Shown here: piece by piece, positions 1-64,000 of the stretch | How the letters are laid out: every line of letters begins with the position of its first letter | Numbering within the stretch: position 1 is the stretch's first letter | DNA from: Acholoe squamosa | Lineage: Eukaryota; Annelida; Polychaeta; Phyllodocida; Polynoidae | DNA length: 64,000 bases | Assembly (NCBI GenBank): GCA_949317995.1 | Contig: OX439051.1 | Span: 41,357,250-41,421,249, forward strand | Direction of reading: 5' to 3' | Notes under the pieces: model-generated | The model's database searches: none | Told to the model about the DNA's origin: nothing | Seen by the model: the letters and a program-made list of their open reading frames with translations, nothing else | Translations under genes and position numbers: made by a program

Positions 1-3000
1 ATACCCAACTGGAACCCAATATATGGAGGAGGGGGGGGGGGGTAATATGCCTACACAGGCTGATCAGATAGATTAACTAATATGATATGATACTTTGGTA
101 CCTAACGTATAAGGCGAACTGTCATATAAGTCACACCCCGACCTTGATAGCAACCACAATACTTAAATTTTGACCAGTTTACTGCTAATGTCATTAAAAT
201 ATACCCCACCTATAAGGCACACCTTGTTTTTTGAATGGTGATAGAAAGCGTAGCCAGGTTCGTTTTACAAAAGCCGCGCCTAATACGTGGGGCAATGCAG
301 TAGTTTGTATTTATTTCCTAGGAGTACACCCTTAGACCTTATGTCCCATCTCCTGGCGGAGCCGACAAAGGCTTAGGGTAATGAGTTCTCACCAGGGGAA
401 GATACTCAGAAGCTGTGTGGTTGGGTTGTTAAGACATTAGACTTACTGGAGGAAGGCAGTCAACTGATACCATAGTAATATAGACCATTCAGGGCCATAA
501 AATAACTGCAATGGACTGGAGGAATTGGGTGTCATACACTCTTGAATTAGATTAATGGTGCTTAAATAAGAGGCTGATCTTGTTTAATTGATAACAATTA
601 ATTAACTCGAAAAGCGAGTTATAAGGAGACATCCTGGGGCCGTGCACTTTCCGTCAGTTTGGTGGTGCAAATAAGTTTAGTAGAAAAAGATTGAAATTTT
701 AAATATAAGAGGCAGAATTACTTAATGAATTTGTAGTGCCATTAAAGGAGGAGATGTAGGGGTCTTGCAGGAGATGGTATTTCATTACCAAGTTTTGTAA
801 ATTTTGAGAAATTGTCAATATTGTACAGACTCAGTTGGTTGGCAGGCATGAGACACTTTTTGCCTCCAAAGGTGAAGGTATATGATGTTGATCCATGTAT
901 ATACTTTCCCGCCTTTTTTGGCAATGTGGTGCGAATAGCGCAGTTTTGGCAGGAGTTATGTGAATAGTGGCTTGATGGTGCGAATAACCTGGGTGAGGGA
1001 GTGCTTGACTCCATGGCGTCCCCTTCAAAGGATGGTGTGACAGTCAAAGGAAGTGCTGATGCAACAGGTTGAGTGCACAACTCATGGGAGTCAATCACAG
1101 GCTTTTCACTTTTTGAGTTATCAGCAATGTACATTGCTGCATTATATTTTTTGAAAGATTACGACCCACAGTCAGGGGGCACGCCAGCAGATCTGACATA
1201 AGCTATACATAGTTAGGGTTGAAAAAGCTCCCCCAGGAGCGATTTCAGAAGGGCATGTCCCCTAACCACAAAGTGAGGATTGTGGTTACATTGTGGGGAC
1301 AACCCCTGGTCATAAAGGTGCAGGTATACTGGCAGAACATGACCAGCAGTTGTTATATCAGAATATTCTATGCCTGGAAAGCAAAAGTTATTGAATCCTT
1401 CAATTAGTTGCTAATATCAATGGATGTGTGTATCAAGCATGAGTTGTGCTCCATTTGAGTGTTTTAATTAAGTCTGTAGCCCCATTAGAAGGAGTATTAT
1501 GAAAAGGTCTTAATGTACAGAGATTGATAGCAATATCCTGAACATATTCTGTAAGATTACTTCTAGTAAGTCTACAATTATAATCAAAATGTCTATATGG
1601 AGCTCTATTCATGCTTAATTTACCTCTTTTGGGATAGTAACTGCCTGATGAAGACTTTTGTCACCTTTTGCTGACAGCCAGATATTCTAAGTGCGGTGTT
1701 ATCCTCAAAGGTTGGATCAGGTTACACTATCCTGTGTCTAGAGGAGGGGCAGTTTAAAATGTATTGCTTTTTTATCTGCCTGTGTGACCAAGGACAATCC
1801 TAGCAGAATTTCGTGCTTCTTAAAACTCTTGACTGGGTAGATAAATGCTGGGTGGTCATGCTACCTTACTCTCCGCATCTATCACCCATGTTAGTCTTTT
1901 ACCTCCTCAGTCCCTTATTAACCCGAAAGGGGTTATAAGAGCCGGGGTAAAAATGCCACTTTTAAGACACTACTAACAGTGGGAAAAACTAAGACACTTT
2001 TTGCCCTATGTTAAATCCCAAAGGAGGTGCGAAAAGCTCAATTTACCCACGCTTTTGGACAGAAGTGGTGCAAATAATTGATGAATTTGCCCTCATTCGC
2101 TCCGTGCGCGCGTCTCCAGTGTTGTAATGTTGTCGCAAACATGGCAGTTATTAATTTTCTTTTAACTAATTCAGTGTTATAATATAGAAATATGATAAAG
2201 AATGGCAAGAGGATACAATTTGAATCGATATATATTATTAAAAAGATAAAAAATTGCGTTTTCGCCATGTCGTAAATTCGCATCCCAAACCACAGGGTGG
2301 TGCATATTGACCCAAATACCCATGGAAATAGGGTCGTGCATGCGCAATGCACCACACACGAATGGTGGACGAGACTGCTTTGGTTTCAAAATACCAATGG
2401 AAATGATCAATTACAGATTGATATTCGATTGATTTGGACTGCATCAGGCCATAGCTCAGAACTATAGATCCTACTTTGATGCTTGTTGAGATGTTGGAGA
2501 GCTTAACTCGCCAAGAGAGGAGTTACTTACCAACGAAAACAATGTGAGTGATAATGGATGAATTTTCCCATAGGCTTAAGTATTGATAATGATAACGCTG
2601 GCAAAACTAAAGAGGTTAGTACTGTCATTGCTTCAGAGGAGGCCTAAAAGAAGAGATTATGTGCCCTTTCAGGTTATTTGCATTGCAAAATGCTATTCTA
2701 TATTTTCTCCAACTCTGAGCACATGGACTTAAGGCATGGCTCTGGAAAAGAGCACATGGACTTAAGGCATGGCTCTGGAGAACCTAATAATTGGTAACAT
2801 TGAAGGAACCTGTATGGAAATACATGGATGTGGAACTTTGGAATAAGTACCATAAATTGCAGCGTACATAAAGCGTAACTGAAATGGCTTATATGCAACA
2901 GTTTACGGTATCATAATCAAATGGGTCTATAACTACAATATGGCTCAGTAAGCAAGATGCTAAAATTCATCTGCGAACGACACCTCCAACTTTTAAATTT

Positions 3001-3777
3001 GAATTTTCTTCAAAAGTTTACAAATCCAACAAGTCAATACTACTTTCCCTTCTTCAGTACTAAAGAATAGGATCAATATCAATATAGCTTTAATAGACTG
3101 AGAGACATAGACCATATTGAAGCCTCCTCCCCCATATAGGCTCCTTCTCAAACACTCCTCTGTAGACCTCCAAATGCTTATCTCCATCTCTGCCAACCAG
3201 CCAGCAACCAGCCGCACAAACTGATGGGAAGGGCTGTACCCTGTGACCTCTGGGTGTTAGGCCTCACTTCACAGAATCACCCACCTCTATATTATCGCCC
3301 ATTGCCAAGGGTTGGCCACACAGTAAGGGGAGATTGGTTACTGCTTGGGTTGGCCTATGCCCAGAACTACCTGTTTCTGTCATAGACTGGGATGTAAGGG
3401 TTTACAAACAGATAGACATATGTATCTGAATTCAGGGTTATTCTCATCCTAATAGGATGTACTATTTATGTGCTATACATGCGCATCTATAGGCAATTCT
3501 TTAATGTGAAAATTTATATTCAATTTTCATCCATTTTCTGCATATTTTACATGGAGCAAATTCACAATGCCTATGTAACTGTCATATATTAAACCCACAT
3601 CCAGACTTTTGGGATCTCCATGAAGCTCTACACCTTAATTAAATACTCTCTTCCTTTTTCTAAGAAACTATGGTAGTATTTACAAGGAAAATAACTGGTA
3701 CCAAGGATCCCCCTATAGCAAAATTTCACTTTCCTGTCTAGACTCCTATCTTGAAGGAGTTTTATGAATAATTAATT
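1..3777. other. No gene recognised; AT-rich non-coding DNA
   Basis: No open frame here has recognisable protein similarity, and all are short. A G-tract lies near 31-42. At 2717-2781 a 33-bp unit beginning GAGCACATGGACTTAAGGCA is present twice in direct tandem. The rest shows no clear repeat boundary or RNA gene. The stretch is probably upstream or first-intron sequence of the downstream catulin gene, but that is inference. Confidence 0.5.
2717..2781. repeat. 33-bp direct tandem duplication (2 copies)
   Basis: Two adjacent, nearly identical copies of a 33-bp unit starting GAGCACATGGACTTAAGGCA begin at 2717 and 2750. This is a simple local duplication with no sign of function. Confidence 0.8.
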
Positions 3778-4017
3778 TTAACCCTTTGATACTGCTCTAA
3801 TGAACTTTTTCTTGTGTTCATCATGATGCGTTAATGCCGCTCCAGCGAGTAACTCGCCAGTGCATCATGCCAACCTGACAGATTGGATATTTTACCGGAG
3901 GTACGGCATGATGCACCAGAGCAGTGCTTGATGCATAAATCTCCAGCACTGCATGAGTGCATCATGACAACCAAGAGACCTGAAGCTGGAGGCATGATGC
4001 AGCCCTGAAAGGGTTAA
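3778..4017. mobile_element. Foldback miniature element, family A (intact-looking copy)
   Basis: The copy begins TTAACCCTTTGA and ends CTGAAAGGGTTAA, so the outer ends are inverted and both carry TTAA. Inside are several GCATCATG/CATGATGC inversions and the phrase CGAGTAACTCGCCAG, which recurs across the window. It has no coding capacity. It is either a non-autonomous DNA transposon or a foldback element. TTAA may be its target duplication, but an empty site would be needed to prove this. Confidence 0.65.
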
Positions 4018-5672
4018 GGACACATTACCATGATGGGATAAGCTTCTATGTAATTTAGTCACCAAACAATATTGCAGTCTAATCAATCTTTGCTGATCAG
4101 GCCAGGCTGCAGGCCGCAGCCTATGTGATATTGCTGATATTGTCTGTTTAGATTAAACTGCCTATAATAAAACTTGATGATATTGTCAGGACAAGTAAAA
4201 TGTATAATGTACCTGTGTATTAACCAGAGCTGTAATGTCTAAAGTATCCGGCATTATGCATTGGGTATCACATCGATCTGATCGTAGTGGCGAATTTAGA
4301 CCCTCTTCCTTTCAGCCTGTATTAAATTAAGAGATAATTCCATCTTTTAGTTTCACATTTAACCAAAAAATAGAGGCTGGATGAACGACGCACCCTCTTT
4401 ATCAAAACCCTAGATCCGCCACTGGATGCTTTGATACCCCCTTCAACTGTTTCCAGCTTTTAAAATCCAGAGGGAATACAGTAGGTGCATGCCTGGTAAG
4501 CTGCGCGTGCGGCATATTGGTTGTAACGGTTCCTTTGAAATCCCTGAGCTGCTATGTAGCTTAGCCTCACACTGAAAAGGTCTTAACTAATAGTGAAAAA
4601 AAATCTTTCAGACTGAATCAGGGCAAATAAAAAATAAGGTTTGTTTCCAGAAACCCGACCGACCCTAGCAAAACAGGGGCAAAAAAACCTTTTTTTTTTG
4701 TAATTTTGAAGAATTTTGTCTCATTTTTTTTCATATTTTAAAGAAATTTTCATTACTTTTTGAGGTTTTTTCCTGTATCCTTTTCGTGTTCTTCCCCTCT
4801 CTCATAGTTGCCATTTTCCCATTATTATTTTAAAAGAAATCAAAGAATTTGATACATCCATTGATATGTGCCTTAACATTTCCTATATAAATGTAAAAAA
4901 AAAAAAAAATAAAAAAAAAAAAAATCCGACCTACCGACCCTAGCTCTTTGAGCTATGTTACTGGAAACACATCTTTTATTTTTCTTGGCCTCAGTACAGT
5001 GCATCTGCAAAATAGGTAAAACTGTTATATTCACCCAATACTGATTATCGTGTATTTTGATATCTTTCAGGTAAGTTTTGATGAGCGGCTGTTTCCATGG
5101 TTACCGGCTATACCCGGATGTATGTGTAGACTGTCGTGTGTGTGTGTGTGGAGGTAGGTGAGTTCCTTAACCTTCTATACAGGGATGGAAGTCTTCACTG
5201 TTTTCCCTGATTTAAGATATTTTCCCGCTCCAAAGACCTACACATTTCTATACAAAACCTATATTTTATAATGGTAAAGGTTGCAAAATGTTTTTCTTTC
5301 CTTTTAATTAAGTCAAATATTACTTTATACTGGGTAATGGGGACAAACTGTTTCTCCAGGGATAAAAGCCAGGTACTTTCTTATACCTACCAACATTCAA
5401 GTACTTCAAGTCTGGGGGCACCTTCAATTTTTCATTCGATTTATTCCTGCTAATGTAGGGTACTGACTTTCTTTTTCATTATGAGTGTAAAAAGGGGACC
5501 CCTTTCAACTCCTGAGCAACTCATTATGATCAAAATGTGCTTCCCCTTCTTCTGGTAAAATGAAATAAGGCATGTTCACCATTTAAAGAGCGCTAATTCA
5601 GCATTACATGATGCCCATTGGTCTGTATGGTGCACTTTATTGGTGCATCATGGTGCACTTTATTAGTGCATC
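4018..5672. other. Non-coding stretch with poly-A/T runs and a truncated family-B fragment
   Basis: Homopolymer A and T runs lie at 4680-4740 and 4898-4923. A sequence starting CAGGGATGGAAGTCTTCACT at 5180 matches the left end of the miniature elements near 8755 and 9088, but I see no right end, so it is probably truncated. A short GT run lies near 5135-5150. No gene was recognised. Confidence 0.45.
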
Positions 5673-5699
5673 ATGCTGACCCTCTGGGAGTGTCTTAAG

Positions 5700-6310
5700 T
5701 CACATTCATGCATCATGCCAACCCTGTATAGCGCTGTATTAATGCATCATGCCGACCCTATGTATAGCGATGTATTAATGCATCATGCCGACCCTATGTA
5801 TAGCGATGTATTATTGCATCATGCCAACCCTATGTATATTGATGTATTGATGCATCATGCCGACCCTATGTATAGTGATGTATTAATGCATCATGCCGAC
5901 CCTATGTATAGTGATGTATTAATGCATCATGCCGACCCTATGTATAGTGATGTATTAATGCATCATGCCGACCCTATGTATAGCACTGTATTAATGCATC
6001 ATGCCGACCCTATGTATAGCGATTTATTAATGCATCATGCTGACCCTATGTATAGCGATGTATTAATGCATCATGCCGACCCTACCGGGTATGTATAGCG
6101 ATGAATTAATGCATCATGCTGACCCTATGTATAGCACTGTATTAATGCATCATGCCGACCCTATGTATAGCAGTGTATTAATGCATCATGCCGACCCTAT
6201 GTATAGCACTGTATTAATGCATCATGCCGACCCTATGTATAGCGCTGTATTAATGCATCATGCCGACCCTATGTATAGCACTGTATTAATGCATCATGCC
6301 CACCGATGCA
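5700..6310. repeat. 36-bp minisatellite array, about 17 copies
   Basis: The unit is 36 bp, with the cores GCATCATGCCGACCC and TATGTATAGCGATGTATTAA. Copies are highly similar; single-base variants such as GCGATG/GCACTG/AGTGATG distinguish them, and one copy near 6083 carries a short ACCGGG insertion. The period is a multiple of three, so long open frames (reading YSDVLMHHADPM repeatedly) pass through it. I regard these as by-products of the period rather than a protein. The core GCATCATGCCGACC is the same motif found in family-A elements, so the array probably grew from one. Confidence 0.93.
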
Positions 6311-6316
6311 TTAGTG

Positions 6317-6445
6317 AATAAGTAATCAATGGATAATTCATGACACGTGTGTGTTAGCAAAGGATAATTACACGAGGGCACAGCCCGAGTGTAATTATCC
6401 TTTGTTAACACACACAAGTCATGAATTATCCATTGACTACTTATT
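6317..6445. repeat. Long hairpin: 57-nt arms, 15-nt loop
   Basis: The left arm (6317-6373) and right arm (6389-6445) are reverse complements with only a few mismatches, for example the core GGATAATTACAC against GTGTAATTATCC. The loop is GAGGGCACAGCCCGA. The hairpin directly abuts the 36-bp array. It is consistent with a small foldback transposon; a transcribed hairpin RNA is possible but unsupported. Confidence 0.85.
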
Positions 6446-6480
6446 TTATTACACGGTACCAATAGATAATCAATAGAATA

Positions 6481-6800
6481 TCAATAAATACAAGTTGAAA
6501 ACAAAAAAAGTTCCCCCTCCCCGGGACTCGAAGCCTGCCATAGTGTGTGTACACGATCGGTACACACACCTCGGCGCCCGGCTTGGCTTGGTTTGGTTTG
6601 GACGCGAAAAAAAAAGATTTGCCCGGACCAGGACTCGTTCCGCCTACCTCTAGCAGCTGAGCGCAATGCGCTAACCACTAGACCACCGGGCGACACACCT
6701 CGGCGCCCGGCTTGGCTTGGTTTGGTTTGAACGCGTCCCGCGTCTCACGGTTATGGCAGTGGACAGCCAGGACCGGGACTCGTCCCGCCTATCATATCAA
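6481..6800 (-). mobile_element. tRNA-derived SINE, partly duplicated (minus strand)
   Basis: Read on the minus strand, 6621-6691 looks like a degenerate tRNA: it starts GCCCGGTGGTCTAGTGG (A-box-like), carries a B-box-like GGAACGAGTCC, and its first six and last six bases are complementary. The T-stem does not pair properly, so this is a SINE head rather than a working tRNA. A second block containing CCTCGGCGCCCGGCTTGGCT occurs at about 6567-6602 and again at about 6694-6729, 127 bp apart. This shows a partial dimer. A third B-box-like piece (CTTCGAGTCCC) lies near 6525-6535. Confidence 0.7.
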
Positions 6801-6824
6801 GACCTGGTTCTAACCAAGCATTTC

Positions 6825-6905
6825 TCGTCAGTCCCTGTGGTGCACTGCATAGGGAGTTGGATTTGGGATCTGAGACTGCAGGTTTGACCCCTGCCCTGGC
6901 AATGA
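6825..6905 (+). repeat. tRNA-like SINE fragment
   Basis: The sequence contains GTGGTGCACTGCATAGGGAG (A-box-like) followed by GCAGGTTTGACCCCTGCC (B-box-like, at 6879-6896). The layout matches the promoter half of a tRNA-derived SINE, on the opposite strand from the SINE just upstream. I could not fold a full cloverleaf. Confidence 0.45.
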
Positions 6906-6934
6906 AAAATTTCGTAGGTTTTAACATATGACGT

Positions 6935-7025
6935 ATGACATGGATAACATGCCTCCTTACATGAATAACATGCCTCCTTACATGGATAACATGACTCCTT
7001 ACATGGATAACATGCCTCCTTACAA
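6935..7025. repeat. 21-bp minisatellite, about 4 copies
   Basis: The unit is ACATGCCTCCTTACATGGATA, with small variations (ATGAATA, ATGACTCC). The 21-bp period keeps short frames open on both strands. No sign of selection is visible in so few copies. Confidence 0.85.
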
Positions 7026-7129
7026 AAGTCATGCTGCATGTATCGTGGTGTGCAATATCGATAGGTATGTGCATGGGAATATCCAGAAAAAGCACCCAAA
7101 ATCACAGAAGTTGTGTAATAATGGTCAAT

Positions 7130-7917
7130 AAAGGGTTAACATAGAGTTATCCTGAGGAGACTCAATTTGTGGAAGGTGACAATTTTTTAATTGGCTGTTA
7201 GGTTTTGGAGACATCTCATTTTCAGCCAATCTTTGTAGATCATGTTTTGCAGCGTATGCAAAGGTCAGACCTTTTGTTGGGAAAGCTGAGTGAATAGTAC
7301 CTTATCATAGTATCTTGCTAGTATAAGGAGAACCCACGTATAAACTGATTTTGATAGGAATCTATAATGCACATGCTGGGCTTGATTTAGACTATTAAGT
7401 ATCAATTTTATTTAATATACCCCACCTATAAGATGCATTCTGGCTTTGAGAAGCCTCTACAACGTAGATCTGAGCCCTTCATCGTGTAATACATGTACAT
7501 GTAGTTGCACCTTATAAATAAAGTCATATGAAGGATCAAATATGTTCACAATTTATGGTTAATATCAAACACTTAAAAGGTTGCTGGATAAGTTTCAATT
7601 TTCATTCCAAATATAACACATATCCAACAGCCTTAAACTCCTAAAATTATATCCTGAAGGAGGAGGAGGAGATATAAAACAAACAGCTTCTCAAAATATG
7701 GCTGGGGTCGATTGTGACAAAAACGAGGTTTTGGGTAATGATGCCCCGGGGGTTGATAAGGTGGTTTAGTGTGTAATTAGTACTATGCATCTCTAATCAG
7801 CCCTAGCATGTAGCGGGCGCTAGGAAGCGAGCCGCATGGCGTAAGGCTGCAAATGAAGGAAGCTCATTGAGCAGGAGGAAGGGAAGGATGTTAACCCTTT
7901 CAGGGCTGTGTGCTGCT
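7130..7917. other. No gene recognised
   Basis: Non-coding DNA. A phrase ATACCCCACCTATAAG near 7418 is also present near 201 (ATACCCCACCTATAAGGC), a hint of old dispersed repeats. Nothing else can be supported. Confidence 0.4.
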
Positions 7918-8120
7918 TTAACCCTCTAAAGGCCGCTTGTGAAGGAGTGCATCATGCCCATTGGTCAGCATGATGCACAAATGAAGTGCTGGTGAGACTG
8001 CTCGCCAACACTTGATTGGAGCATCATGTTAACCCTCCAGGACAGAATCAGTTCTGAAGGGTAGACATGATGCATGAATATAGCCCTGGCGAGTTACTCG
8101 TCATGGCTGCATTCATGCAT
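7918..8120. mobile_element. Foldback family A copy
   Basis: It starts at TTTAACCCTCTAAAGGCCGC and carries the family phrases GTGCATCATGCCCATTGGTC, AAGTGCTGGTGAGACTGCTC and CGAGTTACTCG. The right outer end is not clear, so this copy may be truncated. Confidence 0.6.
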
Positions 8121-8573
8121 GCTCTTCCTGTTCTTCAGACGTAAATACTGAATTTTTGTCAATTTCAAGGCAGGTTAACTCTAAACCACAAAGGTACCAT
8201 AGAAAAAAGAGAGAAAGTGCAGTAAGTGTGGTGCGTCTGAAATGGTGTATTATAAGCCGTGGCTTACATGCAGGGTTTTATGGTGCTTGTAGCATTATCA
8301 GTATTGTTGTCCGGGTCTCACAGATATGCTTACAAACATATTGAAATTAAAGTTACCGTAATGTTGCATTCAAGAGCCCTGTCTCAAATAAGCACTGCTA
8401 TGGTATAGGCTGTGTGGTTCGATGAAAGAGTATACCATAAAAGGGATTGCTTCCTGATTATCCTATAATCTACTTAAATGCTCATAATGACCCCCCGGAA
8501 ATCATTATGTCACAAAACACAGCTGTGGATTAGATTTAGGAATGCAATCATTCAGTACAAGTACTTCTGATAC

Positions 8574-9037
8574 TGTTAAACCCTTTAAGGACTTGACACC
8601 GCAGAAGTAATGTTCCTTGTCCAGGTTCCTTTGTCGTCATGATGCACCAATACAATGCTGGTGAGTCTACTAGTACTTGCCAGCACTGCATTGTAACATC
8701 ATACAGACCTATGTGGACTGTATCAACCTCCACCTGGTCAGCATGATCAGCATGGATCAAAGTCTTCACGATCTTTCCTCATTTAAGGGATTTTCAAGTC
8801 CCATAGACCTACACATCCCTATAGGATGCTAGAGAACCCATATTTTAGAGGTTCTAATCGTGTATTCTAGGGAGTATTGTGCTCAGTCACTTACATCCAT
8901 GAATTCTCCAGGACTGCATTCAAGCAGGGTTGGCATGATGCCTTAAGACATGAGCAGACTCGCCAGCACTTCATTGGTGCATCACGACGACCAATGGGCA
9001 TGATGCACTCTTGCATTAGCAGCCTTTGAATAGTTAA
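8574..9037. mobile_element. Foldback family A copy interrupted by a family-B-like element
   Basis: The outer copy starts near TTAAACCCTTTAAGGACTTG and ends near AGCAGCCTTTGAATAGTTAAA. At about 8755-8898 a different sequence, beginning CATGGATCAAAGTCTTCACG and ending ACTTACATCCATG, interrupts it. After that, family-A sequence resumes with CCAGGACTGCATTCAAGC. The insert resembles the element at 9088-9231, but its target duplication cannot be read cleanly. The order shows that the insert is younger than the outer copy. Confidence 0.55.
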
Positions 9038-9087
9038 ATACCTTAGCACAGATTCCTGATGTAACAAGTTGTCTGTGCTGCCATGGT

Positions 9088-9231
9088 GAAGGGATGGAAG
9101 CCTTCAGGGATTTCCCTGATTTCAGCGATTTTCAAGTTCCAAAGAACTGTACTTTGCTATAGAAAACCTATATTCCAGAGGCTCTAATCGAGTATTTAAG
9201 GGATTTTTGTGCTCAGTGACTTTGATCCCTG
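9088..9231. mobile_element. Family B miniature element with 6-bp target duplication CATGGT
   Basis: The ends are GAAGGGATGGAAGC and GACTTTGATCCCTG, roughly inverted. CATGGT lies directly on both sides (9082-9087 and 9232-9237). The interior resembles the insert at 8755-8898 and the fragment at 5180 (AAAACCTATATTCCAGAGG, GTGCTCAGTGAC). It does not code for protein. Confidence 0.7.
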
Positions 9232-9577
9232 CATGGTGGTGCAGCCGCCATGTAGAGCATACAGTGACAAGCAGGGATAATTCACAGTGTGAATATTTCA
9301 GTGAGTTCAAGTTAGCAGTGACTAAACTAGAAGGTATAGACAGGCTGCTTGTGTCTAAAGCAAACAGCGGCTCTAGTTACTGTGGTGACTTATATCTCTA
9401 TGTAATTTCAGTACACTTTGATTACTGAGCTGTTCCTATAGAATGAATATTACTGGTTTAGAATTTCTGTCAAATGAAAAAAAAGAAGAAAATCTCTATA
9501 GTAAGAGATATCTGATAGCCTGTTTTAATAATATCGGCTACACCTGCACTCATACCTAAAAAGCCAAGGCTGTCGTC

Positions 9578-9790
9578 ATGCATCATGCTGACCTGAGGGA
9601 GTTCTAGTACAAGGTTAGCACGATGCTCCAATGAAGTGCTGGCGAGTACTTCATTGGTGCATCATGCTGACCAATGGGCATGATGCACTCCTGCATCAGC
9701 AGCCTTAGAGGGCTGCATGACGCCTTGTCCCTGATGCACCAATGCAGTGATGGCGAGCAACTCTTGTAGCACTCTTGCAAAGTCATGATG
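9578..9790. mobile_element. Foldback family A fragments
   Basis: The fragments contain CAATGAAGTGCTGGCGAG next to its inverted partner ACTTCATTGGTGCATCATG, giving a strong hairpin, then GACCAATGGGCATGATGCAC and CTCCTGCATCAGCAGCC. A second partial unit follows (GATGCACCAATGCAGTGATG). The right limit is approximate. Confidence 0.55.
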
Positions 9791-9799
9791 ATGCTAAAT

Positions 9800-10319
9800 C
9801 TGCGGATGCAGCATATACCGGTAGAAGTGGATTTACAGCATATACATGCTAAGACGCTTATAGATGCTTCGGTGGGATTTCCTTGTTGTTGACTACATGA
9901 TAACCTTCCAAAAAGAAGCTGCAGGCATAAAATCCACAATTTGATTAAAACTTTCCGATCTGAGTATTTGTTAAGGTCACAGCTGCCCTCCTGCAAGGCA
10001 AAGAAGATGAAACATCTTCTGGAGGGCCCAGTTTCTTTCCCTCGAAGCAATCAATTTGGGAAATCAGCGAGCATTACATGCACGGCCAAGCGAAATGATG
10101 TATGGGACAATGTGATTAATCCAAAATAACAGCTTAATCACAAAAAAAAACAACAAAGGCGTGGATTTAGACAGTGGTGTTAACATAGATAACCTGATTT
10201 GGTGCTAATAGAGATGTACTGGTACAGACCAAACAATTTATCCATACATGTTTATTCCATTTACTATTGAATACAAATAGCTTCATGTCCATTTGTCATC
10301 ATAAATACTCTGGTGTTAA
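9800..10319. other. No gene recognised
   Basis: Short frames run on both strands, but none resembles a known protein and no splice-flanked coding block was seen. Confidence 0.35.
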
Positions 10320-10701
10320 AGTATTAAATGTTTTGCACAGGTCCAGGTGACAGCTGCATGGGCCTTCAAAGGATTGAATGGTTGGTACAGGCACAGTCAG
10401 CTCTATGGGGCTTAAAGTGTTAAAGGGTTAATAGCATATCCACTTCACAGCTCCATCAGTTCTAAAAGGGTTAAATGGGTAGTACTGGTCCAGTTCACAG
10501 TTTAGTCAGTCCTAAAAGGGCTCAATGGGTAGTACTGGTCCAGTTCACAGTTTAATCAGTCCTAAAAGGGTTAAATGGGTAGTACTGGTCCAGTTCACAG
10601 TTTAGTCAGTCCTAAAAGGGCTCAATGGGTAGTACTGGTCCAGTTCACAGTTTAATCAGTCCTAAAAGGGTTAAATGGTTAGTTCTGGTCCAGTTCACAG
10701 T
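10320..10701. repeat. 50-bp minisatellite, left block (about 5 clear copies)
   Basis: The unit contains CAGTCCTAAAAGGGTTAAAT followed by GGGTAGTACTGGTCCAGTTC and ACAGTTTAGT. Clear copies begin near 10440, and degenerate ones can be followed back to about 10320. Copies alternate between GGGTTAAATGGG and GGGCTCAATGGG, which suggests growth by two-unit steps. The array is cut at 10702 by a TTAA-flanked insertion and resumes at 12446. Confidence 0.9.
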
Positions 10702-10705
10702 TTAA

Positions 10706-11151
10706 GGTGGTACCACCCTAAATCAGGTCACTTCCGGGTAGAATGGTAAAAGTCACTTCTAGGGCTATAAAATGGGTTCTAAACAGGTTGTCTGTGTATA
10801 TATTGGCATTAAAATTATCCTGGAGGCTTGGAGAATATTTTTAAAAAAAGATTGGAAAAGAATGAAAATAATTTAGATCATTTACTGCGGACCAAAGGGA
10901 CCTATGATAGATGTGTAGTGACTCAGGTGGCAGACCACAAAATCACATCGGTGGTTTCCATGGCGATTTGCGAAAAATCTGATTGCACTTTGTTATGACA
11001 GACCTAGTGTATGATTTTTGCCATTTCAAAAGCTACAATCTGGTATATTTGGCTTAGTTCTGAGGAAATTTTAAGTATTTGAAATATTTTGTCAAGTGTC
11101 AGCGATAGTGGATTTTTTCGGGTCGCAGCGCATATTTAGGGTGGTACCACC
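10706..11151. mobile_element. TTAA-flanked miniature element, family D, copy 1
   Basis: The ends are GGTGGTACCACCCTAAAT and ATTTAGGGTGGTACCACC, exact inverted repeats. GGTGGTACCACC is also its own reverse complement. TTAA flanks both sides (10702-10705 and 11152-11155). TTAA targets are typical of piggyBac and some Kolobok elements; which applies here is not known. Compared with copy 2 it lacks 25 bp after GGTAAAAGTC. There is no coding potential. Confidence 0.85.
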
Positions 11152-11155
11152 TTAA

Positions 11156-11966
11156 CAGGGGATGGGATTATGCAAGGATCAGCAGAAATCTGTGCCATTT
11201 TTTTCCCTTAACCCTATTTTTTTTAAAATCATCATTACTTATTAGTGTTTAGGCCCTGTCCTACATGGATAATGAGGTGTTAAACTGTAGATTTGCTTTG
11301 ATTTGACCCTAAAATCGCATGATTTTCATTGAATATAGGCCCGAAAACTGGCTTTTTACTGTTCAGGCCATCCAGGGTATATCAGGGGAATTTTCAGTTC
11401 TTAGCTAAATTTGAAGAAATGGGTACATTTTTAACAAGGTACATGTCAGCTCTGACACTGGATATCAAGGTATGGGTTCAAGCAATAGATAGGGTGCCTA
11501 ATTGATCAGAATTCTATTGTTTGTTATTGGTTGCCATGGCAACATAACAGCTTGTCATTGTTTGTTATGCCCAATTTAGGCCCAAAAGAGCCATTTTGGC
11601 TTCGAAAATGACCATAATTGGGCATTTTTATTGTTTCTACTGCTTTCCCTAATTTCCTGAGACTTAAGTGGGATATTCTGGCATAAAATAGATGGTTTGA
11701 GGCACATTTGGAGGTACATTTGACAAACATAGTGCAATCAGATTTTTCGCTACATTCGATTGAAGATGGATACCATAAAACGGGACATTTTTTGAGCAAT
11801 TTGTGCCTGCGCACACCAGACCATGGTCTAAATAGGCCCAAATTACCAAAAAAATGTCGTTTTTAGGCAGAATTTCAGGGTTGTTTCTGACTAAAGGGAC
11901 TTAAAATATTGTATTTATGAAGGAATTTTGTGGTAACCATGGCAACCAAAAAAACTAACTTTTCTG
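11156..11966. other. 811-bp segment between two family-D copies
   Basis: It is bounded on each side by the TTAA of the flanking elements. It contains AGTGCAATCAGATTTTTCGC (about 11730-11749), the exact reverse complement of 20 bases inside both flanking copies, and GCCATGGCAAC-type phrases similar to theirs. This suggests that the segment descends from a related or larger element. The longest frames (about 100 codons, minus strand) show no recognised family. Confidence 0.5.
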
Positions 11967-11970
11967 TTAA

Positions 11971-12441
11971 GGTGGTACCACCCTAAATCAGGTCACTTCC
12001 GGGTAGAATGGTAAAAGTCCTGCACTAAATACAGTCAAATTTTCACTTCTAGGGCTATAAAATGGGTTCTAAACAGGTTGTCTGTGTATATATTGGCATT
12101 AAAATTATCCTGGAGGCTTGGAGAATATTTTTAAAAAAAGATTGGAAAAGAATGAAAATAATTTAGATCATTTACTGCGGACCAAAGGGACCTATGATAG
12201 ATGTGTAGTGACTCAGGTGGCAGACCACAAAATCACATCGGTGGTTTCCATGGCGATTTGCGAAAAATCTGATTGCACTTTGTTATGACAGACCTAGTGT
12301 ATGACTTTTGCCATTTCAAAAGCTACAATCTGGTATATTTGGCTTAGTTCTGGGGAAATTTTAAGTATTTGAAATATTTTGTCAAGTGTCAGCGATAATG
12401 GATTTTTTCGGGTCGCAGCGCATATTTAGGGTGGTACCACC
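11971..12441. mobile_element. TTAA-flanked miniature element, family D, copy 2
   Basis: It is nearly identical to copy 1 and in the same orientation, with the same inverted ends, TTAA on the left (11967-11970) and TTAATTAA on the right (12442-12449). The few substitutions against copy 1 include GATAGTGG/GATAATGG and CTGAGG/CTGGGG. This closeness points to recent duplication or insertion. Confidence 0.85.
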
Positions 12442-12445
12442 TTAA

Positions 12446-13150
12446 TTAATCAGTCCTAAAAGGGTTAAATGGTTAGTACTGGTCCAGTTCACAGTTTAAT
12501 AGGTCCTAAAAGGCTTAAATGGGTAGTACTGGCCCAGGTCACAGCTCTGTCAGTCCTAAAAGGGTTAAATAGGTAGTACTGGCCCGGTTCACAGCTCTGT
12601 CAGTCCTAAAAGGGTTAAATGGGTAGTACTGGCGCAGTTCACAGCTGTATCAGTCCTAAAAGGGTTAAATAGGTAGTACTGGCCCGGTTCACAGCTCTGT
12701 CAGTCCTAAAAGGGTTAAATGGGTAGTACTGGCCCAGTTCACAGCTGTATCAGTCCTGAAAGGGTTAAATAGGTAGTACTGGCCCGGTTCACAGCTCTGT
12801 CAGTCCTAAAAGGGTTAAATGGGTAGTACTGGCCCAGTTCACAGCTGTATCAGTCCTGAAAGGGTTAAATAGGTAGTACTGGCCCGGTTCACAGCTCTGT
12901 CAGTCCTAAAAGGGTTAAATGGGTAGTACTGGCCCAGTTCACAGCTGTATCAGTCCTAAAAATGTTAAAGGTTAAGATGATAGTCCTATAAATGTCTATG
13001 ATACCTGGAAGGGTTAATAAGTCCAGGTCCAGTTGTCAGCTCTGAGCCCTTACATCGTTAAAGGGTTATCAAAGGTCCAGTTAACAGCTATACTACCTGT
13101 AAGTATGAAAGGGTTGATAGTCCAAGTCCAGTTGACATCTCTGTCAGAGT
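12446..13150. repeat. 50-bp minisatellite, right block (about 10 clear copies)
   Basis: This continues the array interrupted at 10702. In the middle, copies alternate as AGGTAGTACTGGCCCGGTTC with CTCTGT, then GGGTAGTACTGGCCCAGTTC with CTGTAT, so the most recent growth was by 100-bp pairs. After about 12960 the units decay but can still be followed to about 13150. Confidence 0.92.
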
Positions 13151-13479
13151 CTATGAAGCCTGTCAGTGTGCCAGAATACAATAAGGTGATCAATAACTAC
13201 TGTTGACTGAGTCTGACACGAGCAGCTCTTGCAGTTTGAGGGGTCTGTGATGTAATGATATATATAACCCTTCAGGAGTCGCATATTACTGTGATACAGT
13301 GTTTTTTTTTAAAGTTTTTAGTCCCTTTTTAGTTTGGTATTTATAATTACACTAGATTACTACTTAAGCTGTTCAAAATTTTAAGCCTCAGGTACGCCTA
13401 ATAGCATGTCTTTCAACTCCGGGTGTGTCTTTTATATGCCAGGTACGGTACTACAGTATTTCAAAGACAAATTTTGTTC

Positions 13480-13810
13480 ATCTTTCATCATGATGGTGCG
13501 CGATTTAATCACGCATCAGAATGTTTTCAGTGCTGTGTGAAAAAATAACCCCGGAAGGGTGTTCGCTCCATGCTTATAAATGAAGAAGCGTGTGCTTCTG
13601 ACAGCTTCTGTATGTCCTAGTGCTAAATCCAAACTCTTCAAGGCTACTCATGCTGTGCAAGACCCCAATGTCAGCCTGCATCTGTCGGCTATTAGCCATG
13701 TAAGGGTGACATGATGCCTCCACGTTCATGCGCCTCTGTTGTCATGATGCAAGTCTACTGGCGAATCTGCTATGGCTGCTTGCCAACACTGCATTGGTGC
13801 ACGAATGCAG
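13480..13810. repeat. Degenerate family A fragments
   Basis: Weak copies of the CATCATGATG, GACATGATGCCTCC and CACTGCATTGGTGCAC phrases occur here. The ends cannot be placed. Confidence 0.35.
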
Positions 13811-13829
13811 AACTTTACTAGGGCAAATA

Positions 13830-14051
13830 GTGTAAAACCTCTGGTATAAGCCGTAACCCTGAGATTCTGATTTTGCTATATACCACAGTATTATGGGGTC
13901 TGAAAAGGCTGCAATTCCTTACTATAACCTATATTATAAGTAAAACCAAGCGTATAATAAAGCCGCACCCACAGTTGCTGGAGATCCTATAATCCCAAAG
14001 TAAGCCTCTGAAATGTTCTATACGCCGCGGCTTATACAGAGTGTTTTACGG
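13830..14051. mobile_element. TA-flanked miniature element, family C
   Basis: The left end is GTGTAAAACCTCTGGTATAA and the right end CTTATACAGAGTGTTTTACGG, imperfect inverted repeats flanked by TA (13828-13829 and 14052-14053). The ATAAGCCG/CGGCTTAT motif marks this group across the window. TA targets are typical of Tc1/mariner-type elements. It has no transposase. Confidence 0.6.
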
Positions 14052-14399
14052 TAGCATAATAAAGCGCTATGTGACACTTATAGGCTAAAGACATGATATG
14101 ACCCCTATTTGGTTAAATCCTGTAATACTAGCGTTCTGTCACATCTAGACAGCCTTATATTGATGCCTTCTTCTTCTGGGTGCTGCAATACATGGTTCTA
14201 TTCACACCCTGCCCCTGCCTATCCCATGTCTGACGTGTTCTACTGGTACACCCTCACTGACCAGGTTATGCTAGTATAATGGAGTATTATGGCTGTAAGG
14301 TCATGGCAGCACTGTGGCCATCTAGTGGGAGATTCCCCACAGAAGTGATATTGGAACATTGGCTGGTTTCTCTGCCTTGGTTAGGATCTGTTGCTGTGG

Positions 14400-14834
14400 C
14401 AGGGATGCCAACTGTTACGAAATCTTCGTAATTGTAGTGATTTTTCTACCCTATTACGACCATAACGATTTATGAAGTCAAATTACGATTTCAGGCTTTA
14501 GTAATGTGCTTACTTTCCATGGAAAATGAGGGGATAGGCTCCAGGTTCTACATGTGTACATGTAGAGGCTTATGAATGTTTTTAGCATTCCAAAATAAAA
14601 CTGATGTTGTGTTCCCTTCTTGAAGTCATACCCAGAAAATATTATTGAGCTTTATCTCTTACTATAATCGATTGAATGAGTAAATGAGTGAATAAAATAA
14701 TAAATATTCCAAATACTCCTGGTAGTATTGTATTGTTACGATTTCTATTACGAGTTTGGGCTTAAATTGTTACGATTTTGGGTGCAAAAATCGTAACAAT
14801 TACGATTTTGACGTGGCTCAGGTTGGCATCTCTG
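14400..14834. mobile_element. CAGGGATG-ended element with 6-bp target duplication CTGTGG
   Basis: The ends CAGGGATGCCAAC and GTTGGCATCTCTG are inverted repeats (13 bp, one mismatch). CTGTGG lies directly on both sides (14394-14399 and 14835-14840). The interior repeats TTACGA/TCGTAA motifs (TTACGATTTC, ATCGTAACAATTACGATTT), which would fold on themselves. No coding region. Confidence 0.75.
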
Positions 14835-15167
14835 CTGTGGTTTTGCTGTGGCAGTTTGAGTAATAGAGAGAAAAACATCCTACAAAATGATGCTTGGACA
14901 CCAACATTTCTTTTAAAAAAAAGAATAATTGGCTCGCTCGGACTTTTATTTACAAAACCCTGATCTGTAGACCAGCTCATCTTTTTTGGTGTGGCCTAAT
15001 ATGTAAAGGTGTGAGGAGCCTCACCTAGTTGTGTCAGTGTCCTGACATGAGCTGCTCACTGCTATGGCACTGAGCAGTTCCTGAGCAGGTCAGAGGGAGC
15101 AGATTGATCAGCTCACTCAGTTGTATTCAACCCTGCCCCGCACATTCTCTGTGAGCAGAATAGACGC

Positions 15168-15375
15168 GCCCTATAGGCCTTAGTATGGACACACAGTGGG
15201 TCCGCCATTTAAGATTTTGCTGATAGAGCTAAAACCCACTAATAGGACTTACCAAGATGGATACCTTATCCCTGGGTAACACCTACTTCCAGAGACAAGC
15301 TGGTCCCCATCACATAAGCTCTCATCAGTGCATATCACCAGGACCAGCTTCGGTCACACATTTAGCCTATTGGAA
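15168..15375 (-). repeat. Dispersed repeat with CTGATAAG/CTTATCAG core (copy 1)
   Basis: It shares phrases with copies near 25810, 26200 and 31240: GTATGG(A/C)..., GGGTCCGCCATTT..., CACTTCCAG(G)GACAAGCTGGT, and CAGTGCATATC. The family runs about 200 bp. Its class (SINE or DNA element) is unknown. Confidence 0.55.
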
Positions 15376-15599
15376 GCCACTCTAGTACAAGTCAAAAGTA
15401 AATTTATCACTATGATGAACCTGCCTGTACTACAGAAGAGACAGGGTAGGCCTTTCTACAAATGTTTGGCATGATGTATTTTGGATGATCTAAGAAATTT
15501 CAACATAGAAAAAAATGTGCACATGAGACTCATGCACATTCCTCCATTTCCCTCTATTTTCTTCCCCCCCCCCTCCCCCCAACACATCTTACTCCACAT

Positions 15600-15800
15600 G
15601 CTTCCTGTGTCTATACATAGCTACGACACAGACGCAGTGCGTGACGTGACGTCAGGTCTGGCAGTAGGTAGAGGCGACGACACTAGGTGGCGTGCCACAC
15701 GTCACATGACGTGTACCATGGTGTCTCTACCACCTCCCAGGCGGCGCATATAGTGCTGTAACGCTTCCCCCAGTGTGGGCCGCCATATTGAATTGATGAC
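15600..15800. promoter_or_regulatory. CpG-rich patch with CRE-like and CTCF-like motifs
   Basis: This is the most CpG-rich stretch upstream of the recognised gene. It holds TGACGTCA (15647-15654, a full CRE), GTGACGT repeats, CACGTCACATGACGTG and ACACTAGGTGGCGT (15680-15693), which differs from the vertebrate CTCF core at two edge positions. It could be an unmethylated promoter for an unrecognised first exon, but no exon was found beside it, so function is inference. Confidence 0.3.
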
Positions 15801-18430
15801 TGAGATTGCTGGTTTCCAGAGTGCAGCGACTTACTTGAACCAACTTTGGGAATAAATCCAATTGGTATTACCACAAAACCCTGTACATATGACACTCCTT
15901 ATAGACAGATCAGTGCCTTTATTTTACCAAGAGGATGTTTCCATGGTCAGTGTGCTCTTTATACGTTGAATTTTATCAAGAGTATTGAAAGCAATATTCA
16001 GTATAAAGCATCCACCAAATCCAGGTAGTGGCTTATACATGGTGCAGCTGGGGTTTTATATCAAAGTCGGGGGTAAAATCTGGGATGACAATGGTTACAC
16101 TTTAGTTCCCTTCTCTGCATGCCACTGGAACAGCTATCATGGTGCTGCAATCGGTCTGTTAGACCACTAAAATGCTCCATTTTCCAGCATGCAGATTGCA
16201 GCCACATTCTTTTTTTCTCCACATAGGCGAATCCCTCGAAGATCCTCCATACCTGTAGTCTCTCTGTGAAATAGTATAATGTATTCTTTAGAGTTCTGGG
16301 AATGTTTATAAAAATAGCGTTTCTAGGGCAAGAGCTTAGCTATGTCCTCTTCACTAACATGCCAAAGTACAGGCTTGTCTCGTGCTATAAAAAGAAGCTA
16401 TAGACAAGGGTTCACAGAGCTTAATCTCAAGAGGCACGCCACTTCACTTGTCTAGTAAGCGGCAGCTTATACACAGGAATGTGTGGTACACCAATGCATT
16501 ATGACAACAAAGAAAGAGGCACTCTGAAGAATGAGGGGTCCTTAAGTGGTCAAGGTCGAAGTGTTCCCCCTTAGCGTTGATATCATGAAAGAAGAAGAAG
16601 AAAAAAAAGCGAGAAAAGTACTTTATTTCTGTTCTTTTATTACGAAATTTCAATTTATGTAAAGAAAATCTGATACCATTGTCTTTGGTTGATTCAACAG
16701 TTGAAGAGTTTTGTATTTACCACCGTTCACGTAGGAGGATTAGAAAATAAGAAGCATCAGATGTATTGTTATTTGAAAGGGTTTGTTTAATTAAGGTCAG
16801 TTTGGTATTTGAGATGGTGTTGTCCAGTCTGCGTGTCTTAAAGTTAGGCTTAAGGGAATTTGTCACAAATATTGATATCCTTATCCTATTGTACTCAAAA
16901 TTACCCTTCACTGAAGTCGAACCTAATGTTAAACGTTTAAATTCTCAAACCATTCTTGAGACTTCTTTGTTTAGGATTGAGATTTAAAATTCTATGTGTA
17001 ACTGCAGATTTTTATCACCATGATTTTCTTTCCTGCCATTTTCCTTTCGTGGTGCGAAGAGATATGAGAACTTCTGGAACCAAAGTTGTTGAAGTAGACT
17101 AAAGTGGTTGAAGAATCACAGTTTGGTCATTTAGTTTTCCATTAATGATGGGCCATCAATTGATCCAAACAAAAATATTTTCCTTGTAGTAGAACACAAA
17201 CATACTGACTTGATCTTTCTTTTATGAAATATTCACACGCCTTCCCAACTTTAAGTCTGTGTGTGAGAGGGAGTTGGAGTGAGATGGACCAGCTCGACCT
17301 TTGGGTTAGTTCTATTTATAGATGACAATGAGTCACCACTCACTGACCTCTAGCCATCTAAAGACATGCTCAAATTTTGAAAATAGAAAGATGAAATGGA
17401 GATATTTTCATTAGTCGAAGTCCATAATGCAAAGAAGCCAATACAGACATGACCGACCGGGTCATTTAGGAGACATCAGTGCAAAGGAACCTGACACCAT
17501 CTACTTTGAGAAATCTTCAAAAGAGCCCTAGCTTGATCCAATAAATTTAGATTGCTGGACTTTCCCCTGTGTTTCCTAACTCAGGAAATATTCATAAGGG
17601 TGACCCCCACTCCAAAATTCATTGATTTCTTCGTAACAAATGTTGCTCCATTCCCCATATTACCATGAAACGTGCATATAAGCTGTGGCTTATAAATCTG
17701 CGACTTAAAAATCAATCACAGGCTTATTAGGGCAATGATGCCACCTTCCCAAACTCATGACATGCATTGTAGCGTAAGTCAAAGGGATGTTAACTGGGAT
17801 GGGGAGTCAAATCACATCCCCATTAAAATAGCAACTCCCAGATCCTTACCAATTTGGTCTGCGACTCGTTTGGAGACCACGACTCGTCTACTCTATTGGC
17901 ATGCCCTGTTCTCTAAGTTAGCAGAGCTCTTGTCGATATTGACCATGAGCGGGCACAAAGACACACCGCTATGGGGACAGGTGAAGGGTGGTACCAGCTG
18001 CATCAAGTTCTTACCAAACATGCCCAACCCTCAACTCCACTGCTACATGCAGGGCCAAATATTTATATTTCATACCCAAGGCACACATCTGTGGCTTGGT
18101 AATCCTCTTCTACAAATTGAATTGTGTTTGAACATGTGGGGCCTACTTGAGATATGAATGTTGAAGAGTTCAGCTCATCTTCTGGCTTAGACATGGGTAT
18201 CTCACCCCCACTGGAGTAAGGTAAGGTGAGATGCCCTTGACATTCATGAGATGACCTTCAATCCAGTAAGGTGAACTTGCCTCCCATACATGAATTTACC
18301 TACACTCTGGTCAGATGCCCTTTACTTAACATTGACATGACCTTCACTCCCATGTTTGTGACCTTGATTCCTAAAGGATGGCCTCCACATGCACTCCCAA
18401 TTTGACCTCCACTTCCGATTATCTAATTCG
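15801..18430. other. No gene recognised
   Basis: Non-coding AT-rich DNA with a purine run near 16586-16610. A 140-codon + strand frame at 17735-18157 resembles no family I know and has no coding context. No clear repeat boundaries. Confidence 0.4.
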
Positions 18431-18544
18431 GCAGAGTAGATACATGATGTCTCAACTTAGCCCTGCGAGTTACTCACCAGTTCTAGTTCAATGCATCCTG
18501 CTGACCAAAAGGCAACGTGCAGTAGAATACCACGAGGCCATTGG

Positions 18545-18870
18545 AGTGAGTGAGTAATGGTTGTTTAACACCATTTCAACAGCTAAGGTGTTATTTATGG
18601 CAAGAATACTACATAAGACATCAATCGATGAAAGGAAATGTTCAAATGCCTGTGCATATGTGCACCAGACACACAGAGGGGTCAGAAGGGAAAAGATTAA
18701 GACCCTTCTAAGATGGGTAAGGCAGCCCACATGAGGCCCTCTGAAGGGTTCGATGCCCAGTCTGGTGGTATGTATGTACATGTATGTGTATGGTAACCAT
18801 AAGGGTGGGTTATGACAGCTGAAGGCGTCGAGTGGTTTACCCTTCCTACACATGGCACTCTGCAAACTCC
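18545..18870 (-). mobile_element. SINE-like element with ACTCACTCACTC tail (minus strand)
   Basis: On the minus strand the sequence ends GTTAAACAACCATTACTCACT plus a short CACT repeat, the same tail as at 58075-58125. The body holds a B-box-like GGTTCGATGCC (plus strand, about 18748). CACT-repeat tails after GGCGTTAAAC are common on SINEs of marine invertebrates. The 5' limit is approximate. Confidence 0.45.
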
Positions 18871-18938
18871 AGGCTGTTTGTAGACCTGGGCTTTGAGGCT
18901 AATCTACATGTACAACACCCCAGCTGGTGAGGATTTTG

Positions 18939-19180
18939 TAGCGCTTCAAGGACCGCTATTTCATTAACGCATCATGCCCATTGGTCGTCATGATATATGA
19001 ATGCAGCCTTGGTGAGTAACTCAGCAGGGCTACATTAATGTATCATGCCAACTCTTCGGGTTTGATATGGTCCTGAAGGGTCGGCATGATGCTTCAATGC
19101 TGGAAAGCAGTCTCGCCAGTACTTAATTTGTGCATTGTGCTGACCAATGGGCAAAATGCACTCCTGCGTTAGCAGGTTCA
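18939..19180. mobile_element. Foldback family A copy
   Basis: It contains GCATCATGCCCATTGGTCGT, GAATGCAGCCTTGGTGAG with its inverted partner, GTCGGCATGATGCTTCAATG, and GACCAATGGGCAAAATGCAC. The order matches the best copies near 51393 and 61754. Confidence 0.6.
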
Positions 19181-19559
19181 CATAACCCCCTTGGTTTCCT
19201 GAAAGTGCCTTTGTAGTGCCTGGGCTCAATATTGTATATACATGCTTGTACCGTAAAACCTTGCATATAAGGCATGACTTATACATGAAACTATTCAGTA
19301 AACCTAGCTACACCTTATAGATCTAGCTACACCTTTTTAGGCTCAATATTCTGTGTACAAGGACAGATCCATCCCTGAAGGATTGGCATGAGGCAGAAAA
19401 GTAGATCTTAGAAGGCAGGGTGAGTTCCTAATTGGTGTTGGATGACATGAATATAAAGTGTTGAGAGAATGTGCTGCATTGGTATCGCCAAGAAGTCTAT
19501 TTTAGGCATGACACAGTGCCTAAAGAGCTAACTTCAGTTACATGACCCTGATGGTGTAA

Positions 19560-20985
19560 ATATAGCCCTTTTTTAGGGATAATACAATGCAGTCCTTACA
19601 GGGCTAGCTACACTGCTGCACCAAGTCCAGATGGTGCTACAAAAGCCATTATGGGACAAATGCAGTCATTAAAGAGTCCTGCAATTGTATGGCCCTGTTG
19701 ATGTTTCTAATGCCCTTGTGATGCATAATGCAATGCTTAATAAACAGCTGTATGGCCCTGACGCGGTTACTCAAGCACATACGAGGCATAATGCAGCCAT
19801 AAATGTCCAGCTCTATTGATATGACCAGGCATTGTACAGGAGAAGCCCTTATAAGGCATAATGCAGGACTAGCTGCACTGGTATGGTGCTGGAGAAGCCC
19901 TTATGAGGCATAATGCAGGACTAGCTGCAATGGTGTGGTGCTGGAGAAGCCCTTATCAGGCATTACGCAGGACTAGCTGCACTGGTGTGGTGCTGGGGAA
20001 GCCCTTATGAGGCATAACACAGGACTGGTATGGTGCTGGAGAAGCCCTTATGAGGCATAACACAGGACTAGCTGCACTGGTATGGTGCTGGAGAAGCCCT
20101 TATGAGGCATAATGCAGGACTAGCTGCAATGGTGTGGTGCTGGAGAAGCCCTTATCAGGCATAACGCAGGATTAGCTGTACTGGTGTGGTGCTGGGGAAG
20201 CCCTTATGAGGCATAATGCAGGACTAGCTGCACTGGTATGGTGCTGGAGAAGCCCTTATGAGGCATAACACAGGACTAGCTGCACTAGTATGGTGCTGGA
20301 GAAGCCCTTATGAGGCATAACACAGGACTAGCTGCACTGGTATGGTGCTGAAGAAGCCCTTATGAGGCATAACACAGGACTAGCTGCACTGGTTTGGTTC
20401 TGGAGAAGCCCTTATGAGGCATAACACAGGACTAGCTGCACTGGTATGGTGCTGGAGAAGCCCTTATGAGGCATAACACAGGACTAGCTGCAATGGTGTG
20501 GTGCTGGAGAAGCCCTTATGAGGCATAATACAGGACTAGCTGCACTGGTATGGTGCTGGAGAAGCCCTTATGAGGCATAACACAGGACTAGCTGCACTGG
20601 TGTGGTGCTGGAGAAGCCCTTATGAGGCATAACACAGGACTAGCTGCACTGGTGTGATGCTGGAGAAGCCCTTATGAGGCATAACACAGGACTAGCTGCA
20701 CTGGTATGGTGCTGGGGAAGCCCTTATGAGGCATAACACAGCACTAGCTGCACTGGTATGGTGCTGGGGAAGCCCTTATGAGACATAACACAGGACTAGC
20801 TGCACTGGTATGGTGCTGGGGAAGCCCTTATGAGGCATAACCCAGGACTAGCTGCACTGGTATGGTGCTGGAGAAGCCCTTATGAGACATAACACAGGAC
20901 TAGCTGCACTGGTATGGTGCTGGGGAAGCCCTTATGAGACATAACACAGCACTAGCTGCACTGGTATGGTGCTGGAGAAGCCCTG
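19560..20985. repeat. 52-bp minisatellite array, about 22 clear copies
   Basis: The unit contains AGAAGCCCTTATGAGGCATA followed by ACACAGGACTAGCTGCACTG and GTATGGTGCTG. Clear copies run from about 19830 to 20985; older degenerate ones can be traced back to about 19560. Variants such as TGCAATGGTGTGG, GCTGGGGAAG and TATCAGGCAT recur at intervals, indicating block duplications. One copy near 20030 is shortened. Confidence 0.94.
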
Positions 20986-21329
20986 GGTGGTGACTGACTG
21001 ACAGCCAGGCCTCCATGAAACCAGACCCATGTGGAGGAAACCCTGCAGTACGTAGGTGGAGGTAACATGAGAATAACACATTGTCATGTTTTTTGTGTCA
21101 CTGCCCCTCATCACACACTCTTAGTTAATCCATTATGGCTGCCTCAAGCCATATGTGTTGATATGATGCATTTTATTCCATTTTTGTGTGATGCTGGTGA
21201 GTTACTCATTAACATTGTGATTGTTTGTGTGCATCACATTCTGCCCCGTGGGGAGTATTTGTGATCAAGTCCACAGGACTCACTCGGGCTAGATGTACCA
21301 CTAAGTTGTTCAAACACTACATGTACTTA

Positions 21330-21518
21330 CGTAATCTCCCACATATAAGACGCGTCTTAGACGTGAATCTGAAGCCTCCTACACCCTATAGAATCAGCCG
21401 AAAGCCTGGATGAGTCTTATATAGACGGGGTGCTTTTACCGTGGGATAGTACAGAAAACTTGAGCCTCAAAATTTGGCCCCCAGATGTGGGATGTGCCTT
21501 ACACGAGGGAGATTACGG
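21330..21518. mobile_element. TA-type miniature element, family C (CCGTAATCTC subgroup)
   Basis: The left end CGTAATCTCCCACATATAAG and right end CGAGGGAGATTACGG are inverted. TA follows on the right (21519-21520); the left flank is slightly altered (CTTAC). It resembles the elements at 44810 and 55335. Confidence 0.55.
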
Positions 21519-21520
21519 TA

Positions 21521-22339
21521 TCATTAAAATGGTGTATTGGATCTTATGGTTTCTCAATCGGACAAGCTGTAATAAGTCTTCTAAGCTTAAATCATGAAGG
21601 AAATATCATGGCTCTAGAAAATATGATCTGACTAGGCGTCAGTGCCAGCTGTGTATTAGCCCCAGTGTACAACAATTTACACAGCAGCTGGTGTGTGCAT
21701 CTCTGGTGTTATGCTGCTTCTATTACATCCTCAGAGACTTATGGAAGGTCAAGGGGTGAAGGTTCTAATTTCAAAATTGAGGTCTAATATTCAATTAGAT
21801 TCTGCTGCTCTCCAGGGTATGATAATGACTAGATTACCTGTGAGTACTGATTATGTCCTATCTGTAATCGATTATATAGTATGCAAGTGACTGTGAAACA
21901 AACTTCTTTTTAAATTTAATTTTTTTTTTAAAAATTTCCATGGCTCTGGTGCGCATAAGGGATGTAAAACATTTTGACCATTGTCAAGGGGGCGTAAAAA
22001 ATGTTTTAGCACATCCGCTTTATAAATCACCATCCATCCCCCCTGTTAAAAAATAATGACCACTCCTAAGAAGATTGTATATTTATTCTATCCTGTTTCT
22101 TGGTAGGGAGATGGTCTGTTCTTGATCACTGAAAGGGTAAAAGCAAACAAAAGAAAGCAATGGAGCCAGGAAGTTTAAAAAAAAGATACACATAAGAAGG
22201 TTGAGCTTTCCTGTGAAGTCCCTAATTTCTTTGTGTATGTTACAAACACAACACACCGCTGAAAGCAGATTAGCCTTTTGGTGATGCCTCTGCTTGATCC
22301 CTTGAAATGCTGCAATGTGCTTTATACTAATTTCTTTGC
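21521..22339. other. No gene recognised; fragment of the 63083-type element
   Basis: At about 21955-22072 is sequence ending CCCCCTGTTAAAAAATAATG plus ACCACTCC, which matches the right end of the element at 63083-63406. It appears to be an older fragment. The rest is unassigned. Confidence 0.45.
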
Positions 22340-22520
22340 ATGGTGCACAAATCCAGCCCTAGTGAATTTCTCAGCAGGACTGCACTGATACAACAAACTG
22401 ACTCTGCGGTTATGATACAGTCCAAAAGGGATGGCGTGATGCATCAGTGCAGTGCTGTTGAGTAGGCGACAAGCACTGCATTAGTGCATCATGACGAATG
22501 AAGCTGGAGGCATCATGTGG
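22340..22520. repeat. Foldback family A fragment
   Basis: It contains GGCGTGATGCATCAGTGCAG, CACTGCATTAGTGCATCATG and GAAGCTGGAGGCATCATG. The same closing phrase is found in the copies at 3778 and 36748. Confidence 0.5.
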
Positions 22521-25500
22521 TTATTTAAGGTTCACAGACACTGCCTGAGAATCTCAGCCTCAGGACTGTGACATTCCTGTTGTGAATGCCACTTTTCTGT
22601 CATACAGCCAATTTAGAGCTGGGCACATCTCATAGGTTTAGATATTGGCTATATTGGCTGGTCTGTGGATCTAGGGAGTAGCTGTGGAGAGATACCAGAT
22701 GTTCCTTATGGTTAACTTAGAATTCCACTCACCCAATGGTATTTTGACCTTGTTTTGGCTCCAAATTGACAAATTTAGCAGATTGAAGCTGATAGGTCAG
22801 GAAATGGTCATAAATTATGTTGAGTTGAAAGGAAAGTGAGATGAAAGAAAATGGACCAGCAGCCCAAGATTTAGAGTTTGGTACATTCTGCTGTATATTC
22901 ACTCCCGGGTTCACTCTATCTAACTGAACATCACCACGTGAGCTACAAAAGAAATAAGCTTTTCGTATTTTGTGGGATCATATATGTTACTTAAAGGCCA
23001 TGAACTCAAGGGCTTGAGTGGAATGAATAATGTCAAAACTCCAGAAAGCACTACTCTGAGAAATAGCTCTGTGTTAGTAATACACACATGTATACATATA
23101 CTAACTTCTACAAAAGATGGGCCTTGCTACCCAATTGTTAGTATTGATCCCTATAGTACTGTATTGTGGCCAGGGATGGTAGGAAATCTCCATACTGAAG
23201 GCCAACACTGCTCATGTAACACTCATTATCAAGATATACTACATTACCCAGAATCTTTACGCAATATTTGGCATACCTGATTATTCACATATATATGATA
23301 CACAACAGGCAGTCGCGACAGATGCTTGTGTTAATATTGATTATTTGGCTTACAGTAATAATATTGGCGTTATGGTAATATCGATGACTGTACATGGCAT
23401 TCGCCCGGGTTCTACCCCATTCTTACCTTTGTGGCTGGTGTAGATATTGAAGAATTGATGACAGCATCCAAAGAGAATCTGACCCTTCAAGAACTGTGTG
23501 ATAGGTTTACTTCAATATCCAGTCAGCCAACTCTCCAGGGAGCAGAAATATCATGGCACTCAATGGACATCGCCAAGTTATTGAATCAGTTCTATTTAGC
23601 TATTAAGTAGTTGACAATGTTCATTTAGCATGGTACTGATTTCCTGGATCCCTGGATTGGTGGTGGAGGGTGAGGGATGTGCATGGCAGACTTAGGTGAA
23701 TCTACTTTATAATGCTTTCAAATTGATGTCCGTTAGTCGTCATCATGCAATGATGCAGCCCTGATGCCCGTTTAGCATCAGTACATCCTGCCATGGAGTA
23801 GCTCAACGTCATAGGTTAGCATTATGTATAAATAGAGCAATGGCGAGCAATGGCGAGTTATTCACCAGGGTAACATTCAATACATTGCGACAACCGACCA
23901 AGTGGCATAAAACATTGAATAACTTAGCTGCCCTTTAATGGTTCATGGACATGTAGAGACTGTCCTTTTGATGTAAGTAATCTCCAGAGTGCAGTTGTAA
24001 TTTGGGAAGTGGGAGGTATTGTCAGACATGGACAAGGATGCTATAAGGGATTTATCAGTTGACCACAGCGCCATTGTGATGATGGCATTGGCTGGGCAGG
24101 GGACTATTTTTCAACTGCCTTGAGTCTTTAACATGTTTAGGCTAATGCACCTTTTGTCATTGCTTTCCTATTCTACAGTATTTATAAGTAAGGGGAGTAA
24201 AGCAATGGCCATATAAGTCCCTTGTCGTTTAAGGACAGAATAATGCCTGAAGGCATGTGTCCATTTGTTATGATACACAACTGCAGCAGGGTCAATCCAT
24301 AATCAAGTCAGTTGACCTCTTTGTTCTGCATTTCAGCCAATGGTGGTGCATCAAACTTGGGTGGTTGACATGATACATGAATGCAGCAATGGTGTTTCAC
24401 CATAGCTGCATTCAAGCATCATGGCATAATACAAGTCCCTTTTAGCTCTTAAGTTTAAAGAGCCAGGAACTGGAAAAGATGGCTACCCACAGAGACTAAT
24501 TCACTATGTAGCAGTATTACCATTGAATCATTGTACCAAGGCAATGCTGCTCACTGTCTGTCTGTACATGGCTAAGTGCTACGAGCAACTCAATCACAGC
24601 TCACAGAGGCTCTGTAACTGCTCCTCCCTGTGTGGCCGATGACCCACATTGGACTCATCAAAGGCTACATAATATCTCCAAGGTTGTGCTCCTTTGTATG
24701 TTTACATCTATTGTAAATTGCCACCAATATGCCGCACCTGTACATAAGTCGCACCCTGACTTTAGGAGAATGCCTCTGTAATAGTCTATTTATAAGCTGT
24801 GGCTTGTGCATACGTGGGGTTCTGCAGTAATGCGCTGTTGGCAAGTGACTTGGCAGCACCACATTGGTGCATCATACAATCACATAAACAGTAATAAAGC
24901 ATTACTGCTCTATGCATTGCATTCCCCCTTTAAGGTTGAACGACACACCGAAGTGATATCATTGAAGTGGGTTGATTAACTGTCAGAAATTACACTCTGG
25001 ATGAGCTGGTAGATTAAATAGGAGGCTAAGTAGATTAGGTAAAGGAGATATAGAGTGCTTAGACTGATGAAACATGGTTAGGCTTATAGTCTGTTACAAC
25101 ACTGGTTTTAGCATAAATCATGACAATTATTGATTGGGGATGAACATATGTCCGATCTCTTCGATTTCAACCGAAAATATATGCATCAACAACACCATCA
25201 TACTGGGAGGAAAAGGTATAGATATCAATAGGGGGGAAAGACAAATAGTGTTCAGAATTTTATCCAGAGGCGATATTTGTACATGTACTTTTAGAATTAG
25301 ATGTACACACTAAAAGCTTTGAGGCATGCTTCTAACTCTGTTATCCTAGCTCTCAATTTCTAGACAAACTCTTGATAATGAACCTTCTGATGGTAGCTGT
25401 GAGTTCTTTTTATGCGTTGATGGGAGGATGTGAGCAGCAAAGAGAGTACACTACATCTGTATGAACATCGATCTGCTCACAGTGACTCTGAGTGACTCAT

Positions 25501-25690
25501 CATGAAGGTGACAGGTATGACAAGCACACAGCTTCTCTTTGACAACTTTACCTGCATACCTCTTAACCCTCTAAGGGAGGCTTAGCATAGTACTTTATAT
25601 GCCTCTATTATCATGGTACAGGAGTTCAACTATGGCAAGATTGGCTTCTGCAGCACTGGTATATATATAGGCATATATGAAGTGTGTGGT
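22521..25690. other. No gene recognised; family A remnants
   Basis: Remnants of family A lie at about 23735-23915 (ATGATGCAGCCCTGATG, GCAATGGCGAGTTATTCACC) and 24243-24430. A 102-codon frame at 22972-23280 is not recognised. A family-C-like phrase TATAAGCTGTGGCTTGTGCA is near 24790. Confidence 0.4.
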
Positions 25691-25799
25691 GTAATGCAGG
25701 ATCACGCCGAGCCTGGGGTCCATTGTGGATATATTGCAAAGAACAGGAGATGAGCGTCCAAAAGTGACTCTGGATGCGCTTCAAATGATATGTAATGTA

Positions 25800-26030
25800 G
25801 GCGCGCCTTATAGGCGAGGTCCCATATTGGCCACTAGCTGGTCTGGGGCTGGTTCCGGCGGCACACACTGATAAGAACTGATAAGATGGGACCAGCATGT
25901 CCCTAGAAGTGGGTGTTATCCAGGGACAAGGTACCCATCATGGTATGTCTTATCAGTGGGTTTTACCTCAACCAGCGAAATTCAAAATGTCGGCCCCACT
26001 AGGCCTCCATACTGAGTCCTATATTACAGA
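25800..26030 (+). repeat. Dispersed CTGATAAG repeat (copy 2)
   Basis: It contains CACTGATAAGAACTGATAAG, GGGACCAGCATGTCCCTAGA, GGTATGTCTTATCAGTGGGT and GGCCCCACTAGGCCTCCATA. The copy at 31225-31445 is its reverse complement and very similar. Confidence 0.6.
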
Positions 26031-26159
26031 ATTGAAACTTATTACAGAAATTAAACTGTGATTACCGTAATCATTTTGAGAGAACGGTACATTATTAGAA
26101 GGATTTAAACAAGTCTACCCCTTGGCATTGCCTTTCTGCATTGGCAGTAGCCTGCCTCC

Positions 26160-26580
26160 CATGGTGATTATCACATCACATGACCAGCTTGGAGCCAATC
26201 AGATGTTGGGTTACATAACATATGGTTCTAACCCCACACCCAATGTATGTCAACATAACATTGGTGGAGATAGTATTGTGTAACCTTGCCACCAGGGGAA
26301 GAATGGCGCCACCCTCTGTGTCCATATTACATATGTATTATGTGTATTTGTCAATTGGCCTGTGTTATAGGATTCTGGACTCATACCCAATATATTTACC
26401 ATTTTGAATGTTGCTGGTTCTTTTAAAAGTGGCAAAACACACTGATAAGACATGGTTTGATGGGTAACTTGTCCCTGGATAACAGCCACTTCCAGGGACA
26501 AGCTAGTTCCATCTTATCAGCTCTTATCAGTGCATGTCCCCAGAACCATTTCCAGTCTCGCTTAGACCCAATAGGGTTCG
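26160..26580. repeat. Dispersed CTGATAAG repeat (copy 3, composite)
   Basis: The right half (about 26425-26560) contains ACACTGATAAGACATGGTTT, CACTTCCAGGGACAAGCTAG and ATCTTATCAGCTCTTATCAG. The left half is less similar to the other copies, so the limits are approximate. Confidence 0.5.
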
Positions 26581-26663
26581 AGCAGGGTTCTCCACAGACT
26601 GAAAAATGAAAATGTGGTTGGCAATCGCATAGTCCTTAGTTTATTGTATCATCCGGCCGTCAG

Positions 26664-26845
26664 GAGTTGAGTCGCTAGGGCTGCATTCATGCATAGTGGT
26701 GACCCTTTGGGAGCGTATCAATCCTCTATGGTAAACATGATACGTGAATGCAGTCATGACGTCATTCACCAGTGCTGCATTCATACTGCATCATGGTAAG
26801 AAAATGGACATGATGTTTTCAATGCACTAAAAATTATTAACCCAT
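26664..26845. repeat. Foldback family A fragment
   Basis: It contains GTCGCTAGGGCTGCATTCAT, TAAACATGATACGTGAATGC and CACCAGTGCTGCATTCATAC. Outer ends are not clear. Confidence 0.5.
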
Positions 26846-26987
26846 CACAAAGACTCTATATAAGCAACCTTAACGGGGAACCATTGTCAGCTTTAATATT
26901 TAGTGCAAGAAAGTCGTAAGGGTACCAAGTGGATACAGCAATATTGCACAGGGGCCTGTAGGCGATTTTATCATAGACAGCTTATAT

Positions 26988-27157
26988 CAGGGATGTAAAT
27001 CTTCAGGTTTTATCAGGATTTCCTGATTTCTGAAAATTTTGAATGACGTATTTTCCTTAGACGAGTGGTAGGAGGGTTGTTTGGAAACATAGAAGGCTTT
27101 TATATCAAGTAAATATATGGCTTCCTGATTTTTGCCCATGCCTAACTTACATCCCTG
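26988..27157. mobile_element. Family B miniature element with 6-bp target duplication TTATAT
   Basis: The ends CAGGGATGTAAAT and AACTTACATCCCTG are inverted. TTATAT lies on both sides (26982-26987 and 27158-27163). The interior (TCAGGATTTCCTGATTTCTG, AAAATTTTGAATGAC, GGCTTCCTGATTTTTGCCCA) is shared with the copies at 30744 and 38897. It has no coding capacity. Confidence 0.85.
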
Positions 27158-27163
27158 TTATAT

Positions 27164-29308
27164 ACTGTCAGTTACAACCTTCTTGCTCAAAGGCAGTCTA
27201 TACGAAAAGTTTTTCCCCTCACAGGCCATTCAGTCCTACGAGTTTTATCATTCCGCAGGCCCGGATTGATTTCACCAGGACCGAATACTTCATGATTTTT
27301 ATTGTCAGGAAAGAAGTAATGAAAAAGAAGAATTAACTTGCAATTTTAATCATTCAACTCTTAAAAATCTAGCAAAAAGTAATTCTTCTGAGTTCTGTTT
27401 TAGGCTGTAAAAACCTTAATAATATTCCAATTTGCCAGCCATAAAAAATATGAAGCCCAAGGTCCCTAGATTACATGAATCCTGTCGGCCCGGCAGCGAT
27501 TTTGTCGGCAAAAGCCGATGTCTGGCGAGTTTTTGTTTTGACTGCTAAGACAACGCCATATTGCCCTCAGTTGAAAATGGAGCTGACTGAATGATTTCCA
27601 GTCACCGACCAACACAGACCTAGAGCTTTAACCCTCTGAGGACAACAGGTTACACCTACAGTTTTGACCCTTTGAGGACCAGTGCATCTACAGTTTTAAC
27701 CAAGTTGCCCCTGAGTAATAAATGGAGCTGACTGAATGATTCCCAGTTACAGACCAACACTCTGTTCTCCTTCACTAAATGTCGTCTGCTCTGGCTGTCT
27801 ACACCAGCCTCCACAAAGACACCTCCCAATCAATCAGTCTGCAGCCAAAAAAAAATCTTGGTTTTATCTATTTGGTGAGCCGCCGACGCTTGTTTCCCTG
27901 AGGCCATTGTAGACTAAACATAAATGATTTAGCTCTAAATACCAGCGTCTGTCTTTTCTAGCCTTCCTGATCAGTTCCGCTGTCCCAAGGTGCTTTGCAG
28001 GCTGCTGGTACCCCGTATGTTTAAAGCTCATTCATTGCCTGATGTGGGGAACCAGCGAACAACCTGGTCTGTGACCTTGACCTTCAGGAGTATCAATAGG
28101 ACCGGAAGAGGATAGCCCTTAGAATCCTTGCCTAAGGGTTTAGTGACTAGACTGTTTTGAAAGGGTACACATAGCTCTCCTAGTAGGAGACTATTAGTCT
28201 ATTTGGACAGTAAGACCTTGGGAATCTAATTGGGTTCTTGAAGGTCTCAGTCTGTAGATGGAACCATAGTAGTATGGTGCTCAATGATCGAACCATTCAA
28301 TCGAATTTTCAGGGAATCTAAAAGAACTTAGGCCTACCTATAGAAAGAATATTGGGTGTATTTTCATTATACCTGGTCAGGCTTCTCAAGGTCTTCTCCT
28401 CTTTTCTGCCCTCTTTGTCCGCTGCACATAGTATGCCTGGACAAAGTCAAAAACAATTTGTATTATTTCTTACACTTCTAATCAGGCTCAAATTGCCCTC
28501 TGAGATCTCTTACTTCTGAGTTTGGAAAGCAGATGAACAACATACGATAATTATTAGATGTTCCAAGTGGGTATTTCTGTTATGTGAGAATTAAAAGTAC
28601 TCTTAAATATGATCAAATGATCCAACGCAAAATGAAATCAGAAGAGAATGATAATAGTGCAAAACTTCTACGCCTTCATAACAAGTGAATTGAAGCTAAA
28701 TTACTAATTTAAATGCCATTAGAGAATAATCTGTCCATTGGACACACTTTGCTTGTCAAATTAGGGAGACACAGAATTAGCTTTGCCCTTTGGAGGCATG
28801 CGCCGGCGCTAATTTTACCATGTAAACAACGAACAAAAAAAGCAGTGTCACAAACATCAAAATAAGCAGCACGATAGTGGGAGTCCCTACAACCAAAAAT
28901 ATCAGGTATATTTGTGAAGGTGAGGGTAAATGTTGTGCCATATTTTGTCCACAGACTATGAATTGTCCACATGAAGAATCTGGGCTGATTCGCAAGGATA
29001 AAGAGTGCTTTGTGAACAATTTGCAAGGCATTTTGTGGACATTTTGAGTCTAATTTGTCCTAATAACATAAGGACAAATTAGAGAGCCATACTTGGTAAA
29101 TGACTAAAAAAAAAAGGAAGAAACAAAAGTTATAAAATAGGGGAAAAGTAAATATTTAAGAAGGAAAAAAGGCTCAGAGGTCTGTCAGCCATGCAGCGGT
29201 GCCACTTTTGGAGGGAAGGGAAAAAATAGAGCAGTAATATTCAACTGAACACGCTTCAGTATTTTGATGATGATCTTTAAGTTGAGGAAATACAGGCCAT
29301 GATATTTT
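27164..29308. other. No gene recognised; one duplicated block and a small hairpin
   Basis: A block with AATGGAGCTGACTGAATGAT is present twice, near 27577 and 27720, with similar flanks (TTGCCC..., GACCAACAC). A perfect 12-bp-arm hairpin CTAATTTGTCCT...AGGACAAATTAG lies at 29050-29082. A 105-codon minus-strand frame at 28709-29026 is unrecognised. Confidence 0.45.
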
Positions 29309-29487
29309 AAGCTGGCAAGTCTACTCACCAGCACTTCATTGGTGTATCATGCTTTCCCTTCGGGAGTGTATCAACTCGATAGGGACAGCATCATACATAT
29401 ATGACACCTCTGCAAGGGCTACATTCATAATGCAGGTGCATAATGACCAAAGCATATTTTATCACTATGCAGACCAGAAAGGGTTAA
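29309..29487. repeat. Foldback family A fragment
   Basis: It contains GCTGGCAAGTCTACTCACCA, GCACTTCATTGGTGTATCAT and a closing GACCAGAAAGGGTTAAGG. Confidence 0.5.
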
Positions 29488-30269
29488 GGTGGAGCTGACA
29501 GCATGTTGGTCCATATACTATGGACAGACCAATCATTGCAAAAAAAGAGCCAGCATCTATCAGAGGTGATTTTCTGCTGTGGCCTTGGCAGTGATATTCT
29601 AGTCAAAAATTCATCACTCCACTCTCAGAATAGTGAGTAAGGAGAGGCATTAGTGTCGCTGCTCGAAACCTCAGTCACTAAGATTGATGGTAATTTAAAA
29701 TATGACCATTACAAGGTGAGTTATAGGTTTCCTATCCCACCTGAACGATTTCTGGCCACTCTGTTGCCATCAGATACCATTTGATTTCATAATGACTTAG
29801 TAAATGTGTTCATTTAACCACTTACCTTATTGAAATAGCGTATATATAAAGTGGCCAAATGACATTTTAGCTTCAAGAGCTTAATTAGCTATGCCTACTA
29901 TTTCCAAGTACAATCTATATATCAATCTGGAAAATAAAGCAATTGTTTTGGTTAAGTCAGGAAGACTTCTACCATACTTAAAGTGCAAACATATGTTATT
30001 GCTGTATAGTAGGACAAAAATGGGATCATGAGATGACATGATGAGTATGAACATTGCTGTCTAAGACACTCTCGTAATGACCCCTGTCCTTTACCGACCA
30101 CCCTCTTTAAGGAAGGGTCGGAGAAGGGTACAGGCCTTCGCTGATAAAAATAATCCAGCAAGCCTGGCCAAAAATACTGCTACCCGGAAATAGCGGTGTT
30201 TTGTCCTTTTACCTCGCACCGATCCCATGCTTATTCACAGCACAAAATATTGAAAATAGTCTTGTTTGC

Positions 30270-30690
30270 TGTGGGTGAGACAGTGAGAGACATCTGATGT
30301 CATATCATGGCCAATGGGATTCATTTGATGTTATATCATGGCCAATGAGAGACATCTGATGTCATATCATGGTCAGTGGGAGACATTTGATGTCATATCA
30401 TGGACAGTGAAAGACATCTGATGTTATGTCTTGGCTAGTAAGAAACATAGATCTGATGTTGTATAATGGCCAGTAGTAGACATCCGGTGTTGTATCATGG
30501 CCAGTAGGAAGCAACTGATGTCAGTAAGAGGCATCTGACACTGATGATCTGATGTTTTGGTCATGGTCAGTACGATACACCTGATGTTATCTCATGGCCA
30601 GTAGGTGGTATACAATGTTATGTTATGGCATATGTGATGAAATCTTATGGTCACTAGTGGGCATCTGATGTCAGGGCGGCCAGTAGAATG
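30270..30690. repeat. Degenerate ~33-bp minisatellite
   Basis: Units contain GACATCTGATGTCATATCAT and GGCCAGTGGGA. At least eight diverged copies can be followed, with increasing decay towards 30680. Confidence 0.75.
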
Positions 30691-30743
30691 CTTGTCAGTA
30701 TTAATAGATTCTAGATTCCAGTCCCAAATCACCAAACAATTAT

Positions 30744-30907
30744 CAGGGATGTAAGTCTTCAGGATTTCCTGATTTCTGAAATTTTTGAATGACATTTATT
30801 TTCCTTACATGAGTGGTAAGGAGGGCTATTTGTGAAAAATAGAGAGCTTTTATATCAAGTAAATGTATGGCTTCCTGATTTTTGCCTATTCCTGACTTAC
30901 ATCCCTG
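30744..30907. mobile_element. Family B miniature element with 6-bp target duplication AATTAT
   Basis: The ends CAGGGATGTAAGT and ACTTACATCCCTG are perfect 13-bp inverted repeats. AATTAT is on both sides (30738-30743 and 30908-30913). The interior matches the copies at 26988 and 38897, with a 10-base shortening near the left end. Confidence 0.88.
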
Positions 30908-31224
30908 AATTATAAGTATAAGCCAAACTGCAGGAATCACCAAATGTAATCTTTATCAAATTTCATCACTTCTCAGACATTATCACATAGGTCAGCAGCC
31001 AGTAAAGTGTAGCAAACCTTAGTCCCTATGTGCCTATAAGTGATAGACCTCTTAGTCTAGACTAGAGGGTGGGAGCTTCTAGCTACAAAACAACTGGCAC
31101 CTCAGTCGGTTTAGCCCAGACATGGATTTACCATCTGAGGACTGGGTAAAACATGTAGCCTGCCACCATGTTGTAACTGGTATGTGAGGTTAACACGACA
31201 CAGCGTTTACTGCTGGCGTTCCCC

Positions 31225-31445
31225 ACCAGGGGACTGCTCGCTGCCTTATAGGACTCAGTATGGAGGCCTAGTGGGGCTGCCATTTTGAATTTCGCTGGTT
31301 GAGGTAAAATCCACTGATAAGACATACCATGATGGTCACCTTGTCCCTGGTTAACACCCACTTCCAGGGACATGCTGGTCCCATCTTATCAGTTCTTATC
31401 AGTGTGTGTCGCAGGAACCAGCTCCAGACCAGCTAGTGGCCAATA
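31225..31445 (-). repeat. Dispersed CTGATAAG repeat (copy 4)
   Basis: It is the reverse complement of copy 2: TATGGAGGCCTAGTGGGGCT, TTCGCTGGTTGAGGTAAAAT, CACTTCCAGGGACATGCTGG and TCTTATCAGTTCTTATCAGT. A partial piece follows at 31905-31985 (GACATGCACTGATAAGAGCT). Confidence 0.6.
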
Positions 31446-32280
31446 GGGGGACTACCAATCACACAATGCATTTTGCCATTTTGCCCCCCAAAGGTCAACA
31501 TTATCAAGTTTGAATCTTGAGCACCATCAGCTTCCAAAGCGAAGCGCTGATCATATATTTTGTCCTTCATTTGGTCTATGGTGTTTGTACAATCTTGCTG
31601 TTGTCTTTCAGTTGTCAGTGGATATCAGGCCATAGTAGAGCTGATAAGGGATTGTATCCAATTGGTTACCATGGTAATGTTATTCATCATATTCCTTAAG
31701 TTACCATGGTAATGGTGATAATGTTGTCGATGCTTGAATTACTATGCCAGTGCTGATAAAGTGATTTCTTCTGTGGTTACCATGGAAACTGTTAAGGGTT
31801 TTGACTTGAGCTTCTTCTTCTTCCTCCTCCTGGAGGAAATGCCATTAGACCTGGCAGAGACAGGATGCAGAGTGGGCTGTAACTGTTGTCTTCCAACATC
31901 TGACTATAGGCTCATAGCGGGACTGGAGCTGGTTTTGGCGACATGCACTGATAAGAGCTGATGAGATCGGAACCACTTTGTTCCTGAAAGTAAACTACTG
32001 GGTATGGGTCTAGACTCCTATAGTCTCTCTCTGTGGCATTGACCAAAGGAAGACTGATAATTCAGACCATATAAAGCAAAATGGTTGGTGTACATAGAAA
32101 ATTAGTGACGTTAAGGCATAGCATGCCAATCATTTGTCAGTGTCCCAACTAGCGAAATGAATTATAAACCGATGAGAAAACTTCCTGCATTAGCTGCAGA
32201 AAACTTGATCACCTTTGCTGATCCACTGGGCCTCCCATAACATCGGTAAAGTGCAAGCGTGGTACATGGATGTAGCCCTA

Positions 32281-32427
32281 GGGAACGTTCAACAATTATG
32301 TCACTGCTTAGGGGGTGGGGGTGGGGGTCTTTGGGCCTCTATATGTTCCATACAAAAACAGTGACAAAGGGGTGGGTGGGTCCTGAAAAATGCCTAAATA
32401 AAAGTGACATAATTGTTGAGCGCACCC
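32281..32427. mobile_element. Miniature element with 24-bp inverted ends and CTA duplication
   Basis: The ends share TCAACAATTATGTCAC / GTGACATAATTGTTGA. Over 24 bp the outer bases differ at three positions. CTA is on both sides (32278-32280 and 32428-32430). Three-base targets are typical of PIF/Harbinger-type elements, though those usually prefer TWA. The middle holds G-rich GGGGGTGGGGGTGGGGG. Confidence 0.75.
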
Positions 32428-33188
32428 CTAGATACATCACAGGGTATGTTTGTGTTAGATTTCCCTGGAAGTTTCTTGACTGCTCCCCAAAACACTTTAA
32501 CATAGCATATTCAGGGATCCATTTTATGCCCCCACTCAGATATATGGAGCAATAAGCAGTATGCAGATCTTAAAGTGTCAACAATAAAATACTAATACTT
32601 TAGCAAAAACACCAAAAAGATAAAATCATTTGATTTCTGCTGTTGATTGAGTCGGATAATCAGTCAAGAAGGACTTTTTGCCAGTAGCTTTCAAAACTGA
32701 CTAATAATAAGAAGGAAATTACAAAAGTGTCAATAACATTCTTCACTTGGGAGGAAATCCACAGCAGAAAATGAGATGTTCTTTTCGTCTGGTCCTTTTC
32801 CTCTCCTTTCCCATGTAATCATTCAAAGCTGATGATTTTTGTATCTGCTTCCAATGTTCATGGCCTTTTGGTGGGAAATTCAAGGTACCGGTAGCGACTT
32901 AGTGGATCGACTTGGCTGTTACATTTTCTGGGTAGTCTCTCCAGACTGATTATTGACAGTCCAGTACGTATGTATGCAGCAGTGGCCATGAATATTCCTA
33001 CAACCAATCAAAATGCAGCTATTGACAGTGGTCAGCAGCAAATGAAGTAGGGGCTATTCTATGGGATAGAATTCTTTGTGGAAGCTTAATTTTCAGCAAG
33101 CCTGCTGAATTAGTCTCACTTGCTGGAGATTCAGAGCATTGTACTTACTTATCTTTGGGGTCAGAACAAGGATTGATACAGTTAAATC

Positions 33189-33362
33189 CAGGGATGTAAG
33201 ATTTCAGAATTTTGTCTGATTTCGGAATTTTCAGATTTAGAGATGCCTATAGATTTACACAGATTTCTATTCTCAGATAAACTTCTTGCAATATTTTACA
33301 ATAAATTCGGAACTTCTATGTGTATCTTCAGAATTTTTTATACACCCTGACTTACATCTCTG
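33189..33362. mobile_element. Diverged family B element
   Basis: The ends CAGGGATGTAAG and CTTACATCTCTG match the family. The flanks TAAATC and TAAAAT are similar but not identical, so the target duplication has decayed or shifted. The interior repeats TTCAGAATTTT-type phrases. Confidence 0.55.
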
Positions 33363-34802
33363 TAAAATCCCACATCAGATGTCTCATCAGAAAATGGAAA
33401 TTTAAAATGGTTGATTTAGATGGCCAGTAGATGTTGAGTAGGTATTGGGCAGGCTGGATGGTGGTGGTGGCCTCTTCTTCCATCTACCACTCCCTCACTC
33501 TCGGAAATTGTACATTTTCCGATCCCGCACCGATCCATCACTCATAGTCACACCAGACTGGACCGCCCTAACCCCTGCTACTGACTGTTAGATGAAACCT
33601 TGTCGTACTGAATATAGGGTCATCACAGGCCATCTCATGTAAGTGGCCATCTTGTCCCCTCGAGATGTTGTGGTTCCTGCAAATGTGAACCTCGTTCCTA
33701 CACATACCCAAACTGAAGCGCTAGTTAGTTGGCAGCTGTAGCAAAAATCAGCACAAAAAATTAGTTCAGTTTTCTTATTATGGCGCTACGAACGGCCCTT
33801 TCTGCCATTATTGGTTTGCATCAAAAGAAGCCCGATGGCCAGCTTCTATTGTGAGATTCGTCCAAGTAGAGATTTTCTTAAGTGGCCAAGAATAAAGACC
33901 CATAGCCTGCTCAAACCAATGGAAGGACAAGGTCATTTGAGGCACAGATAAATGGATTTCTCTAATACTCTCAGCTTTTTGCAGCATCCACTAACGTGAC
34001 TGTTCAAAGTAAGCAGTGTTTGCCTTTTCGGCTACAAGGGGTTCTAAGGGTAGACGAAGGAGTAAAAAGGCAGTTAGAATGTCAATAATTACCTTGCAAA
34101 GGCGGTGGTCAATATGGGGCCTGAGTCAATACAGGTCAGAGGATTGAATCGATACACAAGTAATGCTATCCAATTTCCACACAGAAGCTTTAAGAATTTG
34201 TATATAAAACCAAGAATAACATGGGTAATTCTATATTAACCTTGCTTTTGAAGGTAGTGAACTACCTAACCTATCTGTATCATGACCTACTTAGTCAACA
34301 AAATGTTAATGTCACAAATACAGGGGAGTCACTACTTAAATCAGAATTGCCCTTGTCATTGGAATAAAGAAGTTTTTAAGATTCAGAGAATGCCAGGCCA
34401 AACACTACCTCTCTGCCTCTTTAGAATTTTCTTAATACAAAGTTTGACAGGCCAAACTTTGCCTTTGTAATGTTAATTTCCTAATTAAGAGTGTGCCTTA
34501 CCAACCAATTACTATATGGCAAGAATTTCCCCAATTCAGAGGCTACCATGACAAAAGATGCCTTTGTGATGTACTTTTCCTCAGTTCACAGTTTACCAAA
34601 CCTAGCTACAGCTGGTAGTTCTGTCATTGTGTTACTAGCACTGATAATTACGCCTTATTTGCCATAAAACATAAATGTCGATTCCTCCAGGGGTCTTCAC
34701 CTCCTATGTCTTACACAGCAGAGGTAGGTCAGCATTATTCCAGCTGATATGACAAGATGCCCTCATTATAACAGGTAGAGCTGTCAGAGTGGATCCAACC
34801 CC
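33363..34802. other. No gene recognised
   Basis: Ordinary non-coding DNA. A loose repetition of GCCAGGCCAAACACTACCTC / ACAGGCCAAACTTTGCCT phrases near 34390-34640 suggests a decayed tandem repeat. Nothing more can be supported. Confidence 0.35.
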
Positions 34803-34992
34803 TTAACCCTTTAAGAAACATGTACTGCATCAATGCATCATGTGCCTTTGGTGTCATGATGCATGGCTGCAGGTTTTGCAAAGTCTATGCACTGGACAGA
34901 ATGAATGGGAGTGTCACCTTCGGGAGTGTCACCTTCTCGGGTCAGCATGATACATGTTAACCAACCCTATAGGGCTGTAAGAATCTATTTAT
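34803..34992. repeat. Foldback family A fragment
   Basis: It starts TTAACCCTTTAAGAAACATG and contains GCATCATGTGCCTTTGGTGT, GTCATGATGCATGGCTGCAG and TCGGGTCAGCATGATACATG. Confidence 0.5.
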
Positions 34993-35129
34993 TAAATGGT
35001 TAAAGCCGACCTTGACTTTGAGTCCCTGCTGGCATCATAGCGCCAGGATAACAAGCACACAAAGGTGCCGTCAGTCAGTATAAGGGTAGGCTGTGGGCCA
35101 TGAACTTTGTATTAACTGCAGCTCTCGTC

Positions 35130-36260
35130 TATAACTAGACCTGCTGCTCTATGAGCTATGCAGTTCTTACCTTGTAAGACTTACTGTTCCAAGAGCTACG
35201 CATTTCTGGCCCTTTGGGACTTAATGCTGTATGGGCTATGGAGTTATGGCCTATAGGACTTGCTGCTCCAAGAGCTCTGCAGTTCTGGCAGTGTTGGACT
35301 TCATGCACTAAGAGCTATACAGTTCTGGTCTTTTGGGATTTGATGCTCCAAGGGCTATGCAGTTTTGCCTTTCTATGAATTACTGCTCTTAGAGCTATGC
35401 AGTTTTGGCTCTTTAGGACTTACTGCCCCAAGAGCTAAGCAGCTTTGGTCTATAGAACTTACTGCCCCAAGAGCTAAGCAGTTCTGGTCTATAGAACTTA
35501 CTGCCCCAAGAGCTAAGCAGTTCTGGTTTAAGAACTTATTGCCCCAAGAGCTAAGCAGTTCTGGTCTGTAGAACTTACTGCCCGAAGAGCTAAGCAGCTT
35601 TGGTCTATAAAACTAATTGCCCCAAGAGCTAAGCAGTTCTGGTCTATAGAACTTACTGCCCAAAGAGCTAAGCAGCTTTGGTCTATAAAACTTACTGCCC
35701 CAAGAGCTAAGCAGTTCTGGTCTATAGAACTTACTGCCTGAAGAGCTAAGCAGCTTTGGTCTATAAAACTAATTGCCCCAAAAGCTAGGCAGTTCTGGTC
35801 TATAGAACTTACTGTCTGAAGAGCTAAGCAGCTTTGGTCTATAAAACTTACTGCCCCAAGAGCTAAGCAGTTCTGGTCTATAGAACTTACTGCCCGAAGA
35901 CCTAAGCAGTTTTGGTCTATAAAACTAATTGCCCCAAAAAGCTAAGCAGTTCTGGTCTATAGAACTTACTGCCCGAAGAGCTAAGCAGCTTTGGTCTATA
36001 AAACTTACTGCCCCAAGAGCTAAGCAGTTCTGGTCTATAAAACTTACTGCCCGAAGAGCTAAACAGCTTTGGTCTATAAAACTTACTGCCCCAAGAGCTA
36101 GGCAGTTCTGGTCTATAGAACTTACTGCCCCAAGAGCTAAGCAGTTCTGGTCTACAGTTCTAACTTACTGCCCCAAGAGCTAAGCAGTTCTGGTTTAAGA
36201 ACTTATTGCCCCAAGAGCTAAGCAGTCCTGGCCTTATGGGACTTACTGCTGTATGAGCTA
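35130..36260. repeat. 39-bp minisatellite with 78-bp higher-order pattern
   Basis: The unit contains CCAAGAGCTAAGCAGTTCTG followed by GTCTATAGAACTTACTGCC. About 21 clear copies lie at 35420-36235, with decayed units back to about 35130. Two variants alternate: CCCCAAGAGC...GCAGTTCTGG and CCCGAAGAGC...GCAGCTTTGG, so recent growth was in 78-bp pairs. The period is divisible by three, which keeps frames open. I do not think it is coding. Confidence 0.93.
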
Positions 36261-36747
36261 TGCAGTTTTGGCTTTCAATAAAAGCATTGATTTCTTGCAT
36301 TAGGACATATTTTGAGTTGTCTGATTAGTGTGGAGCAGACTATCAATGACAGCCATCAGTAGAGTGACAAAGAGAGATGGCCATACCAGAGGGACAAAAT
36401 AAATGTTAGATACAAATAAATATCAATCTATGATCAGGATAAATCACAAGAATAAAGAAAATAGTATCTGAATCAAAAGGTCTGTATAGCTGTCCTGTGG
36501 CAGCTTTGGCTCAGAGTGACTCATTGACAGTAGGGGCATGTAATTTTGGAAAAGCCAAGTTGTTAGAGAAAAGAGTGTTATAAACTGCCTACTAACTGTG
36601 AAGAGCAGTGTGTAACCGGTCTGTACCCTGTAAACACCAATGACAATAAGGTGTCATGTTATGTGCCTGGATGAGGAAGTAATGTCCCTGTTAATACCCA
36701 TAGAAGTGGTATTAAGCTAGTGTTCAGGTGTCTATAAAGGCAATGAT
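36261..36747. other. No gene recognised
   Basis: Non-coding DNA between a minisatellite and a foldback element. No feature could be supported. Confidence 0.35.
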
Positions 36748-36991
36748 AACCGTTTGATGGTCGCATGGCACTTTGACGCACTGAGACTAGTGATGGCCAC
36801 CATGGTGCATTAATGCAGACTGGTAGAGTTACCTCTCAGCACTATCAATGCATCACACACAACACATTGGGTTGGTACACTCCTAAAGCATTATGTGTCA
36901 ATGCACTTCTGCCGAGTAGACTCGCCAGCACTGCATCATGCCGACAAAGGAACATGAAGGTGGAGGCATCATGCAGCCCTTACAGGATTAG
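36748..36991. mobile_element. Foldback family A copy
   Basis: It begins AACCGTTTGATGGTCGCATG and ends GAGGCATCATGCAGCCCTTA plus CAGGATTA. Internal phrases CTCGCCAGCACTGCATCATG and GAACATGAAGGTGGAGGCAT match the copy at 3778. Confidence 0.55.
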
Positions 36992-38530
36992 GTGAGAGCT
37001 AAGTGGTATTGAAGACCAGTTTGATGGTTTAATGTGACTACAACTGCCACCCTACATGGTCAGTTAGGTCTGTAGTACATTCTGTACTACCCTACTGAAG
37101 GCAGAAGACGTGTCAGGAGTGGCTCTTTCTCTGCCAATGGGAGACCTTAATGCATTTTACATATTGTCACCTCAGTGCAACAAGGTTGTAACTGAGTTTT
37201 CTTCTGTTTTAACATGTTTTTGCCCTTATCTATCTTTTATGACAGTACTGAAGCACTGTCTACAATATGTGTGCCTACAGGCCCTAGGGTACTCTTTGTT
37301 ATATCAACTTGGTGCTATAGTAATTCGAACACTTCTTTTCCAGCAAAACTTTAAAACTGCAGTCCTAACTTTGTTGCACTAAGGAGACGATGTTGGCCTG
37401 TATTAAACACCGACGCACTTATTGTCATTGCTTAGATGTTCCCAATGTCTAGATGTGAATTGCAGAGAAGGCATTCAAAGATATGGTCTAATGAGTCAAG
37501 CCATAGCTGTGGCACAGGATGTTCCTAGAGTCTATGGGCTTTTTATAGACAGGGTGCGGCTTATAACATTGAATTAAAAAAAAATGGAACATAAAATCCA
37601 GAATGTCCACTGTAGATCATTATACATATATTACTCTACCATAATGAGGCCCAAATAAACTGACCTCCTCCTATATCCTGTGGCTTACTCTTGAGTCTAT
37701 TCAAATATCAACCAGGACTGCCTACAGATAGTAAAAGTTGTGCCTGTGACGTCATCATTTCCAGCAGACGACATTTTATACGAATTTCCTGCCTCCGCTG
37801 GGCCCTGGCCAACCACAGTGCCGTCAGATGGGACTTCCGGGTACCTTCTCCCCTGCATGGCCTCTGCTGGTTTCCGGTCTGTGCCGAATTCAGTGAGCAC
37901 GCCCTGGCCTCTTTAAGATGGGTACCGGCCAGCACCTATCATCATCTGGGGGCACTTTAGCAGCGAACTAAAGAAGGGCGGGTATAGGTTCTTAAGTGCC
38001 AAAGGGGGAGGTAGGGGTGAACAAGGGACTAGTCTATTACCCTGCTACCCACCTAGTCTACCCCCTGGATTGATCCGACACACCCTACCCATATAGGGAG
38101 CTGTGACTGGCACGTCTAGGAAGCCGCCATATTGTCCCCCGAAACATTATCTGCTTCAGTCTGTTAGTAGACAGAAGTGAATAATCATGGGATTTTCCTT
38201 GAGATCTGCACTACATGTGTTGCTAAACACATAATGAACAGTGCTGATTCAACCCCATGAAATACCTTTACATGGTATAGCCTAACTCTTCAATTATTGG
38301 CCTTTTCTAATCTCAGCCTCTCACTCCAACTCCCCTCCCCCCAGCCCTAAAGCTGCAGCTACAGTCAAAAAGATTCACTCTGTTCCCTCAGTCGAGAGTG
38401 TCATGGGAGTGAGGCTTGAGTTTTCAGGCTATATGTGGGAGCAAATATTCATGAGTTGGAGGCAAAGATTTTAATTACATGTATATACATAGCCTAACAT
38501 ATGGGATCAATTCACTATTGCTGTACTTCC
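36992..38530. other. No gene recognised; GC-rich patch at 37740-37960
   Basis: The patch contains TGACGTCA (37746-37753) and ACTTCCGGG (about 37830), motifs that occur in promoters. Open frames run on both strands, with no recognised protein. GCCGCCATATTGTCCCC near 38126 recurs in variant form at 42420-42480, 57825 and 58140-58230, so part is a dispersed repeat. Promoter activity is only a possibility. Confidence 0.35.
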
Positions 38531-38555
38531 AATGTTGCTGATTGGTCAGCTTGCA

Positions 38556-38825
38556 GGGTTCCTACGCATCATGGAAAGTCATGGAATAAAATGTTGTCTG
38601 GGAAATTTCAGAAAACTTTATCTTGAGTCATGGAAAGTCGCGGAAAATGGAAAAACTGAAAATTTATTGCAAAACTCAGTGGAGTGGTCCATTTTTCCAC
38701 CTCGAATGCAGGAATTTTGCCGGGAGGTCATCCCCGGTATAGTCGTGGAAAATTTTGATTTTTGTCATGGAAAGTCATGGAAATATCATGGAATTTGAGT
38801 CTGGGGATCTTGTGGCAACCCTGTC
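38556..38825. mobile_element. CAGGGTT-ended element rich in CATGGAAAGTCATGGAA
   Basis: The left end CAGGGTTCCTACGCATCATG and right end CTTGTGGCAACCCTG are weakly inverted at the outer 7 bp. CATGGAAAGTCATGGAA is present at both ends. It lies in the 30-bp repeat array. CAGGGTT ends suggest a hAT-like element, but the flanks (TCAGCTTG / TCAAGTGA) are not a clear duplication. Confidence 0.45.
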
Positions 38826-39400
38826 AAGTGAATAATGGCAGCATTCTGATTGGTCAGGTGAATAATGGTAGCATTCTGATTGGTCAGCTGAATAATCAGG
38901 GATGTAAGTCTTCAGGTTTTTTCAGGATTTCCTGATTTCTGAAAATTTTGAATGACATACATTTTCCCTATACCAGTGGTAAGGAAGGCTGTTTGGAAAA
39001 AAAAGAAGGCTTTTATATCAAGTAAATGTATGGCTTCCTGACTTTTGCCCATGACTGACTTACATCCCTGAATAATAAAGTATTCTGATTGATCAGGTGA
39101 ATAATGGCAGCATTCTGATTGGTCAGCTGAATAATAAAGTATTCTGATTGATCAGGTGAATAATGGCAGCATTCTGATTGGTCAGCTGAATAATAAAGTA
39201 TTCTGATTGATCAGGTGAATAATGGCAGCATTCTGATTGGTCAGCTGAATAATGGCAAGATTCTGATTGGTCAGCTGAATAATGGTGGCATGTTGGTTGG
39301 TAAGCATAGTAATGACAGTATTATCATGTATGGTAACAATCGAATAGGTCACATGAATAATGGCAGCACATATATGTTCCTTGAACTGTATACATCTGCA
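38826..39400. repeat. 30-32-bp minisatellite, interrupted by a family B element
   Basis: Units contain GAATAATGGCAGCATTCTGA plus TTGGTCAGCT, alternating with GAATAATAAAGTATTCTGAT plus TGATCAGGT. The alternation forms a 60-62-bp pair. The array is interrupted at 38897-39070, and further diverged units reappear at 40165-40340 beyond the 54-bp array. Confidence 0.88.
38897..39070. mobile_element. Family B miniature element with 6-bp duplication AATAAT and an in-window empty site
   Basis: The ends are CAGGGATGTAAGT and ACTTACATCCCTG. AATAAT is on both sides (38891-38896 and 39071-39076). Sister repeat units nearby (about 39128 and 39188) read CAGCTGAATAATAAAGTATT with a single AATAAT. This is the unoccupied site, and it fixes both the element limits and the 6-bp duplication. 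Confidence 0.92.
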
Positions 39401-39409
39401 GCATAGCAT

Positions 39410-40075
39410 CTGCTACACAGCTTGCTGCATTACAGTGTAAGAGAGTAAAAATCTGCTGCAACTGGTGACAGCAGTCTGCTGCATTGCAGTGTAAGAGAGT
39501 AAAAATCTGCTGCAACTGGTGACAGCAGTTTGCTGCATTGCAGTGTAAGAGAGTAAAAATCTGCTGCAACTTATGACAGCAGTTTGCTGCATTGCAGTGT
39601 AAGAGAGTAAAAATCTGCTGCAACTGGTGACAGCAGTTTGCTGCATTGCAGTGTAAGAGAGTAAAAATCTGCTGCAACTGGTGACAGCAGTTTGCTGCAT
39701 TGCAGTGTAAGAGAGTAAAAATCTGCTGCAACTGGTGACAGCAGTTTGCTGCATTGCAGTGTAAGAGAGTAAAAATCTGCTGCAACTTATGACAGCAGTT
39801 TGCTGCATTGCAGTGTAAGAGAGTAAAAATCTGCTGCAACTGGTGACAGCAGTTTGCTGCATTGCAGTGTAAGAGAGTAAAAATCTGCTGCAACTTATGA
39901 CAGCAGTTTGCTGCATTGCAGTGTAAGAGAGTAAAAATCTGCTGCAACTGGTGACAGCAGTTTGCTGCATTGCAGTGTAAGAGAGTAAAAATCTGCTGCA
40001 ACTTATGACAGCAGTCTGCTGCATTGCAGTGTAAGAGAGTAAAAATCTGCTGCAACTGGTGACAGCAGTTTGCTG
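39410..40075. repeat. 54-bp minisatellite, 12 copies, with ordered variants
   Basis: The unit contains GCAGTTTGCTGCATTGCAGT followed by GTAAGAGAGTAAAAATCTGC and TGCAACTGGTGACA. Four of the twelve copies have CTTATGACA instead of CTGGTGACA. At the right end the two variants alternate, so the latest growth there was in 108-bp pairs. The 54-bp period leaves minus-strand frames of 273 and 247 codons open at once; these are by-products. Confidence 0.95.
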
Positions 40076-40164
40076 TACTGAAAGCTGACAGTGTTTGCTT
40101 TGCTGCAGAAAGTTGTTGCAGCAGATGCAGCACTGCAGTTGCCACCAGTGTAACAAGCTATGAT

Positions 40165-40340
40165 TAATGGCAAGATTCTGATGGGTTGGTTGAACAATGG
40201 CAGGACTCTGATTGGTCAGATGATCATTCTTAAGCAGAATAATGGTAGTATTCTCATTTATGAGCTAAATGATGGCAGTATTTTCATCGATTAGTTGAAT
40301 AATGGCAGCAATTTGATTGGTCAGCTGAAAGATTCGTGAA
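40165..40340. repeat. Diverged units of the 30-bp repeat
   Basis: Phrases such as GAACAATGGCAGGACTCTGA and GAATAATGGCAGCAATTTGA plus TTGGTCAGCTGAA continue the array seen at 38826-39400. The 54-bp minisatellite therefore arose within it. Confidence 0.75.
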
Positions 40341-40804
40341 CACACCCACATCCCCTCCCCTCTACATGTACTTTGGCATACCCATCATATCCCTGCATTC
40401 CTTGACTTGCCCTCTCTCAATCTCCACCCCCTCAGCTGTTCTTTGGTCAACACCACCGTACAACACCCAATATATCCCTCTACAATCTCTCCTATTTCCT
40501 CCAGCTTCTTTCTGCACCTCCCTCAATACCAATGATCCACCCACTCACTGCCTCATCTCCCTGCTCCAGCCGATATCGCTTCTCATCACTCGTCTTTCTT
40601 GTATGTATAAGAAGCGTTAGCCAGGGAAAATATGAAGTGGAATAAAAAGGGCTGAGGAAGGAAAATGCCTACAGTGGAGGCTGCTGATGTGTTAGAAATG
40701 ATAACTCGAGCACCCTGTCTTGGGATACCCTTTCTGCTTGTCTTTTCAATGTTCAACCATAGAAAGGAGCCTACAGCCAGATGTAACTTGAAGCAGCTAT
40801 GGTG
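40341..40804. other. No gene recognised; pyrimidine-rich stretch
   Basis: CT-rich sequence at 40345-40590 keeps frames open without any recognised protein. The remainder is unassigned. Confidence 0.35.
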
Positions 40805-40810
40805 ACATGT

Positions 40811-41400
40811 CTTTAACCCTTTTGAAAGTGTACAGTATGATGCCTCAGTGTATCATGATCACCTGTCATTATGATACATACATGCAGTGCCAGTCAGTTA
40901 CCCACCCTTACTCGTCAGTAGGAGTGTCATCGATACCCCTCACATCGATACGTCGGCATTCATAAAACATCGATAATACATGTATGTTGATACAGTATTT
41001 CTTCCCCCCGAAAGTGCAGATGTGGGGCTTTCAAAAACTGAAAGAATTCTGTAAAAATTCCCAGTAGAAGCAGAGTTATTCAACAAAGTGTCATGTGATA
41101 TGAAAATATCATGTGTAAGAATATTCAATAACATTAAAAAATATTTTCAAATGCCTCAATCTTCAACAGAAGAGAGGGAATATACTAGTAGCTCTATTTT
41201 TTCTGCTTATTGGAGCATTTGAAAAATTCTTTCACTGTTAGAAAGCTATTTTGAGCTGTTTACAAATATCGAAATAATCGAAATATCGAGATTATAATGG
41301 TGATAATCAAAATCAAAATACATTGGATACCAATGACACCAATGACTCGTCAGTAGCACTGCATTGGCATTGGTACATGATGCTTATCCTTCAGGGTGAA
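40811..41400. mobile_element. Foldback family A copy split by an insertion
   Basis: Family A phrases (TTAACCCTTTTGAAAGTG, CATTATGATACATACATGCA, CTCGTCAGTAGCACTGCATT) lie on both sides of 40916-41344. The break occurs at the usual ACTCG position in the family's CGAGTTACTCGCCAG hairpin. Confidence 0.6.
40916..41344. mobile_element. Element with ATCGATA motifs and 6-bp duplication ACTCGT
   Basis: The ends CAGTAGGAGTGTCATCGATA and TACCAATGACACCAATG are imperfect inverted repeats sharing GTGTCAT. ACTCGT is on both sides (40910-40915 and 41345-41350). The interior has ATCGATAC and ATCGAAATATCG motifs. No transposase. Confidence 0.7.
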
Positions 41401-41643
41401 AAACATTGTGTATAGTTTGAACTGCACAGGGTTAGTGTGACACTGATATTCTGTCCTGATGAGGTCCTCTTTAGGGTTGCACTCATATAAAAGGGCATGA
41501 TGATTTGAAGCACCATTTGACCTTTAAAGGATATGTCTAATACGGGATTCAGTGTCTCAATATCATTTTCTGTCGTCCTGTCACTGGCGATGAAGAAGAG
41601 TTACAGTATATCCCAATGAGCCACCTAGATAAATATCTTCATT

Positions 41644-41926
41644 AAGGCCACACCAAATAAAAAAGTTGGTCTATGGATTTCCCGCTTCTTCTTTTGCCAG
41701 ATATATTGAGGCAGCATATGAACTAAGAAAGACTCAGAAACAGCAGACCACTCATTGGAAAGTTGAAAGTGCAGATCCCCCCTACTAAAATTGCCCGCTT
41801 ATCTTTGATAGCAAGAGTCCAAAGACAATAACAAATTTTGAAAAAATAAAAAAAAAAGTTTGCCCTCCCACACCATTTTTTCAAAACAAAAATCCAAGAC
41901 CAACTTTTTAATTTGGTGTGGCCTTG
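41644..41926. mobile_element. Miniature element with GGCCACACCAAAT inverted ends
   Basis: The left end AAGGCCACACCAAATAAAAA continuing AGTTGGTCT is matched on the right by AGACCAACTTTTTAATTTGG continuing TGTGGCCTT. That is about 28 bp with one or two differences. No clean target duplication can be read. The outer motif (GGCCACACCAA / TTGGTGTGGCC) is repeated at about 14985, 60934 and 61427. Confidence 0.75.
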
Positions 41927-42109
41927 TAGTCGCTCTTTTTTTTCAAATATAAGAAATAGATGAATGAGTACCCCCTCTTTAGTTGAATACTGAAATGGAG
42001 TATTTGACAGGGCCGTTGCCCCCCCCCCTCCCACCCCATCCCCAACTCCCATATTGGATTGGGCATTATTAGTTTTCCTTATCAATACGATATTATCATA
42101 TCCTAGAAA

Positions 42110-43815
42110 ATTACTTAACCCTTTGTGCTGTTTAGTATTTTAATCTAGAGAGACTAGCGGTAAACCTCACTGTTTGGACCGACTCTGCCCATATTGAAGG
42201 ACTTGTGATGTCATTGACTCCTGGGGAGGAGGGGGGGGGCAGTTACTGCTCAGTAGTATGAGACTAATTAATCAATTAGCGAATGGAGCAGAAAATTGTG
42301 CCGCCTTACGGGACTAGTTGGCAGCTTTCGTGCGCCGAGTGATCATGGTGTACCTGATAATGTGTGTAGGAATCTAGATAAGATACTCCATATTGGACAT
42401 ACAGGGGTTACACTATGTAGGCTGCCATGTTGTCCCCCAGAGACGCCATCTTGTCCCCCAAACACAGCACCGGTTTCTGTGCCTCCATTTCAATCATGGC
42501 AGAAGAGAGACGGTAATCACTGAGGAGCTCTCATCTATAGTGCCAACAAGCAAACCCTACATATAAGAGCTCATAAATAAGTCTACATATAAGAGCTCAT
42601 AAATAAGTACGTATAAGAGCTTATAAATAAGCCGCTTTGTAAAAAGTACGAGCCTCACCTGGCCTGGGGCTTGAATATTGCAGTTATAGTACTGTCCTAT
42701 TGTCTGAAAACCCTGCCTTCAGGTCACAGCCCCACTTTGACTCATCCTATCAGCTTCACCTGAACAAAGGTCTATAAGATAGCCTGTAAGCCGTGTCTTA
42801 CATGCAGGGATAGTTCATTTTGCGGCCATGTTACTTTCCCTTGATGTAACACTCTAGTGCATAAAGATAAAATCATGGCCCACATTAAAGGATGTTCCGA
42901 AATGCAAGGTACCCCTTATAGGTGACATATTTTACTTTAAACTTGAATTAATATGGTTGAGATCAACATATATGGTTAATGTCACCTATGTTTTAACAGT
43001 ACCACCATAAATTTAGGATAATATATGTATATGAATCACAACCATTATTCTTTAACCATAACACAATAAATCACCGCAGGTACGCTGGACATTCCTAAAC
43101 ATTTCCTCAATTCCTCAAATACACGCCTCCTAGTACCAGTACATCAGATATGCTTCATACCCGGTATATGCATGGTTTATGGCTTATTGATAATACAAAG
43201 ATGCTTAGTTTGCATTTGAAAAGGGGGAAGGAAATTGAGATGACTATATCCACTGCCTATAAGATCTATGTCCGCAGTAGAGCTCCCCTAATACATCAGC
43301 TAATAATGTCTAGCCATAAACCTATGGCTATTATGGAAGCCCCATGTCGCTGCGTTATCTATGTTGTCGTTTATCACTGATAAGTGAATCAAAACTAATC
43401 CAGGATACCACAGTTGATTAATTTCATTCCCCCATATTTCACCGTTGAGTGGGGAATATAATTTCAGTCGTTGTAAATTGGGTCGATTTCTCAGTAGTTT
43501 ATTGGCGGTAAATCTCGATTGGGACATCATAACTCCATATCAAATGTGCATCTAAGATGATATCATTTATAAGCATGAATTTAACATGAATCAGTGTCAA
43601 GTAATTGATTCAAAGAAATTTCATCCCCTATTTCTAATTGAAAGTGTATTCTCAGCAATTAAAAGTATTTTATATTTTGATAAAAAAACAACTGTTTGGA
43701 AACAAATAGCACACAGCAATTCATTTAGGGTACCGGGTATATCACTCAATACATTTTGACAATATTGAATTTCCATGATTTATCATTCATGTGTATATTT
43801 CTCCTGTCTTTTCAG
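42110..43815. other. No exon recognised immediately upstream of the first catulin exon seen
   Basis: A G-tract lies at about 42228-42238, a GCCATGTTGTCCCCC/GCCATCTTGTCCCCC pair at 42421-42460, and a 26-bp tandem repeat at 42558-42636. No coding block with the missing N-terminal catulin sequence was found. The last part (from about 43745) is intron leading to the acceptor TTTTCAG. Confidence 0.4.
42558..42636. repeat. 26-bp tandem repeat, 3 copies
   Basis: The unit TACATATAAGAGCTCATAAA plus TAAGTC is present three times, the last with substitutions (TACGTATAAGAGCTTATAAA). Confidence 0.85.
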
Positions 43816-44005
43816 ATCACAACCCTAGTCAACCATAAAGAAAACACACGTAAATCGGACAAAACTCTTCGGGCGCTCGTTCGGGTAGGGCAAGCAGTTA
43901 ACTTAGCGGTAGAGAGGTTTGTCACAGTTGGAGAGAGTATCGCGGAAGAAAACCCCGAAATCAAACATGATATGTGTGAAGCATGTAAGGATGCTCGGTT
44001 GGCAG
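43816..44005 (+). CDS. CTNNAL1: Alpha-catulin exon (a): N-terminal vinculin-homology region
   Basis: The exon is preceded by TTTTCAG and followed by GTGAGG. It is 190 nt, starts in phase 0 and ends after the first base of a codon. It reads ITTLVNHKENTRKSDKTLRA, then GQAVNLAVERFVTVGESIAE and ends KDARLAG. This aligns closely with vertebrate alpha-catulin near residue 48 (ITTLINHKDNTKKSDKTL, VGQAVNLAV). Alpha-catulin is a cytoplasmic vinculin/alpha-catenin relative linked to Rho signalling through Lbc RhoGEF and, in nematodes, to the dystrobrevin complex. The preceding exon, ending near LVSQ in vertebrates, was not found in the window. Confidence 0.95.
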
Positions 44006-44740
44006 GTGAGGCACACATCAAATTTCACTCTGAAAAATTTTTTGTCGCAAAACATGAGGATGATTTTTACTGTCATAAACATAACTATAACTAAACAGCT
44101 AAGTCAAGCAGTAGGAATCCACTGACGAGCATTATTGAAATTCTATGCAAGTAATGTTGTATATTGAAAATTACAATACATAGCAGTAAATAGCGAATAA
44201 CCAGGGCAGGAGACAAATATGTGGAATTTGATTGGCATACATAAAGAGTTGGTAAAAATGAATGTGAGTAGTATATGCAGATGTCAGTTTTTGGATGGTT
44301 ACTCTTGTTCTATGTCTCGGACAGAACACATAATTCTGTCCAAGGTTATCCCGTGGCATAAAAGTCTGATTATAGATACAAGGAATAAGAACTACCTGGT
44401 ATATAATTCCTCAATATCTTCGTCCCTTTTGTCTTGATGATGCATGAATGCATCCCTGGTGAATTACTCGCATTCATGATGCCCCGCGGCAATGCTCTGT
44501 AGGATTGATACACTCCCAAAGGGTCAGCATGATGCAGCGACAGACTTGCAACACTCGAATATCTCTGATCCCCAAAATTATGGATTTTCAGGGCTCTTTG
44601 CGTCCCTCCCACCCAAAAAAAGAAGAAATAAGTAGATAAAAGAGCAGGTGCTTCTGACAGCCCTCCAATGGCTACAAAATGATGAAGAACTTTGAGGCAA
44701 ATTGCAATCCTTGACTTGTTCTCCAACAATAGCAGCATTA

Positions 44741-45239
44741 CCATAAATCCTCACATATAAGATTCAGCTCATACACCAGCATTACATCATGTGCGTCCTA
44801 TAGGATTTACCGTAATCTCCCGCGTGTAAGACGCGTCCTCTACGCCAAACAAAATGCTGGGGAGTCTTATAGGATGTATTGAAATTGGGGGTGCGTCTTA
44901 TACGAGGGGTAATTTTACTATAGAAATGTATTGAATTTACAAATATCAGCATTAAAATGTGCGTCTTATACGCGAAAATGCATTTGCTGAGTTTGGGGTG
45001 CGTCCTATATGCGCAACGCGTCTTCTATGCGGGAGATTACGGTAGCCAAATTCAAGATATGTCTTATAGGCGGGGATTTTCAGTATAAAACAGTTCTAAA
45101 ATTACCAAAATTTGAACCCAGATGTATCCTTTAGGATTAAGCTTAACTCAGGGTGAGTTCTATACGTGGGGGGGGGGGGCATCAAATACGTGAGGGGTGT
45201 CCTTAACGCGAGGGGCGTCTTATACACAAGGATTTACGG
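44741..45239. mobile_element. Outer TA-flanked family C element, carrying a nested insertion
   Basis: The left end CCATAAATCCTCACATATAA and right end TATACACAAGGATTTACGG are inverted and flanked by TA (44739-44740 and 45240-45241). The middle is interrupted by 44810-45042. Near the right end is a G-tract at about 45169-45178 and repeated GCGTCTTATAC phrases. Confidence 0.65.
44810..45042. mobile_element. Inner TA-flanked family C element
   Basis: The ends CCGTAATCTCCCGCGTGTAA and TTCTATGCGGGAGATTACGG are inverted and flanked by TA (44808-44809 and 45043-45044). The interior carries at least three GCGTCTTATACG-type motifs. It is very similar to the element at 55335-55535. No coding region. 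Confidence 0.82.
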
Positions 45240-45267
45240 TAGTGAAAGTTATGACTTGTATCCACAG

Positions 45268-45443
45268 GTAATGCTATCCAGAGGCTGACAGAGCAGAGTG
45301 CGGCTGACCCGGCGGCAACCACGACGGTGGCAGAGAAGACTGCCATGGTACGCGCCGCGCGTCAGTTACTGTCAGCCATTACCAAGGTGCTGCTAATGGC
45401 CGACAGGATTGTTGTCAAGCAGCTCGTAGCCGCCAGAGATAAG
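45268..45443 (+). CDS. CTNNAL1: Alpha-catulin exon (b)
   Basis: It lies between TCCACAG and GTAAAT and is 176 nt, completing the split glycine codon of exon (a) and ending in phase 0. It encodes NAIQRLTEQSAADPATTT, then the conserved helix KTAMVRAARQLLSAITKVLL and MADRIVVKQLVAARDK. Vertebrate catulin has KTGVIKAARLLLSSVTKVLL at the same place. The acidic, alanine/threonine-rich linker before it is much less conserved and shorter than in vertebrates. The exon is clearly richer in C and G than its introns. Confidence 0.95.
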
Positions 45444-46026
45444 GTAAATGAGAATTATAACATAGCAATCTTATCTGTGCTATATTTCAGGGTCAGTGTT
45501 ACCTTGCTTATAAGATACGGCTTTTACTTGAAACTAAGGCTTATAGGATGCCCTGAACTCAATATGCGTCTTCCCATTATGAGGGCGCTTCCCTCTTTTG
45601 AAGGTTAAAAAAGTCCTTAATTTCCATGACAATTGAATTTTTATTTAATAAGGCAGGTCTATTAGAAGAATTAAGTTCTGAAGTATTCTATTTAGACTAA
45701 AATCTGAGGTTAATTACCAAACTTATTTCCTGTACAGCCTGAGGCTTAGTACGGCTTATAGATTCTCTCAAAAGATGGGTTTTCTCTCAACCCAAGGTGC
45801 CCCTTAAATAGGCAGGATACGCTTTAAACTAGAGTGCCGGTAATTGCACTACCGGTAGCAAATCACACAAACATTGACACCTGCATGTGTCTTAACTTGA
45901 GGTGCTAAAATCAGTAACTGTCTTAGTATTCCATAGTATTCTATAATATCTTTCTTGGCTTAAGTGTATGAAATGTTTAAAAAAAACAAAAAAACAACCA
46001 TAATATCTGTCTTTGTCTGTTGTCAG
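45444..46026. other. Intron b-c, no internal feature
   Basis: This is a short intron with standard GT and AG ends. A few ATAAG/CTTATA phrases of family C type (GCTTATAAGATACGGCTTTT) suggest an old fragment at about 45510-45550. Confidence 0.6.
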
Positions 46027-46146
46027 GTGCTTGTAAGTATGAATAAGATTGAGGGTGTTAACAACTTCACCGACTTCGTCAAGGCGTTCAGCACGTTCGG
46101 TCAACAAATGGTTGAGCTGGCACACCTAACAGGCGATAGACAGAAT
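46027..46146 (+). CDS. CTNNAL1: Alpha-catulin exon (c)
   Basis: It lies between TTGTCAG and GTAAGT and is exactly 40 codons in phase 0. It reads VLVSMNKIEGVNNFTDFVKA, then FSTFGQQMVELAHLTGDRQN. The vertebrate protein has VNSFQEFVQIFSQFGNEMVE and FAHLSGDRQN here, so the exon limits and family membership are firm. Confidence 0.96.
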
Positions 46147-46556
46147 GTAAGTAGATACATATTGCCCTTAACCCTTTAGTGGCCGCGTATGCAAGGGTGT
46201 ATCAAGCCATGTTGTCAACCAATGTTCATGATACTCTAGCAAGGTATCTCACACTTCTGTGAGAAACATTCCCCATAATTAATTCAAGTAAAAAAATTCA
46301 AAATGATCATATAATAAACATGTAATTAATTAGTTAGGCCAGCAGTTAAATTAAATTTTAGACATGTCTGGCTAAAATAACTTGAGATAAATTCAAAACT
46401 TTATTGCAGATGATTTAGTCAAATCACAGACTGATCAAAGACCCAAAACCTTTGCCTTTGTTAATTTTGTCTGTGTTCAATAACTTCATACACTGATGAA
46501 TAGAAGTACCATTGTGAAGTGAATGATATGACCAAAACACATATCTATGTTTTCAG
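46147..46556. other. Intron c-d with a short family A fragment
   Basis: The start of the intron (about 46169-46260) has TTAACCCTTTAGTGGCCGCG and GTGTATCAAGCCATGTTGTC, a truncated family A left end. The rest is unremarkable. Confidence 0.55.
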
Positions 46557-46646
46557 GATTTGAAGAGTGAAAAACAACGGGCACAGATGGGAGTAGCCCG
46601 GATCATTCTGGAAAAGTCGACAATGATGTTGTTAACTACCTCCAAG
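46557..46646 (+). CDS. CTNNAL1: Alpha-catulin exon (d)
   Basis: It lies between TTTTCAG and GTAAGT and is 30 codons in phase 0: DLKSEKQRAQMGVARIILEK and STMMLLTTSK. The vertebrate sequence LEKCTMMLLTASK is nearly identical at the end. In the vinculin/alpha-catenin fold this is a helix of the N-terminal to middle region. Confidence 0.95.
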
Positions 46647-47016
46647 GTAAGTTGTTATAAATTCAAATTTAAAAATTTTTTAATTTTTTTTAGAGGTTAA
46701 ATTAATGTTAATAGGAAAGAACCCCGCATCTTGTCTACAGATGAGCGTGTCTATACACTGTATATTAGAGCCTTAGTACGATCTCTAGGAACTCCCTGAA
46801 TTTAGGGTAGATCTTATCTATATGCAGGTTTTTGATCATTAATAAAGAACTGGAACTGCAGAAACTCAAAACCACAAATTTGGCTTAATAGGTTAGCCAA
46901 AAGTCAGGGTGCGGCTTATGTGTGTGGGTGCAAGGTTTTTGCGGCAGGTCCAATATAACTCCCCACTTCCCTGAGTCACATTCAAATCATCAATAGATGA
47001 AGGAGCTCAGTGGGTC

Positions 47017-47254
47017 ATTGAAGGGCTGCTGATGCAGGAGTGCATCATACCCATTGGTCGGCATGATGCACCAATGAAATGCTTGTGAGGCTGGTTGCCA
47101 GCACTTCATTGGTGTATCATGACGACCCTCTGAGAGTATGTAAACCCTGTCGGGTTGGCAGGATGTTTGAATGTAGCCTTGGCGAGTAATTCGTGCATCA
47201 TTCATGCATCATATTGACCAATCGATGATGCATCAGCGGCCGTTAAAGGGTTAA
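47017..47254. mobile_element. Foldback family A copy
   Basis: It contains CTGCTGATGCAGGAGTGCAT, CCCATTGGTCGGCATGATGC, GCCAGCACTTCATTGGTGTA, and ends GCGGCCGTTAAAGGGTTAA. The outer left and right segments are inverted (GATGCAGGAGTGCATCAT / ATGATGCATCAGCGGCC). Confidence 0.7.
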
Positions 47255-50200
47255 CACACGCCCACCACAGGGTCGGAGCCAGGATTTTGAAAAGGGGGGC
47301 GCGCCCTCATTTTGCCCCTAATTTTGGCTAAATTCTAGGGTAAAAAGAGTTAGGTAAACTCTTAAGTACAGGGGAAAACGGGGGGGCGCACCCCCTGTGC
47401 CCCCCTCTAAATCCGCCACTGCGCCTGGTCACCACTCAGTGGTACCTTCATGAAACGTGCTAATTAGCCATCATCTATCGGCCCTCACATGATGGCCCTG
47501 TCTCACTAGGGATTCCGACTAAATGTCGTCTGGGCGGTTTCCAAAGGAACCCGTCAATAAATCAATAGCTGGGAGCTGCTTCCGGTCTGTCTGACTAGTG
47601 AAGTAGCCAAAGTAACGTGCTGACTATGTGTATCTGGTCACACTCTGACTTAGAAAGGTCTGTTATTGGAGGACGAATAGTGCATCAGGTCCATTGAATT
47701 TGTCATAATACATGAATATAGTCATACCAGGGTTTCATTCATAAACATTTATAAAGCATGGTGCCCTTGAAGGCTTACACGGCTACATAGGTGAAAGCTA
47801 AAATGTTCCTGTGATGTATCTTATCATTATATCCTATTTCATGATGGGCATTACATAAAAGGAAATGTATCAATTAGCCAACAGAATAAATGATCTTGTG
47901 GGCCATTTGATATAAGATTTAGGACATAATTTGGACCATAATTTCTGTTCAGGGCTTTATAGTGCCAAAGCTAAAAAGAAAATGAAAAAGAAAAGATGGA
48001 CAAAACAGTATTTGTGTATGGATAGAACAAAGTAGTGACCAGTAAAACAGGCAGCCCTTACTTCCTCTTTCAAATTCTCAAACCCCTCACATCCCCAGAC
48101 AGGATTTGCAACTACCTTTATTATGTTATTGGCTAGCCAATAACATAGTCACGTAAGGGGAGTCGATGCAACGGAATGTGGCCAAATGGGTAGACTTGCT
48201 CACATAAAAGTCCTTAGTGTTCACATAGGATTAGACAGAGACAAGTAGCTTGGACAAGTCTAAGGTACCTGGATCTAGGGGTTGAGGAAGCTTCCTTAAA
48301 AGTTTTAAGGACAAAACTCAGTTTAATATTTCAAATCTGAAAGAGGTATTTGTCATGTTACAAGAGGATTTTAAAATGTCAGGATGTGGTAAAGTCATTA
48401 GTCATTATAATGACAAAACTCCTTTGTTAGATGGAAGTTATACATGTATTGGGATGAAAAAGTAAAATGCACAGATTGTCTCAAGGTGAGTTTAGCCTTC
48501 AGAGAAATAGCCATGTACATGCTCACACATCTGGATGGACCAGATATAATCCTCTTAATTAGGTAGTAATTATGTAATTGGCTTATTGGAAGTAGAGGTT
48601 CCAGCTTGCTGCACAAGGGGTTGAGTGGGTTGTACTGTTTACCTGTGACCATTAACCCCTTCAGGGCCACCTACATGTATAATAGTATAAACATATGATA
48701 CATGTATTATATTGACGGTAGCTATGATGCAGGATGTGAAGTGTTATATTATATTTGCATGTAGCATACCACTTTTGCATGTACATGTAATTTCATATAG
48801 TCTAGCCCTTTGAACATAGAAACCAATAACATCTTAGGGCTGTGAAATAGCCCTAACCTTAAACATTTTTGGGTATGTTTTCTCTGATGATTTGTTCCCT
48901 CAGACATTTTCCTTGTATTGTTCAATTCCAAGGAATTTAAAGGCTAACTGAAGTCTTTAGTCTCCACTGGCCCAGTCTCATAACTTCTTTCTTATCAGTC
49001 GGAACCTAGAATGAAATAGGTCATCTGACACTGATTGAAAAACACTTTTCAAAATGTTGGGAGCTTATAATGCTAATCAAAAGTAAAGCTTGAGAATGAT
49101 CTGTCGCAGTCTCGACAGGGGGAGGGGTGATTTTCTGATGAAAGAAAGGCTCTGGCATAGAGCTATATAATATTAGCAATCACAACTTGAAAAGACATCT
49201 CCAGATAAAAGGGGCATCCTATCCCCTTTCCAGGCCATCAGAAACCACATCAGACACCGCACTCTGATTGGACAGAAAATCAGCCAATCAGCATCTCAGT
49301 TTCAGTGAGTGCAGTGATTGTACCGGCTGGTACCCAGCTGGTGATGTTCTGCAAGGTAGAGTGGTCGTCTTACCCACCACATACCAGCGAGTCGCTTTCC
49401 CGCCTTTTTCTGAAAGTCGTCTGCCAGAAGAGAAATTGATCACGTTGTTGAGTGGTCTCTCCTGTGATGGCCATCTTGCTAATGGACTGTCAGTGTTACT
49501 ATGGCAACAGTCCTAGCTCAATATGATGGACCTAATGAAGTTGTCCCACTAAGATTCTGACCTCATCGTACCATTGAAGTTCTTGTCAGTCAACAATTTG
49601 CCTCATTTCCATCGGTGCATTAGGTTGACCCTTCATGAGTAAATAAACCCTGAAGGGTGTCAGCGGTAGGTCTGCATTCATGCATTATGGTGACAAATTG
49701 TATTCAGAGGTAGCAGGTTGTCACATGGGCGTCGTCATTGCTGAAGCTTGTAACCAGCGACTTCTACTGATAAGACCTATCAGATGGGTACCAGTTGGCC
49801 CCCGAAGGACCGCAGTGAATAGATTGGGGTTCTTTCATTGGCTAATAATTAAACCTGCTAAGATTATAAGTCAATATGCAATACTAAAAGGGTAAACCAA
49901 ATATGGGAAGTGATCTGGAGGAATGATAATCCTCCGGGCCCTTACTCAAAACAGGCTGATATTCAAAGCCCATTTAAGGTGTATTACATCGCTCCATACC
50001 GTTAGTGCTTATACGAGACCCGCATTTATAACCAACAATACTGTAGAACTTGCCCTCTGCCCACGTCCTGATTTACCTTAGCTTATTACTCATAACGCCA
50101 TCTCGGAAAACACACTCCCAGATGCCATTATGCCTAATGGCCGAATCTGATTGGCTGTCGGTCTGAGGTGGTGGGGTCAAGGGCCCCAAAGCTGCAGGTG

Positions 50201-51392
50201 CATCCTGCAGAGAATGTTAGTAGGATATTGGTGGGTCTGGACTTGACTGCAGGAGGCGCCGTGAGAGATGGGTATTTATATTAAAGACGTTTATTTGGCC
50301 ATGTCAATGCGGGCCAGGTGGCCACCCATACGCGGCCCACCAGGGTTGGCACAAGAACAACTGAGTGGCTATAACTCAGTGTGGTCGCTGGCATCCACTC
50401 CTCTGGCCAAGGCATATATATAAGCTGGTCTGTGGATTTTTGTCCAAAGTTTGAGGAATAAAAGAAGAAAACAAAATGGCATGAAATAGTGATATTTTCA
50501 GGGAATTGTTTGCTGTTCCCTCAAAAAAAAATATTAAATGATTTGAATTTTACCCCAAAAAAAATCACAAAAATAAAACTTAGAAAATGAGGCAAGTTAA
50601 AATTGTCCACTGACCTTTAGAGGACAAAAGTTCCAATCCTATAAGACACACAGTCACTTAGGACCTACTTTGAGACAATTCTATAAGGCATGGCATATAT
50701 GCCACACCTTATACACGAAGTACTGTAGTACCTAGTTTTATAAAGGAGTTGTACATGAGAACATGATATGTGCTATTGTTTGTGTCTCTCCCTACCCCAC
50801 TGCACTGTGTGTGTAGAACAGTGTGTGTGTGGGTGGGTGGAGAGGGGTGCAGGTGTCATTTTCAACATGGTGGCATCATTTATTCATAAACTATATAGCG
50901 TTCCCTCCCTACCCCAATCCCTCCCACTGCACCCAGACAAACACTGTACTGTCTGAGACAATGGTTTTATATCATGAAAGCATTTTTATGTAGGATTGTC
51001 AGAGTTTTATCCATATTCTGTTTACTCGCTTCCCCGCTCCCTTCCTCATTTGCTCGCTCCCTCCCTTGCTCACTCCTTCCCTGAATTGCTAACCAATTCA
51101 CTCATGTATTCTTTCACTCAATAATCCTCTAATTACTTACCCACAGTCTTCCTAGTCGGTGGCTTGTTCCCTGCGTCTCACTTAACAAGATTCAGGCTGT
51201 AATAATGGCGGATAATTCGTTTTTACAAACCCAGCTCATCAGTGATTGAAAGATAGCATCCTTGACAGCGTCTTCTATTTTAAGACCTTGATTGATAATT
51301 AAGGCAAGATTAGTCCTTAACAAATGAGCTCAGGAAGAGCGGTGATTGTATGAGCACTGATTGGGGGAACTACAAGATGAAACGCAGTGAAC

Positions 51393-51646
51393 ACTTTAAG
51401 GACCACTGATGCATGAGTGCATCATGCCCATTAGTCATCATGATACATGAATGCAGCTCTGGCAAGTTAGCCGCCAGGGCTATATTCAAGCATCATGCTG
51501 ACCCTGTGGGATTGATGCAGTCCTAGAGGGTCGGCATGATGCTTCAATGAAGTGCCGGAGAGCAGACTTGCCAGTACTTCATTGGTGCAACATGCTGACC
51601 AATAAGCATGGTGTACTCCTGCATCAGTTGCCCTTAAAGGCTTAAG
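51393..51646. mobile_element. Foldback family A copy (one of the most complete)
   Basis: The outer ends ACTTTAAGGACCACTGATGC and GCATCAGTTGCCCTTAAAGG are inverted. Between them lie two hairpins: GAATGCAGCTCTGGC with GCCAGGGCTATATTC, and CAATGAAGTGCCGG with CAGTACTTCATTGG. Compared with 61754 the two hairpins are in reversed order, showing that this copy is in the opposite orientation. Confidence 0.72.
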
Positions 51647-52894
51647 AGCCACATAGTATTCATTTCCTTTGGTCATCATGTTAGCATGACAACAACGGTG
51701 TTGATTAACTCACCCGTGCTGCATCCTAGCAACATACCGGTTACAATTGAAGAAGCGCATGATGTGCCAACACAGTGCCGGTGAGTTACTCGCCAGGACA
51801 TCAAGGATGGATGACCATAACAAACAAACACAAATACTAAGGCAGTGTGTGGTCCTTTAAGGTATAATAGATGTATTTTTGGATGTTTTCATTCCATCAG
51901 CAGACAGGTCCTCTTAACCTGTAGTTGTTAACTTGTTTTGAGTTTTGCTTTGATTATGGTTGTTAACTATTACTACTGCACATCAAGACTTATTAAGGAA
52001 ACAAGACAGCGCAAAAAGACACCGTCATTCCTTTCAACCTGGGACTCACTCCTAGCTGCACCCTATCCTCCTTTCTTCTCTCCCTTTCATCTTTCTTTTT
52101 ATCTTTTGAAGGTTCTATGCTCGCTCACTCTTCTCCCCGTCCTTCTGCTTTCCGCCATTTCTTTCTCCCTCCTCCCCTCAGTTTTCCTCCTCCCTCAAGT
52201 CTCTACTTCTTCTTCCCTCCTACTTAGAACCCCCATACATTGTCGGTCCAGTCAACCAGACATTAGACTTACCGTACGCTACTGTAATTAACTTGTTCTC
52301 TCCTTAATCATTCTGTGTGTTGCTATGGCAACTGAAGCACCCTAGACAACACAAGCTTAGATCTTTAACCATTCCTAGAGGTATTTTAGAATGCCAGAAG
52401 TGAAAATAGTTCCTCCTGCAACAGTCAGTTTAAATAGACTGAATATTTTACGAGAGGTATTAGCATTCTGAGATTTTTACCTCAAGAGGCAGAGCATGAG
52501 GAATGTATGAGGATCAGTGGGGTTTGTTTACAGCTCAGAGAGGCTCTTAGTGTAGTTTCCTAATCAGACACCCCTCCCCCACATAACCCTCAAAAGCAAG
52601 CAAGCCTGCAAATACTACCTTTAGTTACAAAATTCTCAAAACTTTGAAAATGATGGAAACAAATTATTTAGAAACATTTAAGAGAGAAGAAAAAAGGTAT
52701 ATTTTGCAAAATAAACAACAGTACTTTAAATTCAAAACATTTTTAAGAAATGCCAAAAAAGCCTCCAGTTTCGTTTGTGTGTTCACTATTCATGTTGTGT
52801 ACATGCAAGTGAAAGTGTAGACTTTGGGTAGGCCCATGCTTCAGATGTGTAGTGAATACAGGGTTTGACAAGACTTAAGTTACCATTCTGCTCA

Positions 52895-53070
52895 CCACCT
52901 GCTCATCCACACCCTGCCACCACCTGCTCACCCTCCCCCTGCCACCACCTGCTCACCCTGCTACCACCTGCTCATCCTGCCACCACCTGCTCACCCAGCT
53001 CTTGCCACCACCTGCTCATCCAACCCTTGCCACCACCTGCTCACCCTGCCACTACCTGCTCGCCCTTCCC
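52895..53070. repeat. CACCACCTGCTCACCCTGC low-complexity repeat
   Basis: Irregular repetition of TGCCACCACCTGCTCACCC. Frames through it read as proline/serine/histidine-rich runs and are not coding. Confidence 0.85.
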
Positions 53071-53666
53071 ATACCTTCTTGCCCCATCGGTGCCACTCGG
53101 TGAGCTGCTCCCGTTGGCTAATCATATTGTGTGACCTTCAAGTGACCATGTACAGGTCTGGTGAGCTGCTGATCGTTTCTGAGCTGGTAATTAGTCACGT
53201 GGTCAGCATGCCGTGTCCAAGGGTAAAGATGTGCCACTAGTTTTATGCTGGTCAGTAAGCAAGCAGGGAGTAACCGCTTAATTAAAGGACTTGTGATGCT
53301 TCAGTGCTTGTCTACTTTGGTTGCTGTGATATATTCATGCATAATAACGATGCTTTACATGTATATTAATCTCGCAGGGTTTTAATGACATTACCAATCA
53401 TCAGGATTCTTCAATACATTGCTGTCATGTAGATGCTGCCACACTGCATTATCGCGTCATAACAATCCTGTGGCTCTTTCCAAAATGCCTGCGCATAATA
53501 TAACAAGCATACAATGGTTAGTCTTGTTAGGGGGGTCTTCATCTCACCTTTCATGTCCCCTCTGTGTACCTGGTGCACATATTCAACTCATGTCAAATGT
53601 AGTTTTCTCTCCATCAGCATACTAAGATAGCACTTAACACTCATTATACACTTGCTCTACTTGCAG

Positions 53667-53882
53667 GCATATTTACGTCACCCTGAGTGTTCGTCAGCGC
53701 GGACAAACCGTGATGGTGTATTCACTCAGATGCGGCGAGCGTTAGACATGATTCACCACGTGGTAACGGACGGGGTCCCGCAGGACGGAGACAAATCCCC
53801 TACACCACCCGCCAACGGTGACTCAGGTATCAGCCTCGCACAACACCAGACTACCGCCAGCAAGGCACTTAAGGAGTTTGAT
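53667..53882 (+). CDS. CTNNAL1: Alpha-catulin exon (e)
   Basis: It lies between CTTGCAG and GTAAGT and is 72 codons in phase 0. It starts AYLRHPECSSARTNRDGVFT, continues QMRRALDMIHHVVTDGVPQD, and ends ASKALKEFD. Vertebrate catulin has CLRHPNCESAHKNKEGVFDR and KEFK. The section between (GDKSPTPPANGDSGISLAQH) is a loop longer than in vertebrates, with proline and serine, and may be a species-specific linker. Confidence 0.96.
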
Positions 53883-54371
53883 GTAAGTGGGGGGAACTTA
53901 GAATCTTGACTTTTTTCTGAACATTTTTTTCCTATCTCCCCCATTGTTTTACTGGTGATTGTGATGAAATGGATCTCCGGTTTGTAATGCCTCTGAATCC
54001 TTGTTTCCATATCTTAGAAAGTTTTGATAATGTATAGAAATCATAGCAATGGTAAGTCAGTCTGTTAAGAAAAATTATGGTATTGCAATATATGACCATA
54101 GAAACAATATATATCTCATCAGATGTTGAATGAGACAATGTTTCCTCTTAAGAGCAACACAGTGGTTTAATTGCCTGAACCCCATTTCTTTTCATCATCC
54201 ATGAATTCACGTGGTTAAATGATTACGTGTTTTATGTTACAAAGATAGTGAAAGATGCACACAATTGATAACATGTTTTATGTTACAAAAATAGTGACGA
54301 TGCACACAGTTGGTTACATGTTTCATGTTACAAAGATAGTGAAAGATACACACATTTCTCACTCTGTACAG
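53883..54371. other. Intron e-f with small tandem repeat
   Basis: At 54225-54358 the phrase ACATGTTTTATGTTACAAAA plus ATAGTGA, with GATGCACACA, is repeated three times (period about 45-55 bp). Confidence 0.65.
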
Positions 54372-54575
54372 GACTTAGTGGATATGACACGGATGACGTT
54401 GGTGGGACCCAACACAGAGGGCAAGTTACAAAACGCCTTAGAGACGATGATTGAGACGACCCAGGACTTCACGGACTCCGCTTACACCTCGCACGAGAAC
54501 CGAGAACGTATTCTACGACTGTGTGAGCGAGTACGGCAGGAGCTAACCATCCTACTGCGGATAGGCATCAGTCTA
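54372..54575 (+). CDS. CTNNAL1: Alpha-catulin exon (f), with the most conserved motif of the window
   Basis: It lies between CTGTACAG and GTGAGT and is 68 codons in phase 0. It contains DFTDSAYTSHENRERILRLC, identical to vertebrate catulin over DFTDSAYTSHE and RERIL. The same place in alpha-catenin (LMADSSCTRDDRRERI) shows the family link. It begins DLVDMTRMTLVGPNTEGKLQ and ends RIGISL. It forms part of the middle vinculin-homology region. Confidence 0.97.
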
Positions 54576-55334
54576 GTGAGTGTCATAATCGTACTAAAAT
54601 ACTCAACTGTACAGGTAAAATCGCAGATGAAAATCATTGAGCGCAAAAATCCCTGAAATACTCAATTAGAGTCCCTGAAATATAGGAATTTTGGAACATG
54701 AAAATCCCTGAAATCAGCGGAAAAAAACACAAAGACTTAAATCCTTGTAGAATATGTAGTATATCCTCACTAGCATATCGTCGCTGCAGTGCAAGAAGGT
54801 TGTATCTGCAGGTGGTTTCAATGTCAGTTAGAACCCTATTGCACTGATGCGACGATATATGTTACGCCGTAAAATCTCATGTATGGATAACACCCACATG
54901 TACGCCGCACCCTGATATTATGTGAAAGCTTCAAACGGAATATGAGGTCTAAAAGGGGAAATTTTAGTAATGTTCTTTAGTGTGAAAAAGAACCCACACT
55001 GTAGCCTGAATCCAGGAACCCCCTATAAGCTGCAGTAGGTCTAAAAATGGTCCAAAACCACGGCTAATATACTTGTTTTTTTTTTCGGTAGTCCTCACAA
55101 CTATGTTGTCAAGTTTTACGATAGTTTTAAAAAAATACATGTAAGTGTAATATAAAGTGTAATACAAAGTGATTTTCACAATTGGAGTCGAAAGAAATTA
55201 CAAGAAAATGGATTGTTGATGACATTTCATTTGCATAATGCAAGCGTTTTTGTTTTCTGTCATTAAGAAAACCTGGCATATGGACCTGGTAAATTTGGCC
55301 TTAGATTTAATGAGAAATATATCAAATACTTGTA

Positions 55335-55535
55335 CCGTAATCTCTCACGTATAAGACGTGTCTTCTACGCCAAACAAATGCCTGGTGCGTCTTATAGGCG
55401 GGTATGTTTACTATAGAACAGTACTGAATTTACAAAAATCACCCCTAAGAGGTGCGTCTTATACGTTAACCAGCCTTTCCTGAGTTGGGGGTGCGTCTTA
55501 TAAGTGCACCGCGGCTTCTACGCGAGAGATTACGG
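55335..55535. mobile_element. TA-flanked family C element
   Basis: The ends CCGTAATCTCTCACGTATAA and TTCTACGCGAGAGATTACGG are inverted and flanked by TA (55333-55334 and 55536-55537). The interior has GTGCGTCTTATA three times. It is a close relative of 44810-45042. Confidence 0.85.
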
Positions 55536-55680
55536 TACTTCTGTATGTGATCATTGTCTAAAATTATTTTAGGGTTAGATAGTTTTGCCAAATGCTGTCC
55601 CTTTACTGAAAAGGAAAAGTGGCAACATTTTGTTTGAATATTTAGAGAAATATGTATACGTTATTATTTGAGATCTAAAG

Positions 55681-55824
55681 GATGTTCCTTACGTAATCCG
55701 CCGTTTTTAGTTATTATTTGACCCTAGCTGTAAACAGCATTTTGACACAAATGAAGAGCTCATTGACTTAATATACCATACTAGCAAACTTTTTTCTTTA
55801 TCACTGGGTCACGTAAGGAATATC
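55681..55824. mobile_element. Possible miniature element with GATGTTCCTTACGT ends
   Basis: GATGTTCCTTACGT on the left and ACGTAAGGAATATC on the right form 14-bp inverted ends with one mismatch, about 144 bp apart. No target duplication can be read, so a chance inverted pair is possible. Confidence 0.45.
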
Positions 55825-56292
55825 AATTTTAGACAGATTGATCTTGTGATCTTCTGAACCATCTTTGCTCTGTCAATCTCCATCTGTAGTTACCATAGGA
55901 ATGGTACAATCTGAAATCTGTAAAACAGATTGTATCCAACTTAAATATGATTTCAAAACCAGCTACCGAGAATATCTGTATTTCCCACTGGTAGCTTTTA
56001 TACGCGACTTTTATTCAAACTATTTCTGATTGATTTCCTGCCGTAATGATTTAGAACTGCCTATGAAATGGGTTATGAATTCTTGCTTGAAAATCTAGGG
56101 ATACAGATTACAGGAAACTGTTTCTCAGAAAATGTGTTTCAGTAAAGGGAATCTATAAATGACCAGAGAGCCTATTTCTTGTGAAAAATCATATTAAGGT
56201 TAAGTAAATTGTACATAAATTACATTACTTCTTACGTGTAAGTCCTATTGCAGTCACATATTGAGAACCACCCATGTATTTACCATTTACAG

Positions 56293-56379
56293 GACCAGAA
56301 AGACAACAATTCCCCAAATCAGGAGTTGGAGACAGCCATTATCAAAACAAAGGACTCCTCCAAGACCCTGCGCAAACAG
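56293..56379 (+). CDS. CTNNAL1: Alpha-catulin exon (g)
   Basis: It lies between TTTACAG and GTACAT and is 29 codons in phase 0: DQKDNNSPNQELETAIIKTK plus DSSKTLRKQ. Vertebrate catulin has a matching short exon ending ISHSLNELKKE. Similarity is modest, but phase, length and position agree. Confidence 0.9.
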
Positions 56380-56683
56380 GTACATATATGATGATGAAAT
56401 AGAATTGAATGTTTAAAAAGAGGAAATTTAGAATTACATCATGCAGTAGAAAAGCTCCGTGGTATAAGATCAAAACCAATAAATGTAAGAGAGTACCCCA
56501 GCAGGTTTGTCTTTACAATAGCATCATGATAAGACATCTGCAGATTTTACCATTATAAATACTTGCGAACTCTACCCTCAAAATTTTGTATTGAATGCCT
56601 TAAGAGCTCAATGCAGTTTTGATATTTGACAAGTTGCTATTAATATCAAATTTTGCCCTATTTCTTTCTGTGTCATTAATTAG
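56380..56683. other. Intron g-h, no internal feature
   Basis: This short AT-rich intron begins GTACAT and ends TTAATTAG. The acceptor lacks a strong pyrimidine run next to the AG; the run TTTCTTTCTGTGTC lies about 8 bases upstream. Confidence 0.7.
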
Positions 56684-56842
56684 TTAAATGACACAGCCAT
56701 GGACCACGCATCAGACCTCTTCAAGTCTAACGAGGACCACGACCTACTCAACCAACTCAAGACAAGTGGGATGAACGGCGAAAGTGACCGTGTCAACGAG
56801 ACCTCAGTCAAGTTCCAGGAGCACTCAGAACAGCTTCAAGAG
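56684..56842 (+). CDS. CTNNAL1: Alpha-catulin exon (h)
   Basis: It lies between TTAATTAG and GTAGGG and is 53 codons in phase 0: LNDTAMDHASDLFKSNEDHD, LLNQLKTSGMNGESDRVNET, SVKFQEHSEQLQE. Vertebrate catulin has the same arrangement (LHSTATQLAADLLKYHADHV ... SEQKEQLVE). The acidic NEDHD and SEQLQE parts support the assignment. Confidence 0.93.
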
Positions 56843-58618
56843 GTAGGGATTCCTTATACAGGCAACTAGCAGCGTGTCTCCTATAGGTTGATAGCAGGAT
56901 GAAATATCAACCAATGTAAAGATTAACTACAGCAATTCTTAGGGGGCAACTGGTACCCATGATAGCTCTTATCAGTGATGACTTGATGGTGAGAGCCTCC
57001 AACAACATCAGTGTAGGTATCGGACCACCAAAACATTCTGCACTATAATTTAATGTAACCCATACACCCGTAAAAGTGGAATTTCACCTTTCAAACACTC
57101 AAAATCACTTAAAATCATGAAGAGGCACATTTTCCCCCTCTCTGGGTGCCAGATCCAGACGTCGTTCACCAACCCAGTTTTTCTGTATGAGCATATGTTT
57201 GAACCCTTGGCTGGCAACCTGCCTCTATATTGGGACATTATAGCAGGCAGGCCATGCCTATGTCATCCCCTGTCAATCATGCCCTGTTGTCACCCTTATC
57301 CAGAAGAGGGCACCAAGGTAGCTGTAACATATGTAATGGGGTCAATATCACTGCACTGGCCTCTCCTATACAGATGTTTGGTACAGACACTGTGCATGGA
57401 TTTTATATAATGCCATCTAGTGGATTTCAGATGTACTTATCTCCACATCATGGGGAGAATGCCATCAGGCATGGCCAGCGGGTACTATGTCCTCAATACC
57501 CGTGGGCACCAGCGTATTTGAACCCATCCCCATTTTGGCCTATTCTACACACAATTAGTGATTATTTCCAACCTTATTTTAAATAAATATTTTGGCATCC
57601 TAGACAAAGGAGCTGTCCCTTTTACTCGATATATTCTGAATCACAACAGGTTAAACATTTTATCTATGCTTTATTTAAAAGTTTGCAGTGATTTTGAACT
57701 CTAATACAGCCCTATAAGTCCTAAATCCGTACATCTCGGTGTATTACTGGAAGTGATGTCATCATCAATAGTGGAACGATACCTGCAGGCAACCAGCTTC
57801 TTCCACTATTCCCCAGTTTCGGCAGCCATCTTGTCCCCTACCCCGGTCGGGCCTCCCCAGCCCCAGGCCATCTTTAAAAGGGGTCTATGTCTTGCTTTTC
57901 TATCCTCTCTGAGTGTGGGTGGTGTCCATATGCGCGGGCACTGGCACATATTCGTTCCTTGAATCTCCTCTTTCCTGTCCCCTCTTTCTTACATGTGTCT
58001 GGTGTCCATATGCACGGGCACAGGCACATGTATTCCTTTGTGACGTGATGTCTAATGTACTTTTTCCGCCATGAATATGACCTTAGCTGTCGGCTTGGCG
58101 TTAAACAACCATTACTCACTCACTCCCTACCCCGGTGCCAGCAGTCATCTTGTCCCCCACCCCAGTGCCGGCAGCCATCTTGTCCCCTACACCAATTAAG
58201 ACCAATGTAGGCAGCCATCTTAACCCCCAACCATCCCCATTTTTTCCCCCACTATATTGGCTTCTTAAAACTCAATAATATTTATCAAAGAATGGCTTGT
58301 GTTTAGCCCCTATAGATCACATGTCCTTGCTAACTATGCTCTTCTCTCAGAATAACTAAGCAAACCCACTTCACTCACAGGTACTCAAATAGGGACATCT
58401 AATCCCACCACGTAAATATTGTGCTAATTAGCTTCACAACTTAAGATATCATTAACTTAAGATAATCATTAAGATTTGGGCATTTCCTGGTCATAAATGG
58501 GAAAGAATATGGGCAAATATCTATGACTGTATTGGATTTTTTGTTGTTGTTTTCTTTTAAAACAAAATTTGGTTAAAATTGAAGTGCTCTATTTAGTATA
58601 TGAATTGTTGTATTTCAG
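56843..58618. other. Intron h-i with repeat fragments
   Basis: The phrase GGCAGCCATCTTGTCCCC appears near 57820, 58140 and 58168, and in variant form at 58205, as a loose tandem repeat. A CTGATAAG-type fragment is near 56955. A SINE-type end occurs at 58060-58125. Frames at 57117-57586 have no recognised product. Confidence 0.6.
58060..58125 (+). mobile_element. SINE 3' end with ACTCACTCACTC tail
   Basis: GACCTTAGCTGTCGGCTTGG then CGTTAAACAACCATTACTCA and a CACT repeat match, in reverse, the element at 18545-18870. The body upstream carries a direct repeat, GGTGTCCATATGC(G/A)CGGGCAC, near 57921 and 58003. Confidence 0.55.
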
Positions 58619-58711
58619 GTGTGTAAGTTGATGCGACACATCTGTACAACTGAGCCGCTCATCGTGTGGACGGAACATGCAGAGGCCTCTCTACGCTGCT
58701 ACGGGCCACAG
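58619..58711 (+). CDS. CTNNAL1: Alpha-catulin exon (i)
   Basis: It lies between ATTTCAG and GTTGGT and is 31 codons in phase 0: VCKLMRHICTTEPLIVWTEH plus AEASLRCYGPQ. The vertebrate sequence is CRLLRHISGTEPLEITCIHA at the same position. The donor GTTGGT is weaker than those of the other exons. Confidence 0.94.
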
Positions 58712-59066
58712 GTTGGTATTACTTAAAGTCAGAAATAAAGTGTGAAAACTCTATTTTAACTATCAACTAGAAACCCACAGTATTCCATGAATATATTAAA
58801 AGAAGGTAATTTTCAAATAATATATACATAGCAAATATAGAACAGCAAAGTCTGCATACCGATCGATAAATTTTCACAAGCCCTGGATGTTACTAATTGT
58901 ATATATTTGAGAAGTCCTAAAGTATAGGTGGCTTCTGATTTAGAAAAGACAATACCCATTTCACAATATTGAAAGACCACTAAAATAACATTCAGAAACT
59001 GGTGGAGGATCCAGAATTTGAAAAAGTGGGGTGCGTAATTTTCACTACTTTTCTGTTATCCCTCAG
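58712..59066. other. Intron i-j, no internal feature
   Basis: This AT-rich short intron ends TATCCCTCAG. No repeat or RNA gene recognised. Confidence 0.7.
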
Positions 59067-59252
59067 GCCATATCAGCAGCACAGACACTAGCACAGCACC
59101 CTACAAGTAAGATTGCGCGGGAGAATTTGGATGTGTTCGCGGACGCCTGGGCCGCCCAGATCAATGACCTCTCTGTCCTTGTCAAGGACATAAACGACAT
59201 GTGTCAGGGCAAGTCGGAAAGACAAGTCTACATGTCCCTCCCCAGACCAGGG
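59067..59252 (+). CDS. CTNNAL1: Alpha-catulin exon (j)
   Basis: It lies between CCCTCAG and GTAAGT and is 62 codons in phase 0: AISAAQTLAQHPTSKIAREN, LDVFADAWAAQINDLSVLVK, DINDMCQGKSERQVYMSLPR, PG. Vertebrate catulin has IISAAETLTLHPSSKIAKEN, LDVFCEAWESQI and YLSLPKP at this point. The next part in the family is a linker leading to the C-terminal vinculin-homology region, which was not found in the window. Confidence 0.97.
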
Positions 59253-60366
59253 GTAAGTGTCAATTAATGATATTTTACTAGGGATTTATGCCATGTACTA
59301 TCTGTACAACCTATACATGCTCAACTTAATTATTCTCCTTTCTTTTTTTTCATGATCCACATCAACCTATCGACTCATCAATTAATCATATTTGTACTGT
59401 GGTTCAATGCCATGTGCCATATGTACATCCTATACAAGCTGAACTTTTTTTTTTAATGAAAACATTTTTCATGACTTGCATTGATCCTATCTACTCCAGA
59501 TTGACTCATATATCCAAAGGTTGCACTATCTTATGAGTCAATCCCTGAACAAAAGATGGTATGAGAAGACGGTAGCCAATTTTCAAATAGTTCATCAGGA
59601 TTTAGATACCAATATAATATTATATGTAATGTGTGTTGTAAGAAAAAAAAATCTTTTGTGGCCTAGCCAGATTACCATCCATAGTGGGAAGGGGGTAGAG
59701 ATTCTAAAAGGGCCCCACTATCCTTTCTCCAACCTCCTTATATCACCCATAGACAGAGATGCTAAAGGCTGGTATATCTAAAACTGTATATCAAATTTAG
59801 CATGCTGTATATAGAAAACTCTGTGATCTTCCTGTTGTATATATTATATATGCAATACTCTTAGTTTTCTCTAACATCTGAAAACCTTCATCTCATGTCT
59901 CTTTGATGATTGAAGAACAAACATGATACAATGTGATTGGGATCATCATATAAATTTCAGGGAATCCATTGTTCCTCAATTTTAGCGATTGCTCCTCCTT
60001 TTCGCACCTTGCAAATTCCATACAGGATTATACATAAACCCTATTGGAAAAGAAATGTCGAAAATTTCATACATTTTGGTGATTAGGTAGTTATATCCCT
60101 GGATTTGAAAACAAAAAAATCATGTTTAAATTTATATCTAGTCTGAGTATGGTTTAGAAAGGAAAAGGAGAACTGATTGTGAATATTTTGCATCTGCTTG
60201 ACTCTACTTTACAGCTATAAAAGACTTGTTCTACTCTCTACTTGTATCCTTCACCACCTTGTCTGATTTCTCACCAACCTTAATCTGAACATCTACATCC
60301 ACTGTCATCAAAGGACATCTACCATATACAATGTAATTAGCGCACAGTGTGCCAAAAATATAACTA

Positions 60367-60575
60367 CCGTAAAACCTTGGTCACAAGCCGACCCCTTCAT
60401 AAGCCGGGGGTAGACTTTGGGAAAATATTATAAGCCGATTTTAGGGTAGAATTTGAAGTTTTTTTAGTAAAAAAAACCTCAGTCATAAGCCGGGGGTAGA
60501 CTTTGGGATAAATTTAAAAGCAGGCTTTAGTCAAAAATAGGGGGGAAAATCTGGCTAATAACCGGGGTTTTACGG
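60367..60575. mobile_element. TA-flanked family C element (CCGTAAAACC subgroup)
   Basis: The ends CCGTAAAACCTTGG and CCGGGGTTTTACGG are inverted and flanked by TA (60365-60366 and 60576-60577). AAGCCGGGGGTAGACTTTGG is present twice inside. No coding region. Confidence 0.8.
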
Positions 60576-61119
60576 TACCATAAAAATGTATGTACAGTTG
60601 TTAAGAGATAAATAGGGCTTCAGAAACGGAAAATTTGGGGTTATTTCTAGTCTAGAATATGGGAAAGCAGAAGTGGTGTGCGCTTTAATTAGGGTATGCG
60701 TGCTAATTACATTGAATACGGTATATAGATATAGATCGTGAAAGGAAAATATATCAATCCATAATGAGAAAACCTCTGATACAAACCTCAGAACCAATAG
60801 GACTTTCGGCATCTTTGGTCAGTCGATGTACGGTTATTGAAGCTAGAATCTATTATAGAAATCTTGTACTATCCATCCGTATTTGTTGAAATCAGAATAC
60901 GATACAAATGATATTAAAATTCTGTTGATAGGCCACACCAAGTGATTTTGATCCATGGATCAAAGTATATCCTTGTTTTTGAATTTGATAGAGGCCTAAA
61001 AAAGAATGTCTTTGAAAATTTTATGTATTTGCCTACTTCACTGTTGAGAGAGGTAAAAATAGTGAAGCATTATGGCCATGCAGCACATTGACAAACGAAT
61101 ATAAAATCAAAACAATCTC

Positions 61120-61388
61120 TTAACTCTTAAAGAGCTGCTAATACAGGAGTGCATCATGCCCATCAGTCGGTATGATGCTCAAATGAAGAGCTCACGATTC
61201 TACTTGGCAGCACTTCATTGGAGCGTCATACAAACTTTCCGGGAGTATATCAATCAAGTCGGCATGTTGCATGAATGTAGTTCTGGCAAATTACACCCCA
61301 GGGTGGTACACACATGTACTTGCCTACATCCATGCAGCATGTCGACCGGTGGGAATGAAACATTACTGCATTATCAGCCTTAAGAGGC
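61120..61388. mobile_element. Foldback family A copy
   Basis: It starts TTAACTCTTAAAGAGCTGCT and ends CATTATCAGCCTTAAGAGGC. Inside are AGGAGTGCATCATGCCCATC, GGCAGCACTTCATTGGAGCG and GGCATGTTGCATGAATGTAG. Confidence 0.65.
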
Positions 61389-61483
61389 TCACAAGAGAGA
61401 ATTTATGGTATTAGTAGCAGTATTAGATTTGGTGTGGCCTGGTGTTGAGGTGGTGTTGAGGTTGTTGTGTCTGTATGTTGTAG

Positions 61484-61510
61484 AGTAGCCCCCCGGTAGC
61501 TGACTTACAG
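61484..61510 (+). CDS. CTNNAL1: Candidate alpha-catulin microexon, 27 nt
   Basis: AG of TTGTAG ends at 61483, and GTATAC begins at 61511. The 27 nt between are in phase with exon (j) and encode SSPPVADLQ with no stop. A T/G-rich run, GTTGTTGTGTCTGTATG, precedes it. In the family this position is a variable linker before the C-terminal region, where a short in-frame cassette exon would be tolerated. The donor is weak and no sequence match backs it, so it may be a chance pair of splice-like sites. Confidence 0.35.
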
Positions 61511-61753
61511 GTATACCCTCAGTAGTAAGTATTACAGTTTGGGTCGCGTGCCGTGCCTACCGCTCCACCCACAACCCCATACTAACCCACCCACAGAGAT
61601 GCCACTTTTCCTAACTTTACAGGAAGTCCCAAGTTTTTCTCTGTAATTTCTATAAGCATTCCTATTGGAAATTGAGAAAAGTAGGGTGATTTCCGAATTT
61701 TCAGATATCATTGAGTGTGGCATTCCTGAAATTACCACTTTCCCAAAAGTTGA

Positions 61754-61996
61754 TAACCCTGTAAGGGCCACTAATGCAGGAGTGCATCATGCCCATTGGT
61801 CGGCATGAAGTGCTGGCGAGACTGCTCGCCAGCACTACTTTGGTGCATCATACAGACCTATGGGGGTGTATAGACCCCGCACGGTAGGCATGATTCTTGA
61901 ATACAGCCCTAGCAAGTTGCTCTCCAGGGCTGTATTCATGCATCATGACGACCAATGGACATGATGCATTAATGCATTAGGGGCCCTTAGTAGGTT
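61754..61996. mobile_element. Foldback family A copy (representative)
   Basis: The outer ends (TAACCCTGTAAGGGCCACTA and GCATTAGGGGCCCTTAGTAG) and the segments AGTGCATCATGCCCATTGGT / ACCAATGGACATGATGCATT are inverted. Between them are hairpin 1, GTGCTGGCGAG-ACTG-CTCGCCAGCAC, and hairpin 2, ACAGCCCTAGCAAG...CTCCAGGGCTGTATTC. The element is about 240 bp, non-coding, and strongly self-complementary. Confidence 0.75.
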
Positions 61997-63082
61997 GACG
62001 ATTCCCAAAGTTTTCTTGGAATTTTCCGTTTTTCCCCATATGAAGCATTGCAAGATTTTGTATGTTTTGTTCTTTCTACATGGCCAGCTTCCGTCTATGT
62101 TACATATATGGGAGGGCGTGAAACATATTTTTGGCATACGCAGTGACATCATCAAAATCTGGTAATTTTCTTCACCATCATTCCATTTCCACGTAAAAAA
62201 ACACTACATATCAAATACATAAAAGTGCCAGTGAAAGTGGGCTATTTTTTTCTTTGAATCATTTCACACTTGATGGGTCTTTGAAATATTTTTCAGACCC
62301 AGCTTGTGGAGAACACTCCATGAATACTCTACTGTCTTGGCACTTTGTCTATATCAGGGAGTGGCAGCTCTGACTAACAGTAACAGTTACTCATGTGTTT
62401 CTTTGATAAGTTCATTACATTTACATCAAACTTTATGTGCCGCTAATGCATTAAGGTGACTGCAAATGGTGCCGATTCAGTCGGTATTTGACACTCGCGT
62501 CAAATGCGTTGACTTTAGTGTCAATGTATTTGTAATGCAGTATATCATACATATTTAGCTTTGTGGGACTTATGAATCAATAGAAGAGTTAATAAGATTG
62601 CCCATTGATAATGTTGGATTAAGTGTTGTTGGTTTTAGGTGTTCTCATAGACGTTATTGGCCCAGGGTATCCCCTGGGCTATTGGAGCTGGGTTTTCAGT
62701 CAGATCCACAAATTTGTAATCACCAACTTTAGGGTGTAATCATTCAGTGATATACTGTTACCGGGTAGTTTACACATTTTTCAAAAGCCAAAGGAAAGTT
62801 TCAAATCTCATCTATCAGACAACATTTTGTCCTTTATGGTGAGTGATGTCTTTCTCTACGAAGAAAGCTGCTGTACTTACGCCATGTTTTTGGGAGCTAT
62901 ACTGACTACAAGTTCTTTAACCATTGGGTCTATGGGTCAGATAGATTTTGGCGATGAAATTAGCACATGGAGTCCTATGGGTAATCACCAAGTGAGACAC
63001 TTTTTTTCAGCCGGCAATGTTTACAGTATCCAAGCTATACACATAACACATTGGGGACTGAGCGATAAACTAAGAATGCTAA
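61997..63082. other. No exon recognised
   Basis: An 87-codon + strand frame at 62827-63090 is unrecognised, and its end runs into the element at 63083. The C-terminal catulin sequence is not here. Confidence 0.45.
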
Positions 63083-63406
63083 GGGAGTGATCATTTTTTA
63101 ACAACAGGGGGGGGGGGCTGGTGGGTTTGCGCGCGGACGTGCGAAAAAAATTTCGACCCCCCCCTCTTGAGGGGGTAAAATTTTTTTGACCCCCCCATAA
63201 GGGACAAAAATCGCGCGCGAACGTCCCCTTTTAGCCTATAGTAACGCGCAGGGTTTTCCACTGAAAACAGGTGAAATTATTTTGACCCCCCCATCAGAGG
63301 TATTGAAAAATTCTGACCCCCCGGTCAAGGGGTTGAAAAAATTCTGACCCCCCCCATCAAACCCACCGCCCCCCCCCCCCCCTGTTGTTAAAAAATGATC
63401 ACTCCC
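63083..63406. mobile_element. Miniature element with ~47-bp inverted ends, G-tract, TAA duplication
   Basis: The left end GGGAGTGATCATTTTTTAAC, then AACAGGGGGGGGGGGCTGGT and GGGTTT, is matched on the right by AAACCCACCGCCCC... and GTTAAAAAATGATCACTCCC. TAA lies on both sides (63080-63082 and 63407-63409). Three-base TWA-type targets suggest PIF/Harbinger. The interior is an irregular inverted series of TTTTGACCCCCCC and GCGCGCGGACGT. Confidence 0.88.
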
Positions 63407-63427
63407 TAAGGATAAAGTTTTCTGTGG

Positions 63428-63585
63428 GGGCTAGGTGTCCAGGGGGCCAGGTTTCCAGGGGGCCAGGTGTCCAGGGGCTAGGTGTCCAGGGGCCAAGTGT
63501 CCGGGGGCCAAATGTCCAGGGGGCCAGGTGTCCGGGGGCCAGGTGCCTGGGGGGCCAGCACACCAGGGGGCCAGCGGTCCAAGGG
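63428..63585. repeat. 16-18-bp G-rich minisatellite
   Basis: Units contain GGGGGCCAGGTGTCCA with variation (GGGGCTAGGTG, GGGGCCAAGTG, GGGCCAGCAC). About nine copies. Runs of four to five G on the + strand could form G-quadruplexes. Confidence 0.9.
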
Positions 63586-64000
63586 GTTTAGTAAGAGAAG
63601 ATTATGCCAGACTGGTGTCAGGACATGTAAAGATAATAGTCTCTATTTGTAAGTAATTAGTCAATATTTCGCAAATGCTGATTCCTGTGACCCTACAGGG
63701 TTGATAGAGGGTTTTTATGGTAGTAGACCCTGGGCCATATGTGATATATATCACACGTTAAATCTTTCAAACTGTCGCTTACTAGAGGAGACCCACCCCT
63801 CTTTAAACTAGTATAAATCGGTGTTGTTCAAGTTTCCCTACATTAGTCAGTGCTAATAAAAACTCCTACGTCATCTCCGATTTATTATAGGGACACTTCC
63901 CAAGAACGCGAAGTCAGATTTTCTATCCCGACGATTTTTATGAATCTCAGGTTTGAACATTAATTGACCTCAAACGTCTAATAATGCTTAATCCATGGCC
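63586..64000. other. No feature recognised
   Basis: Non-coding sequence to the window edge. No coding block matching the rest of catulin was seen. Confidence 0.4.

Follow-up and report, generated by a model that had tools for sequence, protein, structure and literature searches.

Profile searches of the analysed stretch of DNA, 64 kb in length (hereafter the window), revealed 29 non-overlapping loci of a repeated element, designated family A, which occupy 5,333 bases (8.3% of the sequence). The profiles were seeded with 4 copies and then iterated, and the 29 loci were picked by hand from the matches; the list covers sequence outside a 36-bp tandem array, and three weaker matches (9701-9814, 21140-21259 and 46167-46210) were excluded from it. 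In the controls, comprising 10 dinucleotide shuffles and the reversed window, the fourth of the four profiles produced one 9.8-bit match and the other three produced none. Family A elements are approximately 255-260 bp long and have no coding capacity. Twelve of the 29 loci reach at least 200 bp, and the remaining ones are parts of the element. The copies are dispersed in both orientations and their flanks are unrelated. The distinguished features are as follows (window coordinates).

61753..61998, + strand: well-preserved copy with outer stem and hairpins, found with the profile (MFE -141 kcal/mol, z -16)
61782..61801, + strand: subterminal motif GTGCATCATGCCCATTGGTC of the 61753 copy; its inverse lies at 61950-61969
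61810..61835, + strand: inner hairpin 1 of the 61753 copy, GTGCTGGCGAG / CTCGCCAGCAC
61853..61889, + strand: central hairpin of the 61753 copy, weaker than in the consensus and not named in the initial annotation
61899..61937, + strand: inner hairpin 3 of the 61753 copy, GAATACAGCCC...GGGCTGTATTC
51388..51646, - strand: full-length copy; TTAA at the 5' end near 51642, TGAA at the other end
47014..47255, + strand: full-length copy; the right end reads TTAACCCTTTAACGGC inward
18938..19182, - strand: full-length copy with decayed ends
61118..61391, + strand: near full-length copy; left TTAA retained
7917..8120, + strand: copy without the 3' end; left TTAA retained
3779..4019, - strand: diverged copy; TTAA at both ends
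22296..22534, - strand: diverged copy
36747..36992, - strand: diverged copy
51647..51867, - strand: diverged copy directly adjoining the 51388 copy
23709..23945, - strand: degraded copy
24220..24425, + strand: degraded copy
8579..8757, + strand: 5' part of a copy
8891..9038, - strand: partial copy; one end retains TTAA
9555..9717, - strand: partial copy
26651..26829, + strand (orientation uncertain): partial copy
29298..29489, + strand (orientation uncertain): partial copy with right-end TTAA
34801..34981, - strand (orientation uncertain): partial copy with left-end TTAA
5575..6335, + strand: copy whose middle has grown into an array of 16.6 tandem 36-bp units (5704-6304)

The number of loci agrees with the initial annotation, which had reported about two dozen copies of a non-coding, abundant foldback element with inverted outer ends, a description that was supported, and had correctly given its span as 3778..61996. 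Each of the four motifs named there as repeated occurs above shuffle chance (21, 11, 12 and 5 matches in the window vs shuffle means of 0.06, 0.01, 0.38 and 0.00, respectively), and the motifs follow one fixed order across copies, as had been proposed, rather than being scattered at random. The outer-end motif overcounts the copies, because 11 of its 21 matches are located inside two 50-bp tandem arrays (10439-10705 and 12449-12969). More diverged copies with a different subterminal sequence (e.g. 3779-4019, 22296-22534 and 36747-36992) had been overlooked.

The consensus of 31 copies is predicted to form an outer stem and three hairpins, with 117 pairs and an energy of -221.5 kcal/mol (z -26.3 against shuffles, both as RNA and as DNA); an earlier consensus from 8 window copies gave 112 pairs. 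Judging from this modelled fold, the reconstructed ancestor of family A looks like an almost perfect four-armed palindrome, i.e. a cloverleaf. Both inner hairpins described initially are present, but a third, central hairpin lies between them in the consensus fold; the expectation that transcripts would fold strongly is in line with the predicted RNA structure. The outer stem comprises 56 pairs; inverted repeats of such length, which can snap back, are a feature of foldback elements. The inverted repeats are not built of internal tandem repeats, another foldback feature; tandem repeats occur only in some copies (e.g. 5575-6335), and the box present in family A recurs in both orientations, not tandemly. 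Three copies chosen for two perfect 16-base ends, L057, L058 and L059, have fold energies of -127, -131 and -165 kcal/mol, respectively. L058 alone matches the profile from one end to the other; L057 (237 bp) and L059 (294 bp) are rearranged. The canonical four-armed form thus does not follow from perfect ends.

The extreme fold of the consensus could mean that family A is a structured functional RNA, or a source of microRNA or hairpin RNA, whose fold is kept by selection. In the 31 copies, pairs are kept in 1,809 of 2,258 cells (1,721 expected from independent mutation) and 48 double changes at pairs were counted (35 expected), small excesses that are consistent with such a role. However, the double changes are spread over 28 pairs, 17 of which are affected in a single copy and none in more than 4 copies. 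Fold strength drops with copy divergence (Spearman -0.78 for the 29 window loci), only 12 of the 29 loci retain a strong fold (z below -4; above -4 in 17), and no Rfam family reached its gathering threshold in the window. Pairs are lost almost as expected of independent mutation, slightly more of them being kept, and the decay of the copies is close to neutral; the fold is not kept by selection across them. Because fold strength decays with divergence and independent mutation nearly accounts for the loss of pairs, the predicted folding of transcripts carries no sign of function, and an RNA role for family A is very unlikely. The age of the copies had escaped the initial annotation: the 31 measured copies (12 from the window) diverge by 11-31% from their own consensus, and the 17 weakly folding loci no longer fold strongly. 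A tRNA scan of the window identified no tRNA genes.

The ends of family A read TTAA followed directly by CCCTTTAAGGGC. In 43 loci fetched from outside the window, 13 of 27 ends are directly flanked by an exact TTAA, and 20 of 27 if one mismatch is allowed (background of 0.54% and 7.1%, respectively), and no clear base preference beyond TTAA was seen at these ends; exact TTAA was found at 5 of 18 ends in the window. The column majority over the 27 ends is CCCTTT, which the consensus carries at both ends, in agreement with the CC[C/T]T sequence that is given, together with TTAA, as a piggyBac hallmark (PMC2872659). Among piggyBac end motifs, CCCTT is described as the most conserved, and the duplication is usually TTAA (PMC10813416). 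We interpret family A as a non-autonomous DNA transposon (MITE) of piggyBac/TTAA type (probability of about 0.86); it appears to be a mobile element that is old, abundant and non-coding. The inverted frame proposed initially was retained, but its ends are those of a piggyBac/TTAA MITE, an element of known kind.

TTAA is also used by Kolobok elements, and the Xenopus T2-MITE likewise has an amplified internal segment, so family A might be a MITE of that other TTAA-using superfamily (PMC6004289). According to the same source, however, Kolobok ends are RR and T2-MITE ends AGGRR, whereas the 27 ends of family A begin with CCC and neither terminal sequence was found at them, which makes this assignment extremely improbable.

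No empty site was detected in the window by joining flanks, and no convincing one among the fetched loci. Genome searches with two insertions gave none either: the genome has a single copy of the L032 site, and further matches to the L057 site are all duplicates, of which the three that have both halves carry an insertion. In L029, a 53-base stretch spanning the L057 join is matched at 77%; inspected by eye, it was taken for another repeat and rejected as an empty site. These searches thus do not distinguish a duplicated TTAA target from a TTAA that closes the inverted repeat.

The 1.48 Gb genome contains 90 matches to the piggyBac transposase (PF13843). Seven of the loci behind these matches (L050-L056) were read, and none has CCCTTTAAGGGC at both ends. 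L050 and L051 are elements of 3.1 and 3.3 kb with a transposase frame and TTAACCCATT ends. The piggyBac elements L050, L051 and L054 resemble family A in TTAA, the CCC start and inverted ends, but their ends are CCCATTTAACCC, CCCATTAGCTCC and CCCTCTGAGCCC, they are 2.7-3.3 kb long with transposase sequence, and the family A profile has no match in them. L056, in which a piggyBac transposase and an exact 49-base family end are 1.3 kb apart, was for that reason first taken for an autonomous partner; the matching far end is absent from the 6.6 kb read, and the candidate was rejected, as it seems to be an ordinary family copy split by an insert of ~1 kb. At L053 and L055, tandem repeats with TTAACCCTTT and a GCATGATGCA box adjoin transposase genes. 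These arrays seem to lie outside the transposons (for L053 as judged from L054) and were therefore not accepted as an end shared with family A.

Parts of family A form tandem arrays, one in the window (5704-6304) and others elsewhere, in one region covered by L005-L009 and at L032, L033 and L045. Such arrays could suggest that family A consists of scattered satellite DNA units with a secondary foldback appearance; yet no array unit amounts to a whole element, and the full-length copies, which lie scattered in both orientations, have many TTAA ends and unrelated flanks, so a satellite origin has hardly any likelihood. Some copies of the MITE arose when a chromosome segment already carrying one was duplicated: such a segment is present at 3.49 and 3.50 Mb of C1 and, inverted, at 3.12 Mb, while a fourth place, at 3.48 Mb, matches it on one side only.

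Exact matches in the genome number 6,344 for GTGCATCATGCCCATTGGTC and 6,600 for the 16-base end TTAACCCTTTAAGGGC (0 for the reversed-pattern control of each). Copies with an unchanged 49-base end are concentrated distally, 37 of 39 lying within 15 Mb of contig ends vs 35% expected; a control MITE is even along C1, and an unrelated repeat examined likewise is spread evenly. The likeliest explanation for this concentration of little-changed copies in the outer ~16 Mb of the contigs would be that insertion or copying resumed at a later time in distal chromatin only.

In the proposed mechanism, the inverted ends of family A would be bound by a piggyBac transposase encoded at another locus; this enzyme would cut the element at TTAA and paste it into another TTAA, with the repeated GGCATGATGCA boxes as its putative binding sites. 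The inner hairpins may have arisen via duplication of a box-plus-hairpin unit, and the palindromes may favour slippage or unequal exchange that turns element pieces into tandem arrays. It is conceivable, though rather unlikely, that this piggyBac-type MITE, in its original form a near-perfect four-armed palindrome, has recently spread only in the distal ~16 Mb of the chromosomes because it was amplified in a palindrome-dependent manner (hairpin-driven template switching or distal ectopic exchange) and not by transposase alone. If so, arm-to-arm copying would have left the small surplus of kept and double-changed pairs as its trace, and L057 and L059, with perfect ends but rearranged, would be products of this amplification.

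MITE and foldback families are common; what is notable in family A is the four-armed form (117 pairs in ~260 bases), the several tandem arrays and the distal concentration. One genome thus makes it testable whether palindromic MITEs are amplified by way of the structure they form, and what restricts a transposon family to distal chromosome regions.

Exact searches of viral contigs, a set from which records of this genome were possibly left out, gave no match to a 20-mer of family A or to a 29-base inner pattern. The sole match in a bacterial genome (L001) was taken as chance, since the family profile matches nothing there. A full-text literature search with the end and box strings gave no transposon paper, by title, among the matches listed, and no title among the matches listed in the literature searches describes the element.

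Among known systems, the T2-MITE/Kolobok elements of Xenopus share with family A the TTAA target and an internal segment amplified into repeats, and differ in their AGGRR ends, as opposed to CCC (PMC6004289). Tetris, a foldback element of Drosophila virilis, is likewise non-autonomous with long inverted repeats, and its internal repeats seeded satellite arrays; it differs in its repeat unit of ~220 bp and in that an autonomous relative was reported as not found, and the available description mentions neither TTAA/CCC ends nor a cloverleaf layout (PMC4079207). CMITE, the piggyBac-like MITEs of Acropora corals, are multi-copy and non-coding with TTAA flanks and CC[C/T]T ends, form tandem arrays and apparently depend on piggyBac transposases of the same genome, as does family A (PMC2872659). 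Compared by description, CMITE are ~100 bp long, their inverted repeats measure 13-14 bp and 75 bases of the interior are conserved (PMC2872659), whereas family A is ~255 bp long and has an outer stem of ~56 pairs and three inner hairpins.

The assembled host genome comprises 1,481,437,319 bases in 63 contigs, and the window lies at C17:41357250-41421249. Within the window, four motifs of family A, the non-coding foldback element under study, matched 21, 11, 12 and 5 times, as against no more than 0.38 expected, and 11 of the 21 outer-end matches fell within two 50-bp tandem arrays. Iterated profile matches distinguished 29 separate loci covering 5,333 of the 64,000 bases, in a list that omits three weaker matches. 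In the controls (10 shuffles and the reversed window) three profiles gave no match and the fourth gave one, of 9.8 bits.

A consensus of eight window copies folded with 112 pairs, and a second one, whose 31 copies (12 from the window) each covered 150 model positions or more, with 117 pairs at -221.5 kcal/mol. The strong folding proposed in the initial annotation was supported: the 31-copy consensus scored -219.5 as RNA versus -88.3 (sd 5.0) for dinucleotide shuffles (z -26.3), and -133.9 as DNA versus -41.9 (sd 3.5; z -26.3). The layout of the element, from 5′ to 3′, is as follows.

Layout of family A
Part 1: TTAA, then CCCTTTAAGGGCTGCTGATGCAGGAGTGCATCATGCCCATTGGTCGGCATGATGCA, forming the outer stem on its 5′ side
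Part 2: hairpin 1 (CCAATGAAGTGCTGGCGAG...)
Part 3: central hairpin (GCATCATGCCGACCCT...AGGGTCGGCATGATGC)
Part 4: hairpin 3 (ATGAATGTAGCCCTGGCGAG...)
Part 5: outer stem on its 3′ side, with AAAGGGTTAA at the end

The box GGCATGATGCA is repeated in the element in both orientations. With at most one mismatch, the window holds 33 such boxes in the listed loci, 17 in a 36-bp array and nine elsewhere, five of the latter within a 52-bp array (19.8-20.2 kb) or next to it. Since the ends of piggyBac and piggyBat contain palindromic motifs (PMC11707139, in excerpt), these boxes are plausible transposase binding sites.

Individual copies diverge from the consensus by 18.5% on average (11.3-31.4%, 31 copies). 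The median fold z of the 29 window loci was -2.4 (12 below -4) versus -0.8 for 60 control stretches (two below -4), and fold strength rose with profile similarity (Spearman -0.78). Under independent substitution per copy, 1,721 of the 2,258 paired cells of the 31 copies were expected to be paired and 1,809 were; double changes numbered 48 versus 35 expected and affected 28 pairs; for 17 of these pairs only one copy carries such a change. The eight window copies gave 536 of 664 versus 521, and 14 double changes versus nine. Because the structure was taken from the same copies that were tested, and subfamilies inflate such counts, we interpret these counts as nearly neutral decay plus a slight excess that is unexplained. 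Among three copies chosen for perfect 16-base ends, one, L058, fits the whole length of the profile; L057 and L059 fit only as rearranged pieces, which speaks against a simple picture of the family.

For reading the ends, the profile was trimmed to CCC...GGG and the four outer bases were read where a match came near its end (within nine positions in the window, three elsewhere). An exact TTAA was found at 5 of 18 ends in the window and at 13 of 27 in 43 fetched loci (20 of 27 with at most one mismatch); the background in 200 kb is 0.54% and 7.1%, respectively. Bases -5 to -12 of the fetched loci were without clear preference. TTAA is identical on both strands, so its presence alone does not distinguish a target-site duplication from TTAA as the terminal bases of the repeat. 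Searches with joined flanks found no empty site for L032, whose flanks are single-copy, or for L057, whose flanks recur only in duplicated segments. Two of these, at C1:3.50 Mb and 3.12 Mb (inverted), carry both halves with an insertion between them, and one at 3.48 Mb the left half only; some copies therefore spread by duplication of their surroundings. Judged by the end hallmarks of piggyBac-type elements (PMC10813416 and PMC2872659, both in excerpt), family A works like piggyBac/TTAA MITEs and, by its testable end features, belongs to them, with a putative TTAA duplication and a putative partner transposon. Membership of Kolobok, whose ends are RR/AGGRR in the excerpt of PMC6004289, was rejected.

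Exact genome counts were 6,344 for the 20-mer GTGCATCATGCCCATTGGTC, 6,600 for TTAACCCTTTAAGGGC and 1,773 for a 26-base end, with none for each reversed control. In twenty 10-kb stretches taken at round coordinates, 14 matches were found (1,721 bases, 0.86%); the share of the window, for which the cut-off was looser, is 8.3%, about ten times higher. The piggyBac transposase domain PF13843 matched 90 times, in places several times per gene. Three loci are TTAA-bounded piggyBac elements, L050, L051 and L054, with ends CCCATTTAACCC, CCCATTAGCTCC and CCCTCTGAGCCC, respectively. L050 (372-3442) and L051 (175-3445) have matching ends and open transposase frames of 486 and 443 aa; for L052, L053 and L055 no clear end pair was found within the stretch read.

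The first 100 matches of the 26-base end, which are those listed, all lie on C1 (127.1 Mb; matches to 116.0 Mb): 74 at 0-15.7, eight at 15.7-112.3 and 18 at 112.3-116.0 Mb, borders that were set after viewing the positions. A control MITE from the window, TCAGGGATGTAAGTCTTCAGG, has 531 copies, with C1 alone covered completely; its C1 copies number 9, 50 and 4 at 0-15.7, 15.7-112.3 and 112.3-127.1 Mb. Up to 116 Mb, the distal:inner ratio is 92:8 among matches listed versus 10:50 (odds ratio 57.5, p 7e-23). All 44 exact copies of a 49-base end were listed, and 37 of the 39 on contigs of known length (the other five are on C11, C16 and C18) lie within 15 Mb of a contig end (35% expected, p 5e-15). 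For an inner 40-mer (116 copies), 100 matches were listed, 94 of them on contigs of known length and six on C11 and C16; of the 94, 85 are no more than 16 Mb from a contig end (expectation 37.5%, p 1e-26). A second repeat, from the L057 flank, equals the length expectation (12 of 33 within 16 Mb; hand count of the 36 best-scored places, 33 of them on contigs of known length). In these statistics exact patterns select unchanged pieces rather than whole canonical elements, copies within one duplication are not independent, and contig ends are treated as chromosome ends. Matches inside chromosomes were weak at C1:30 Mb, C1:90 Mb and C17:20 Mb and stronger at C10:20 Mb and C12:20 Mb; the window itself, with its copies, also lies inside a chromosome, 22 Mb away from the C17 end.

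The sequence of the window is of animal origin: just two of its open frames reach 150 aa, both within a tandem array. Matches to the Pfam vinculin family at 43.8-44.0 kb (E 3e-9) and 45.3 kb (E 2e-7) fall just below the cut-off; named relatives of the former stretch are mostly alpha-catulin, and its closest relatives are without a name. Together with a third segment, they are probably exons of one alpha-catulin-like gene.

Other features of the window
43729-44094: probable exon, alpha-catulin-like (vinculin family) gene; Pfam match just below cut-off
45255-45608: probable exon, same gene; Pfam match just below cut-off
54252-54656: probable exon, same gene; by eye, without Pfam match
26985-27162, 30738-30919, 38891-39083: second MITE, about 190 bp, inverted ends TCAGGGATGTAAGTC
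44808-45044, 55333-55537: element of about 210 bp, inverted ends CCGTAATCTC...GAGATTACGG, TA on both flanks
15168-15349, 25821-26023, 26399-26576, 31243-31449, 31904-31991: dispersed repeat of about 200 bp

The second MITE, which we take to be hAT-like, is the control MITE (its 21-mer end occurs 531 times exactly genome-wide, evenly along C1); its copy at 38891 is nested within a 30-bp tandem repeat. Copies of the dispersed repeat are about 75-95% identical; others lie in the L057 flank and at further places in the genome.

The 50-bp tandem arrays (10439-10705 and 12449-12969) have a unit that includes AGTCCTAAAAGGGTTAA, with 3 mismatches in 19 positions to the family A end, and are possibly derived from a piggyBac-type end. 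Both adjoin a direct duplication of about 480 bp (10702-11155 and 11967-12445, 94% identical). Arrays of 37-38 bp with TTAACCCTTTATGGATGGCATG stand beside two piggyBac transposase genes (L053, 28-280; L055, 3129-3500); arrays rich in TTAA may act as hot spots for insertion. The 36-bp array (5704-6304) is embedded in a family A copy, with the 5′ end at 5575-5700 and 3′ sequence following to about 6335. Repeated matches to parts of the element also occur in one region spanning L005-L009 and in L032, L033 and L045. These pieces in arrays may be compared with Tetris, described in the excerpt of PMC4079207 as a foldback element feeding a satellite, and with the coral CMITEs, which likewise form arrays (PMC2872659, in excerpt).
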